Shown here: in pieces, positions 1 to 64,000 of the stretch
Layout of the letters: the number at the start of each line of letters is the position of its first letter
How positions within the stretch are numbered: position 1 is the stretch's first letter
Source of the DNA: Siphonodentalium dalli
Taxonomy: Eukaryota; Mollusca; Scaphopoda; Gadilida; Siphonodentaliidae
DNA length: 64,000 nt
Assembly: GCA_032622095.1 (NCBI GenBank)
Contig: CP136061.1
Span: forward strand, 85,100,324-85,164,323
Direction: 5' to 3'
Made by a program: the position numbers and the translations under genes
The notes under the pieces: generated by a model
Seen by the model: the letters and a program-made list of their open reading frames with translations, nothing else
The model's database searches: none
Told to the model about the DNA's origin: nothing

Positions 1-258
1 CATAATTATATCAAACAGGTCTACGGCAACATAATTATATCAAACATATCTACGGCAACAGAATTATATCAACCAGGTCTATGGCAACATAATTATATCA
101 ACCAGGTCTACGCAACATAATTATATCAACCAGGTCTATGGTAACATAATTATATCAAACAGATCTACAGCAACATAATTATATCAAACAGGTCTACGCA
201 ACATAATTATATCAACCAGGTCCATGTTAACATAATTATATCAACCAGATCTATGGCA
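1..258. repeat. 29-bp minisatellite, block A
   Basis: About nine tandem copies of a 29-bp unit (CATAATTATATCAAACAGGT plus CTACGGCAA) run from the window edge. Units vary at AAAC/AACC, CTACGG/CTATGG and a one-base loss (CTACGCAA). The array probably extends left of the window. Confidence 0.9.
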
Positions 259-906
259 AGTGTGCGTGACGGACATGTATGCGTGAAACCGTAGTACAAA
301 ATGACCCGTCTTAAAAGTTTTACCCGCAAAATAAAAGACACATTCCGTTCTCAATGCATACCACTATCAGTGAACTTAAATCATAAAGTATCCATTACTT
401 ATGTTCATCAATGGGGCCTCACAATACAGCTGCACACTTGTGATTAAACGTATTGTTTTATTTCGTCTGCAATTCATGCCACTAATCCGACTTACTAAGA
501 AATGTTCATCAATGAGGCCTAACAATACAGAACTTTGCACACTTGTGATTATACGTATTGTTTACTAAAACAACACCCTTTATACGTGTGGCTTCACCAG
601 AGTGTGAAAATCAATTAATATCAGTCACAATTCACCACAACTTGAGTCTTCAATCAAAAGTGACCGACGGGGTACATGCTGTGAATGTTAATGTGTGGGT
701 ATTTACGGTACCGGGAATAAGGAAGTCACTGTCATTTGGGGAATTCCCGCAAATGCACGAATTTAAAAAATAAAAAAAACTTTGTTTTGGGATTTTCAAT
801 GTGGTGTTTTGACGAATCCGTGAGAAATTGGGGTTATCCGTGTTTGCGGAATTGCCGTGGAAATCCGTGAGTCTCACGGAGAATCCGTGGAACTTAACAG
901 CTCTGA
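259..906. other. Spacer splitting the 29-bp minisatellite
   Basis: No gene is recognised. It holds an imperfect direct repeat of about 60 bp (about 402-462 and about 501-562, sharing TGTTCATCAATG and CACTTGTGATTA). At 810-895 there is a cluster of AATCCGTGAG and CTCACGG words that can fold back. Short open frames at 558-773 (+) and 650-877 (-) show no protein signature. Confidence 0.5.
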
Positions 907-1345
907 TGGCAACATAATTATATCAAACAGGTCTACGGCAACATAATTATATCAAACAGGTCTACGGCAACATAATTATATCAAACAGGTCTACGGCAAC
1001 ATAATTATATCAAACAGGTCTGCGGCAACATAATTATATCAAACAGGTCTACGCAACATAATTATATCAACCAGGTCTATGGCAACATAATTATATCAAC
1101 CATCTCTATGGCAACATAATTATATCAAACATATCTATGGCAACATTATATCAACCAGGTCTACGGCAACATAATTATATCAACCAGGTCTATGGCAACA
1201 TAATTATATCAACATATCTACGGCAACATAATTATATCAAACAGGTCTACGGCAACATAACTATATCAAACAGGTCTGCAGCAACATAATTATATCAAAC
1301 AGGTCTGCAGTAACATAATTATATCAAACAGGTCCATGGCAACAT
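907..1345. repeat. 29-bp minisatellite, block B
   Basis: About fifteen further tandem copies of the same 29-bp unit as at 1-258 are present, including four nearly identical consecutive units near 907-1020 and more diverged units at the right end. One unit near 1140 has lost six bases. Confidence 0.9.
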
Positions 1346-1624
1346 ATAGCAACTTAAATACCGGTAAGCACTGATTAGCCTACACTGTCCTATACATTAA
1401 AGTGTTGTCAATTGATTAAGAAAGTCACCATTTCAGCAGCTGATCATCATTGCTTTGATTAGTAGCATGTGTGACTTTTAATAAATTGGTACCGTATTCA
1501 CACACACAGACAAGCAACTGCTGCTGCTGATGTGGAACACTCCGTTATGGTGATAAAATAGAAATGGAGAATTTTGGAGTAATTTCTACAAAAGGTATAT
1601 CCAAATTGACAACACACACCGTCA
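1346..1624. other. Non-coding, nothing recognised
   Basis: AT-rich sequence without a repeat or gene that can be recognised by eye. Confidence 0.4.
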
Positions 1625-1885
1625 TTCTTATATATTAATTAAATGCAGTGACTCGCGATGGCGAAATCGCTTTCGTTAGTTTATTGCCGATAGATGCGTT
1701 CCGAATCGACTAGTAAATATTTACAATTGAGCGGAGTTCTGACGATGTTTTCTATGGATTGGTACGGTATATTTGCTTCAAATTTTCGGTGATGTTAGTA
1801 GAATGTTACATTCCTCCAGTTGTCATAGCGCCTGCATACTAACTTATCAGTTTCGCGGACCCGAATAAGTACATAATATGTCTTT
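1625..1885 (+). repeat. Dispersed repeat, about 260 bp (copy 1)
   Basis: This segment matches the reverse complement of 35150-35415 over nearly its whole length. Shared words include AGTAAATATTTACAATTGA, ACGATGTTTTCTAT and the end ATATG(T/C)CTTTAA. Two diverged copies in opposite orientation indicate an old interspersed family. The class (SINE-like or DNA element) cannot be decided. Confidence 0.55.
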
Positions 1886-2394
1886 AAGGGTTTCATTCAG
1901 ATCTGAATCTGATGTTACCAGTAACTTGAGAAGTGATAAAGCCTTGAAACATTTTGGCCAATTGATATTTTCTTTGGCTATTTTCTAAAAATATTGTCCA
2001 ATTTGGCCACATACAGCATGAACCCTCCTTGTGTTAAGAGACAAATCTGCAGATAGTGTGTCTGTCACATGCAGAATGAGGTCCCCAGAGTGCGAATTTA
2101 GTGATGCTATCCAGCATGGCCATGGAAGTACATGTATCGGAAAATAGGTGGTTCTTGAATATTGTCTTACAATAATTACTTGTACCAAATTTCAAAAAGA
2201 AATTTCAAACAGATTACATGTTTGAGAAAAATAATTCAATTTTAAATATCCAGAAATTTTGGCTTAATATGTGCCTGACCTTTTATTAACAGGGCTATAA
2301 AATCTGATGAGAATCAGAATCATGATTCTTAGTTTGATTCTTGTAAAAAGCAGATGATTCGCTGTAGAAATGCTATATTTTATGCATTTTAACC
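1886..2394. other. Non-coding with a fragment of the foldback family
   Basis: About 2040-2115 contains the words GTGTGTCTGTCA, CAGAATGAGGTCCCCAGAG and TTTAGTGATGCTA. These match arms of the foldback elements at 2720-2972 and 34672-35095, so it is a degraded copy. Nothing else is recognised. Confidence 0.5.
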
Positions 2395-2612
2395 CATTTC
2401 TTACTGGAGCTGCGCTGGTGCAGCATGAAAGATCATGTGCTAGTGCATTCTCTTATATATGCGAGTCTCCCATATGGAACATCGCATATATAAGAGAATG
2501 CACTGGCTTAATCGCTCAAGGTAAACATTGTTAAGCCAAAGTATTCTCTCATATATAAGAGAATGCATTGGCGCAATATTTCAGGAAGCTCCAGTCATGG
2601 AAGGGTTAATGC
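2395..2612. mobile_element. Hairpin element with TATATAAGAGAATGCA arms
   Basis: This non-coding palindromic element is bounded by CTGGAGCTGC on the left and GCTCCAGTCATGGAAGGGTT on the right. Two inner hairpins are built from GCATTCTCTTATATATGCGAG and its complement. Related copies lie at 3985-4262, 4290-4412 and 34190-34388, and expanded forms at 6798-7690. Confidence 0.6.
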
Positions 2613-2719
2613 CTGATTAATTATTGGTATATGACTGATCATGTTTACCTATACATCACTTTCATAAGATTGTTGTCTGTCAAAGTTAATTCCTTGAGGG
2701 TTATAAGGAGACCTGAATA

Positions 2720-2972
2720 CAAGCCTTGAAATAGGGTGTCTGTCATTTACAGAATGAGGTCCCCAGAGGGTGAATTTAGTGATGCTACCCTGCATAGCGG
2801 GCTAGCATCACCTAATTCACCCTCTGGGAACTTCATTCTGCTGAGGTGTAAGCAGAATGAGGTCCCCAGAGGGTGATTTTGGTGATGCTAGCCTGCTATG
2901 CGGGATAGCATCACTAAATTCATCCTCTGGGGACCTCATTCTGCAAATGACAGACACCCTATTTCAAGGCTT
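2720..2972. mobile_element. Mutator-like foldback element with 9-bp target duplication
   Basis: The 28-bp terminal inverted repeats are perfect (2721-2748 and 2945-2972, beginning AAGCCTTGAAATAGGG). They are flanked by the direct repeat ACCTGAATA at 2711-2719 and 2973-2981. The interior is two nested palindromes of GAATGAGGTCCCCAGAGGGTG. Foldback structure with a 9-bp target duplication is typical of Mutator-like elements. There is no transposase. Confidence 0.7.
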
Positions 2973-2981
2973 ACCTGAATA

Positions 2982-3614
2982 ACCTAACTATGATGCTAAT
3001 TGGTCCGTGAAGGATTTTTTTCTATTTTAGTGTTATATTTTATGTAAGATTATTTTTGTCATATAAACTAAAGTTATCAAGTGCAATAGTCGATTGATAT
3101 TGTCATCTTATGCAGGGATGCGAGGTGCAATGGCATACTAAGGCCCCCTCCATGGTGCAGGCCGAGGGTATCAATATTAATAAATAGTCAGGGATTAATT
3201 TGATAACAAATTAAAAATTTAATAGTTGGAAAAACACAACAAGAACAATAAATAATTATGCTGTTCAGTCACAGTTGCTGGAGTTTCTGACCGAAAATGA
3301 GCTTCTCAGACAACATACCACTACTTTAAAAAATCTTTAGCGATCTGAATAAAAGAATTTCCAGTCGGGCGTTAAAATACCTTTTTAATTATGGCCCTAG
3401 AAACACAAAATATTTTTTTTTTGGAAGAATATTAGAATTTTCTCCACTTAATGTCTGTTTCCTATTAACTACCTATTACAGGTTGTGTATCGGTATATTA
3501 TTAGCTTCATTTGACATGGTGCTGATTTCCTCTGCAACTTGTCCATTTTTCACCAGAGTTGTGGTCCGTTGTTGGATTTGCCACAGGCATAATTTGCCAC
3601 GCCCTATCGATGCT
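2982..3614. other. Non-coding, nothing recognised
   Basis: AT-rich sequence with no supported gene or repeat. Confidence 0.4.
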
Positions 3615-3960
3615 CTTTTTCAGTTTTGAAAAGGGAGTGCAACAAAAAAAATGTTTACATCTACTGGATTAAACTTGCAGATCTTGCAGCCCAGCTTATA
3701 ATAGCACAATTACCCTTAAAATATCATATTTTTTTTCAGGTTTGGGAAGGGGGTGCAAAATAAAACTATTCACATCTACTGCATTACTATCTACTGCATT
3801 AACCTGCAGTCTAGCTTATAGCACTATTACAATATCTTATTTTTGTTCAGGTTTTGGAAGGGGGTGCAAAATAAAAATATTTACATCCACTCCACTGTAT
3901 ATACCAAATGAAAAACAGATCCTACGCCCAGCTGCACGGTTCAGTGGACAACAATAAAAG
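3615..3960. repeat. Diverged tandem repeat, about 110 bp, three copies
   Basis: Each copy runs TTTTCAGGTTTGGGAAGGGG, then TGCAAAATAAAA, then TTCACATCTACTGCATTAAA and CAGCCTAGCTTAT. The same consensus makes up the satellite at 7690-8600 and a copy at 8540-8690. This is therefore an outlying, older part of that family. Confidence 0.6.
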
Positions 3961-3984
3961 AGTCCAAACAATACTGCTGCTCTA

Positions 3985-4262
3985 TTCATCCTTTCATGAC
4001 TGGAGATTCCTGAAATTTTGTGAAAATCCTCTGCCAATGCATTCTCTTATATATGTGAGTCTCCCAAAGGGAGCCTTGCATATATATCGGTACTAGTAAC
4101 AGAATGCATTGGCCTAACAATAATTACCTTGATCTGTGTAAGCCATTGCATTCTCCGATATATGCGAGGCTCCCTATGGGAAACTCACATATATAAGAGA
4201 ATGCAGTGGCATAGGATCTTTAATGCCGCATCAATGCAGCTCCAGTCATGAAAGGATTAACA
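3985..4262. mobile_element. Hairpin element, second copy
   Basis: The copy is bounded by ATCCTTTCATGACTGGAG on the left and CTCCAGTCATGAAAGGATTA on the right. The interior has paired CATTCTCTTATATATGTGAG arms. It belongs to the same family as 2395-2612. Confidence 0.6.
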
Positions 4263-4289
4263 TAAAATACTTCTGTAACAATCTTGACA

Positions 4290-4412
4290 GCCATGACATT
4301 CTCTTATATATGTGAGGCTCCCTATTGGAGACTCACATATATATGAGAATACAGTGGCACAGGATCTTTAATGCCGCATCAATGCAGCTCCAGTCATGAA
4401 AGGATTAATATA
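4290..4412. mobile_element. Hairpin element, partial third copy
   Basis: One hairpin plus the right end (GCAGCTCCAGTCATGAAAGG) are present. The right part is nearly identical to that of the neighbouring copy, so it is probably a local duplication. Confidence 0.5.
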
Positions 4413-4589
4413 AAATACTTCTGTAACAATATAAATGAAATGTAAAACTGTCTCTTACATGTCTGAAAGTCATTATAATTTGCAGCCTAGTTTATCATAC
4501 ATGTATTACCCTTACAATATATTATATTATATATGTAGGGGAGGCACATCTACTGATTAAAACTACAGATTCTACAGCCTACATGTAGA

Positions 4590-6715
4590 TTATGAGGCCC
4601 CCACCCCACACCCCATGGAATACGGAATACCACTTAACACAGAGGGTGGAATACGGAATACCAGTTAACAGCCATATGGAATACATAAAAATATATGAAA
4701 ACTTCATTTTTAGCTCAACTTACTTTTGTAAGTTTGAGCTATTGCCATGGCTTGGCGTCCGTCGTCCGTGTGTGCGTGTGTCCGTCAACAATTTCCTTTG
4801 GCGCGGGCTACAGGTCGTTCCTTTGGTCTGATCTTTATGAAATTTTGCATGAATGTTGACATTGACATGTAGATGGGAACGAGTCATTTTGGGGTCATTC
4901 GGCCAAAAAACATGGCCGCTGGTGGCCATCTTGGATTTCAAAATTCAATCCATTGGCGCGGGCTACAGGTCGTACTGTTCGTTTGATCATCATGAAATTT
5001 GTCATGGATGTTAATATTGACATGTAGATGGGAACGAGTCATTTTGGGGTCGTTCTGCCAAAAAACATGGCTGTCAGCAGCCATCTTGGATTTTACTCTT
5101 TGCATGACTAAATCATTTGGTGCAGGCTACAGGTCGTAGTTTTGATCGGAACTTCATGAAATTTGTCATGGATGTTAACAATGACATGTAGATGGGAACG
5201 AGTGATTTTGGGGTTGTTCGGCCAAAAAACATGGCCGCCAGCAGCCATCTTGGATTTTACTCTTTGCATGACAAAATCCTTTGGCGCGGGCTACAGGTCG
5301 TACCTTTGGTCTGATCTTTATGAAATTTGTAATGAATGTTGACATTGACATGTAGATGGGAACTAGTCATTTTGGGGTCATTGGGCCAAAAAACATGGCC
5401 GCTGGTGGCCATTTTGGATTTCAAAATTCAATCCATTGGCGCGGGCTACAGGTCGTACTGTTCGTCTGATCATTATGAAATTTGTCATGGATGTTAATAT
5501 TGACATGTAGATGGGAACGAGTCATTCTGGGGTCGTTCGGCCAAAAAACATGGCCGCTGGCAGCCATCTTGGATTTTACTCTTTGCATGACTAAATCCTT
5601 TGGCGCAGGCTACAGGTCGTAGTTTTGATCAGAACTTCATGAAATTTGTCATGGATGTTAACAATGACATGTAGATGGGAACGAGTGATTTTGGGGTTGT
5701 TCGGCCAAAAAACATGGCCGCCAGCAGCCATCATGGATTTTACTCTTTGCATGACTAAATCCTTTGGCGCGGGCTACAGATCGTACCTATGGTCTGATCT
5801 TTATGAATTTTGTCATGAATGTTGACATTGACATGTAGATGGGAACGAGTCATTTTGGGGTCATTCGGCCAAAAAACATGGCCGCTGGTGGCCATTTTGG
5901 ATTTCAAAATTCAATCCATTGGCGCGGGCTACAGGTTGTGCTGTTCGTCTGATCATCATGAAATTTGTCATGGATGTTAATATTGACATGTAGATGGGAA
6001 CGAGTGATTTTGGGGTCATTCAGCCAAAAAACATGGCCGCCAGCAGCCATATTGGATTTTACTCTTTGCATGAATAAATCCTTTGGTGCGGGCTACAGGT
6101 CGTAGCTTTGGTCGGAACTTCAAGAAATTTGTCGTGTATGTTAACAATGACATGTAGATGGGAAACGAGTCATTTTGGGGTTGTTCAGCCAAAAAAACAT
6201 GGCCGCCAGCAGCCATCTTGGATTTTACTCTTTGCATGACTAAATCCATTGGCACAGGCTACAGGTCATACCTTTGATCAGATCATTATGAGATTTGTAA
6301 AGGCTGTAGATGGGAACAAGTCATTTTGGTGTAATTCGGGAAAAAACATGGCTGCCGGTGGCCATTTTAGAATTTACTCTTTGCATCAATAAATCCTTTG
6401 TCACACCATAATCACCACATCCCTGATCCGATCATTATGAAACCTGTTATGAATGTTGATATTGACATGAACATCTAGTCTTACTGAGACATTTCAATTA
6501 GCACTTTTCCTATTCCTCCATTTACTGTCGACCATTAAATTATTCCGTTACCTAAGTTGAGCTACAGTGTCATTGACACTTTCATTTTGAAGGTCGGCGT
6601 ACGAATACCGGTATTTTTGGAATACCGAATACCTCCTAACAGAGGGGCCGGAATACGGCGTACCTCATAACAGGGCATGGAATACGGCGTACGAAAAAGG
6701 GGGGTGGGGGCTTCG
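4590..6715. mobile_element. GGAATACGG palindromic element split by a pearl-like insertion
   Basis: The left part (4590-4700) starts AGGCCCCCACCCC and holds repeated GGAATACGGAATACC. The right part (6600-6712) carries related words and ends GGGGTGGGGGCTTC, the inverse of the start. Together they look like one inverted-repeat element interrupted by the element at 4707-6588. Confidence 0.45.
4707..6588 (+). mobile_element. Pearl-like non-autonomous Helentron (HINE), copy A
   Basis: The 5' end is a hairpin made of AGCTCAACTTAC and GTAAGTTTGAGCT, followed by a GTCCGTCGTCCGTG-rich head. The core has about ten tandem units of 155-165 bp, each with GGCGCGGGCTACAGGTCGTA, GACATGTAGATGGGAACGAG and ACATGGCCGC. 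The 3' end is TAAGTTGAGCT, a short hairpin AGTGTCATTGACACT, then TTCATTTT. Subterminal inverted repeats, a 3' hairpin and tandem core units match the pearl/HINE class described in bivalves. It has no coding capacity. Confidence 0.65.
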
Positions 6716-6797
6716 ATTATTACAGCATACAGCTGCATACATGTACATGTAGTTCAATGGACAACAATAAAATAGTCCAAACAATACTGCTCTCTGT

Positions 6798-7112
6798 TAA
6801 CCTTCCATGACTGGAATTACCTCCCTTATTAACCCTTCCATGACTGGAGTTACCTCCCTTATTAACCATTCCATGACTGTAGTTACCTCCCTTATTAACC
6901 CTTCCATGACTGGAGTTACCTCCCTTAAAAAACATTCCATGACTGGAGTTACATCCCTTTTTAACCTTCCATGACTGGAGTTACCTCCCTTAATAACCCT
7001 TCCATGACTGGAGTTACCTCCCTTAATAACCCTTCCTTGACTGGAGTTACCTCCCTTATAAACCTTCCATGACTGGAGTTACCTCCCTTATTAACCCTTC
7101 CATGACTGGATC
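6798..7112. repeat. 35-bp tandem repeat derived from the hairpin-element end
   Basis: About nine copies of TTAACCCTTCCATGACTGGA followed by GTTACCTCCCTTA. The first half equals the terminal sequence of the neighbouring hairpin elements, so the array seems to have grown from one element end. Confidence 0.8.
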
Positions 7113-7124
7113 TCCCTGAAATTT

Positions 7125-7690
7125 TCCTAAAACCCTGTGCCAGGGCATTCTCTTATATATGTGAGTTTCTCATAGGGAGCCTCGCATATAAAGAGAATAC
7201 ATTGGCCTAACAATATTTACCTTGATCTTTGTAAGCCAGTGTAATCTATTATATATGTGAGTTTCCCATAGGGAGCCTTGCATATATAAGAGAATGCATT
7301 GGTCTAACAATATTTACCTTGATCATTGTAAGCCAGTGCATTCTCTTATATATGTGAGTTTCCCATACGGAGCCTCGCATATATAAGAGATTGTAATGGC
7401 CTAACAATATTTAACTTGATCTTTGTAAGCCAGTGCATTCTCTTATATATGCGAGTTTCCCCATAGGGAGCCTCGCATATATAAGAGAATGCATTGGCCT
7501 AACAATATTTACCTTGATCTTTGTAAGTCAGTGCATTCTCTTATATATGTGAGTTTCCCATAGGGAGCCTCGCATATATAAGAGAATGCATTGGCGTAAC
7601 AATATTTACCTTGATCTTTGTAAGCCAGTGCATTCTCTTATATATGCGAGGCTTTAAATGGGAGACTCACATATATTAGAGAATCCAGCT
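7125..7690. repeat. Tandem array of about 100-bp hairpin units
   Basis: Six units each hold GTAAGCCAGTGCATTCTCTT, ATATATGTGAG, a short loop and the complementary arm ending GAGAATGCATTGGCCTAACA. The unit is the interior of the hairpin element at 3985-4262, amplified in tandem. Every unit can form a stem. Confidence 0.8.
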
Positions 7691-8600
7691 TATCACATCT
7701 TATGTTATATAAAAACAATATTCACATCTACTGGATTAAACTAGTCATGCAGCTTAACTTATAGCACTATTACCATTACACTATATTATATTATATTATA
7801 TATGGAGTGGGGGAGTGCTGAAAAACAAACCATTAACATCTACTGGATTAAATTACAGTCCTGCAGCCTAGCTTATCACAGCACTATTACCCTTACAATA
7901 TATTATATTATATAGGGGTGCTCTTCACATCTACTGCATTAAACTACATGTTCAGTCCTGAAGCCTAGCCTATCATACATGTACATGTAGCACTATTACC
8001 CTTACTATAGCTTATATTATATAGGGGTGCTATTCACATCTACTGCATTAAACTACATGTCCAGTCCTGCAGCCTAGCCTATCATACATGTACATGTAGC
8101 ACTATTACCCTTACAATATATTATATTATATAGGGGTGCTATTCACATCTACTGCATTAAACTACATGTTCAGTCCTGCAGCCCAGCCTATCATGCATGT
8201 ACATGTAGCACTATTACCCTTACAATATATTATATTATATAGGGGTGCTATTCACATGTACTGCATTAAACTACATGTCCAGTCCTGCAGCCTAGCCTAT
8301 CATACATGTACATGTAGCACTATTACCCTTACTATAGCTTATATTATATATGGGTGCTATTCACATCTACTGCATTAAACTACATGTTCAGTCCTGCAGC
8401 CCAGCCTATCATACATGTACATGTAGCACTATTACCCTTACTATAGCTTATATTATATATGGGTGCTATTCACATCTACTGCATTAAACTACATATCTCA
8501 CAGTCTACCTTATCACGGCACACCTACCCTTACAATATCTTATTTTTTTCAGGTTTGGGAAGGGGGTGCAGAAGAAAAAAACTATTCACATCTACTGTAT
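7690..8600. repeat. 109-bp satellite
   Basis: Several near-identical units (starts of ACTATTACCC at 7992, 8101, 8210, 8319 and 8428) are spaced exactly 109 bp, flanked by more diverged units. Each has TAGGGGTGCTATTCACATCT and CATACATGTACATGTAGC, the latter a small palindrome. The array ends shortly before the first coding exon. Confidence 0.85.
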
Positions 8601-8699
8601 TAAAGTACAGATCTTGCAGCCTAGCTTCTTACAGCATACAGCTGTATAGTTCAGTGGACAACCATAAAGAATACACACAATAATAGCTGCTGCTCTACA

Positions 8700-8868
8700 T
8701 GGTTTAATATAAGCGACTCCACTTCCTGGTTGATACCGGAGCCAGCTAGGACACCAGTCCAATACACAGATAACAAGCAGGAAGATTTCTATGTTTTTAT
8801 TGATGGCATTTCGAGCGTGAATTATAAACATTTCTGGATGAGAGAGTAACTAATTATATGAAGTCATA
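8700..8868 (+). promoter_or_regulatory. Candidate core promoter and 5' UTR with a minimal uORF
   Basis: This non-repetitive stretch lies between the end of the satellite region and the start ATG. A TATAAG motif at 8708-8713 could be a TATA-like element, placing a start site near 8735-8745 by usual spacing. ATG AAG TCA TAA at 8858-8869 is a three-residue upstream frame in a weak context whose stop overlaps the main ATG. No transcript evidence is available, so the promoter call is a guess. A further non-coding exon upstream is equally possible. Confidence 0.2.
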
Positions 8869-8901
8869 ATGAAATCCATTCTGCTAATTGCTATTATATC
8901 T
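8869..8901 (+). CDS. Exon 1: start codon and first half of signal peptide
   Basis: The exon reads MKSILLIAIIS and ends at a GTAAGT donor in phase 0. The start ATG has A at -3 and A at +4. A four-codon upstream frame (ATG at 8858, stop TAA 8867-8869) overlaps the first base of this ATG. The choice of start rests on the join with exon 2, which completes a standard secretory signal peptide in frame. Eleven codons alone would be weak evidence, so confidence depends on that join. Confidence 0.7.
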
Positions 8902-11900
8902 GTAAGTATAAATTATATTACCCAAATGTGACCTAAATACCAAATATTTAAACCTTTCTAAATTCTAAATTCTTATTGATGAGTAGTTATCCCTTAGGAA
9001 ATGTTCAGATAATAAGTTCAACAAATGAACATAGGTCTTATTATCTGAACATTTCCCTCCAATAAATACATGTAGGTTAAAATATGGGAATGTTTACAGA
9101 ACACTGAAGAATGATGAACTATAACAAATATTCTTATTTATCAAGTGTTCTTTGAAAATTTACTCATAACCAGTCGTTTACTATAATGGTATATTTACTT
9201 GCTCAGTAATTCTGTCTGGGAGTTGACATTTTATAGGTCACCTTTACCATGGCTAAATGATGGCTTACACCTATGTCCAGTCTCCTGGGAATGGTTATAA
9301 GCTGGTATGTGGTCCATATGAGATTATCCAATGAGTGGTGAAATATTTGCTGCATGTACATACATGTAGCAATAGTGTGATGGCCTGGATTCAAACTAAA
9401 CATTATTTTGTCAACATATTTCACAGCACACCACAATGGCCACAGACAATGCATGACGGCTCCCAGCCAACCATGTTAAGCAAGTAAATCTATCATTTGT
9501 AAACAACTGGTTCTAATTACAAAATTTTAATTCATCTTTCTCCACAGTGTTCAGTACACATTCTCATATTTGTTTCTTAGAAATGGACTTTGTGTTTGTA
9601 GGACTAATGAACGGAAAATTATATTAAAAAACCTCTATAAAATGGTCTTGGTTGCTGTGGTCACTAATATACTAGTAAGTGAACAGAATCCTTTATTTTG
9701 ACTCCCGTCAAATTTTGGGAAAAATTGGTCCACAAATACTTACTGTGATGCACTTTATTTGTTAATTAGTGAATCAACTCAACCAAAATAGTCGGACGCA
9801 CATATTTTTATTCGCTACTTTTCAATTCCAGATCATTTGTGTGCCTCAAAATTGAAGGACTGCCCCCCTCTCCATACGTATGGATGAACGAACAAAGTGA
9901 AAATACTGGATTACTTCAGGGGGTCGGAAAAAATTTCCAGGCACGTATGATGGGGTGGGTGGGTGTCTCTTGGGTCCAAAAAGCAGTTTTTTCCATATGC
10001 CAAATTTTTTTTCCATTCCTGCTATTGAATCTTATTTTAATGTGTTTTGAACAGAAACAGGTCATATATAGTTAATAATAATGCTATACTACATATAGAG
10101 GTTATCAAAAGTTGGATCAGTTGCACAATGGCCAACAATAACCCAAATTCAACTTGATAGAACTAGAAACAGCGCTATTGGAAAAATAAAATTTAATCAG
10201 GATTCCATCTACTGATACAACAAAATAAGAATAACTATGCCGAACTCAGTTGAAAATAAGCGTTAAAATGAAAGCACACTTGACCATATGTGACATGGAT
10301 ATAATAAATAATGGAATAAAATAGACTTTTGACAACGTAAAACATAAAATCTTAACTAATAAATTGAAGGCCAGCCGGGCCAGCTTGAACAATTTCACAT
10401 TGTTTTCCATGTTAATGTGGATCAGCTTGTAATGTTAATCACAGTAACGAAGATTTTATCGTCACTGATATCGTGAGCAAAAAAGAAGTGAAATTGGGCT
10501 ATCCATCCATATTATTCCCAATTATTACGAAGCCTATTACTTCAGGCAGTGGCTACCAGCCTGCCATTACACCCTATAACATGTTTCCTCAGTTCTGGAT
10601 TCTGAGATGCCCCAAGAAGAGTCGCGCGGGTATATCATGGTTATGTATGGTATTAGCATTATTCTTCAAACTGGGATGAACTGGGATGAACAGTTGTATT
10701 TCCACATGTTTTGATAAACAATTTGATTCCAGCAATACAGTGAGTAATGCCCTAATTAAACGACTCCATAACCACAGCAGAATAATGGGTAATTTTTCAG
10801 GATTTAGTCAGAAATATGGCTTGTTGTCATTCATCGGAAAGCTCTCAGGGAGAAAACTGAAAAATTACCCATTATTCTGCTGTGGTTATGGAGTCGATTA
10901 ATTAGGGCATTACTGTATATCACATAGCAAATATCAAAATATCAAATAATCTGAAATTTGTTGTACCGGTACCATGTATTATGTAGAATACTCAAATGTG
11001 ATTATGTGACTAGATCATGTGACTATATATTATGAAAATGAATGTTAATAAAAACTTTGGCACTCTGCCTATATATCCCTAGAAATGTGATTATGTTGAC
11101 ACATTTCTTGATTAATGACACTTATATGATAAATTCAAATAGTATCGTTATCTCATTATGCACTGTTCTATTCAAATATCGCGCAATAAATTATGATAAT
11201 GCAGGATAATCAGCTATTTTGTTGCTCAATTGATCATTTTCTCAAATTTAGGGGGGGTGGGTGTCCAAAACTGACCGGAAAAAACTTCCTGAAACGGAAA
11301 AAAAAGGGTGGGTGTCCAAAATTGCCTGGAAAAAAAGGCCGGAAACGGAAGAAATTGGGTGGGTGGGTCCCCCGAGGCCGGAAAAAGTAAAAATCATCAT
11401 ACGTGCCTGGAATTTTTTTCCGACCCCCCCCTGATTACTTAGGAAATAACTCTTGTTATAACTGAAAAGTTTGAAAACAAATTGTATAACGCGTGAAGTG
11501 CGTTATAGTAAATTTGTCTTCAAACTTTTCCATTAAAACTCATAACCTTAATCAAAACAAAGAGTTATTTCTTATAATTTAAACCATCATTTCGCAGGAG
11601 AAGGTAGAAGTAAAGCTAGTGAGAATTACTGAAGAAAACCACATATAAAGTTGTAACAGAGACGCTTGTCACTCAAACCTCTAATTATCAATTGATCACA
11701 TGGAGTCATCACTCAATGGTCAGTGCATGGGATGCACATGTTCTTGACATATTTTGACTGTTGTAACAGTTGTTTAGTTTCAATTGATTTGCATGAGTCT
11801 TTTCATCCAGTCTGCTGATAGTAAACCAGCTAAGATATTGGGATAGAGAGATGCTGTGTTTACGTCCCAGTACTCCCGATAGCCTTTCTATGACAGCGTT

Positions 11901-14900
11901 GACGGACTAGTCACCAGCTCACATAATATTTGTTCTGAACACCACATCAATTGTCAATTGAAAGCAGTAATTTAATGTGAAAAAATAATATTATCGTAGT
12001 GTTTACATATTTTTTAAAGTATCCGAACTCAATTGACTTTATGAAGTGACATTGGCATAATTGGGCACTCGTAAGGTAAATATACATGTGGTCATAAATT
12101 GAATTTTATTACGGGCTTATTAGATTTGTTTATGGGTGATTTTGGGTGTACTGGATTGTTGGCATAGAAGCCGAACATCGCAGATTAAACTTCGGAACAC
12201 TTCGGCTCTTAGCTAAAATGTAAAGAAATTGATGTGTGTCCTAATAAACTGGAATATTCTATGTGTAATTTAACGCTAACCATAGATTATTATACATCAT
12301 TATGACCATAAGATGTAATTATTTCCGCAATAGATAGCATCATGTAATGATTTGTTGAGTAACTCATTGTTGAGTAAATGAGCCGACCATTCCCACCACC
12401 AATTGTGGGCATAAAGTCCACTAGAGGATGCCAATGGGAGCAATCTGGAACGTAAACACAGCATCTGCCTATCCCAATATCTTAGCTGGTTAACGTACCA
12501 GCAGATTGTGACCTACCCGCAGGAATTATGATGAAAATTCCATTTTAAATCTTAGAAAGTATAGAATAGTTTTCATGTACATTTCTAGGCATTGGCGTGG
12601 TCATATCAGTCGATGGTGCTGTCATATTCGTAGCAAAAAGTAATCAAGAAACCTAGGTTATTGAGAAATAACCTTTAAAAATGCCAAATTTGTGATGGCT
12701 CATTCATTGTTTATTGTATTCTGTGGATTATCAGCTTATGATTAAATCCTCCATCCATAACCTGATCTCTCAGACGTAGCTCATCGGATCTCAATAAAAT
12801 TTTGTTACGGATGTTGACCATTACTAGGACTATTGGAGATATATCCAATGATGTTGCTCACATTTTACATTCTAGAGTTATTCCTCTTTGCTCATGTGGA
12901 AATGTTTTCCTCTAGCCAAGCTCACATCTCAGCCCTGTCATATCGCTCGACACGACTGATATATGTTTCATTATTTTTGTCGCAGACCCTTGCAATTTGA
13001 GATCGGTGTGCGCACATGGTCCAATTTTAGTCATGCGACTTTTGTTTCTATCAATTACGATGGAGCATTACCACCACCGCATGCGATGCGATAGGATCGT
13101 GTGATCTGTTCGTGTATTTTTTCATGAATACAGTGGGTTATTATTATTGAAGTGGTAGGCCTGGGTATGTACATTTATCGGCGGATATTTAATAAGAATT
13201 TTCAATAACTATTGTTACAAGTTTTTGTGGTTCTATAATAGGCTATACCTGATTTAATACCCCATACAATCATACATACATATACCATATTGCTGATGTC
13301 CACTTTCTTTTGTTTTCGTATTCAGTTGTATTGTAGAGAAATGGGTATAACACCCATGCCTCAATCAATGCATCTTTTTCTTCTTCTGTCCAAAATATCG
13401 CGTCACTTTGACTCTGCGAATCAGCTTGAACTTAAAGCACGCCATGTTTTTGTGAAATAAATTATGTGATAGCCACATGATCATATTAATATATTAATCT
13501 GATTGGCTATTTCGTATAAATCGCAGGACTCGATCGTAGAGTATAACAAATTATGTGATACCTTGCATGGCCGACCATGCGACAAAATGTCATGCAATTT
13601 CCAATTGCACATGCTACGATTTCGCCTGTAACCGGCTCCCGATATTTATCATACGAATCTGATCTCATTGAAATTTGGTTGATGTTTGGTCATCAGGAGC
13701 ACTAGAAATGAACCCATTAATGTGATCGATACTGGTCATGTTTTCACATGTTATTCTTGAATCGAACATGCTTTTATTAACACGTTTACTGCCGAAAACC
13801 AATGGGTAATTCCATCCCGTATGCCAACATGGGATTTGATATTTTGCCGATAGTAGATGATATGTTACGTATGTATGAGTAATGGTTTGACCAATATCGG
13901 GTCATATGATGCTGAAATATGTTATAAGGCTACTACGAGATAACTCGTAGTCGGCAACTGGGACGGAATTTATTATTAGTGTTTCATCCCTGATGCCAGC
14001 TACGAGTTATCTCGTAGGTAAATACAATTACGTTGTAAGTGTCTCAGATGACGAAGAGTGCTATACATGTACAAGCATACCGTATGTAAGACATGGTAAA
14101 TGAATTTATATATGATAATTGGTACAGACTATGTCAAATAAGACGTCAAAAACATAATATGTATTTACCTACGAGATAACTCGTGAGTTTCATCCCAGGT
14201 GCCGACTACGAGTTATCTCGTAGGAGCTTTATAACACGTTTCATCTTTCATTTGACCCGGATTTGATCGACAAAAATTGTATAAAGCACGAGAGTTCCTT
14301 TATATATACACAATGTGTCCAGGAATGGTCTAGTTGCACATGTAATCATGGTTCAGGGACGTACAGAAGAGGTCCTGGTGAATTGGAGTATCCTACCAAG
14401 ATTTCTAACTGGACCCCACGCCTTGTTCGGGCTGTGGGAATCGTATCTCAATCGTAATTATACATATAAAATCGATCAATGGGATCGTTGGGCATGTATT
14501 GGCTCATACACCAACATTGCTTGCGGTTTGTGTTATTATTTATGTGGTATGAACATTACTACGAGTTAACTCGTAGTAGCAGTCCCCATGGATCCGTTTA
14601 CTACGAGTTAACTCGTAGTGGCAGTGAACGTGTTAAGGTGATGTGAAACACTCCACTGATGTGTTCAGAACAGAATAAATAAGAATCATGCCAAAATAAC
14701 TTATTTTCATAAATTTGATATCTAAATAGGCAGAAAATTGTGTCATTGTTACAAACGAATTACATGCAGTGACTAATGTTAGCAGAATCCTTGCTGTGAT
14801 GTTAATTATGCCCAATAATTCGTCCTGAATAAAGTAGTAAATTGTTACATTTGTGCGTAGTTATTAGGTTGTGTTATCTGAAATCATCTGTTGTTGTGGT

Positions 14901-17900
14901 TGCAATTGTCGATAATCTTAGTTTATTGCTACCTTATTACAGTAGAGATAGTGTTCAGATACTAACTCATCGGTTTTATTCAATACATTATTCCAGTGGA
15001 GAGAGTGTTCGGATACCAACTATCAGTTTTATTCACTGAAATGAGTCCATGCTCTGTCTAACTCTTTCTATACTAAATACTCATTGATGAGTAGTTCCCT
15101 TAGGAAATGTGCCATATATCTGAACATTTCCCACTAATGAATATGAATCATTCTGCTCTTGTATGTCTGTATATTGATTGTATTATCTGAGGAACCCTCC
15201 AAATAAACAATAGACAATTCCACTGTATACTTTTATAACTGAATGGGAGAATCCATTTAGTATAGAAAGGGTTAATTAAATTAAATTTGATGAACTCCTT
15301 TACTTTTATGTTCACAGGTAACTTGCTCAGTCCTCACTAATTCTGTGCATGCTGTAGGTAAGTTACTGTTAATTACATGCCATTATGTCATTGGAATGAC
15401 ACATTATAATGTGGATGCAATGTATTGAATCATTTGAATCAAATCACAATCCACTGTCAATGTTATCAGAGAATTTTACTCCATTACGTTGTTTATCAAA
15501 AGTTAAAACAATTATTGCCATTCAATAACCAATTGTGACTCAAGTGGTGAAAAGGAATCTTGCTATCTTTAAGGATGTCCTCAGGGCTCACAAGACATGT
15601 CATGTTCCTGTATTTTTATATACAGGACATATTACTGCTATCCTCAAAGTAATTGATTTGAAAAACGGGAGTTATTAGTGCGTGCCGCGTGTACATGTAT
15701 ACTGTTCTCCAAATTCTTGATAGCTGTGGTCCGCTGGGCATTTTATTTATAGATAATGGGTTTTTCTGGTTTAAAAGTCGAACTGCGCGACCAGGAGGCC
15801 AAGTCCGATAAAAGGTGTAGTTGGGAATTTCAATTTCGTTTATTGTCCTTTACATTATTATGTCAATAATGTTGATTTTTGGTTTGTGACAAGCTATGTT
15901 AAAGTGATGTGAAACGTAAATTGAACCTCACAATGGAGTTCCCTGCGTTATTCTGTGGAAAGACTGAATAAAATAACCCCCATACACGAAATGCCCTAAC
16001 CAGATATCAGTTTGTACTAATTATACGGCCACGTAACTAACTATTTACTTTCCCTCAATCGGGACGAATAATTCCACTGTAAACGCGAAAAAATACACAA
16101 ACGAGTTGTCGTGTGCAGTCGCGGAAACACCCGAACACTTCCGACTTGGTCGGGATTGAGTCGGCTTTCGTTCTCAGAAAATAGCTTCCGTGGAGGGAGG
16201 CCGTTTGCTGGAATAGCGTAACATCAGCTTAATAAAACAAAAAACTAGCGGTATAGTCAATTCGAATGGGAGGGATATAAAAGGAATTATTGCCTGAAAT
16301 CACCAACGGAAGAACATTGACCGAGTTATGAAAGAATTATAATCAAAGTGGTCATGATCGAGCAATGAACAACGGTAACAGTTGAAAATGTTACTATTTA
16401 TAGAAATTTGTAATCGTTGCAGATCGTTGACCGATTTTATGATCGAACTACAGCAGGTACAGTCTCGTGCAGAAAGAGTTGTCTTACATGTGTATTTCAA
16501 ACTGTTTAATTACCTGTGCAATGCTACATGTGTGCCATATTCCTATTCACTATTCTAGTACAGACCGTATTTGTTTGGGACAGCGATAGTGATATAGATA
16601 TCCATATGGAATTATGTTTTCTTCAATTTATGAGTTTATATAGGCCCAAATAAATATACCATAAGATGGACTCAATCATTGACAGTTAAAATTGGATGGA
16701 AGTAAAGAAGTCTTGTGTATTTGCACTAAGTAAGCGCAATTGCTTTATGCTTAAGCGCAAATATTTGTATGCAAATAAATAATAAATGTAAAAAAGACTC
16801 CCATGTGATTTGCTCTAAACTCAAATTAACTCAGGCCATAAAACATTACTCAAACATAGGTGAGGACTCCACCCAGATCCCATACTAAGAATAAGATGGA
16901 TGTTCAGACTGAGGAAACCAGTTGGAGATAGGTACATGTATTTGCTTAAGCATAATTCATTTCAATTACGCTTAAGTGTAAATGAAATCCACTTAAGCGT
17001 AAATGAGTTGCGCTTAACCGTAATTCATATACACCCCCATTGAACTCCACATACTCAAGCTGAAATGGATGCAACCACGTTACTAATGCCAGTAAGTTAA
17101 CATACATCAGATTATACAAATATACATATAAGGTAAGACAGCCGATGAAATTATTGCTCTTAATATAATTCCAATGTATTATGATAACGCATAAGTCAAT
17201 TATGCTTAAGCGTAAATGATTACATTAAGCGTAACTGATTTACGCTTAAATGCAATTAGTTAATATAAAATGTGAAAATGAATCATTTGCGCTTAAGCGC
17301 AAGTATATGTCTATCAATATATTTGCGCTTAAGCGCAAATACCTAACACTCCCTTACTTCCCTCTGATTGTGAATGATAGAGTCCATCTCATTGTATATT
17401 ATCATGGACCCATAGTAGTAGCCCCATATAATACTGAAACATTGAAGAAAAAATATTTCCATATGCATATATCAGCATCTCTGTCCCTGGTGTCCCAAGA
17501 ATTGGTGCCTCACTCCCAGAGCTCTAGTATATTTTATTAAAGGGACATCTCCTACACAGATATATACCATTTCCCTGGCCATAAATATGGAATTCGGGGT
17601 TACTGGGGACTCGCTTCCCTCATATGGTGTACTTATTGACTTGAAATTGGGGAAAACCCCAATTTTCATATTATCAGCATCCCTGTCCCCAAGAATTTGT
17701 GTCTCAATCCCAGAGATCTAGTATATTTTATAAAAGAGATATATCCTGCACATATCTCTACCATTTCCATGGTCATAAAAGAGATATTGGGGTTACTGGG
17801 GGGTGCTTCCCTCATATGGTGGGTCTGTGCCATTTAAAATTAATTCAGGGGGGTGATATCAATGCATATTAATTTTTATTTGCGCAAATGATTTACACTG

Positions 17901-20900
17901 AATCGCAAATGATAGATGTTATTTTGCGAAATATTTGCGCTTGATCGTAAATGAATAATAAATGTGAAATGGGTATCCCATACATGAAATGCCGTATCTA
18001 TATGCTATAGCGCGTATATCCTACAGGTCTGGGTGAACCACCGATCAATCAATAACAGCCTGATCGGGCTAAAGTAGACCGATCAGGCTAAAATAGACCG
18101 ATAGTTCTTTCACAGCCAGCTTGAATCTTGGATAAAGGGAGTAGGCCTACTCTAAATTGTTCTTTCAAGTGAAATAGGCCTCCCATACATGAAACGCCTT
18201 ATCTATATACTATAGCGCGCATACCCTACAGGTCTGGGTGAACCACCGATCAATCAATCAATAGCCCGATCGGGCTAAAATAGACTGATCGGGCTAAAAT
18301 AGACCGATCGGTCTTTCACAGAAAGCCTGAATCTTGGATAAAGGGAGTAGGCCTACTATAAATTGTTCTTTCAAGTGAAATAGGCCTCCCATACATAAAA
18401 CGCCTTATCTATATCCTATAGAGCGTATATCCTACAGGTCTGGGTGAACCACCGATCAATCAATAATAGCCCGATCGGGCTAAAATATACCGATCGGGCT
18501 AAAATAATCCCATCGGTCTTTCACAGCCAGCATGAATCTTGGATAAAGGGAGTAGGCCTACTCTAAATTGTTCTTTCAAGTTACAACCATTTTTTTGTAA
18601 AAAAATTATTCTTATTCATTTTGAAACTAATGAAAGACAATTTTGAAACTAATGAAAGACATTGTATAATTTTTTGCTGGTATATTCATCATAAATTTGA
18701 ACAAATCTTCAAGCAAACAAAATTTCAATATTCAAGAAATCTCTCACAACAGTGTCAGGAAGACCAATCGATCTAGCTCAGCACGATTGGTCTATTGTGA
18801 TGTCAAATATTATTGAAATATTGCTTATAATTTACATTTACAGAAGTCAATAATTCGCATGCAGATAACTTCACCTTGTATTCGGCCAAATATGTTGACG
18901 TTAGATTAGAAGGCAGAATTCCCAGATTTGTTTATTATTGGTGAACCTGGATAATTTCGGAGGTGTGCCAATCGTCTTTTGCACACTGTGAATATGTACT
19001 CATTCTCTCCTAAATTTGCAAAAATTCCATATATATATAAATATATATGCAGAGTGTGAAAACTTTGTTAGTTGCCAAATAATTGTCGACATTTTACTTA
19101 GAAAACTTGAATGCAAAAACTATGATAGGCCCCCTATTATTAATTTTTTTTTTTTCGCTTTTTGTTGAATCTACTTTCGTTATCGACATGCCGGCCTTTG
19201 TTTTGGCTGTTCTCCCAGTCGTGCGTGCCAGCCGATCGTCGTTATTCGGGTGGTTCCGATTTCCTCCGAATATAATTCCATGAGACTCCGCGCGCTGATT
19301 CGCTCCGAAAATGTGTTAGTATCTGAGAAGATTTCTTACTCTGATCGCAGTTTTCAACAATTTAATACAGGGCGAGTACCGCACTAATAATATGCCACAT
19401 TGGGGTTTTCTTTCTAGTTTTTCATGACCTTTCTTGTGGTATATCTGGCACAGTTCTGTCTGACATCAAATATATGCCCACCGGGAGTGAAGCTAATGAC
19501 TTTAATTACCAATAAAAGAAATTTGAAAGATAATTTATAAGTCTTATATTTCAACAATTCTGAGTTGGTCATTCGCGAAACCAATATATTTTATATTCTA
19601 TAATTACAATCATGGGTATATAATATATTATCTTGAGCGCGTTACCATTTCTGACTATGGTTTTCTTGTGGTACCATGTGGTTATGATACCACGGTCTAC
19701 ATGTATTAGCAGGGAGTTACACCAAAAGTTAAAGAAAGTAATACGTCCATGAGGATTTCATTATGTTCCACAGATATAAGGAGATTCTCTGCATTTTATT
19801 TCATGCCTGCATGTGTAATGTCCGAATTTGGGTTCCGCCTACCAGTTTTTACCAGAGTTATAACCCTTTTTTAGCTCAACTTACTTTTGTAAGTTTGAGC
19901 TATTGCCATGGTTTGGCGTCTGTCGTCCGTGTGTGTGTGTGTCCGTGTGTCTGTCAACAATTTCCTTTGGCGCGGGCTACAGGTCGTACCTTTGTTCTGA
20001 TCTTTATGAAATTTGTCATGAATGTTGACATTGACATGTAGATGGGAACGAGTCATTTTGGTGTCATTCGGCCAAAAAACTTGGCCGCTGGCAGCCATCT
20101 TGGATTTCAAAATTCAATCCATTGGCGCAGGTCGTACTGTTCGTCTGATCATCATAAAATTTGTCATGGATGTTAATATTGACATGTAGATGGGAACGAG
20201 TGATTTTTGGGGTCGTTAGGCCAAAAAACATGGCTGCCAGCAGCCATCTTGGATTTTACTCTTTGCATGACTAAATCCTTTGGCGCGGGCTACAGGCTGT
20301 AGCTTTGGTCGGAACTTCATGAAATTTTTCATGGATGTTAACAATGACATGTAGATGGGAACGAGTCATTTTGGTGTCGTTCGGCCGAAAAACATGGCCG
20401 TCTGATGTTTATGAAATTTGTCATGAAAGTTGCCATTGACATGTAGATGGGAACGAGTCATTTTGGGGTCATTCGGCAAAAAAACATGGCTGCTTGCGGC
20501 CATCTTGGATTTCAAAATTCAATCCATTGGCGCGGGCTACAGGTCGTACTATTCGTCTGATCATCATGAAATTTGTCATGGATGTTAATATTGACATGTA
20601 GATGGGAACGAGTGATTTTGGGGTCGTTCGGCCAAAAAACATGGCCGCCAGCAGCCATCTTGGTTTTTATGTTTACCCATACCATGTATGGTAAACATAG
20701 TGTCGTTGTCCGGATTGACCACTCGTCGTTCGTCCGTCCGTCCGTCCGTCCGTCCGTCTGTCCGTCCGTCTGTCCGTCCGTAGACACTTCACGTGTAATG
20801 CGATAACTCAAACATTTTCTATCCAATCAGAAGCAAATTTTGTATATGGGTATATCAGCCCAAAATACAGATCGAGTTCGAATTTGGGTTTGATCCGAGT

Positions 20901-23900
20901 TTTTGTTACAGAGTTATGGCCCTTTTTCTACTTAGAATTCACACATTCTGCCATAACTCAAACATTTTTTAGTTCAAATATGGGTTTGATCCGATTTATT
21001 TTAAAGGAGTAATATGACCCTTTTTCGAAGAAAAAAAAATTGAATAATGTCATTGACATTGTCATTTGTTTTCATTTAGATATTGATGATTATGATACAA
21101 GTTGATAAAAAGATTTCCAATGTGTCCCTTTAATTTTTTTAAATAATTAAAAACAATTATAACCATTATAACTCTGCCAAGGGTACCCCGAATCACCACA
21201 CCAAATTTGATTAAATCGGTCCAAAATCTTGTGTTATGTACTGGTAAATCTGTTTGGAGCAACATTAAATCCAATTCACCAATTGCATTTGGACTACTTA
21301 GCTATTGATAAAGCTATATTATTTTCTGATGTCTCTTATGCCAATGTGCAAATAATCTGATAAAGAAGCCTGTGGTATCTAATTTAAAATAAAGATTCAA
21401 CAATAAACATCACATGATATTAACAGTAGACTTGGACATCTGTGCTGCAGAGTTATATCTTCAGATGGTCTGATATCATTATAATTGTTATTGGTTTAAT
21501 AGAGGTCAGTGTTCAACATAAACAATTCCTGTGATTTTTTGACAGCTGTGCTATATAATTGATATTAATGGGTCAGTGGTGAGGTTGCTTATCTGTATAC
21601 TAGGACACATTATTATTGTAAACTTAAATTGGACTCTCTTAACCCAAGTATTCCATGTCCAGGGCACACCTACACATTTAACCCATGGACTTGCTGGCTG
21701 TGGCGGTTTAGAATTACAGATCCTGTACCAGTGCATTCTCTTATATAAATGCCAGTGACCCATACATTCCAATAATTTGTGTTATGTACATTTGTCTATA
21801 ATAGTACATAACAGTATACTCTATAATTCAACACCAAAACTCTCATTTATCCGATCATATTAAATTTTTATCGCCAAGGGATGGGTTAACATCTGCCGAT
21901 CGTGATCGGCCTCTCGTTACTCTATGCATGACTAAATCCTTTGGCGCGGGCTACAGGTTGTAGCTTTGGTCGGAACTTCATGAAATTTGTCAGGGATGTT
22001 AACATGGCCGTCAGCAGCCATCTTGGATTTTACTATTTACATGACTAAATCCTTTGGCGCGGGTTACAGGTCGTAGCTTTGGTCAGATTTTCATGAAATT
22101 TGTCATAGATGTTAACAATGACATGTAGATGGGAACGAGTCCTTTGGGGTCAATTGGTCAAAAAACATGGCCGCCAGCAGCCATCTTGGATTTTACTCTT
22201 TGCATGACTAAATCCTTTGGCACAGGTCAGACATTGCAATTAGCACCTTTCCTTTCCTATATATTGTTAACCATTAAACTATTCCCCTACCTAAGTTGAG
22301 CTACAGTGTCATTGACACTTTCATTTGAATTTACACTCAATGTTTGTTTCCAGGTGATAACTTTAGTAGTGTTGGAATTACATTTTGGTATATATTGTGA
22401 TGCTCTTGTTCATTTTAGAGTTATTCTTCTTTGTTCATCTGGAAATTTAGTTTTTTCCTTTGTCCAAGATCATGCGTGATCCATAGTATACCTTACTCGT
22501 ATTTAAATTCGCGCAGTACTATTTTATCGCTCAGTTTTGAATTCGCGCAATTTAAATTCGCGCACCTAGCTGCGCGAATTCAAAACTGACAAAATTTATT
22601 TGGGAATATTTCTGTGATATGTTTGTATATCTTGGAGCTGATGACAATTTCGGTTCTTAGTCATTGAGATAGTATATGTGTAATATTAAACACCACCGCG
22701 GCGGATTTTCATCGTGTAGACAAACTAGTAACTACATATGTCATAATTTTGTGACGACCTGGAATATTAATATTTCTTATATATACAAGCATTTCAACAA
22801 TGTCACCATGATTTGTCGCTTGAATTGTGAGCAATGGTCTTGATAGCAGTTAACCGAATGTAAATATGCATAAGTGTATAGGCGTATATAGTCTATATAT
22901 TAAACCGTTCATAATATATGTAAACTCAACAGAGCCCTCTTGTCTTTAGATTAAACTTGGGAGTCGTACTATTTTTCGCTCAGTTTTAAATTCACACACC
23001 GATGGGTGCGCGAAAAATAGTACTGCGCGAATTTAAATACGAGTAAGGTATCTGATCGATGACATTTGGTAAACATGTTGGTCATTTTAGATCATTTAGA
23101 TTATAAAGTTATTATATAACATAAGATGTTTGAGCTGAAAAGTGCAATTATTTGTTGAAATATGGCTTGTTGCCATTCATCGGAAAGCTCTCGCCGAGAG
23201 CTTTCCGATGAATGGCAACAAGCCATATTTCCGACTAAATCCTGAAAAGTTACCCATAATTCTGCTTTGGTTAAGAGGGCGATTACTTAGGGCATTACTG
23301 TATGTTGTGTGGTTTCTAACAAACCTTTGAGTTGTGTAACATAAAATAGTATTTTTTTTAACAGGAAGAACCCTGAATACCTTTATGTTGATGTGCTGCT
23401 TGTTTGTTGAAGGTAAAGATTGAATACGCAAAATATTCCAAGATTAATTCATGGTGTATGTTTGAGACACAGCGAGCATCTGAGATATGTACTATAATTT
23501 CAGCTTTCTGATCGTTCAACCAATGCATGTGAGTTGACTCCACATGAGAAATTTCATGTCCATTTCAGGCTTCGATGGAGACTGTTCTTCCAATACCTGT
23601 GATCCACCCCTCACATGTGATTCAGCAACTAAATGTAAATGTCCGGTTGTAACCACATATTGGGATGGGACTAACTGTGATAGCACAAGTGAGTATATAT
23701 ATTTATTACATTCCTATGTGTGAATTAACTGATTTCTCAGTGTCTAAGCCCTGCCCTCTGCATACCTATTTACGTCTATGTTCATGTCACTTTAACTAAT
23801 GTGTGCAGATGACTGTCAGGTCTCAGCCCTGGCCTCTGCATAACTATATACGTCTATGTTTACATCGCACTCATATTTTGAAATATAGATCTGCATTTCG

Positions 23901-26900
23901 TAATCAAAACAAAATATCTTGACAGCGATGATTTAGCAAGATATCTGATCTTATCGGAGTTTGACGACCTACCTCCACCTGATTTACCTGTCATGCAGTT
24001 TTTCAGCACATCAGGTTTTGAAAACATCCAACTGCTGACTACTACCACTACGAATACCATTAATAATAGCCTACCGTCAGTACTGACACATGTTGGAACT
24101 TCAAGATAGTACTGATAACAATGACCCAATAACTGTGACTGCAGTTAATAGTAGTTTTGGACAGATTTCACAGAATTATGTGGACACATTTATTAATGAT
24201 TGCGATGCTCTTGTTCATTCTAGAGTTATTTATTTATTAATGATCAGGAATATGCAAGAAAAAAAATATAGAAAGTGACATGAGATTGTTCCTGCTCAGA
24301 ACAGGGGGGACTGAGGTCTCTATAAAGAATGAACCAGGCGGGCTGGATTTTCAGTATGGATATTTTTTGGCGGTTGTTAAGAAAGCGAATGGGGATGATT
24401 ATGAGCCGGATACGATTAGGGTAAGAAAGAGAATGGGACGATAATGAGCCGGGTACGATTAGGGTAAGAAAGAGAATGGGACGATTATGAGCTGGTACGA
24501 TTAGGGTAAGAAAGCAAATGGGGATGATTATGAGCCGTGTACAATTAGGGTAAGAAAGTGAATGAGGATGATTATGAGCTGGGTATGATTAGGGTAAGAA
24601 AGAGAATGGGGACGATTATGAGCCGGGTACGATTAGGGTAAGAAAGCGAAAATAGGGATGATTATGAGCCGGGTACGATGAGGGTAAGAATGCAAATGGG
24701 GACGATTATGAGCCGTGCATAATTAGGGTAGGAAAGCGAATGGGGACGATTATGAGCCGGGCATAATTAGGGTAAGAAAGCTAATGGGGACGACTATGAG
24801 CCGGGCATAATTAGGGTAAGAAAGCGAAAGGGGATGATTATGAGCCGGGTATGATTAGGGACTATGTCAAGCCTTGAAAGATATTTGAGATCCAAAGGAT
24901 ACAGAGACAGTGTGAACCGAAATCCTCTCTTTTGTCATTCAAATAAAGTTGATGCAGTAAAAATGAAGTAACTAATACATGGTAACAAGCTGCAAGAAAG
25001 TGACGAGTTAATGGACAATGATATTGAGGCAACTATTTGATTGTGGTCTACATGGCACCAGGAATGGTTCCAAAATTTTGGACGGTTGATTCTGATCGTA
25101 AACAGTTTCTATACCAGAATTAACATGAACTGAATTTACTGTTCAGAATTTCTAATTATTTTGAACCGATCCATTAAATACATGAAAAAGAAAAATGTTA
25201 TCAACCATATAACAGTATACCAATTATAATCTGTAAGATTTTCAATGCCGTTCCCGTTAACATCATTTTTAGCTCAACTTACTTTGTAAGTTTGAGCTAT
25301 TGCCATGGTTTGGCGTCCGTCGTCCGTGTGTCCGTCAACAATTTCCTTTGGCGCGGGCTACAGATCGTACCTTTGGTCTGATCTTTATGAGATTTGTCAT
25401 GAATTGACATGTAGATGGGAACGAGTCATTTTGTTGTCATTCGGTCAAAAAACATGGCCGCTGGCAGCCATCTTGGATTTCAAAATTCAATCCATTGGCG
25501 CGGGCTACAGGTCGTACTGTTCGTCTGATCATCATGAAATTTGTCATGGATATTAATATTGACATGCAGATGGGAACGAGTGATTTTTGGGTCGTTCGGC
25601 CAAAAAACATGGCTGCCAGCAGCCATCTTGAATTTTACTCTTTGCATGACTAAATCCTTTGGCGCGGGCTACAGGTCGTACCTTTGGTCCGATGTTTATG
25701 AAATTTGTCAAGAATGTTGCCATTTACATGTAGATGGGAACGAGTCATTTTGGGGTCATTCGGCTAAAAAACATGGCTGCTAGCGGCCATCTTGGATTTC
25801 AAAATTCAATCCATTGGCGCGGGCTACAGGTCGTACTGTTCGTCTGATCATCATGAAATTTGTCATGGATGTTAACAATGACATGTAGACGGGAACGATT
25901 CATTTTGGGGTCGTTCGGCCAAAAAACATGGCCGCTAGCAGCCATCTTGGATTTTACTCTTTACATGACTAAATCCTTTGGCACGGGTTACAGGTCGTAG
26001 CTTTGGTTGGAACTTCATGAAATTTGTCATGGATGTTAACAATGACATGTAGATGGGAACGAGTCATTTTTGGGTCGTTCGCCTGAAAAACATGGCCGCT
26101 GGTGGCCATCTTGGATTTCAAATTTCAATCCATTGGCGCGGGCTACAGGTCGTACTGTTCGTCTGATCATCATGAAATATGTCATAGATGTTAATATTGA
26201 CATGTAGATGGGAACGAGTGATTTTGGGGTCGTTCGGCCAAAAAACATGGCCGCCAGCAGCCATCTTGGATTTTACTCTTTGCATGACTAAATCCTTTGG
26301 CACGGGCTACAGGTCGTAGCTTTGGTCGGAACTTCATGAAATTTGTCATGGATGTTAACAATGACATGTAGATGGGAACGAGTCATTTTGGGGTCGTTGG
26401 GCCGAAAAACATGGCCGCTGGTGGCCATCTTGGATTTTACTCTTTGCATGACTATATCCTTTGGTGCGGGCTAAAGGTCGTAGCTTTGGTCAGATCTTCA
26501 TGAAATTTGTCATGGATGTTAACAATGACACGTAGATGGGAACGAGTCCTTTTGGGGTCAATTGGCCAAAAAAACATGGCCACCAGCAGCCATCTTGGAT
26601 TTTACTCTTTACATGACTAAATCCTTTGGCACAGGTTAGACATTTCAATTAGCACCTTTCCTATTCCTCCATTTACTGTCAACCATTAAATTATTCCCCT
26701 ACTTAAGTTGAGCTACAGTGTCATTGACACTTTCATTTTCTATAATCGGTAAACCTTGAAGACGGCTTTATCATGGTTACAGGTCCTACTGGCCTGTTAC
26801 TGGGCACATTGTGATTTACTTTTATCGGAATAAAAAGAAACTACTTGTTTCTTTCAGGCCTGTCATTTTACGCGGGCGATTTCGATAGCCCGCGTGCAGC

Positions 26901-29900
26901 CCGCGTATTTTCGATTACACGCGTGCGACAGTTTCGCCCGCGTCGGCTTTCAAAATCAATGTGCTTTAAATGGCAAGTCAGGGGTTAAGACAATCTGATT
27001 GAAGCCAGTCGGGTCAAATGTGACGAACGTCATCGTCGGCATCTGTGTTCTTTGATGTTTCTAGACAGTGTCATGAGTTTAACCCCCCGTGCTCTTCCTG
27101 CAACACGTGCTCGTCATACATGACTCGGTATTACGTCAGCATCGTCGGCACTTTGATAACTGAATCTGCTTGCTATTTTTACATGCCTGCACCTTCCACA
27201 TGTTTTGAACTGGGGCTCTGTCCATAGTTGAGCTGTGACTCTATTCAGGGAGCCAAATTAACTATAATGCAATAATGGCTGATCAAAAAGGCTGCCACGT
27301 TCAGTTAAAAACTTTTGAAGGATGGAATACTGGAGGCCAGATTGGCTATGATATTGTTAACGCAAACGGGCTGGATTTTGTAGAACGCGTGTGGTGTAAA
27401 ATATGTGCAATCCACTGTGACCGATTGAGATCAACATGCCACGGGAAAGTATGAATGAATATAAAACTTTGCTGGTGGCATAACACATTGCCAGATAATC
27501 CCAGATATGTCATAATTTTGAAATTTTGTTTTAACATGATCCTGAGTTCCCTCGTTTCAAATAATTTTCAGTGTGAACAATCAATCATTCTGTTAAATTT
27601 ATAATATCAATGTTCAAACCCTCCAAATTTGTCATTGTTTGCTTTCTAAACCATAACCATTTCCATAACTACACTTACCTAGGTTACCTACATTTACCTA
27701 GCGTAGTATCAAACACAACATATCAATTTGATGTTGGTCAGTGTAACAATGTCAATCCCAGGGGTAGGCAAACATAAACACTCAAAACAAGAATAAATAA
27801 GATTGAACAACTTTATTGATAACATACAAATACATTCTCCAGTCTGGTCTGTTCCCTTTGGAGTATATCTGGCTAAGCAAATAGCATGAATAAATCACGA
27901 GGGCTATTAGCACTCGTCACTGGGGTTCACGTGGGCGATTTTGTAGCCCTCATCAATTTTTCATATGGACAGGCCTGTTCTTTACACCAGAGTTATCTTT
28001 CAGTTGCAAGAAACCAGTCCTTCGAATTTGGAAAACGTATGTGCGCGATATATCGCTCGGAGCTTTTGGGATTTGCGCGCGCCTTTTTTGAGGGAGCACA
28101 ATTCAAATTAACATCGATGAAATGATTACTGAATAAAGACAAACACAAGTATAATGCTACACACGTTTAATTCCAAGTGTGGCAACAGAAACAGAAATAA
28201 AAACGTATGTTTATATTGTACAATAGTCCACATGATAGTAACATCATCAATCCGGCAATCCCGGTGAATCTGATCATGGTAATTAGTCAGTTGGCGATTA
28301 TCGCAATACGATAGGGGAACACATTGTATGTAACGTAACTATCACAAGTATAACGTACTCTGATAACATCGCCAGTTTCATGGTTCAGAAATTTTAAACA
28401 AATCATCTTCGGCTTGTTTTATTTTATGTTTATGAAAAAGAATAATAAATGAGGTGATAAATATTTTATATAACGACAAACAGAATCAAATTAGTCATTT
28501 TCCCGTGAAACCCAGGACAGGCAAGCTAGGTACAAAAATTGGTGATATCTGAGTACGAACGTCGCAGTGTTCCCCTATCGTATTGCGATAACCGCCAACC
28601 TAATTAGTCGACTTCCGCATCTGAGAGCGCATACTCATCTTAAAGTTTCAAACTCGGAAGTGGAATCCTAATCGTTATACCTCAATCAGATTCACCGGAA
28701 TTCGACGGATCAACCCTCTTTCGCTTTGATAGTATCGGAATTTCGTTACCAGGTTTGTCACTTCTTACCTGATGTCATTTGCCAAAAAATTCATTCCTTC
28801 GCTACTGGGGATAAAATACAGCCCAAAATTATATTGCAAGTTATGATTGCATCATTAGGGGTATACTGTTTTGCACCTGTCCGTCCGTCCGTCTGTACCG
28901 TGCGTCTGTCTGTATGTCCGTCCGTCCGTACGTCCGTCCGATGTCTGTTCATGTCATAACTTGAACAATAGTGCTCGGATCTCAATGAAATTAGGTATGG
29001 ATGTTCACTACTATGAGGACATTAAATAGAGGGTTCCATCGTTTTGTTCGGATTTTCCATTCTAGAGTTATTCATATTTGTTGGATTTTTGGTCCGTCTG
29101 GTGTCTGTTCATGTCATAACATGAACAGTAGTGCTCGAATCTCAATGAAATTTGGTATGGATGTTCACTACTATGAGGGCATTCAATAGAGTTTTGTTCG
29201 GATTTTCCATTCTAGAGTTATACATCTTTGTTTATCTGGAAATGTTGGCTTTTTGGTCTGTCTGGTGTCTGTTCATGTCGTATCTTCAACAGTTGTGCTG
29301 GGATATCAATGAAATTTGGTATGGATGTTCACTACTATGAGGACATTAAAAAGAGGGTTCCATCGTTTTGTTCGGATTTTCCATTCTAGAGTTATACATC
29401 TTTGTTTATCTGGAAATGTTGGCTTTTTGGTCCGTCTGGTGTCTGTTCATGTCGTAACTTCAACAGTTGTGCTGGGATCTCAATGAAATTTGGTATGGAT
29501 GTTCACCACTGTGAGGACATTCAATAGAGGGTTCCATTGTTCTGTTTGGCTTTTCCATTCTAGAGTTATTCAAGTTCGTTTATCTGGACATGTTGGCTGT
29601 TTGGTCCATCCGATGTCTGTTCAGGTCATAACTTGAACAGTAATGCTCGGATCTCAATGAAATTTTGTATGGATGTTCACCACTATGAGGACATTTAATG
29701 GCATATTCAACTGTTTTGTTTTGTTTTTTGTGCTATAGTTATTCATCTTCGTTTATATGAAAATGTTGATTTTTGGGTCTATCTGTCTGAGTATAGCAGT
29801 CATAAGTTATAGATATGCCCACACTAGGCGGTATGCCACTAGGGGGTATGTACCGGACGACAGTCCATCTCTTGTTCTGTGCTATTTTTAAACCACTGAA

Positions 29901-32900
29901 TCCGTGGGACAGCTCATGATGCTTCCATAACTCACAATTAATACCTGTATTTGAAATCATCATACCTTGTCATGAATCCATGCATGATGCATGCAGACAA
30001 ATGATACATTGCCACTGTTTGTTAATCTATAATTGTATAAAATGGAGCATTGGGTGTGTGTGATTCCTTATGGATTGTAAGCTGTGCAGTTATTCGATTT
30101 CCTCCAAAACAGTTGACTTGTGTAACAAACGATCACTACTCAGCAGGGCTTTTAAGAGATTAGATGAAATAATCGGTGATACGGTATACCACGGTATGGT
30201 TTTAGGATTACTGCTGTATTTTTATGCTTGAATACCACCCAGAACTATATCTTTGTATTTCTAACTTCTGTACCCCCCACCAAATGCAAACGGCCGAGCA
30301 GAAACTCTGCATAATGACCAACATCATTTAATTATCTTTATAAAACTCAAAACTAAATAAACTCCTCAAAAGACGTTGTAATAGACTTTAAATAAACTTT
30401 AAAATAACATTTTTCGTTCCAAATTCACAATAAAGTGTGTAGGGTCGGCAGTTCAAAATAGGGTTGGTCGGTATTCCGAACAAATCTCTTATTTTTTAGG
30501 CTTCAACAACTCAGCATCGATAAATATAATGATAGAATATGGATGTTCTCATAAATTTAGCATTGTGAACCCCTTTGAAGAATTGCATTCAAAACACTTT
30601 GAAATCAGATCCTTGATAAGGTTGACTAGTCGACTATTAGTCAACTAGGGGCTGTTGACTTATCAACTACAAAATTCCCTAGACATTTCAACACTACTCA
30701 ACTTGAACTACAGTGTCATTCACACTTTCATTTTGCAAAGTTATGGTTCTTAGAGTGTAGAATATACCCATCTCTGTATCTCCATCATATTACATGGGAC
30801 GTGTATGATCTGTTTAATATTAGCGATGGGATGAATGGATACATGCTACATGTTTTGTTCAGTCATCACAGGCCAGATTAAGACATCATTCAAATTAAAT
30901 CAGAAAATTAAGAAATCTCAGCATTAAGCGACCGTTGCTGGGTATACTGGGTGCGGTGCACTTGTTATGAATGTTTTATACCGTAACTCCGGGTATGACA
31001 AGGGTATTAGGGATTAATAAACCATTTAATATTTGAACAGAATAAACTAACTTGTATTAGATAGGTCCCGTTGATATCAGATGTTTTAAACGGAATAATT
31101 AAAACACGTGGATAATTGACCTGTAGGTCCAAACCTGAAAAGTTAATTTTTGCCGATATTTATGTCAAGTTTTTGAGAGAAAATTCCAATATTTTTGGTG
31201 ATGTCAGTGGTGACAACAGTAACAATTGACCATGGTGCAGCAGACATGTTAGTGTTCAATGTATAGAAGGCATAATAGCCAATTTTGTACATCAACCACA
31301 ACTTGTAAGCGATTGCAGGACACCCTAGGGCAATATTTACCATTTTCCATTTTTTTGGCGGCCATTTTGTAAGAATTTTGGTTCCAGTGAGTTGGAATAT
31401 TCATAGGTAATGGTATGCCTCACTTAATTGCAACCTTCTGTTCATTTCTTGTTGAAATATGACCAGTTGTGATTTTTTGTGAAATTTTATACCGCGTTCT
31501 GTAAAATCGAATTTCTGAGGGATCACAAGCGGATAGGACCCCAATAATTGCATATTTAATTGCTCCAATAAGTATGTATTTTTTCACAAGCCGAACAACG
31601 GACGTATACTAGAACATATACGTCAAAATTATAAAGTTTTCAACAAGTCGGGATTAAAACATAAGATATATCGTGTTGAGTACCAATGGTGATAACAAAA
31701 ACATACAATGAACTCCTGGTCGATTATGAAGTTACCACTTTGCCGTGATCGCTAAAACACAAAACGATAACATACACTGGTAGATGCATGGGTAGTACCC
31801 CTCTCTTTCCCATTAAATATTCAAATACTGGAAGGTTAACGTTTACATGTGGTGTAACCGCAGTTAAGGGTTATTAACTGCGGTAACCTAACCGCATGTA
31901 ACTGCAATGCCACCGCAGTTACAGCAAATAACTGCGGTGCGGTTACGGTTTGACCGCAGTTGTAAACGGATTATAACTGCAGTTAATGGGTCATTTACTT
32001 AGGGCATAACAGTATATATATTTATTGCACACCGAATGGTTTATTTTTGTGGAATACAGCATAATATTCAATGCTCTAGAACAATTCAAACAGATTACGT
32101 CAACAACACCATTGGTGACGTCAACATTAACAGAAATTTTCTTCACTAAATTAAAGTATAGCCTACATTAAGCACACGTTTGTTCAATTAAATGATACAA
32201 TATCAATCTAAGTGTTAGTATATTATAACCCACAATCTTCAAATTGTGCAACAAACATAGAACAACGCAGCTTTGTGAACACGTTAACGTTATTGCACTC
32301 GTTTGATATATGTTAATTTCAATCACATATTTAGCGTCATATGATGGCGGTTTTGTTGCAGAATATATATTTTTGGAAAATCAAAGCCCTATAATGATCA
32401 GTTCATGATTCACCCACTGACAGAAGGTCATAACAATTTCTACACACATATATTGAGGTTACGGTTCAAAGGGTTGGGAACGTTATTTTTTGGAAAGTAA
32501 AAGTGACTTGCTTCTACATGTACATTTTTCAGGACAAACTTTCAATGATGCTTGTTTCAAAGGCCCAGAGGACTCGTGTGTCACTGACTTGACCTGTAAA
32601 ACAGTCACTGAAGGAGATAAATGTAGATGTACAGACATAACTAAGTATTGGGATTCAGTCAGCAATGCCTGTGTTAACCGTAAGTTATTCGTACAAGTTA
32701 TTTAATCTATTTATTTAAATCTCGATTCTAATTGATTCCATTAACTAATAGCAGAACTTTGTGTTGGTAGATATCCAAAAAATTATGCCATTAATTGACT
32801 ACAAATATAATATACCTTAGAACAATCTCTCCACATTTTTATAGCCCTTCCTGGTAACTTAAAAAGCCTGGCTTTAATACTAATATCTTCAGTCTATTTA

Positions 32901-35900
32901 CCACGCGAGTGTGAATCTGAGACCCCCTCATGAGCGGGCACTCTACACAATATTCAATAGAAGCTTTACTGTGTTATCAATAAAAGGTTTACTGTGTTAT
33001 CAATAAAAGGTTTACTGTGTTATCAATAAAAGCTTAACTGTGTTATCAATAAAATCTTTACTGTGTTATCAATAAAAGCTTTACTGTGTTATCAATAAAA
33101 GCTTTACTGTGTTATCAATAAAAGCTTTACTGTGTTATCAATAAAATCTTTACTGTATTGTCAATAAAAGCTTTACTGTGTTATCAATAAAAGCTTTACT
33201 GTGTTATCAATAAAAGCTTTACAGTGTTATTAATAAAATCTTTACTGTGTTGTCAATAAAAGCTTTACTGTGTTATCAATAAAAGCTTTACTGTGTTGTC
33301 AATAAAAGCTTTACTGTGTTATCAATAAAAGCTTTTCTGTGTTATCAATAAAAGCTTTACAGTGTTATCAATAAAATCTTTACTGTGTTGTCAATAAAAG
33401 CTTTACTGTGTTATCAATAAAAGCTTTACTGTGTTGTCAATAAAAGCTTTACTGTGTTATCAATAAAAGCTTTTCTGTGTTATCAATAAAAGCTTTACTG
33501 TGTTATCAATAAAAGCTTTACTGTATTATCAATAAAAGCTTTACTGTGTTGTCAATAAAAGCTTTACTGTGTTATCAATAAAAGCTTTACTGTGTTATCG
33601 CGTGTTATCAAGCCAAATAATCTCACACACTCACTTAATCATTCTGTTGTTATTATTATACCCCCTGCAATGTGTTGTGAGGGTATACTGGAGTCTGGCT
33701 CATCTGTTGGAGTCTGGAGTCTGGTTCATCTGTTGATCTGGCCATTTCGCTGTACGTCCGTCAACACAATTTTGTCCTAGCTTCACTCCTATATTTTTTG
33801 GTCAATTTGTCAAAAACTTTGAACAGATATTTAGTACTATGGGAACCTGTGTATCTGCTATTATGAAGTCTGTCTGACTTTTTTTGTGGAGTTATCCCCC
33901 TTTTCCAACTTATTTTCAATACAGGGGTATACCGTTGTCTGAGATTTTATTCCTACATTTTTTGGTCAATGTTTTTTAAACTTGGCACATATAGTTGTTA
34001 CCATGGGAACCTGTGATTATGAGATTTGTCTGACTTTTTTTTGTGTGGAGTTATTCCCCTTTTTCGACTTAGAAAATTATCATATGGGGGGTATTTGTTA
34101 GTCCCACCTGGGTACAGGCCCAGTTAGTGTTATATTTATTTATATTGTAACGCCACTGATCCACACATCATTATACAATATACATTAACCCTTTCATGAT
34201 GGGCGCTGTACTGACGCAGCATTAAAGATCCTGTGCCAGTGCATTCTATTATATATGCGAGTCTCTCATAGGGAGCCTCACATATATAAGATAATGCACT
34301 CACTATTGGAGACTCGCATATATATGAGACTGTATTGGCACAGGGTTTTTTGCAAAATTTCAGGAAGCTCCAGTCATGGAAGGGTTAATTAACATCTCAA
34401 CATCGGCTTTCTAGGAAGTGTTATGTAATAATGGTCCCGATTGCGAACTGACATATGCAACCAACATTGTTTATGGTGCATCTCTGAGCGTATAGAAATG
34501 TTAAGATGCTTAACAGCCTACCGTATAATTTTCGTGAAATCGTCAAGCTGAATAATCTCACTCACTAACTGACTCAGGCATTGAGTTATTATTGTTGTCA
34601 TATTTCATATAAAGCGACTGAACACACAAACTGTGCATTCTATGAAGTGTTATTATGTATTCATGTCATTGCTGGATATAGTGTGTCAGAGATTTGCAGA
34701 ATGAGGTTCCCATAGGGTGAATTTAGTGACGCTATCCCACTGTAGGATAGCATCACCAAATTCACCCTCTGTGGTCCTCATTCTGCTCAGGCCTCATCTT
34801 CTGGGAAGTATCTATAGTCTCAAATTAACAATGTTAAAGTTACTTTTTCTCTTTTGTTGAGTTACTATATCCCCTAATTTGCAGAAGATAACTAGCATAA
34901 TCGAGGTGACTAATGGGTGAACATCACAAATTTCAACTGGGGAAATTCAATCTAATTCTATCATAGCAGTTGAGACCTAAACAGAAATAGGTCCCCAGAG
35001 GTGAATTGGTGATGCTAGCCCACTGTGTGGGATATCGTCATTAAATTCATCCTCTGGGGACCTCATTCTGCATATGTCACACATTATATCCAGACTTGAT
35101 TCCTGTAAACATTCAGGATTTATTGTAACTTACTGTCATGATTAGAGACTCCTTCCTTTTAAAGGCATATTGTGGACTTGTTTGGGTGCGTGAAACTAAT
35201 AAGTTATTATTCAGAAACTAGCAATGTTGTTTTCTAATAACATTGCCCAAAATCTCGAGCACTTTGATGGTACCTCTCAATAGAAAACATCGTCTAAATC
35301 AATCTATGATCAATTGTAAATATTTACTTCTCGATTCAGGATGCAACTATATGTCGATAAACTAGCGAAAATGATTTCACCATCGAGATTCATTGCATTT
35401 TACTAATATATAAGAATCACGGTTTGTGTTGTCATTTTGGGTATAATATTTATAAAAATAACTACTTTCAGCAAGATTATTCTCCATTTCTTTCCACCTA
35501 AATGACTGTTTCACATGACTTTACAATTTAATGATTTCCCTTTGATCAGGACTGTCATTTAATGAGACATGTGGAGCTGATGATATGTGTTCCACTGAGT
35601 TCAGTTGTCAGAATGGAACGTGCATGTGTTCCAATGCATCAGATTATTGGGATGGAACAAACTGTACCACTCGTATGTAACGCATGCTGCTAGAGCGACC
35701 CTCTTGAATCTAGAATTATTCTGAAACCTACCTGATTCTCATTAGAGCAAATTGCACTGTAGCTGTGTAGCACTTCATCTCTAATGATCGCTTGTTTCAA
35801 TATTTCCTTCCTTTTCTGTCAAAGAACTGAATGATTCTTTTTTTTAGCTCTTCTTGGGTTATATTTCTTATTCATTTTATTGTATACTGTGAGCCAATGT

Positions 35901-38900
35901 GTATATCTATAACTATACCACTCATGTTTTATTATAATTTTCTAGTATAATTAAATATTGCCATTTGGATAATGTATTGGCTTCAAATATATTTTCAATG
36001 GGTGATGTTTTTCATTATAAATTGTTTTTGTAAAATGATTGAAGTGATTGATCACAACAATTCCATGAAATTCAACTATTCAGTACAATCCTATCCTATC
36101 CATGCACTCAAACGCTATATACTGAGTCATAGAAAATGTTTGTAATTTGCTGTTTTTTTGTGAAAGGAATATATATATAAATAAGTCTAAAAGGTATATC
36201 TCTTCTTAATCCCTACAATGTCACATGTTATTCTAGTTGAATCAATTTTTTATCAGTCAATGAGTACTTTTAAGATGGTCAACCTTTTCAGGGCCATAAT
36301 TAAAACAACAACATAGTTTTTATAAATCTCTATTTCAAAACCACAAATAGATATTTTGTGTATAAACTACAGATCAAACTGAAGGTGGGGGTATATTATT
36401 TGCCTACAAAGGCATAATTAATTGGTTAATTTTGATAGTATTTTGCGGTGAATCTCTTAGCTGATCTGCTATGTTCTGTTTTTAAGGCTGCTAACACAAT
36501 AGAGTTCTCCTTCTTGGTTTTCTCCTGATACACTCAAGCCTTGAAATAATTATTGTCACGGTGCCTGTCAAAATGACAGACACCAAATGGATGGTGGCTG
36601 TCAAGTTCTGGGCGGTGTCTGTCAAAATTATGTGCTGTCAAATGTTCTCATATCTTAATTATTTTTATGTGATAAATAATGCTTCAATACCATGTAAAAT
36701 AATCTTCTGTGACCTTAAAAAGTGACTCTCAGTGCTACTGCTACCATCATGCTTTGTTTATAATAGAAATGTGTCGATCCATCAACCCAAGATCTATTAA
36801 AGTCCTTTCGAAATTTCGATTTCCTTGACTTTGGAGATGCAGTATTTGCATTTTAAAGTGGGTATATAAACAACCCCGTTCTTGTCTGCATCGAATTGAA
36901 TTTGCAACCACCTGTGGTTACTTTTACTGTTCGACCAGTGATCCCCCCGTTTCATTATTTCATTTCATTAAATACTGCTTTAAACTTCTGTACATCTATC
37001 AATACACTAGACAAGGAGTACAGGAATTTTTTGTTTTTTAATTCTTATTTTAAAAATTGCATAAATGACCTTGATTTAAAACGGAAGTGTTAAAAGGTGA
37101 ACGGTAAGCCAATAATTACGAACCGCACTTAAAACGAAACGAAACTTCCGAGTTGCTGACGCGATTAAAGAACAATGCGATATCTGATATAGTCATAAGA
37201 AACTGCACGATACATTCACGTATCTAATGGTTTTGTTCGATCCAGATTTGCAAAGAGGCAAAAATAACTTGAGAGAAATGTCTTATCCAGTTATATTTTA
37301 TCTGATGGGAGTATAAATATGCTGTCGGACAAAATGTCCGACCAGACGCAAATTGTGTCGGTCAAAGCTGTTTTGGTGAGTCATTGACCGTGACCGACCA
37401 CTTATTTCAAGCCTTGGATACACTCCAAACATTTTTGCTCTGATTTCTGTTCTAAAAAAGCCCCTAAATCTGTGCCACAAATGTCGTACTAGTAAGAAAT
37501 TCTAAATAAAATTTATATTAATTGGTAGAAACTTTTCTGGACAGGTGTCCTTGATTATAATTTATCAAGAGCTAGCTAGACCATCTTTGTTTTATGGTGC
37601 TTACATCAGAATAAGCAATGGGGGAAGCCACATTGTCCTGGGCCCACTAAGAGGGTACCTTCCTTTGCACACCAGAAGCAATACATTCTGCTAATGATGC
37701 ACAGACAATCTGCTATCAGAGTGGTTTAAGAACAGTCAAATAGTCTTTAATGAAAGATCTGCCAAAACTCAGTTTTCAAAATTATTAATACCTATAAAAA
37801 GAAATTCATTTCTAAATCAGAATCTTCACTCTGCAATGTTCGATCCTCCTTCGAAGCCACTTTCTCTCCACATGAACTGTTCTGCTGCATACATGCTGTT
37901 TCTCCTCGGCACACCATTGTTCCATTACAGAATTGTTATTTTAATGTAAACTTTAGCAGAACGTAGCTGGAGCTGTCAGTTTACTTTCAGCTCATGATTC
38001 GGAAATGGATTAAAATGTCCTTTTTGCTCATATAATCTGATATGAAACTCATGTTCCTCTCGTATTAAATTTATGAAACTCATCTCAATTTTTCTGTTTT
38101 ATCTTGTAAAAGACTCGACAAAACCAAAAATTCTAAGATTTATTTCATAAATTTTATATCAGAGAAACGCTCATTTCATATAGTCTATATCTTCAGTTTA
38201 GTTTAGTTTTTTTTACAGAAAATGACAGAGGGTGTCATGTGGTGTATGGTGTAATTTGATATTTCTCAAAACTACGGTACAAATATGGTATGATTTTATG
38301 ACCAAGCCATTTTAGCAGTTATTTGATAGTCAAATTTTAATATGTTATTTTGGTTCTTCATTTTATTTCCTTCTTACACATCAACATTTCTAGGCTAGTA
38401 CTTACATTCTATTGTTACAACTTTGGCAGATGCATAACACCCCAGGCTCATATAAATTACTCCATTGTATTAGAAGACCATTAAGGTAATTAACAAATCC
38501 TTGGTGACAGCTTACATCACCAATTAACCTACACTGTGTAATTAGCCACATGGCAGGAGCAATCTGTCACCTAACCTCACTGTATATAAGTTTGTGTTAA
38601 ACTATTATTTGTTAATCTGGGAATGCCAATTCACGAATCGATACTCATGTTATAAGGAACACCTATGATATTTGGACGTTCGTAACTACTTGATTTGATG
38701 TACAATAATATTCATATTGCTCGGACACACCAGGATATAGAATATTGAGAATAAAATACTACATCAGCAAGGAACTCGTCTTGTGTCAGTCGAACATCCC
38801 AACAGCAGCATAACCAACCTTTCCCCTGGTTATAATTTACTAATTATATCAATGTACTCCCCACTTTAACAGCAATGTTATGTATTCGTAATCATGCCCG

Positions 38901-41900
38901 ACTCTTAAAACTAAATGCTCTTCATTTGGTATATGCGTTCGCTTTATCTTAGACATATTTTTTAAAATTTGGATGTGATCAGTTGATTTTTACTGGTTAC
39001 AGTTGCAATCAAAATTTAACATTAAACGCTATGGAGATTCTAGTATTTTGGATAAAAGGCACCATTTTGCGCATGATGATATGCACAAATTAAATACTAA
39101 GTATGTCACTCAAACGTAGTTTGGAACATTTGGATGTGATCATATGATTCTCGCTGGCTACAGTTGTGATCAAAATTTAACACTGAACCCAATCGAGAAT
39201 TTCGTATTTTGCTCAAACGTTGATTGTAATATCACTTACTGGCGATCTTGTGCTACTATATATATGAAGATAAACACTCACGTTTGACCCACTGTGGCTA
39301 TCAGTATTTAATAGATGCAATAGATGATATAGTTAGGCCTCAAGATACAGTAATTGGCAAAAGTATGTGCCATATGATTTTGTAATGTCACTGATAATAT
39401 GCAGTCTGTTGAGTCTAATGAAAACATTCTCAACAATACTGAAGTTTCACAATGTGACTACGTATTAAATTATTGTTGTATTGATACTTGTGGTCAACTG
39501 ACTAGTGCTTGCAACCATAATGTAGATCTTAACGGCTGTAATTTCACAAATACACAGGTAGATAGATGTTAGTCATTCAAAGTTATTGACTCCATTGTTG
39601 TCATCGGAGTTAATCAGACCTGTTAAGTTTTGAAAATGGCCATCTGTGAGATTTTTGCAGGAGGAATGCCCAAATATGCTCATGTTAAAAAAATAATGTT
39701 TTCAAATTAATTCAGTCATTGATTTTCATAACTAATTTTTAGCTCAACTTACTTTTGTAAGTTTGAGCTATTGCCATGGTTTGGCGTCCGTCGTCCGTGT
39801 GTCCGTGTGTTTGTGTGTCCGTCAACAATTTCCTTTGGTGCGAGCTACAGGTCGTACCTTTGGTCTGATCTTTATGAAATTTGTCATGAATGTTGACATT
39901 GACATGTAGATGGGAACGAGTCATTTTGGGGTCATTCGGCCAAAAAACATGGCCGCTGGCAGCCATCTTGGATTTCAAAATTCAATCCATTGGCGCGGGC
40001 TACAGGTCGTACTGTTCGTCTGATCATCATGAAATTTGTCATGGATGTTAATATTGACATGTAGATGGGAACGAGTCATTTTGGGGTCGTTCGGCCAAAA
40101 AACATGGCGCCAGCAGCCATCTTCGATTTTACTCTTTGCATGACTAAATCCTTTGGCGCGGGCTACAGGTCGTACCTTGGTCTAATCTTTATGAAATTTG
40201 TCATGAATGTTAACAATGACATGTAGATGGGAACGAGTCATTTTGGGGCCGTTCGGCCGAAAAACATGGCCGCCAGCAGCCATCTTTGATTTTACTCTTT
40301 GCATGACTAAATCCATTGGCGCGGGCTACAGGTCGTACCTTGGTCTAATCTTTATGAAATTTGTCATGAATGTTAACATTGACATGTAGATGGGAAATGA
40401 GTCATTTTGGGGTCATTCGGCCAAAAAACATGGCCACTGGCAGCCATCTTGGATTTCAAGTTTCAATCCATTGGTGCGGGCTACAGGTTGTACTGTTCGT
40501 CTGATCATCATGAAATTTGTCATGGATGTTAATAATGACATGTAGATGGGAACGAGTGATTTTGGGGTCGTTCGGCCAAAAAAAAATGGCTGCCAGCAGC
40601 CATCTTGGATTTTACTCTTTGCATGACTAAATCCTTTGGCGCGGGCTACAGGTCGTTGCGTTAGTCGGAAGTTTATGAAATTTGTCATGGATGTTAACAC
40701 TGACATGTAGATGGGAACGAGTGATTTTGGAGTCGTTCAGCCAAAAAACATGGCCGCCAGCAGCCATCTTGGATTTTACTCTTTGCATGACTAAATCCTT
40801 TGGCGCGGGCTACAGGTTGTACCTTGGTCTAATCTTTATGAAATTTGTCATGAATGTTGACATTGACATGTAGATGGGAATGAGTCATTTTGGGGTCATT
40901 CGGCCAAAAAACATGGCCGCTGGCAGCCATCTTGGATTTCAAGATTCAATCCATTGGCGCGGGCTACAGGTCGTACTGTTCGTCTGATCATCATGAAATT
41001 TGTCATGGATGTTAATAATGAGATGTAGATGGGAACGAGTGATTTTGGGGTCGTTCGGCCAAAAAACATGGCCGCCAACAGCTATCTTCGATTTTACTCT
41101 TTGCATGACTAAATCCTTTGGTGCGGGCTACAGGTCGTAGCTTTGGTCAGATGGTCATGAAATTTGTCATAGATGATAACAATGACATGTAGATAGGAAC
41201 GAGTTGTTTTGGGGTCATTCTGTCCAAAAACATGGCCGCCAGCAGCCATCTTGGATTTTACTCTTTGCATGATTAAATCCTTTCGCGCGGGCCATTTTGG
41301 ATTTCAAAATTCAATCCATTGGCGCGTTCTACAGGTCGTACTGTTCGTCTGATCATCATGAAGTTTGTAGGTCGTAGCTTTGGTCAGATCTTCATAAAAT
41401 TTGTCATGGATGTTAACAATGACACGTAGATGGGAACGAGTCCTTTTGGGGTAAATTGGCCAAAAAAACATGGCCGCCAGCAGCCATCTTGTATTTTACT
41501 CTTTGCATCACTAAATCCTTTGGCGCAGGTTAGACATTTCAATTAGCACCTTTCCTATTCCTCCATTTACTGTCAACCATTAAATTATTCCCCTACCTAA
41601 GTTGAGCTACAGTGTCATTGACACTTTCATTTTTTAATTTATGATGAGGATTATAGAATTGTATTAGTTTCTATTTGTTTTATGGCATACATATATACCT
41701 AAATAAAACAGTAATTAAAACTACAGCTACTGTGAGATATATTCATGTTATATGAAATAATACAATGTGTTGTACAGCTGACAAATTGTCAAAGGTCATG
41801 GTCAACTAAGCTATACCAATCGTGGTCTTCCAGAAAGAAGACCACTTCCTGTTAAACATAGAGTTTTCCCCCTTCAATTGTCCACATTATACAAACAGTC

Positions 41901-44900
41901 ATGTCATTTATTTTCACTCAACTGCTACACTTGTGAAGTGTCATTGTTTATACTACACTTTCACACACCATGACACAATATGGCTTTAAGAAAGTGTGAA
42001 AATGAATTAATGTTATCACCTTGCAATCACAATTAACAGCTATTAGTGTTGAAGTTACCTACAGTGCATCTACACATGTCCATTTTACTGACAAAAATCA
42101 GAAGTACTTATTGGGCCGAATGGGGGAGAAATGTATGGTCTATCTTATTTGGACGTTTTTCATATGGCAATCCGGGAGTCTCACTGACAATCCGTGAAAC
42201 ATGAAGGATTGCTATCCTGATGAATACAACAAAACAATATCGGAAAGCCACCCCTATTATGAACACAATGATCGAAGTCCCATTACTATCGCGTAATAAA
42301 TAAGCCGAGAAATCGCAAATCCTCATATGATGTCGTATGAGTAGACTAATTAAAAACATGGAATCGGAGTTAATTGTGTCTATCTGTATGATGTCATCTG
42401 AGTGGCGATGTAAATTGTGGAATTGTCATGTGCATGTGAATGTAATGGAATTACTGTGGGCATGTCAATAACATTGTGTATATGTGGTAAATTGTCATTG
42501 CCTGTTGAGTTATCTTCACTTGGTGATTTGTCATAAGTACTGTTTGGCAATTTATGATTTAGACAAAAATGTTGTTTTAATTTTCCATATACAGGTATAT
42601 GCCCTGAGTGTCCCGTGTAGTCAGTCATTTTTATGTTTACCCATACCATAGTATGGTAAACATAGTGCCATGAAAGTCTTAACATATGTCATTAATACTA
42701 TACCCATGCAAATGTCGGAATACTGAAATGTAATTTCTTGTCTATGATCTTTGTGTATATAAAAATCTACACAAAATGTGTAAGCGATATATTTTGATTT
42801 TATGCAAACAGTTGTGTATAAATGTGTATAAATTTACCAATTTATTGTGTAAGAATTGTTACAAAATTTGTGTACGTATATGAAACTACACATATACTGC
42901 ACACATATGTTTAAGATAAAAAAATGAATAAAAAACCTACACGTTAGTCATAAGAGTGTAATAAACGGCCATGCACCATTCTATAGTAGTTCACTCAAAA
43001 ACTTAGAAAATCGCACTAAAGTATAATGGAGCCTTTTTCAAAAAGTGAAAACAAAATGAATGACGTTTCTGGAACAGGTCGATTTGGACCCATTTTGGAC
43101 TCTGGATTCCCCAAAAGTCGTCCCTTTCGTGTGTAGCATAATGGGTATTTTATGAATCAGCATTTGAATAAAAAGGTATGGCCTCGTCTTTGATAAGGAT
43201 AGTTTGTTGAATGAGATGTGAGCATGTACAACATTTATTCATAGTTCGCGCATTACATATTGAATAAACAAATTCATGGTGCTTTCTTATCAGTTGGTCA
43301 ATGATCGGGGTTAGGTTTGAGATGGGGTAGCCACAACAGGATCACGGCTTCAGTGTACATAATATCTGTATGGTATGTATCATATGTATCGAATTTGGTT
43401 GAAATCAACAGCGTATATGATATAAGCCACAAGTTCTGACCGTTTCAGAGAAGATCTGGTGACAAGCAGTTAATCCCAAAAATATGAATTTCGAGGGCCA
43501 TAAATCTGGTATTTTTCAAGAGATTTTCAAAATTTGAACACCAACACGAACGCCATGATCCAGGGAATGGATGTATGAGTTTAGTGGGAATCAACAGCAA
43601 TATTTGTTTTGGAAAATTTCACCCCCACCCTAACCAAAAAATGTAAGTCCGACCCTGTCCAAAATAGTTTTGTGTAGTATATTGACAATGGCCAGCACAA
43701 CCATAGAAACTGAATAGCAGTTAATCCTTGTGAATTTTACATACTTTAATTTGGAGATGTGCTTTGCTGTAGATGTTGTCATTCATTTGTTTTTTCCAAC
43801 TTTTAAACCTTTTGTTACAACTGACACCTTTTTTGTTGACCGATATTTTTTCATTCCCGACAAGTTTCCGTTGAAAAATAGTTTCCTCATTAGGTCCAGG
43901 TTTTCTGACAGAAAGAGATATGTTTGACCATTGAAACTATACTTTAAGGTTGGAAGTCTTAATTTGTCGCTATTATGTTCCTGATTTGTAATAATCCATT
44001 GATTAAATATTTAAATAAGCCTGACAAGTTAGTTGAACACCTAGTCGAAAATCTACGGGATAAAGATATACATTCAATGTACATGTTGAATAGTCAATTT
44101 TGGACTATTCCTAACCATACATGTGCTTAGTTACAGGGTGCTTAGGCTGTGTGTACATATTTTAGGCCATAAACACCTGTGTTAATGCATATTGGATGTA
44201 ACAAAACCTATGTTTTTCTGTTCTAGAGTTATTCATCTTTGTTTATTTGGAAGTGTTGCTTTTTTGTCCGTATCTACACCACTGGTTGACAGATATCAAT
44301 ACAATTTGGTATTCAATTAATTGAGTGTTCAATCGTTTGTTTTGTTTGTTCTGGTGTTATTTATCTTTGTTTATATGAAAATGTTGGTTTTTTTTCCCTG
44401 TCTGAGCAGATATCTCAACCATACTTAGTCGGTTCGAATTTTCCGCGGTGGGGGTTTGCCAGCATCGCCGGTGCGATCTCTTGTTCACAATTGATTTTGA
44501 TACATCAAAATTGTTGCTGGGATATTTTCAAAACCAGTGGAATAAGAAACATACCAATGACCCATTAAAACACAACCCTTATGTATATTACTTGATGTAT
44601 TTAAGACATTCAACTTTCCGAGTTCCTAATCGCTCCATTGACTCTAACACTTGAAATTATTTTCCGTTCATCTTGAGCTACAGTGTCATTGACATTTTCA
44701 TTGTTCATATCCAATATCTCGCAAAAACAGTATTGAAAAATATTGTATGTTATATAGTACTAAAATTTTGCAAAGAACTGGAGAATCTGATAAAGTCTCA
44801 AACATGGATTCGTTGGAACCATGGATAGACGAAAATCAGAATAAATCTGGTCAAGATCGATCGACGGTTAACACAGTTCACTCACTTTATGTAGGTATGA

Positions 44901-47900
44901 ACTGCAGCTGTGGAAGTAGGTCACACATTAACAATATCACAAAAAAACATGCACGACCCAAACCACTTCATCCTTCACCATCTTACCAAGGGCATCAAAA
45001 GAAGTGATGAATTTCACGGATGTCAGATTAGATTATTGAGTTCTTGATAATTTCAGGGGTGACTCATAATGGTGGCTGCAGCTCTAGTACACCTATAACA
45101 AACCAGTGTGCTGCAACTCTGTCATGTCAAGGAGACCTATGCTTATGTGCAGACATTAGTAATGAGTACTGGAATGGAGCCACCTGTCAATCAAGTTAGT
45201 TCAATTTATTCACATCAATATTACTATTATCATCTCGTTATCTGAAGGTAAACTAAAAATGATTTCTTCTTAGAACAGTGGTACCATAGTGCATAACAAT
45301 TTGAGATTCACCTTAACCTATTTGTGTGTTACGTTGTTTTATTTTTGGCCATTGTTCGTTTATGCAGGAATTATGGTTAACACTATTTTTTAGGCAAAGT
45401 TTCCCCCTGAGAACTTGAGTAACTTTTTCTGCTGGAACACCATAATTGATATAAGTTATATAAGTTATTGATCAGCTACATGTAACTGGACTAATTTGTG
45501 AATGAACATTCGGGCAACATGTGCCATAGGTGAGTATAAATGTCGACTGACTGAAGAAAGATAGCAGTATTATAATTATATCCCTTTTTTGTATTTTTTT
45601 TTTTTATTATATAAAATAGGGGGTATATACTGTTTCTCATGTTTACTTGCGTCCGTCCTTGCATCGGGGCATCCATCGGTGTGTCGGGGCATCCGTCGTT
45701 GCGTAGGTGTGTCTGTCCAATCTCTATTCAGGTTATACAGTGAACAGTAGTGCTTGGATCTCAATGAAATTTCATATTGCTGTTCACTATTATGAGGACA
45801 TTTAATGGCATGTTCAATAAAGAGTTATTCATCTTCGTTTATCTGAAAATGATGATTTTTGGGTCCGTCTGCCTGCCTACCTCAGTTATAGGTTATAGAT
45901 ATGCCTACACTAGGTAGTATGCCACATGGGGGGTATGCTTTAGACGACAGTCCATTTCTTGTTATATCCCCGCAATGAAGTTGTGTGGGGGTATACTGGA
46001 ATCAGCTGTACCGTCCATCTGTCCATTGTCCATGGACACAAATTTGTCCAGAGTTTTTCTCAGTTGTTTTTTGATCATTTTCTGTGAAGCTTGGCACAGA
46101 CAACATCTACCACGGGAACCTGTGATTATGAAGTGTGTTGGACTTTTTTTGGTGGCATTATCCCCTTTTTTCGACCCAGAAAATGTTCGTAACATGTATA
46201 ATTTTGTCCGAGCTTTTATTCCTACATTTTAAGGGCAATGTTTTTGAAACATGGCACAGAGATTTAGTACCATAGAAACCTATGCACATGCGATTATGAC
46301 GTCTGTCCGACTTCTTTTTTGTGGAGTTATTCCCCTTTTTCGACTTAGAATATTTTCGCATCATGCATAATTTTGCCTGAGCTTTTATTCCTACATTTTT
46401 CGGTCAATAGGTTTAGGATTAGGGTTAGGGTTGTGCACATGCATGGGAATCTGTTATTCTATTATTTTAACTAAATTTTTACTGACCTGTGAACATATTA
46501 GTGTTTTAAAAACACGGGGGGGGGGGGTATCCTTATTCCCATTGGGACAGTGACACCTCTAGTTTTTGGCCTGGAACTGTACTTCATTTATAATATCTCA
46601 TTGAAATAAACTATCTGTTCTCCGGCAATTAGATGTAAATTTTTAAATGAGGGAAGGAGGCTATTTAAAAAAAATAAGTTTGGTTTGGGATATAGTAATG
46701 GGCTCCGTGAATCCAGTGAGTCCATCCATAAGAACTTTGTAGCTCTATATCTTGTTATCAAAATTGATTTTCGTTGTTCATATCCAATATTTCTCACATA
46801 AAATATTGAAAAATATTGCATTTTTGATATTACTAAAATTTTGCAAAGAACTGGAGAATCTGATAAAGTCTCAAACATGGATTCGTTGGTACCATGGATA
46901 GAAGAAAAGCAGAATAAATCGGGTCAAGATCGGTCAATGGTCAACACTGTTGACCCACTTTCTGTAGTTATGAACTGCAGCTGTGGAAGTAGGTCGCACA
47001 TTAACAATATCTAAAAAAACATGCACGACCCAAACCACTTGTCGTAACCTTCATCTTCCACCTTCTTACCAAGGGCATCAAAAGAAGTGATGAATTTCAC
47101 GGATGTCAGATTAGATTATTGAGTTCTTGATAATTTCAGGGGTGACTCATAATGGTGGCTGCAGCTCTAGTACACCTATAGCAAACCAGTGTGCTGCAAC
47201 TCTGTCATGTCAAGGAGACCTATGCTTATGTGCAGACATTAGTAATGAGTACTGGAATGGAGCCACCTGTCAATCAAGTTAGTTCAATTTATTCACATCA
47301 ATATTACTATTATCATCTCGTTATCTGAAGGTAAACTAAAAATGATTTCTTCTTAGAACAGTGGTACCATAGTGCATAACAATTTGAGATTCACCTTAAC
47401 CTATTTGTGTGTTACGTTGTTTTATTTTTGGCCATTGTTCGTTTATGCAGGAATTATGGTTAACACAATTTTTTAGGCAAAGTTTCCCCCTGAGAACTTG
47501 AGAAACTTTTCTGATGGAACACCATAATTGATATAAGTTATATAAGTTATTGATCAGCTACATGTAACTGGACTAATTTGTGAATGATCATTCGTGCCAC
47601 ATGTGCCATAGGTGAGTATAAATGTCGACTGACTGTAGAAAGATAGCAGTATTATAATTATACCCCCCCTTTTTTAGCTATTGCCATGGATTGGCATCTG
47701 TCGTCCGTGTGTGCGTGTGTATGTGTGTCCGTGTGTGATGCGTCAACAATTTCCTTTAGCACAGGCTACAGGTCGTACCTTTGGTCGGATCATTATAAAA
47801 TTTGTCATGGCTGTTGACATTGACATGTAGATGGGAACGAGTTATTTTGGGTTCATTCGGGAAAAAAACATGGCCGCCAGTGGCCATCTTGGATTTCAAT

Positions 47901-50900
47901 ATTCAATCCATTAGCACGGGCTACAGGTCGTACTGTTCGTCTGATCATCATGAAATTTGTCATGGATGTTAATATTGACATGTAGATGGGAACGAGTAAT
48001 TTTGGGGTTGTTCGGCCAAAAAACATGGCCACCAGCTGCCATCTTAGATTTTACTCTTTGCATGACTAAATTCTCTGGCACGGCCTACAGGTCATACCTT
48101 TGATCGGATTATGATAAATTTTTTCATGGATGTTAACAATGACATGTAGATGGGAACGAGTCATTGTGGGGTCATTCGGCAAAAAAACTTGGCCGCCAGC
48201 AGCCATTTTGGATTTTACTCTTTGTATGACTAAATCCTTTAGCACAGGCTACAGGTCGTACCTTTAGTCTGATCATCATGAAATTTGTCATGGCTGTTGA
48301 AATTGGAATGTAGATGGGAACGAGTCATTTTGGGGTCGTTCGGACAAAAAACATGGCCGCCAGCGGCCATCTTGGATTTCAAAATTTAATCCATTAGCAC
48401 GGGCCACAGGTCGTACTGTTCGTCTGATCATCATGAAATTTGTCATGGATGATAATATTGACATGTAGATGGGAACGAGTAATTTTGGGGTCATTCGGCC
48501 AAAAAACATGGCCGCCAGCAGCCATCTTGAATTTTACTCTTTGTATGACTAAATACTTTAGCATGGGCTGCAGGTCGTACCTTTAGTCTGATCATCATAA
48601 AATTTGTCATGGATATTAACAATTACATGTAGATGGGATACGAGTAATTTTGGGGTCATTCGGCCAAAAAACATGGTCGCCATCAGCCATCTTGGATTTT
48701 ACTCTTTGTATGACTAAATCCTTTAGCACGGGTTACAGGTCCTACTTTTAGTCTGATCATCATAAAATTTGTCAAGAATGTTAATAATGACATGTAGATG
48801 GGAACGAGTCATTTTGGGGTCATTCGGCCAAAAAACATGGCCACCAGCAGCCATCTTGGATTTTACTCTTTGTATGACTAAATCCTTTAGCACAGGCTAC
48901 AGGTCGTACCTTTAGTCTGATCATCATAAAATTTGTCATGAATGATAATAATGACATGTAGATGGGAACGAGTCATTTTGGGGTCATTCGGCCAAAAAAC
49001 ATGGCCGCCAGCAGCCATCTTGAATTTTACTCTTTGTATGACTAAATTCTTTAGCATGGGCTACAGGTCGTACCTTTAGTCTGATCGTCATAACATTAGT
49101 CATGAATGTTAACAATGACATGTAGATGGGAACGAGTCATTTTGGGGTCATTCGGCCAAAAAACATGGCCGCCAGCAGCCATCTTGAATTTTACTCTTTG
49201 TATGACTAAATTCTTTAGCATGGGCTACAGGTCGTACCTTTAGTCTGATCGTCATGACATTTGTCATGGATGTAAACGATGACATGTAGATGGGAAAGAC
49301 TCATTTTGGGGTCATACGGCCAAAAAACATGGCAGCCAGCAGCCATCTTGGATTTTACTTTTTCTCTTCATGTCTATAAACTAGTATTAGACATTCAACT
49401 TTCCACATTCCTAATCGCTCCATTGACTGTAATACATTAAATTATTCCCTTTCCAAGTTGAGCTACAGTGTCATTGACACTTTCATTTGTTATTATTATT
49501 ATTATATAAAAAAGGGGGTGTATACTGTTTCTCATCTTTTTTTGCGTCCGTCCTTGCATCGGGGCATCCATCGGTGCATCGGGGCATCCGTCGGTTCGTA
49601 GGTGTGTCTGTCCAATCTCTGTTCAGGTTATACAGTGAACAGTAGTGCTTGGATCTCAGTGAAATTTCATATTGCTGTTCACTATTATGAGGACATTTAA
49701 TGGAGCGTTCAATCAAGAGTTATTCATCTTCGTTTATCTGAAAATGATGATTTTTGGGTCCGTCTGCCTGCCTACCTCAGTTATAGGTTATAGATATGCC
49801 TACACTAGGTCGTATGCCACATAGGGGGGTATGCTTTAGACGATAGTCCATTTCTTGTTATATTTCCGCAATGAAGTTGTGTGGGGGTATACTGGAATCA
49901 GCTCGTCCATCCATCCATCCATCCATCGTCCATGGACACAAATTTGTCCAGAGTTTTTCTCAGTTGTTTTTACATCATTTTCTGTGAAGCTTGGCACAGA
50001 CAACAACCACCATGGGAACCTGTGCACCTGTGATTATGAAGTCTGCTGGACTTTTTTTGGTGGCATTCTCCCCCTTTTTCAACCCAGAAATTTTTCGCAA
50101 CATGTATAATTTTGTCCGGGCTTTTATTCCTACATTTTAAAGGCAATGTTCTTGAAACATGGCACAGAGATTTAGTACCATAGGAACCTGTGCACATGCG
50201 ATTATGACGTCTTTCCGACTTTTTTGTGTGGAGTTAATCCCCTTTTCCGACTTAGAACATTTTCGCAACATGCATAATTTTGCCTGAGGTTTTATTCCTA
50301 CATTTTTCGGTCAATAGGTTTAGGATTAGGGTTAGGGGTCAGGGTTGTGCACATGCATGGGAATCTGTTATTCTATTATTTTAACTAAATTTTTACTGAT
50401 CTGTGAACATCTTAGTGTTTTAAAAACATGGGGGGGGGGTATCCTTATTCCCATTGGGACAGTCACACCTCTAGTTTTTGGCCTGGAACTGTACTCCATT
50501 TATAATATCTCATTAAAATAAACTATCTGTTCTCCGGCAATTAGATGTAAATTTTTAAATGAGGGAAGGAGGCTATTTAAAAAAATGAAGTTTGATGTGG
50601 GATATAGTAATGGGCTCCGTCCATCCAGTGAGTCCATCCATAAGAACTTTGTAGCTCTATATCTTGTTATCAAAATTGATTTTCGTTGTTCATATCCAAT
50701 ATTTCTCACATAAAATATTGAAAAATATTGCATTTTTGATATTACTAAAAGTTTGCAAAGAACTGGAGAATCTGATAAAGTCTCAAACATGGATTCGTAG
50801 GTACCATGGATAGAAGAAAAGCAGAATAAATCGGGTCAAGATCGGTCAATGGTCAACACTGTTGACCCACTTTCTGTAGTTATGAACTGCAGCTGTGGAA

Positions 50901-53900
50901 GTAGGTCAAACATTACATTATCTCAAAAAACATGCACGACCCAAACCACTTGTCGTAACCTTCATCTTCCACCTTCTTACCAAGGGCATCAAAAGAAGTG
51001 ATGAATTTCACGGATGTCAGATTAGATTATTGAGTTCTTGATAATTTCAGGGGTGACTCATAATGGTGGCTGCAGCTCTAGTACACCTATAGCAAACCAG
51101 TGTGCTGCAACTCTGTCATGTCAAGGAGACCTATGCTTATGTGCAGACATTAGTAATGAGTACTGGAATGGAGCCACCTGTCAATCAAGTTAGTTCAATT
51201 TATTCACATCAATATTACTATTATCATCTCGTTATCTGAAGGTAAACTAAAAATGATTTCTTCTTAGAACAGTGGTACCATAGTGCATAACAATTTGAGA
51301 TTCACCTTAACCTATTTGTGTGTTACGTTGTTTTATTTTTGGCCATTGTTCCATTATGCAGGAATTATGGTTAACACTATTTTTTAGGCAAAGTTTCCCC
51401 CTGAGAACTTGAGTAACTTTTTCTGCTGGAACACCATAATTGATAAAAGTTATATAAGTTATTGATCAGCTACATGTAACTGGACTAATTTGTGAATAAA
51501 CATTCGTGCCATAGGTGAGTATAAATGTCGACTGACTGTAGAAAGATAGCAGTATTATAATTATACTCCTTTTTTTTTTTTTTTTTTTATTATATAAAAT
51601 AGGGGGTGTATACTGTTTCTCATGTTTACTTGCGTCCGTCCTTGCATCGGGGCATCCATCGGGGCATCCGCCGTTGCGTAGGTGTGTCTGTCCGATCTCT
51701 GTTCAGGTTATACAGTGAACAGTAATGCTTGGATCTCAATGAAATTTCATATTGCTGTTCACTATTATGAGGACATTTAATGGTGTGTTCAATCAAGAGT
51801 TATTTATCTTCGTTTATCTGAAAATGATGATTTTTGGGTCCGTCTGCCTGCCTACCTCAGTTATAGGTTATAGATATGCCTACACTAGGTGGTATGCCAC
51901 ATAGGGGGGTATGCTTTAGACGACAGTCCATTTCTTGTTATATTTCCGCAATGAAGTTGTGTGGGGGTATACTGGAATCGGCTCGTCCATCCATCCATCC
52001 ATCCATCGTCCATGGACACAAATTTGTCCAGAGTTTTTCTCAGTTGTTTTTACATCATTTTCTGTGAAGCTTGGCACAGACAACAACCACCATGGGAACC
52101 TGTGCACCTGTGATTATGAAGTCTGCTGGACTTTTTTTGGTGGCATTCTCTCCCTTTTTCAACCCAGAATTTTTTCGCAACATGTATAATTTTGTCCGAG
52201 CTTTTATTCCTACATTTTAAAGGCAATGTTCTTGAAACATGACACAGAGATTTAGTACCATAGGAACCTGTGCACATGCGATTATGACGTCTGTCCGACT
52301 TTTTTTGTGTGGAGTTAATCCCCTTTTCCGACTTAGAACATTTTCGCAACATGCATTATTTTGCCTGAGGTTTTATTCCTACATTTTTCGGTCAATAGGT
52401 TTAGGATTAGGGTTAGGGGTCAGGGTTGTTCACATGCATGGGAATCTGTTATTCTATTATTTTAACTAAATTTTTACTGATCTGTGACCATCTTCGTGTT
52501 TTAAAAACATGGGGGGGGGGGGTATCCTTATTCCCATTGGGACAGTCACACCTCTAGTTTTTGGCCTGGAACTGAACTCCATTTATAATATCTCATTAAA
52601 ATAAACTATCTGTTCTCCGGCAATTAGATTGAAATTTTTAAATGAGGGAAGGAGGCTATTTAAAAAAATGAAGTTTGGTGTGGGATATAGCAATGGGCTC
52701 CGTACATTCAGCGAGTCCATCCATAAGAACTTTGTAGCTCTATATCTTGTTATCAAAATTGATTTTCGTTGTTCATATCCAATATTTCTCACATAAAATA
52801 TTGAAAAATATTGTATTTTATATATTACTAAAAGTTTGCAAAGAACTGGAGAATCTGATAAAGTCTCAAACATGGATTCGTAGGTACCATGGATAGAAGA
52901 AAAGCAGAATAAATCGGGTCAAGATCGGTCAATGGTCAACACTGTTGACCCACTTTCTGTAGTTATGAACTGCAGCTGTGGAAGTAGGTCAAACATTACA
53001 TTATCTCAAAAAACATGCACGACCCAAACCACTTGTCGTAACCTTCATCTTCCACCTTCTTACCAAGGGCATCAAAAGAAGTGATGAATTTCACGGATGT
53101 CAGATTAGATTATTGAGTTCTTGATAATTTCAGGGGTGACTCATAATGGTGGCTGCAGCTCTAGTACACCTATAGCAAACCAGTGTGCTGCAACTCTGTC
53201 ATGTCAAGGAGACCTATGCTTATGTGCAGACATTAGTAATGAGTACTGGGATGGAGCCACCTGTCAATCAAGTTAGTTCAATTTATTCACATCAATATTA
53301 CTATTATCATCTCGTTATCTGAAGGTAAACTAAAAATGATTTCTTCTTAGAACAGTGGTACCATAGTGCATAACAATTTGAGATTCACCTTAACCTATTT
53401 GTGTGTTACGTTGTTTTATTTTTGGCCATTGTTCCATTATGCAGGAATTATGGTTAACACTATTTTTTAGGCAAAGTTTCCCCCTGAGAACTTGAGTAAC
53501 TTTTTCTGCTGGAACACCATAATTGATAAAAGTTATATAAGTTATTGATCAGCTACATGTAACTGGACTAATTTGTGAATAAACATTCGTGCCATAGGTG
53601 AGTATAAATGTCGACTGACAGTAGAAAGATAGCAGTATTATAATTATACTCCTTTTTTTTTATTATATAAAATAGGGGGTGTATACTGTTTCTCATGTTT
53701 ACTTGCGTCCGTCCTTGCATCGGGGCATCCATCGGGGCATCCACCGTTGCGTAGGTGTGTCTGTCCGATCTCTGTTCAGGTTATACAGTGAACAGTAGTG
53801 CTTGGATCTCAATGAAATTTCATATTGCTGTTCACTATTATGAGGACATTTAATGGTGTGTTCAATCAAGAGTTATTTATCTTCGTTTATCTGAAAATTA

Positions 53901-56900
53901 TGATTTTTGGGTCCGTCTGCCTGCCTACCTCAGTTATAGGTTATAGATATGCCTACACTAGGTGGTATGCCACATAGGGGGGTATGCTTTAGACGACAGT
54001 CCATTTCTTGTTATATTTCTGCAATGAAGTTGTGTGGGGGTATACTGGAATCAGCTCGTCCATCCATCCATCCATCCATCGTCCATGGACACAAATTTGT
54101 CCAGAGTTTTTCTCAGTTGTTTTTACATCATTTTCTGTGAAGCTTGGCACAGACAACAACCACCATGGGAACCTTTGCACCTGTGATTATGAAGTCTGCT
54201 GGACTTTTTTTGGTGGCATTCTCCCCCTTTTTCAACCCAGAAATTTTTCGCAACATGTATAATTTTGTCCGAGCTTTTATTGCTACATTTTAAAGGCAAT
54301 GTTCTTGAAACATGGCACAGAGATTTAGTACCATAGGAACCTGTGCACATGCGATTATGACGTCTGTCCGACTTTTTTGTGTGGAGTTAATCCCCTTTTC
54401 CGACTTAGAACATTTTCGCAACATGCATAATTTTGCCTGAGGTTTTATTCCTACATTATTCGGTCAATAGGTTTAGGATTAGGGTTAGGGGTCAGGGTTG
54501 TTCACATGCATGGGAATCTGTTATTTTATTATTTTAACTAAATTTTTACTGATCTGTGAACATCTTCGTGTTTTAAAAACATGGGGGGGGGGGGGGGGGT
54601 ATCCTTATTCCCATTGGGACAGTCACACCTCTAGTTTTTGGCCTGGAACGGAACTCCATTTATAATATCTCATTAAAATAAACTATCTGTTCTCCGGCAA
54701 TTAGATTGAAATTTTTAAATGAGGGAAGGAGGCTATTTAAAAAAATGAAGTTTGGTGTGGGATATAGCAATGGGCTCCGTACATTCAGCGAGTCCATCCA
54801 TAAGAACTTTGTAGCTCTATATCTTGTTATCAAAATTGATTTTCGTTGTTCATATCCAATATTTCTCACATAAAATATTGAAAAATATTGTATTTTATAT
54901 ATTACTAAAAGTTTGCAAAGAACTGGAGAATCTGATAAAGTCTCAAACATGGATTCGTAGGTACCATGGATAGAAGAAAAGCAGAATAAATCGGGTCAAG
55001 ATCGGTCAATGGTCAACACTGTTGACCCACTTTCTGTAGTTATGAACTGCAGCTGTGGAAGTAGGTCAAACATTACATTATCTCAAAAAACATGCACGAC
55101 CCAAACCACTTGTCGTAACCTTCATCTTCCACCTTCTTACCAAGGGCATCAAAAGAAGTGATGAATTTCACGGATGTCAGATTAGATTATTGAGTTCTTG
55201 ATAATTTCAGGGGTGACTCATAATGGTGGCTGCAGCTCTAGTACACCTATAGCAAACCAGTGTGCTGCAACTCTGTCATGTCAAGGAGACCTATGCTTAT
55301 GTGCAGACATTAGTAATGAGTACTGGGATGGAGCCACCTGTCAATCAAGTTAGTTCAATTTATTCACATCAATATTACTATTATCATCTCGTTATCTGAA
55401 GGTAAACTAAAAATGATTTCTTCTTAGAACAGTGGTACCATAGTGCATAACAATTTGAGATTCACCTTAACCTATTTGTGTGTTACGTTGTTTTATTTTT
55501 GGCCATTGTTCCATTATGCAGGAATTATGGTTAACACTATTTTTTAGGCAAAGTTTCCCCCTGAGAACTTGAGTAACTTTTTCTGCTGGAACACCCATAA
55601 TTGATAAAAGTTATATAAGTTATTGATCAGCTACATGTAACTGGACTAATTTGTGAATAAACATTCGTGCCATAGGTGAGTATAAATGTCGACTGACAGT
55701 AGAAAGATAGCAGTATTATAATTATACTCCTTTTTTTTTATTATATAAAATAGGGGGTGTATACTGTTTCTCATGTTTACTTGCGTCCGTCCTTGCATCG
55801 GGGCATCCATCGGGGCATCCACCGTTGCGTAGGTGTGTCTGTCCGATCTCTGTTCAGGTTATACAGTGAACAGTAGTGCTTGGATCTCAATGAAATTTCA
55901 TATTGCTGTTCACTATTATGAGGACATTTAATGGTGTGTTCAATCAAGAGTTATTTATCTTCGTTTATCTGAAAATTATGATTTTTGGGTCCGTCTGCCT
56001 GCCTACCTCAGTTATAGGTTATAGATATGCCTACACTAGGTGGTATGCCACATAGGGGGGTATGCTTTAGACGACAGTCCATTTCTTGTTATATTTCTGC
56101 AATGAAGTTGTGTGGGGGTATACTGGAATCAGCTCGTCCATCCATCCATCCATCCATCGTCCATGGACACAAATTTGTCCAGAGTTTTTCTCAGTTGTTT
56201 TTACATCATTTTCTGTGAAGCTTGGCACAGACAACAACCACCATGGGAACCTTTGCACCTGTGATTATGAAGTCTGCTGGACTTTTTTTGGTGGCATTCT
56301 CCCCCTTTTTCAACCCAGAAATTTTTCGCAACATGTATAATTTTGTCCGAGCTTTTATTGCTACATTTTAAAGGCAATGTTCTTGAAACATGGCACAGAG
56401 ATTTAGTACCATAGGAACCTGTGCACATGCGATTATGACGTCTGTCCGACTTTTTTGTGTGGAGTTAATCCCCTTTTCCGACTTAGAACATTTTCGCAAC
56501 ATGCATAATTTTGCCTGAGGTTTTATTCCTACATTTTTCGGTCAATAGGTTTAGGATTAGGGTTAGGGGTCAGGGTTGTTCACATGCATGGGAATCTGTT
56601 ATTTTATTATTTTAACTAAATTTTTACTGATCTGTGAACATCTTCGTGTTTTAAAAACATGGGGGGGGGGGGTATCCTTATTCCCATTGGGACAGTCACA
56701 CCTCTAGTTTTTGGCCTGGAACTGAACTCCATTTATAATATCTCATTAAAATAAACTATCTGTTCTCCGGCAATTAGATTGAAATTTTTAAATGAGGGAA
56801 GGAGGCTATTTAAAAAAATGAAGTTTGGTGTGGGATATAGCAATGGGCTCCGTACATTCAGCGAGTCCATCCATAAGAACTTTGTAGCTCTATATCTTGT

Positions 56901-59900
56901 TATCAAAATTGATTTTCGTTGTTCATATCCAATATTTCTCACATAAAATATTGAAAAATATTGTATTTTATATATTACTAAAAGTTTGCAAAGAACTGGA
57001 GAATCTGATAAAGTCTCAAACATGGATTCGTAGGTACCATGGATAGAAGAAAAGCAGAATAAATCGGGTCAAGATCGGTCAATGGTCAACACTGTTGACC
57101 CACTTTCTGTAGTTATGAACTGCAGCTGTGGAAGTAGGTCAAACATTACATTATCTAAAAAAACATGCACGACCCAAACCACTTGTCGTAACCTTCATCT
57201 TCCACCTTCTTACCAAGGGCATCAAAAGAAGTGATGAATTTCACGGATTTCAGATTAGATTATTGAGTTTGTGATAATTTCAGGGGTGACTCATAATGGT
57301 GTCTGCAGCTCTAGTACACCTATAGCAAACCAGTGTGCTGCAACTCTGTCATGTCAAGGAGACCTATGCTTATGTGCAGACATTAGTAATGAGTACTGGA
57401 ATGGAGCCACCTGTCAATCAAGTTAGTTCAATTTATTCACATCAATATTACTATTATCATCTCGTTATCTGAAGGTAAACTAAAAATGATTTCTTCTTAG
57501 AACAGTGGTACCATAGTGCATAACAATTTGAGATTCACCTTAACCTATTTGTGTGTTACGTTGTTTTATTTTTGGCCATTGTTCGTTTATGCAGGAATTA
57601 TGGTTAACACTATTTTTTAGGCAAAGTTTCCCCCTGAGAACTTGAGTAACTTTTTCTGCTGGAACACCATAATTGATAAAAGTTATATAAGTTATTGATC
57701 AGCTACATGTAACTGGACTAATTTGTGAATAAACATTCGTGCCATAGGTGAGTATAAATGTCGACTGACAGTAGAAAGATAGCAGTATTATAATTATACT
57801 CCTTTTTTTTTATTATATAAAATAGGGGGTGTATACTGTTTCTCATGTTTACTTGCATCCGTCCTTGCATCGGGGCATCCATCGGGGCATCCACCGTTGC
57901 GTAGGTGTGTCTGTCCGATCTCTGTTCAGGTTATACAGTGAACAGTAGTGCTTGGATCTCAATGAAATTTCATATTGCTGTTCACTATTATGAGGACATT
58001 TAATGGTGTGTTCAATCAAGAGTTATTTATCTTCGTTTATCTGAAAATGATGATTTTTGGGTCCGTCTGCCTGCCTACCTCAGTTATAGGTTATAGATAT
58101 GCCTACACTAGGTGGTATGCCACATAGGGGGGTATGCTTTAGACGACAGTCCATTTCTTGTTATATTTCCGCAATGAAGTTGTGTGGGGGTATACTGGAA
58201 TCAGCTCGTCCATCCATCCATCCATCCATCGTCCATGGACACAAATTTGTCCAGAGTTTTTCTCAGTTGTTTTTACATCATTTTCTGTGAAGCTTGGCAC
58301 AGACAACAACCACCATGGGAACCTTTGCACCTGTGATTATGAAGTCTGCTGGACTTTTTTTGGTGGCATTCTCCCCCTTTTTCAACCCAGAAATTTTTCG
58401 CAACATGTATAATTTTGTCCGAGCTTTTATTGCTACATTTTAAAGGCAATGTTCTTGAAACATGGCACAGAGATTTAGTACCATAGGAACCTGTGCACAT
58501 GCGATTATGACGTCTGTCCGACTTTTTTGTGTGGAGTTAATCCCCTTTTCCGACTTAGAACATTTTCGCAACATGCATAATTTTGCCTGAGGTTTTATTC
58601 CTACATTTTTCGGTCAATAGGTTTAGGATTAGGGTTAGGGGTCAGGGTTGTTCACATGCATGGGAATCTGTTATTCTATTATTTTAACTAAATTTTTACT
58701 GATCTGTGAACATCTTCGTGTTTTAAAAACATGGGGGGGGGGGGGGTATCCTTATTCCCATTGGGACAGTCACACCTCTAGTTTTTGGCCTGGAACTGAA
58801 CTCCATTTATAATATCTCATTAAAATAAACTATCTGTTCTCCGGCAATTAGATTGAAATTTTTAAATGAGGGAAGGAGGCTATTTAAAAAAATGAAGTTT
58901 GGTGTGGGATATAGCAATGGGCTCCGTACATTCAGCGAGTCCATCCATAAGAACTTTGTAGCTCTATATCTTGTTATCAAAATTGATTTTCGTTGTTCAT
59001 ATCCAATATTTCTCACATAAAATATTGAAAAATATTGTATTTTATATATTACTAAAAGTTTGCAAAGAACTGGAGAATCTGATAAAGTCTCAAACATGGA
59101 TTCGTAGGTACCATGGATAGAAGAAAAGCAGAATAAATCGGGTCAAGATCGGTCAATGGTCAACACTGTTGACCCACTTTCTGTAGTTATGAACTGCAGC
59201 TGTGGAAGTAGGTCAAACATTACATTATCTCAAAAAACATGCACGACCCAAACCACTTGTCGTAACCTTCATCTTCCACCTTCTTACCAAGGGCATCAAA
59301 AGAAGTGATGAATTTCACGGATTTCAGATTAGATTATTGAGTTTGTGATAATTTCAGGGGTGACTCATAATGGTGGCTGCAGCTCTAGTACACCTATAGC
59401 AAACCAGTGTGCTGCAACTCTGTCATGTCAAGGAGACCTATGCTTATGTGCAGACATTAGTAATGAGTACTGGAATGGAGCCACCTGTCAATCAAGTTAG
59501 TTCAATTTATTCACATCAATATTACTATTATCATCTCGTTATCTGAAGGTAAACTAAAAATGATTTCTTCTTAGAACAGTGGTACCATAGTGCATAACAA
59601 TTTGAGATTCACCTTAACCTATTTGTGTGTTACGTTGTTTTATTTTTGGCCATTGTTCCATTATGCAGGAATTATGGTTAACACTATTTTTTAGGCAAAG
59701 TTTCCCCCTGAGAACTTGAGTAACTTTTTCTGCTGGAACACCATAATTGATAAAAGTTATATAAGTTATTGATCAGCTACATGTAACTGGACTAATTTGT
59801 GAATAAACATTCGTGCCATAGGTGAGTATAAATGTCGACTGACAGTAGAAAGATAGCAGTATTATAATTATACTCCTTTTTTTTTTATTATATAAAATAG

Positions 59901-62900
59901 GGGGTGTATACTGTTTCTCATGTTTACTTGCGTCCGTCCTTGCATCGGGGCATCCATCGGGGCATCCACCGTTGCGTAGGTGTGTCTGTCCGATCTCTGT
60001 TCAGGTTATACAGTGAACAGTAGTGCTTGGATCTCAATGAAATTTCATATTGCTGTTCACTATTATGAGGACATTTAATGGTGTGTTCAATCAAGAGTTA
60101 TTTATCTTCGTTTATCTGAAAATGATGATTTTTGGGTCCGTCTGCCTGCCTACCTCAGTTATAGGTTATAGATATGCCTACACTAGGTGGTATGCCACAT
60201 AGGGGGGTATGCTTTAGACGACAGTCCATTTCTTGTTATATTTCCGCAATGAAGTTGTGTGGGGGTATACTGGAATCAGCTCGTCCATCCATCCATCCAT
60301 CCATCGTCCATGGACACAAATTTGTCCAGAGTTTTTCTCAGTTGTTTTTACATCATTTTCTGTGAAGCTTGGCACAGACAACAACCACCATGGGAACCTG
60401 TGCACCTGTGATTATGAAGTCTGCTGGACTTTTTTTGGTGGCATTCTCCCCCTTTTTCAACCCAGAAATTTTTCGCAACATGTATAATTTTGTCCGGGCT
60501 TTTATTCCTACATTTTAAAGGCAATGTTCTTGAAACATGGCACAGAGATTTAGTACCATAGGAACCTGTGCACATGCGATTATGACGTCTTTCCGACTTT
60601 TTTGTGTGGAGTTAATCCCCTTTTCCGACTTAGAACATTTTCGCAACATGCATAATTTTGCCTGAGGTTTTATTCCTACATTTTTCGGTCAATAGGTTTA
60701 GGATTAGGGTTAGGGGTCAGGGTTGTTCACATGCATGGGAATCTGTTATTCTATTATTTTAACTAAATTTTTACTGATCTGTGAACATCTTAGTGTTTTA
60801 AAAACATGGGGGGGGGGGGGGTATCCTTATTCCCATTGGGACAGTCACACCTCTAGTTTTTGGCCTGGAACTGTACTCCATTTATAATATCTCATTAAAA
60901 TAAACTATCTGTTCTCCGGCAATTAGATTGAAATTTTTAAATGAGGGAAGGAGGCTATTTAAAAAAATGAAGTTTGGTGTGGGATATAGCAATGGGCTCC
61001 GTACATTCAGCGAGTCCATCCATAAGAACTTTGTAGCTCTATATCTTGTTATCAAAATTGATTTTCGTTGTTCATATCCAATATTTCTCACATAAAATAT
61101 TGAAAAATATTGTATTTTATATATTACTAAAAGTTTGCAAAGAACTGGAGAATCTGATAAAGTCTCAAACATGGATTCGTAGGTACCATGGATAGAAGAA
61201 AAGCAGAATAAATCGGGTCAAGATCGGTCAATGGTCAACACTGTTGACCCACTTTCTGTAGTTATGAACTGCAGCTGTGGAAGTAGGTCAAACATTACAT
61301 TATCTCAAAAAACATGCACGACCCAAACCACTTGTCGTAACCTTCATCTTCCACCTTCTTACCAAGGGCATCAAAAGAAGTGATGAATTTCACGGATTTC
61401 AGATTAGATTATTGAGTTTGTGATAATTTCAGGGGTGACTCATAATGGTGGCTGCAGCTCTAGTACACCTATAGCAAACCAGTGTGCTGCAACTCTGTCA
61501 TGTCAAGGAGACCTATGCTTATGTGCAGACATTAGTAATGAGTACTGGAATGGAGCCACCTGTCAATCAAGTTAGTTCAATTTATTCACATCAATATTAC
61601 TATTATCATCTCGTTATCTGAAGGTAAACTAAAAATGATTTCTTCTTAGAACAGTGGTACCATAGTGCATAACAATTTGAGATTCACCTTAACCTATTTG
61701 TGTGTTACGTTGTTTTATTTTTGGCCATTGTTCCATTATGCAGGAATTATGGTTAACACTATTTTTTAGGCAAAGTTTCCCCCTGAGAACTTGAGTAACT
61801 TTTTCTGCTGGAACACCATAATTGATAAAAGTTATATAAGTTATTGATCAGCTACATGTAACTGGACTAATTTGTGAATAAACATTCGTGCCATAGGTGA
61901 GTATAAATGTCGACTGACAGTAGAAAGATAGCAGTATTATAATTATACTCCTTTTTTTTTTATTATATAAAATAGGGGGTGTATACTGTTTCTCATGTTT
62001 ACTTGCGTCCGTCCTTGCATCGGGGCATCCATCGGGGCATCCACCGTTGCGTAGGTGTGTCTGTCCGATCTCTGTTCAGGTTATACAGTGAACAGTAGTG
62101 CTTGGATCTCAATGAAATTTCATATTGCTGTTCACTATTATGAGGACATTTAATGGTGTGTTCAATCAAGAGTTATTTATCTTCGTTTATCTGAAAATGA
62201 TGATTTTTGGGTCCGTCTGCCTGCCTACCTCAGTTATAGGTTATAGATATGCCTACACTAGGTGGTATGCCACATAGGGGGGTATGCTTTAGACGACAGT
62301 CCATTTCTTGTTATATTTCCGCAATGAAGTTGTGTGGGGGTATACTGGAATCGGCTCGTCCATCCATCCATCCATCCATCGTCCATGGACACAAATTTGT
62401 CCAGAGTTTTTCTCAGTTGTTTTTACATCATTTTCTGTGAAGCTTGGCACAGACAACAACCACCATGGGAACCTGTGCACCTGTGATTATGAAGTCTGCT
62501 GGACTTTTTTTGGTGGCATTCTCCCCCTTTTTCAACCCAGAAATTTTTCGCAACATGTATAATTTTGTCCGAGCTTTTATTGCTACATTTTAAAGGCAAT
62601 GTTCTTGAAACATGGCACAGAGATTTAGTACCATAGGAACCTGTGCACATGCGATTATGACGTCTGTCCGACTTTTTTGTGTGGAGTTAATCCCCTTTTC
62701 CGACTTAGAACATTTTCGCAACATGCATAATTTTGCCTGAGGTTTTATTCCTACATTTTTCGGTCAATAGGTTTAGGATTAGGGTTAGGGGTCAGGGTTG
62801 TTCACATGCATGGGAATCTGTTATTCTATTATTTTAACTAAATTTTTACTGATCTGTGAACATCTTCGTGTTTTAAAAACATGGGGGGGGGGGTATCCTT

Positions 62901-63642
62901 ATTCCCATTGGGACAGTCACACCTCTAGTTTTTGGCCTGGAACTGAACTCCATTTATAATATCTCATTAAAATAAACTATCTGTTCTCCGGCAATTAGAT
63001 TGAAATTTTTAAATGAGGGAAGGAGGCTATTTAAAAAAATGAAGTTTGGTGTGGGATATAGCAATGGGCTCCGTACATTCAGCGAGTCCATCCATAAGAA
63101 CTTTGTAGCTCTATATCTTGTTATCAAAATTGATTTTCGTTGTTCATATCCAATATTTCTCACATAAAATATTGAAAAATATTGTATTTTATATATTACT
63201 AAAAGTTTGCAAAGAACTGGAGAATCTGATAAAGTCTCAAACATGGATTCGTAGGTACCATGGATAGAAGAAAAGCAGAATAAATCGGGTCAAGATCGGT
63301 CAATGGTCAACACTGTTGACCCACTTTCTGTAGTTATGAACTGCAGCTGTGGAAGTAGGTCAAACATTACATTATCTCAAAAAACATGCACGACCCAAAC
63401 CACTTGTCGTAACCTTCATCTTCCACCTTCTTACCAAGGGCATCAAAAGAAGTGATGAATTTCACGGATTTCAGGTTAGATTATTGAGTTTGTGATAATT
63501 TCAGGGGTGACTCATAATGGTGGCTGCAGCTCTAGTACACCTATAGCAAACCAGTGTGCTGCAACTCTGTCATGTCAAGGAGACCTATGCTTATGTGCAG
63601 ACATTAGTACCGAGTACTGGGATGGAGCCACCTGTCAATCAA
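8869..63642 (+). CDS. Secreted multi-EGF-like-module protein, 14 exons in window, 3' incomplete
   Basis: The gene model joins 14 exons: 8869-8901, 15318-15357, 23569-23688, 32533-32679, 35550-35672, 45057-45194, 47140-47277, 51051-51188, 53134-53271, 55211-55348, 57284-57421, 59358-59495, 61433-61570 and 63505-63642. Every intron begins GT and ends AG. The first intron is phase 0 and all later ones are phase 1, so the frame stays open for 568 codons. Residues 1-23 form a signal peptide (charged MK, hydrophobic core, VHA before the likely cleavage point). Twelve modules follow, each with the pattern C-x(4-9)-C-x5-C-x(4-8)-C-x-C-x(11-13)-C and a YWD/YWN motif before the last Cys. The CxC between Cys4 and Cys5 and the aromatic-x-G near the end fit EGF-like folds. 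EB-type or other lophotrochozoan Cys-rich modules are an alternative. The likely location is extracellular. A transmembrane segment or C-terminal domain may lie beyond the window. Partner and function are unknown. Confidence 0.8.
8951..9076. mobile_element. Hairpin repeat just inside intron 1
   Basis: GGAAATGTTCAGATAATAAG and its complement (about 8998-9052) form a strong stem. The left flank CATTGATGAGTAGTT-like sequence matches 15080-15130, so this is a second copy of the element at 15062-15275. Confidence 0.5.
9077..9913. other. Intron 1 sequence, nothing recognised
   Basis: No repeat or coding signature is visible. A minus-strand open frame at 9203-9454 has no recognisable motif. Confidence 0.4.
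9915..11434. mobile_element. Possible composite element with 35-40 bp inverted ends
   Basis: CAGGGGGTCGGAAAAAATTT and CCAGGCACGTATGAT at 9917-9951 are matched in inverse by 11395-11434. Next to the right arm lie degenerate tandem copies of GGGTGGGTGTCCAAAA (11250-11370). No transposase is seen. The pair could also be two solitary copies of a short repeat in opposite orientation. Confidence 0.4.
10736..10917. mobile_element. Palindromic MITE (TACAGTAATGCCCTAATTAA ends)
   Basis: Inverted arms of about 61-65 bp (10736-10800 and 10857-10917) differ mainly by a four-base insertion on the left. The loop contains AAATATGGCTTGTTG and CATTCATCGGAAAGCTCTC, also found in the related palindrome at 23158-23305. 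Confidence 0.65.
11435..11807. other. Intron 1 sequence, minor hairpins only
   Basis: GGAAATAACTCTTGTTATAA and its near-complement at about 11560, and AACTTTT-type words, can fold back around 11440-11575. No gene is seen. Confidence 0.35.
11808..12510. mobile_element. MITE with about 65-bp inverted arms
   Basis: The left arm (11808-11868) includes CCAGCTAAGATATTGGGATA and GATGCTGTGTTTACG. The right arm (12443-12510) is its inverse with few changes. The 570-bp interior is AT-rich and non-coding. Confidence 0.6.
12511..13776. other. Intron 1 sequence with old element cores
   Basis: About 12770-12910 and 13640-13750 resemble cores of the elements at 28846-29885 (ATCTCAATAAAATTTTG, TTCTAGAGTTATTC). 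They are diverged fragments of that family. No coding sequence is recognised. Confidence 0.4.
13777..14636. mobile_element. Non-autonomous piggyBac-like element
   Basis: The element starts TTAACACGTTTACTGCC and ends with the inverse of TTAACACGTTCACTGCC (one mismatch in 17), with TTAA at both edges, the target site of piggyBac elements. The 860-bp interior has six copies of an 18-bp palindrome CTACGAGTTAACTCGTAG or its ATAACT variant (13933, 14000, 14168, 14206, 14559, 14601). It also has an inner inverted repeat (13921-14233). Open frames at 14263-14457 and 14315-14569 do not resemble a transposase. Confidence 0.65.
14637..15058. other. Intron 1 sequence with a short direct repeat
   Basis: Two imperfect copies of about 58 bp (AGTGTTCAGATACTAACT and GTGTTCGGATACCAACT) lie at about 14940-15045. 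Nothing else is recognised. Confidence 0.4.
15062..15275. mobile_element. MITE adjacent to exon 2
   Basis: The ends TCTTTCTATACTAAAT and ATTTAGTATAGAAAGGG are inverse. The interior is related to the hairpin at 8951-9076. It ends about 40 bp before the exon 2 acceptor, so it may overlap the branch-point region. Confidence 0.5.
15318..15357 (+). CDS. Exon 2: second half of signal peptide
   Basis: This 40-bp exon lies between a TTCACAG acceptor and a GTAAGT donor. It reads VTCSVLTNSVHAV plus one base of a split Gly codon (G|GC) completed by exon 3. Joined to exon 1 it gives a hydrophobic leader ending V-H-A, a standard signal peptidase site after residue 23. It enters in phase 0 and leaves in phase 1, which matches the phase of all the downstream module exons. 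An inverted-repeat element ends about 40 bp upstream of the acceptor. Confidence 0.7.
15358..16720. other. Intron 2 sequence, nothing recognised
   Basis: No supported repeat or gene. A minus-strand frame at 16300-16500 has no motif that can be recognised. Confidence 0.4.
16721..17960. repeat. Cluster of TTTGCGCTTAAGCGCAAA palindromes
   Basis: GCTTAAGCG-type words and half-sites recur at about 16727-16766, 16940-17025, 17200-17250, 17285-17340 and 17878-17950. One is a perfect 20-bp palindrome at 17321-17340. Between 17461 and 17822 lies an imperfect tandem duplication of about 200 bp (CAGCATC(T/C)CTGTCCC, CCAGAG(C/A)TCTAGTATATT). Confidence 0.6.
17979..18590. repeat. 205-bp tandem repeat, three copies
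   Basis: Copies begin CATACATGAAA at 17979, 18184 and 18390. Each contains CTACAGGTCTGGGTGAACCA, repeated GATCGGGCTAAAATAGACCG and GGGAGTAGGCCTACT. Confidence 0.85.
18591..19865. other. Intron 2 sequence, nothing recognised
   Basis: AT-rich with a short TATATATAAATATATATG run near 19030. The + frame at 19083-19283 has a hydrophobic start but no splice or homology support, so it is not called as a gene. Confidence 0.4.
19866..20663 (+). mobile_element. Pearl-like element copy B, 5' part
   Basis: The 5' hairpin end and several core units are present, stopping within a core unit after GCAGCCATCTTGG. The matching 3' part in the same orientation begins near 21912, so B and that part may be one element split by about 1.25 kb of other DNA. 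Confidence 0.65.
20664..21068 (+). mobile_element. HINE-like element with GTTTACCCATACCATG head
   Basis: It starts TTTTTATGTTTACCCATACC, with its complement GTATGGTAAACATAG forming a 5' hairpin, then a (TCCG)n stretch. It ends with ATGTCATTGACATTGTCATTT, a 3' hairpin like that of the pearl-like family. It is inserted in pearl-like copy B. A solitary head of the same kind is at 42630-42667. Confidence 0.55.
21069..21911. other. Intron 2 sequence within the split pearl-like element
   Basis: No gene is seen. A short piece of the hairpin family (CCAGTGCATTCTCTTATATA) lies at about 21730-21749. Confidence 0.4.
21912..22326 (+). mobile_element. Pearl-like element, 3' part
   Basis: Three core units are followed by the standard 3' end TAAGTTGAGCTACAGTGTCA and TTGACACTTTCATTT. 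It lacks a 5' end of its own, which fits its being the rest of copy B. Confidence 0.6.
22488..23051. mobile_element. MITE with 37-bp perfect inverted ends
   Basis: 22488-22524 and 23015-23051 are exact inverse copies, starting ATACCTTACTCGTATTTAAA. Just inside the left arm, CAGTTTTGAATTCGCGC (22532-22548) and its complement near 22573-22590 form a second stem. Perfect ends suggest fairly recent activity. Confidence 0.65.
23158..23305. mobile_element. Perfect palindrome related to the 10736-10917 MITE
   Basis: AATATGGCTTGTTGCCATTC and what follows, up to 23199, is mirrored exactly up to about 23229. It ends with GGGCATTACTGTA, the same end as the element at 10736-10917. It appears to be a copy that lost one arm and duplicated the other. 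Confidence 0.55.
23569..23688 (+). CDS. Exon 3: EGF-like module 1
   Basis: This 120-bp phase 1-1 exon lies between a CATTTCAG acceptor and a GTGAGT donor. It begins FDGDC and carries six Cys with spacings 4, 5, 5, 1 and 11, ending with TTYWDGTNC. It is the first module after the signal peptide and follows it by only a few residues. It stays open throughout, and its Cys order matches exons 4, 5 and 6. The following intron contains a decayed Crypton-type gene. Confidence 0.85.
23925..25050 (+). pseudogene. Decayed Crypton-type (DUF3504-like) recombinase gene fragment
   Basis: Readable pieces in the + direction are: FDDLPPPDLPVMQFF near 23955; SSFGQISQNYVDTFIND near 24150; IESDMRLFLLRTGG near 24270; FLAVVKKANGDDYEPDTIR near 24368; SSLERYLRSKGYRDSVNRNP near 24868; KLQESDELMDNDIEATI near 24990. 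The order and the words (FL-V+K-x-G-x-x-YEPDTI, SSLERYL, L-D-DIE) recall the N-terminal part of Crypton-derived tyrosine recombinase genes common in marine invertebrates, from general memory of the family. Several stops and frame changes are seen: a 43-bp insertion near 24196, a one-base shift near 24262, and a minisatellite expansion after DTIR. It lies in the intron after exon 3 and has no catalytic domain in view. A domesticated host gene relative is possible. Confidence 0.55.
24372..24862. repeat. 44-bp minisatellite grown from Crypton-like coding sequence
   Basis: About eleven units of roughly 44 bp contain GGGGATGATTATGAGCC, GGGTACGATTAGGGTAAGAA. The first unit is the coding stretch KKANGDDYEPDTIR. 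The unit length is not a multiple of three, so the array breaks the frame. The upstream and downstream parts of the old gene resume directly at its edges. Confidence 0.8.
25266..26739 (+). mobile_element. Pearl-like element copy D, complete
   Basis: It has the 5' hairpin (AGCTCAACTTACTTTGTAAG), about eight core units and the full 3' end (TTGAGCTACAGTGTCATTGA, CACTTTCATTTT). Its short open frames are translations of the core repeat. Confidence 0.65.
26740..28250. other. Intron 3 sequence with one GC-rich patch
   Basis: 26875-26960 is unusually GC-rich with repeated CGCGGGC, GCCCGCG and CCCGCGT words that can fold back. At 27811-27817, CTTTATT on the + strand is AATAAAG on the minus strand, which could be a poly(A) signal of an antisense transcript, but no minus-strand exons are supported. 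The + frame at 27886-28125 is not recognised. Confidence 0.35.
28255..28700. mobile_element. MITE with interrupted inverted arms
   Basis: Outer arms (CCGGTGAATCTGAT at 28261 and its inverse near 28686) and inner arms (TTGGCGATTATCGCAATACG at 28291 with its inverse near 28573-28597) are matched. The centre is AT-rich and non-coding. Confidence 0.55.
28846..29885 (+). mobile_element. Tandem-core HINE-like element (X family)
   Basis: The head has GGGGTATACTG and (TCCG)n. The core is about five units of roughly 165 bp with TGTTCATGTCATAAC, ATCTCAATGAAATTTGGTAT, GGATGTTCAC and TTCTAGAGTTAT. The end is GGTATGCCACTAGGGGGTAT followed by GACAGTCCATCTCTTGTT. A single-core version of this element is part of each exon-array unit (for example 45590-45962). 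It has no coding capacity. Confidence 0.6.
29886..31840. other. Intron 3 sequence, mostly unrecognised
   Basis: A solitary 3' end of the pearl-like kind (CTACAGTGTCATTCACACTT, TCATTTT) is at 30708-30735. No coding sequence is supported. Confidence 0.4.
31845..31990. repeat. Cluster of AACTGCGGT inverted words
   Basis: ACCGCAGTTA and TAACTGCGGT alternate at least seven times within about 145 bp and can form several alternative stems. It ends next to TTACTTAGGGCATAACAGTA, similar to the end of the MITE at 10736-10917. Confidence 0.5.
31991..32532. other. Intron 3 end, nothing recognised
   Basis: AT-rich sequence leading to the exon 4 acceptor (CATTTTTCAG). Confidence 0.4.
32533..32679 (+). 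CDS. Exon 4: EGF-like module 2
   Basis: This 147-bp phase 1-1 exon lies between a TTTTTCAG acceptor and a GTAAGT donor. It starts QTFNDAC and has six Cys with spacings 7, 5, 8, 1 and 13. It is the longest module, owing to a larger Cys3-Cys4 loop and an extended YWDSVSNAC end in which the usual YWDG Gly is replaced by Ser. The split codon joining it to exon 3 is A|GA (Arg). Confidence 0.85.
32949..33602. repeat. 23-bp minisatellite in intron 4
   Basis: About 28 tandem units of CTTTACTGTGTTATCAATAA plus AAG run without spacers. Variants include GTTGTC for GTTATC, AAATC for AAAGC and ACAG for ACTG. A multi-unit pattern of variants recurs, with similar strings near 33210-33370 and 33350-33490, suggesting duplication of blocks of units. 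Confidence 0.9.
33657..34131 (+). mobile_element. Y-family HINE-like element
   Basis: The head TACCCCCTGCAATGTGTTGT and GAGGGTATACTGGAG forms a 5' hairpin. The core has about two units with TCCTATATTTTTTGGTCAAT, CATGGGAACCTGTG and GACTTTTTTTGTG. The end contains GGGGGTATTTGTTAGTCCCA. The same family is in each exon-array unit. Confidence 0.55.
34190..34388. mobile_element. Hairpin element, copy in intron 4
   Basis: The left end is AACCCTTTCATGATGGGCGC and the right end CTCCAGTCATGGAAGGGTTA. The interior holds CATTCTATTATATATGCGAG arms. It is the same family as 2395-2612. Confidence 0.65.
34672..35095. mobile_element. Foldback element with GAATGAGGTCCCC arms
   Basis: The ends CTGGATATAGTGTGTCAGAG and its inverse (35058-35095) enclose two inner palindromes of the GGTGAATTTAGTGA(C/T)GCTA type, as in the element at 2720-2972. 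No clear target duplication is seen. Confidence 0.55.
35150..35415 (-). repeat. Dispersed repeat, about 260 bp (copy 2, inverted)
   Basis: This is the reverse complement match to 1625-1885. Shared words on the minus strand include AGTAAATATTTACAATTGAT, ACGATGTTTTCTAT and ATATGCCTTTAAA. It lies about 135 bp upstream of exon 5. Confidence 0.55.
35550..35672 (+). CDS. Exon 5: EGF-like module 3, sequon-rich
   Basis: This 123-bp phase 1-1 exon lies between a TTGATCAG acceptor and a GTATGT donor. It starts LSFNETC and has six Cys with spacings 5, 5, 4, 1 and 11, ending SDYWDGTNC. It holds several N-x-S/T sequons (NET, NGT, NAS), suggesting N-glycosylation of this module; the amplified module lacks them. 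The junction codon from exon 4 is C|GA (Arg). Confidence 0.85.
35673..36526. other. Intron 5 sequence, nothing recognised
   Basis: AT-rich sequence with no supported repeat or coding frame. Confidence 0.4.
36536..37416. mobile_element. Mutator-like element, 9-bp target duplication
   Basis: The element begins AAGCCTTGAAATAATT and ends with the near-inverse (TTATTTCAAGCCTTG). GATACACTC flanks it on both sides (36527-36535 and 37417-37425). Left-end words CTGTCAAAATGACAGACACC resemble the inner arms of 2720-2972, so both belong to one family. The interior of about 880 bp has no transposase; frames at 36896-37093 and 37298-37480 are unrecognised. Confidence 0.6.
37426..39735. other. Intron 5 sequence, nothing recognised
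   Basis: Two related segments near 38960-39030 and 39125-39190 share TTTGGATGTGATCA, GGTTACAGTTG or GGCTACAGTTG and TCAAAATTTAACA. This suggests an imperfect tandem repeat of about 170 bp. No gene is seen. Confidence 0.4.
39736..41635 (+). mobile_element. Pearl-like element copy E, complete
   Basis: It has the 5' hairpin, about ten core units and the 3' end (TTGAGCTACAGTGTCATTGA). One core unit near 41280-41400 is rearranged, with a truncated joint between unit types. Confidence 0.65.
41636..44190. other. Intron 5 sequence with element fragments
   Basis: A solitary GTTTACCCATACCATAG-type hairpin head lies at 42630-42667. At 42160-42205 are GGGAGTCTCACTGACAATCC words like those at 810-895. 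43430-43700 resembles an old element core. No coding sequence is recognised. Confidence 0.4.
44195..44702 (+). mobile_element. HINE-like element abutting the exon array
   Basis: The core has TTCTAGAGTTATTCATCTTT and the end is CTTGAGCTACAGTGTCATTG followed by ACATTTTCATT. Its 3' terminus coincides with the first base of homology of array unit 1 at 44703. Confidence 0.5.
45057..45194 (+). CDS. Exon 6: amplified EGF-like module, array copy 1
   Basis: This 138-bp phase 1-1 exon lies between a TAATTTCAG acceptor and a GTTAGT donor. It starts VTHNGGC and has six Cys with spacings 9, 5, 4, 1 and 12, ending with EYWNGATC. It is the most upstream of nine near-identical exons. It differs from all the others by Thr (ACA) instead of Ala (GCA) in the Cys1-Cys2 loop. 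The exon 5 junction codon is C|GG (Arg). Confidence 0.87.
45590..45962 (+). mobile_element. X-family element within array unit 1
   Basis: The head is AAAATAGGGGGTATATACTG, with a CGTCCGTCC and CATCGGGGCATCC stretch. There is a single core (ATCTCAATGAAATTTCATAT, AAGAGTTATTCATCTTCG). The end is GGTAGTATGCCACATGG followed by GACAGTCCATTTCTTGTT. An equivalent copy is in every unit at the same place, so it was present before amplification. Confidence 0.6.
45963..46560 (+). mobile_element. Y-family element within array unit 1
   Basis: The head ATATCCCCGCAATGAAGTTG and GTGGGGGTATACTGG forms a hairpin. There are two to three core units with TTTTATTCCTACATTTT and ATGGCACAGAGATTTAGTAC. The end is GGGGGTATCCTTATTCCCAT followed by GACACCTCTAGTTTTT. 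It directly follows the X element in every unit. The CATCC tandem in its head varies slightly between units. Confidence 0.6.
47140..47277 (+). CDS. Exon 7: amplified module, array copy 2
   Basis: The 138-bp exon has identical borders and the consensus reading (Ala in loop 1, YWN). The A|GG split codon joins it to copy 1 through Arg. The intron downstream of this copy, alone in the array, carries a pearl-like insertion of about 1.8 kb, so the distance to the next exon is 3911 bp rather than about 2075. Confidence 0.87.
47670..49488 (+). mobile_element. Pearl-like element copy F inside array unit 2
   Basis: About ten core units and the 3' end (TTGAGCTACAGTGTCATTGA) are present. The 5' end reads TTTTTTAGCTATTGCCATGG. 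Compared with the other copies, the hairpin between the two AGCT words is missing, as if removed between short direct repeats. No other array unit in the window carries it. Confidence 0.7.
50688..52770 (+). repeat. Exon-array unit 3 (2083 bp)
   Basis: It holds exon 8 (51051-51188), then X- and Y-family elements without a pearl-like insertion, and a 12-G tract. A long T run (about 18) stands at the X-element head. Confidence 0.9.
51051..51188 (+). CDS. Exon 8: amplified module, array copy 3
   Basis: The 138-bp exon is read as the consensus module (Ala in loop 1, EYWNG). Acceptor, donor and phase are the same as in the other copies. No stop or indel is seen. Confidence 0.87.
52771..54847 (+). 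repeat. Exon-array unit 4 (2077 bp)
   Basis: It holds exon 9 (53134-53271) and the longest G tract (17). It shares TTTGCACC and ATTGCTACA variants in the Y element with units 5 and 6. Confidence 0.9.
53134..53271 (+). CDS. Exon 9: amplified module, array copy 4 (YWD variant)
   Basis: The 138-bp exon is like the consensus except for AAT to GAT in the last loop, giving EYWDG. This is the same YWD form found in the non-amplified modules of exons 3-5. It shares this change with copies 5 and 9. Confidence 0.87.
54848..56920 (+). repeat. Exon-array unit 5 (2073 bp)
   Basis: It holds exon 10 (55211-55348) and a 12-G tract. It is nearly identical to unit 4 over its whole length. Confidence 0.9.
55211..55348 (+). 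CDS. Exon 10: amplified module, array copy 5 (YWD variant)
   Basis: The 138-bp exon is identical in reading to copy 4 (EYWDG). Its flanking intron is also very close to that of copy 4, which suggests a recent duplication of this pair. Confidence 0.87.
56921..58994 (+). repeat. Exon-array unit 6 (2074 bp)
   Basis: It holds exon 11 (57284-57421) and a 14-G tract. It is mosaic: the upstream intron is like units 7-9, while TTCGTTTATGCAGG downstream of the exon is like units 1 and 2. Confidence 0.9.
57284..57421 (+). CDS. Exon 11: amplified module, array copy 6 (Gly to Val)
   Basis: The 138-bp exon carries GGC to GTC just before Cys1, so it starts VTHNGVC; the last loop is YWN. Its upstream intron is of the downstream type (GGATTTCAG and GAGTTTGTG variants shared with copies 7-9). 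Part of its downstream intron resembles copies 1-2, so the unit looks mosaic. Confidence 0.87.
58995..61069 (+). repeat. Exon-array unit 7 (2075 bp)
   Basis: It holds exon 12 (59358-59495) and a 14-G tract. Its Y element shares GTCTTTCCGAC, GTCCGGGC, CATCTTAGTG and CTGTACTCC with unit 2, against all the neighbouring units. Confidence 0.9.
59358..59495 (+). CDS. Exon 12: amplified module, array copy 7
   Basis: The 138-bp exon has the consensus reading (YWN), with the same acceptor, donor and phase as the others. The intron that follows it, around 60.4-60.9 kb, carries several variants otherwise found only in unit 2. Confidence 0.87.
61070..63141 (+). repeat. Exon-array unit 8 (2072 bp)
   Basis: It holds exon 13 (61433-61570) and an 11-G tract. 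GGAATCGGCTCG in the Y head is shared only with unit 3. Confidence 0.9.
61433..61570 (+). CDS. Exon 13: amplified module, array copy 8
   Basis: The 138-bp exon has the consensus reading (YWN) with intact borders. It lies 2075 bp downstream of copy 7. Confidence 0.87.
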
Positions 63643-64000
63643 GTTAGTTCAATTTATTCACATCAATATTACTATTATCATCTCGTTATCTGAAGGTAAA
63701 CTAAAAATGATTTCTTCTTATAACAGTGGTACCATAGTGCATAACAATTTGAGATTCACCTTAACCTATTTGTGTGTTACGTTGTTTTATTTTTGGCCAT
63801 TGTTCGATTATGCAGGAATTATGGTTAACACTATTTTTTAGGCAAAGTTTCCCCCTGAGAACTTGAGTAACTTTTTCTGCTGGAACACCATAATTGATAA
63901 AAGTTATATAAGTTATTGATCAGCTACATGTAACTGGACTAATTTGTGAATAAACATTCGTGCCATAGGTGAGTATAAATGTCGACTGACTAGAAAGATA
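63142..64000 (+). repeat. Exon-array unit 9, cut by window end
   Basis: It holds exon 14 (63505-63642) and intron up to the start of the X-element region. It continues past the right edge, so the copy number in the genome is at least nine. Confidence 0.9.
63505..63642 (+). CDS. Exon 14: amplified module, array copy 9 (most divergent)
   Basis: The 138-bp exon reads ISTEYWDGATC in its last loop, where other copies read ISNEYWNGATC or ISNEYWDGATC. This needs two base changes in one codon (AAT to ACC) plus AAT to GAT. It is the last copy in the window. The donor GTTAGT is intact and the frame remains open, so the gene continues to the right. Confidence 0.85.

Follow-up and report, generated by a model that had tools for sequence, protein, structure and literature searches.

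A 64-kb stretch of DNA, hereafter the window, holds a tandem array of nine near-identical units, each made up of one 138-bp exon and the intron that follows it. We think it likely, taking the explanation as a whole, that a phase 1-1 exon encoding a 46-residue six-cysteine module was amplified in place, together with its intron of about 1.93 kb, inside a gene that carries several such modules. The array would have originated by tandem duplication, and the units would later have swapped sequence through unequal crossing over and gene conversion. The array exons would be joined in series during splicing to encode a single extracellular repeat protein, alleles would differ in the number of units, and this number would determine the reach or the valency of a protein that serves in adhesion or recognition, a role suggested by the kind of module.

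A repeat finder recovered the exon region nine times in the window, with 96-100% identity between copies. The exons lie on the + strand, span 45057 to 63642, and were delimited by their open frame and splice-site motifs at 45057-45194 (exon 1), 47140-47277 (exon 2), 51051-51188 (exon 3), 53134-53271 (exon 4), 55211-55348 (exon 5), 57284-57421 (exon 6), 59358-59495 (exon 7), 61433-61570 (exon 8), and 63505-63642 (exon 9). All nine are in phase 1-1 and share one acceptor, ..ATAATTTCAG, and one donor, GTTAGT. Phase 1-1 is the sole frame that is open across all of them, the remaining two frames containing 2 and 3-5 stops per exon. The commonest form of the encoded module is RVTHNGGCSSSTPIANQCAATLSCQGDLCLCADISNEYWNGATCQS, from which exon 6 departs by a change of Gly to Val adjoining the first cysteine. 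Successive exon starts are separated by 2083, 3911, 2083, 2077, 2073, 2074, 2075, and 2072 bp. These results bear out a preliminary description of this DNA, which had reported nine phase 1-1 exons with AG acceptors and GTTAGT donors, at a pitch of 2072-2083 bp interrupted by one interval of 3911 bp.

As judged by the repeat finder and BLAST, the array occupies 44694-64000 on the + strand. With a query beginning further left, BLAST homology of unit 1 to the later units starts at 44694, about 9 bp from the start of 44703 given earlier, and continues up to the end of the window, where the array runs off, as had been stated: unit 9 is truncated there after 861 bp. The repeated unit, of about 2.07 kb and in nine copies, is thus a whole domain exon plus intron, of which gain or loss keeps the reading frame. 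A symmetric exon that brings its own acceptor and donor would allow whole units to be added or removed in frame, at 46 residues per unit, and long near-identical units would invite unequal crossing over; for these two reasons, alleles with different module numbers are to be expected.

The array is preceded by further exons of the same kind. A search of both strands of the window for the six-cysteine pattern returned 13 stretches, consisting of the nine array exons, three stretches upstream (23583-23678, 32553-32672, and 35570-35665), and a last stretch at 29920. Of the 13, the 12 that are flanked in phase by an AG acceptor and a GT donor are the modules, while the stretch at 29920 has neither. 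Such exons were absent from each of 40 Markov-1 resamples of the window, against 12 in the real sequence. The upstream exons share strand and phase with the array exons and are found at 23569-23688 (120 bp, with an AG acceptor and a GTGAGT donor), 32533-32679 (147 bp, AG..GT), and 35550-35672 (123 bp, AG..GT). Their modules show 41, 31, and 33% identity with that of the array, respectively. For each of the four module types, a leave-one-out profile was built without the type in question. In these four runs, the upstream exons were recovered at E 8.8e-7, 1.1e-6, and 3.4e-8, respectively, and the nine array exons at E 5.1e-7 to 4e-5, while the best non-module ORF reached 0.09. With a profile built from all four types, exactly the 12 module ORFs passed the threshold, the next ORF standing at 0.39.

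From left to right, the layout thus passes from diverged single modules to a burst of near-identical ones. The three divergent homologous exons upstream point to amplification of one module inside a multi-module gene, and the array appears to lie in a gene that carries further exons for the same protein. The proposal in the preliminary description, that a symmetric exon and its intron were amplified within a gene, thereby gains evidence of the surrounding gene. Neither a signal peptide nor the first or last exon of the gene was found in the window, and the right end lies outside it. On the + strand, the first 32.5 kb were scanned for hydrophobic start exons carrying a phase-1 donor, and none came up; we make no claim for a signal-peptide candidate, an ORF at 19083-19280 that holds MIGPLLLIFFFSLFVEST.

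The same arrangement bears on how the array exons may be used. In Dscam, alternative exons are mutually exclusive, and one is taken per transcript. The anatomy that such a choice needs, namely homologous exons in tandem that agree in length and phase, is present here. However, with at most 4 of 138 positions differing in any pair of exons, a choice among them would gain almost no protein diversity, symmetric exons keep the frame without exclusion, and the upstream modules are evidently serial single modules. We therefore regard the use of one array exon per transcript as highly unlikely and favor splicing in series.

The module itself resembles EB and EGF-like domains. Its cysteine spacing is C-x9-C-x5-C-x4-C-x1-C-x12-C, and the six cysteines and a Tyr-Trp pair are invariant across eight aligned module sequences. 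Loosely defined, an EGF-like module has six cysteines, with a single residue separating the fifth from the preceding one, and the module has this arrangement. No EGF family model matched the array or the upstream modules up to E 10, in searches where the HMMER filters drop most weak matches. The Pfam EB family (PF01683) scored 17.0 bits on 35552-35671, within the third upstream exon, and 14.9 bits on a string of the four different module types, both below the cut-off of 24.3 bits, and the array module alone matched neither EB nor any other Pfam family. The earlier designation as EGF-like therefore stands as regards the order of the six cysteines and fails as regards the EGF models, the EB score on one upstream module being sub-threshold. 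By resemblance, we describe the module as EB/EGF-like.

The sole Pfam match above its cut-off was Ribosomal_S24e, on four joined array modules (35.3 bits against 24.5). We judged this match spurious, since a single array module matched no family and the string of four types gave only sub-threshold EB. NCBIfam yielded no match, and neither did a PDB sequence search with the four-module string; the same search with the module alignment gave one match, at E 0.53. The predicted structure of the module (mean pLDDT 72, pTM 0.44) has two short strands, and Foldseek returned a single, nonsignificant PDB match for it (E 7.8). Pfam was also searched with ten other ORFs, including four from unit introns, without a match up to E 0.1. 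Rfam at the gathering score gave no match, and no tRNA was found.

The units are unequally diverged. Over the whole unit, substitutions number 104-111 between unit 1 and units 2-8, 48-57 between unit 2 and units 3-8, and 2-22 among units 3-8. In the 5' flank, unit 1 is 8.2-9.4% diverged from units 2-8 and 9.7% from the truncated unit 9; in the 3' intron, these values are 4.5-5.1% and 1.4%. Unit 2 is 1.6-3.6% (5' flank) and 2.2-3.0% (3' intron) diverged from units 3-9. The preliminary description had considered exon and intron about equally conserved. This holds among units 3-8, where variable columns number 2/138 in the exon, 7/365 in the 5' flank, and 23/1569 in the 3' intron. It does not hold between units 1 and 2: their exons differ at 1/138 positions, their flanks at 29/353 and 81/1575 (Fisher P = 0.006). 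Equal conservation thus fits the young units, and not the old ones. Taken over all nine units, the contrast between the exon (5/138) and the sequence outside it (143/1933) is not significant (P = 0.12).

Low exon divergence may reflect a conversion tract rather than selection, given that the first 138 bp of the intron behind the exon contain just one variable column. The five exon substitutions fall in four codons and are all nonsynonymous, so that the array carries no direct sign of purifying selection; a count of zero synonymous changes is allowed by chance (P = 0.24-0.29). The array could be a non-functional, satellite-like expansion in an intron, with the exon copies skipped wholly or mostly. 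That every exon change is nonsynonymous, that units 3-8 vary equally in exon and intron, and that tandem repeats abound in the region would all agree with this. All nine frames are open, however, and all splice-site motifs are intact. The frames survive although the introns of unit 1 are 5-9% diverged in most comparisons and intron indels are many, and between units 1 and 2 the exon has changed significantly less than any other part. We consider a non-functional array unlikely, and retain a spliced, coding array as the preferred reading.

Variants are combined among units in a mosaic fashion, which indicates that sequence has been exchanged between them. Units 1-8 contain 37 informative two-state sites, and 163 of the 666 pairs of these sites fail the four-gamete test, with a minimum of seven recombination intervals (Rm = 7). 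Shuffling the order of sites 2000 times equaled or exceeded the observed separation of the failing pairs on 4 occasions. Individual units illustrate the same point: around the exon, three sites of unit 6 carry the state found in units 1 and 2, and toward the end of the intron, four sites of unit 7 agree in state with unit 2. The homogenization between units that had been suggested earlier is in this way supported as exchange. Neighboring units are the most similar, at a level reached in 115 of 20000 permutations, and the most diverged units are the two at the left edge. Both features are as unequal exchange predicts.

The similarity of neighbors also bears on whether the array might be, wholly or in part, an assembly artifact of false tandem copies or joined haplotypes. 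Units 4 and 5 are only 2 substitutions apart and units 7 and 8 only 6, as such an artifact could produce. Any two of units 1-8 differ, however, by between 2 and 111 substitutions, which makes a simple artifact unlikely. Joined haplotypes could give a five-unit period, and some variants are indeed common to units 2 and 7, 3 and 8, and 4 and 9; this period was unsupported by permutation (P = 0.73; P = 1.0 for any offset from 2 to 5). Together with the greater similarity of neighbors, this leaves an artifact very unlikely, and we take the array as most probably a genuine product of duplication and exchange.

In its construction, the array matches an arrangement described for a few human genes, LPA and DMBT1 among them, but with a different module. 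The kringle IV type 2 (KIV-2) array of LPA comprises 1 to about 40 units of 5.6 kb per allele (PMC11462820). Like the array reported here, it is an intragenic coding tandem array in which the units are domain exons with introns, located beside single homologous domains (PMC11462820). There, the kringle is encoded on two exons of a 5.6-kb unit; here, one EB/EGF-like module is encoded per exon in a unit of about 2.07 kb, in another protein, and is known from one sequence. A paper cited in PMC11462820 mentions in its title high conservation in KIV-2 exons and introns, and variants present on several KIV-2 copies are attributed in PMC4378929 to duplication or gene conversion.

The SRCR repeats of DMBT1 are likewise a tandem exon array encoding extracellular cysteine-rich modules. 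In the account given in PMC9038570, human alleles encode 7 to 21 SRCR domains, bacterial binding is weaker for a short isoform than for a long one, and most transcripts matched the genomic repeat number in one cell line. DMBT1 differs in its domain, which is another and larger one, and in its 2.9-kb units with >79% identity (PMC2588610), as compared with only 2-22 substitutions among units 3-8 here. In the survey of PMC2588610, 23 human arrays are located entirely inside genes, with one or more domain exons in every unit; our array has the same unit anatomy in a different organism and with a different module. In PMC5379566, "intragenic duplication" is applied to neighboring genes.

Repeat motifs in the DNA may hint at a mollusc as its source. 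Literature searches turned up no paper on EB modules of molluscs or on duplication of EGF exons in bivalves; in further searches, judged by title and opening of the abstract, nothing was taken for such an array, and no printed report of it came up in any of them. Among viral contigs, 7 stretches fitted a pattern and none was confirmed. Among genome contigs, 37 stretches fitted a pattern and one, in a bacterial contig from a Nevskia MAG, was retained by tblastn, its E of 4e-7 referring to the candidates alone; it has 50 residues with two cysteines and lacks the six-cysteine pattern, and was judged a chance match. We judged that these viral and genome contig searches had produced no credible relative. 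Tentatively, and with somewhat less than even confidence, we propose that this is a length-polymorphic extracellular protein of an invertebrate, in which an actively exchanging array of one EB/EGF-like exon would let the repeat number differ within a population, and with it the reach or valency in adhesion or recognition, as a separate parallel to human LPA and DMBT1. In human arrays of whole-domain exons, the number of units alters proteins with clear effects (LPA, DMBT1), and such arrays inside genes are difficult to assemble. The present array is a clean case with another module, and as every full unit carries its own variants, it could be used to measure directly, in a natural population, changes in copy number, tracts of conversion, and the selection that acts on the number of modules.

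The interval of 3911 bp had been ascribed to an insertion, and this proved correct: a single insertion of about 1.8 kb, at about 47676-49489 in the intron of unit 2, accounts for it. It bears a satellite, a ~164-bp tandem array, and is absent from all other units in the window. A degraded 3' end of the same satellite-bearing element lies at 44597-44702 (84% identity to 49384-49487) and meets the left edge of the array, the array start and the 3' end of this copy coinciding within about 9 bp. The element may have set the first breakpoint of the array, or may at a later time have inserted there or caused a deletion at this place. A search of viral contigs with a 30-base piece of the satellite element gave 0 matches. 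Further pieces of the element are located at 4737-6587, 19898-20669, 21917-22327, 25322-26738, and 39766-41632. Tandem repeats in general are plentiful in the region.

Four joined modules of the exon array, each a six-cysteine sequence encoded by one array exon, scored above the Pfam cut-off for Ribosomal_S24e, while a single array module gave no above-cut-off match to this family. A protein with joined array modules could receive a wrong name from an automatic pipeline.

The window also contained a recurrent element at six places (4737-6587, 19898-20669, 21917-22327, 25322-26738, 39766-41632, and 47676-49489), the centre of which is an array of ~164-bp units. They have a common 3' end, ..GAGCTACAGTGTCATTGACA.., and the element looks like a mobile element of some kind that bears a satellite. 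On its left side the exon array abuts, to within about 9 bp, a degraded copy (44597-44703) of this element at that copy's 3' end.

Other repeats were present in introns. The intron 3' of the second of the three divergent upstream module exons contains a 23-bp sequence repeated 28 times in tandem (32954-33599). The intron of the array unit carries an internal duplication (46118-46408 and the corresponding place in later units), with copies about 74-80% alike. Because this duplication also resembles positions 33756-34081 of the window, a dispersed repeat seems, from sequence similarity, to have been present in the unit prior to amplification.

Next to Tyr-Trp, the modules carry either Asp or Asn. 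YWDG is encoded in units 4 (53134-53271), 5 (55211-55348), and 9 (63505-63642), and YWNG in the remaining 6 of the 9 units; all 3 upstream modules likewise have Asp at this position.
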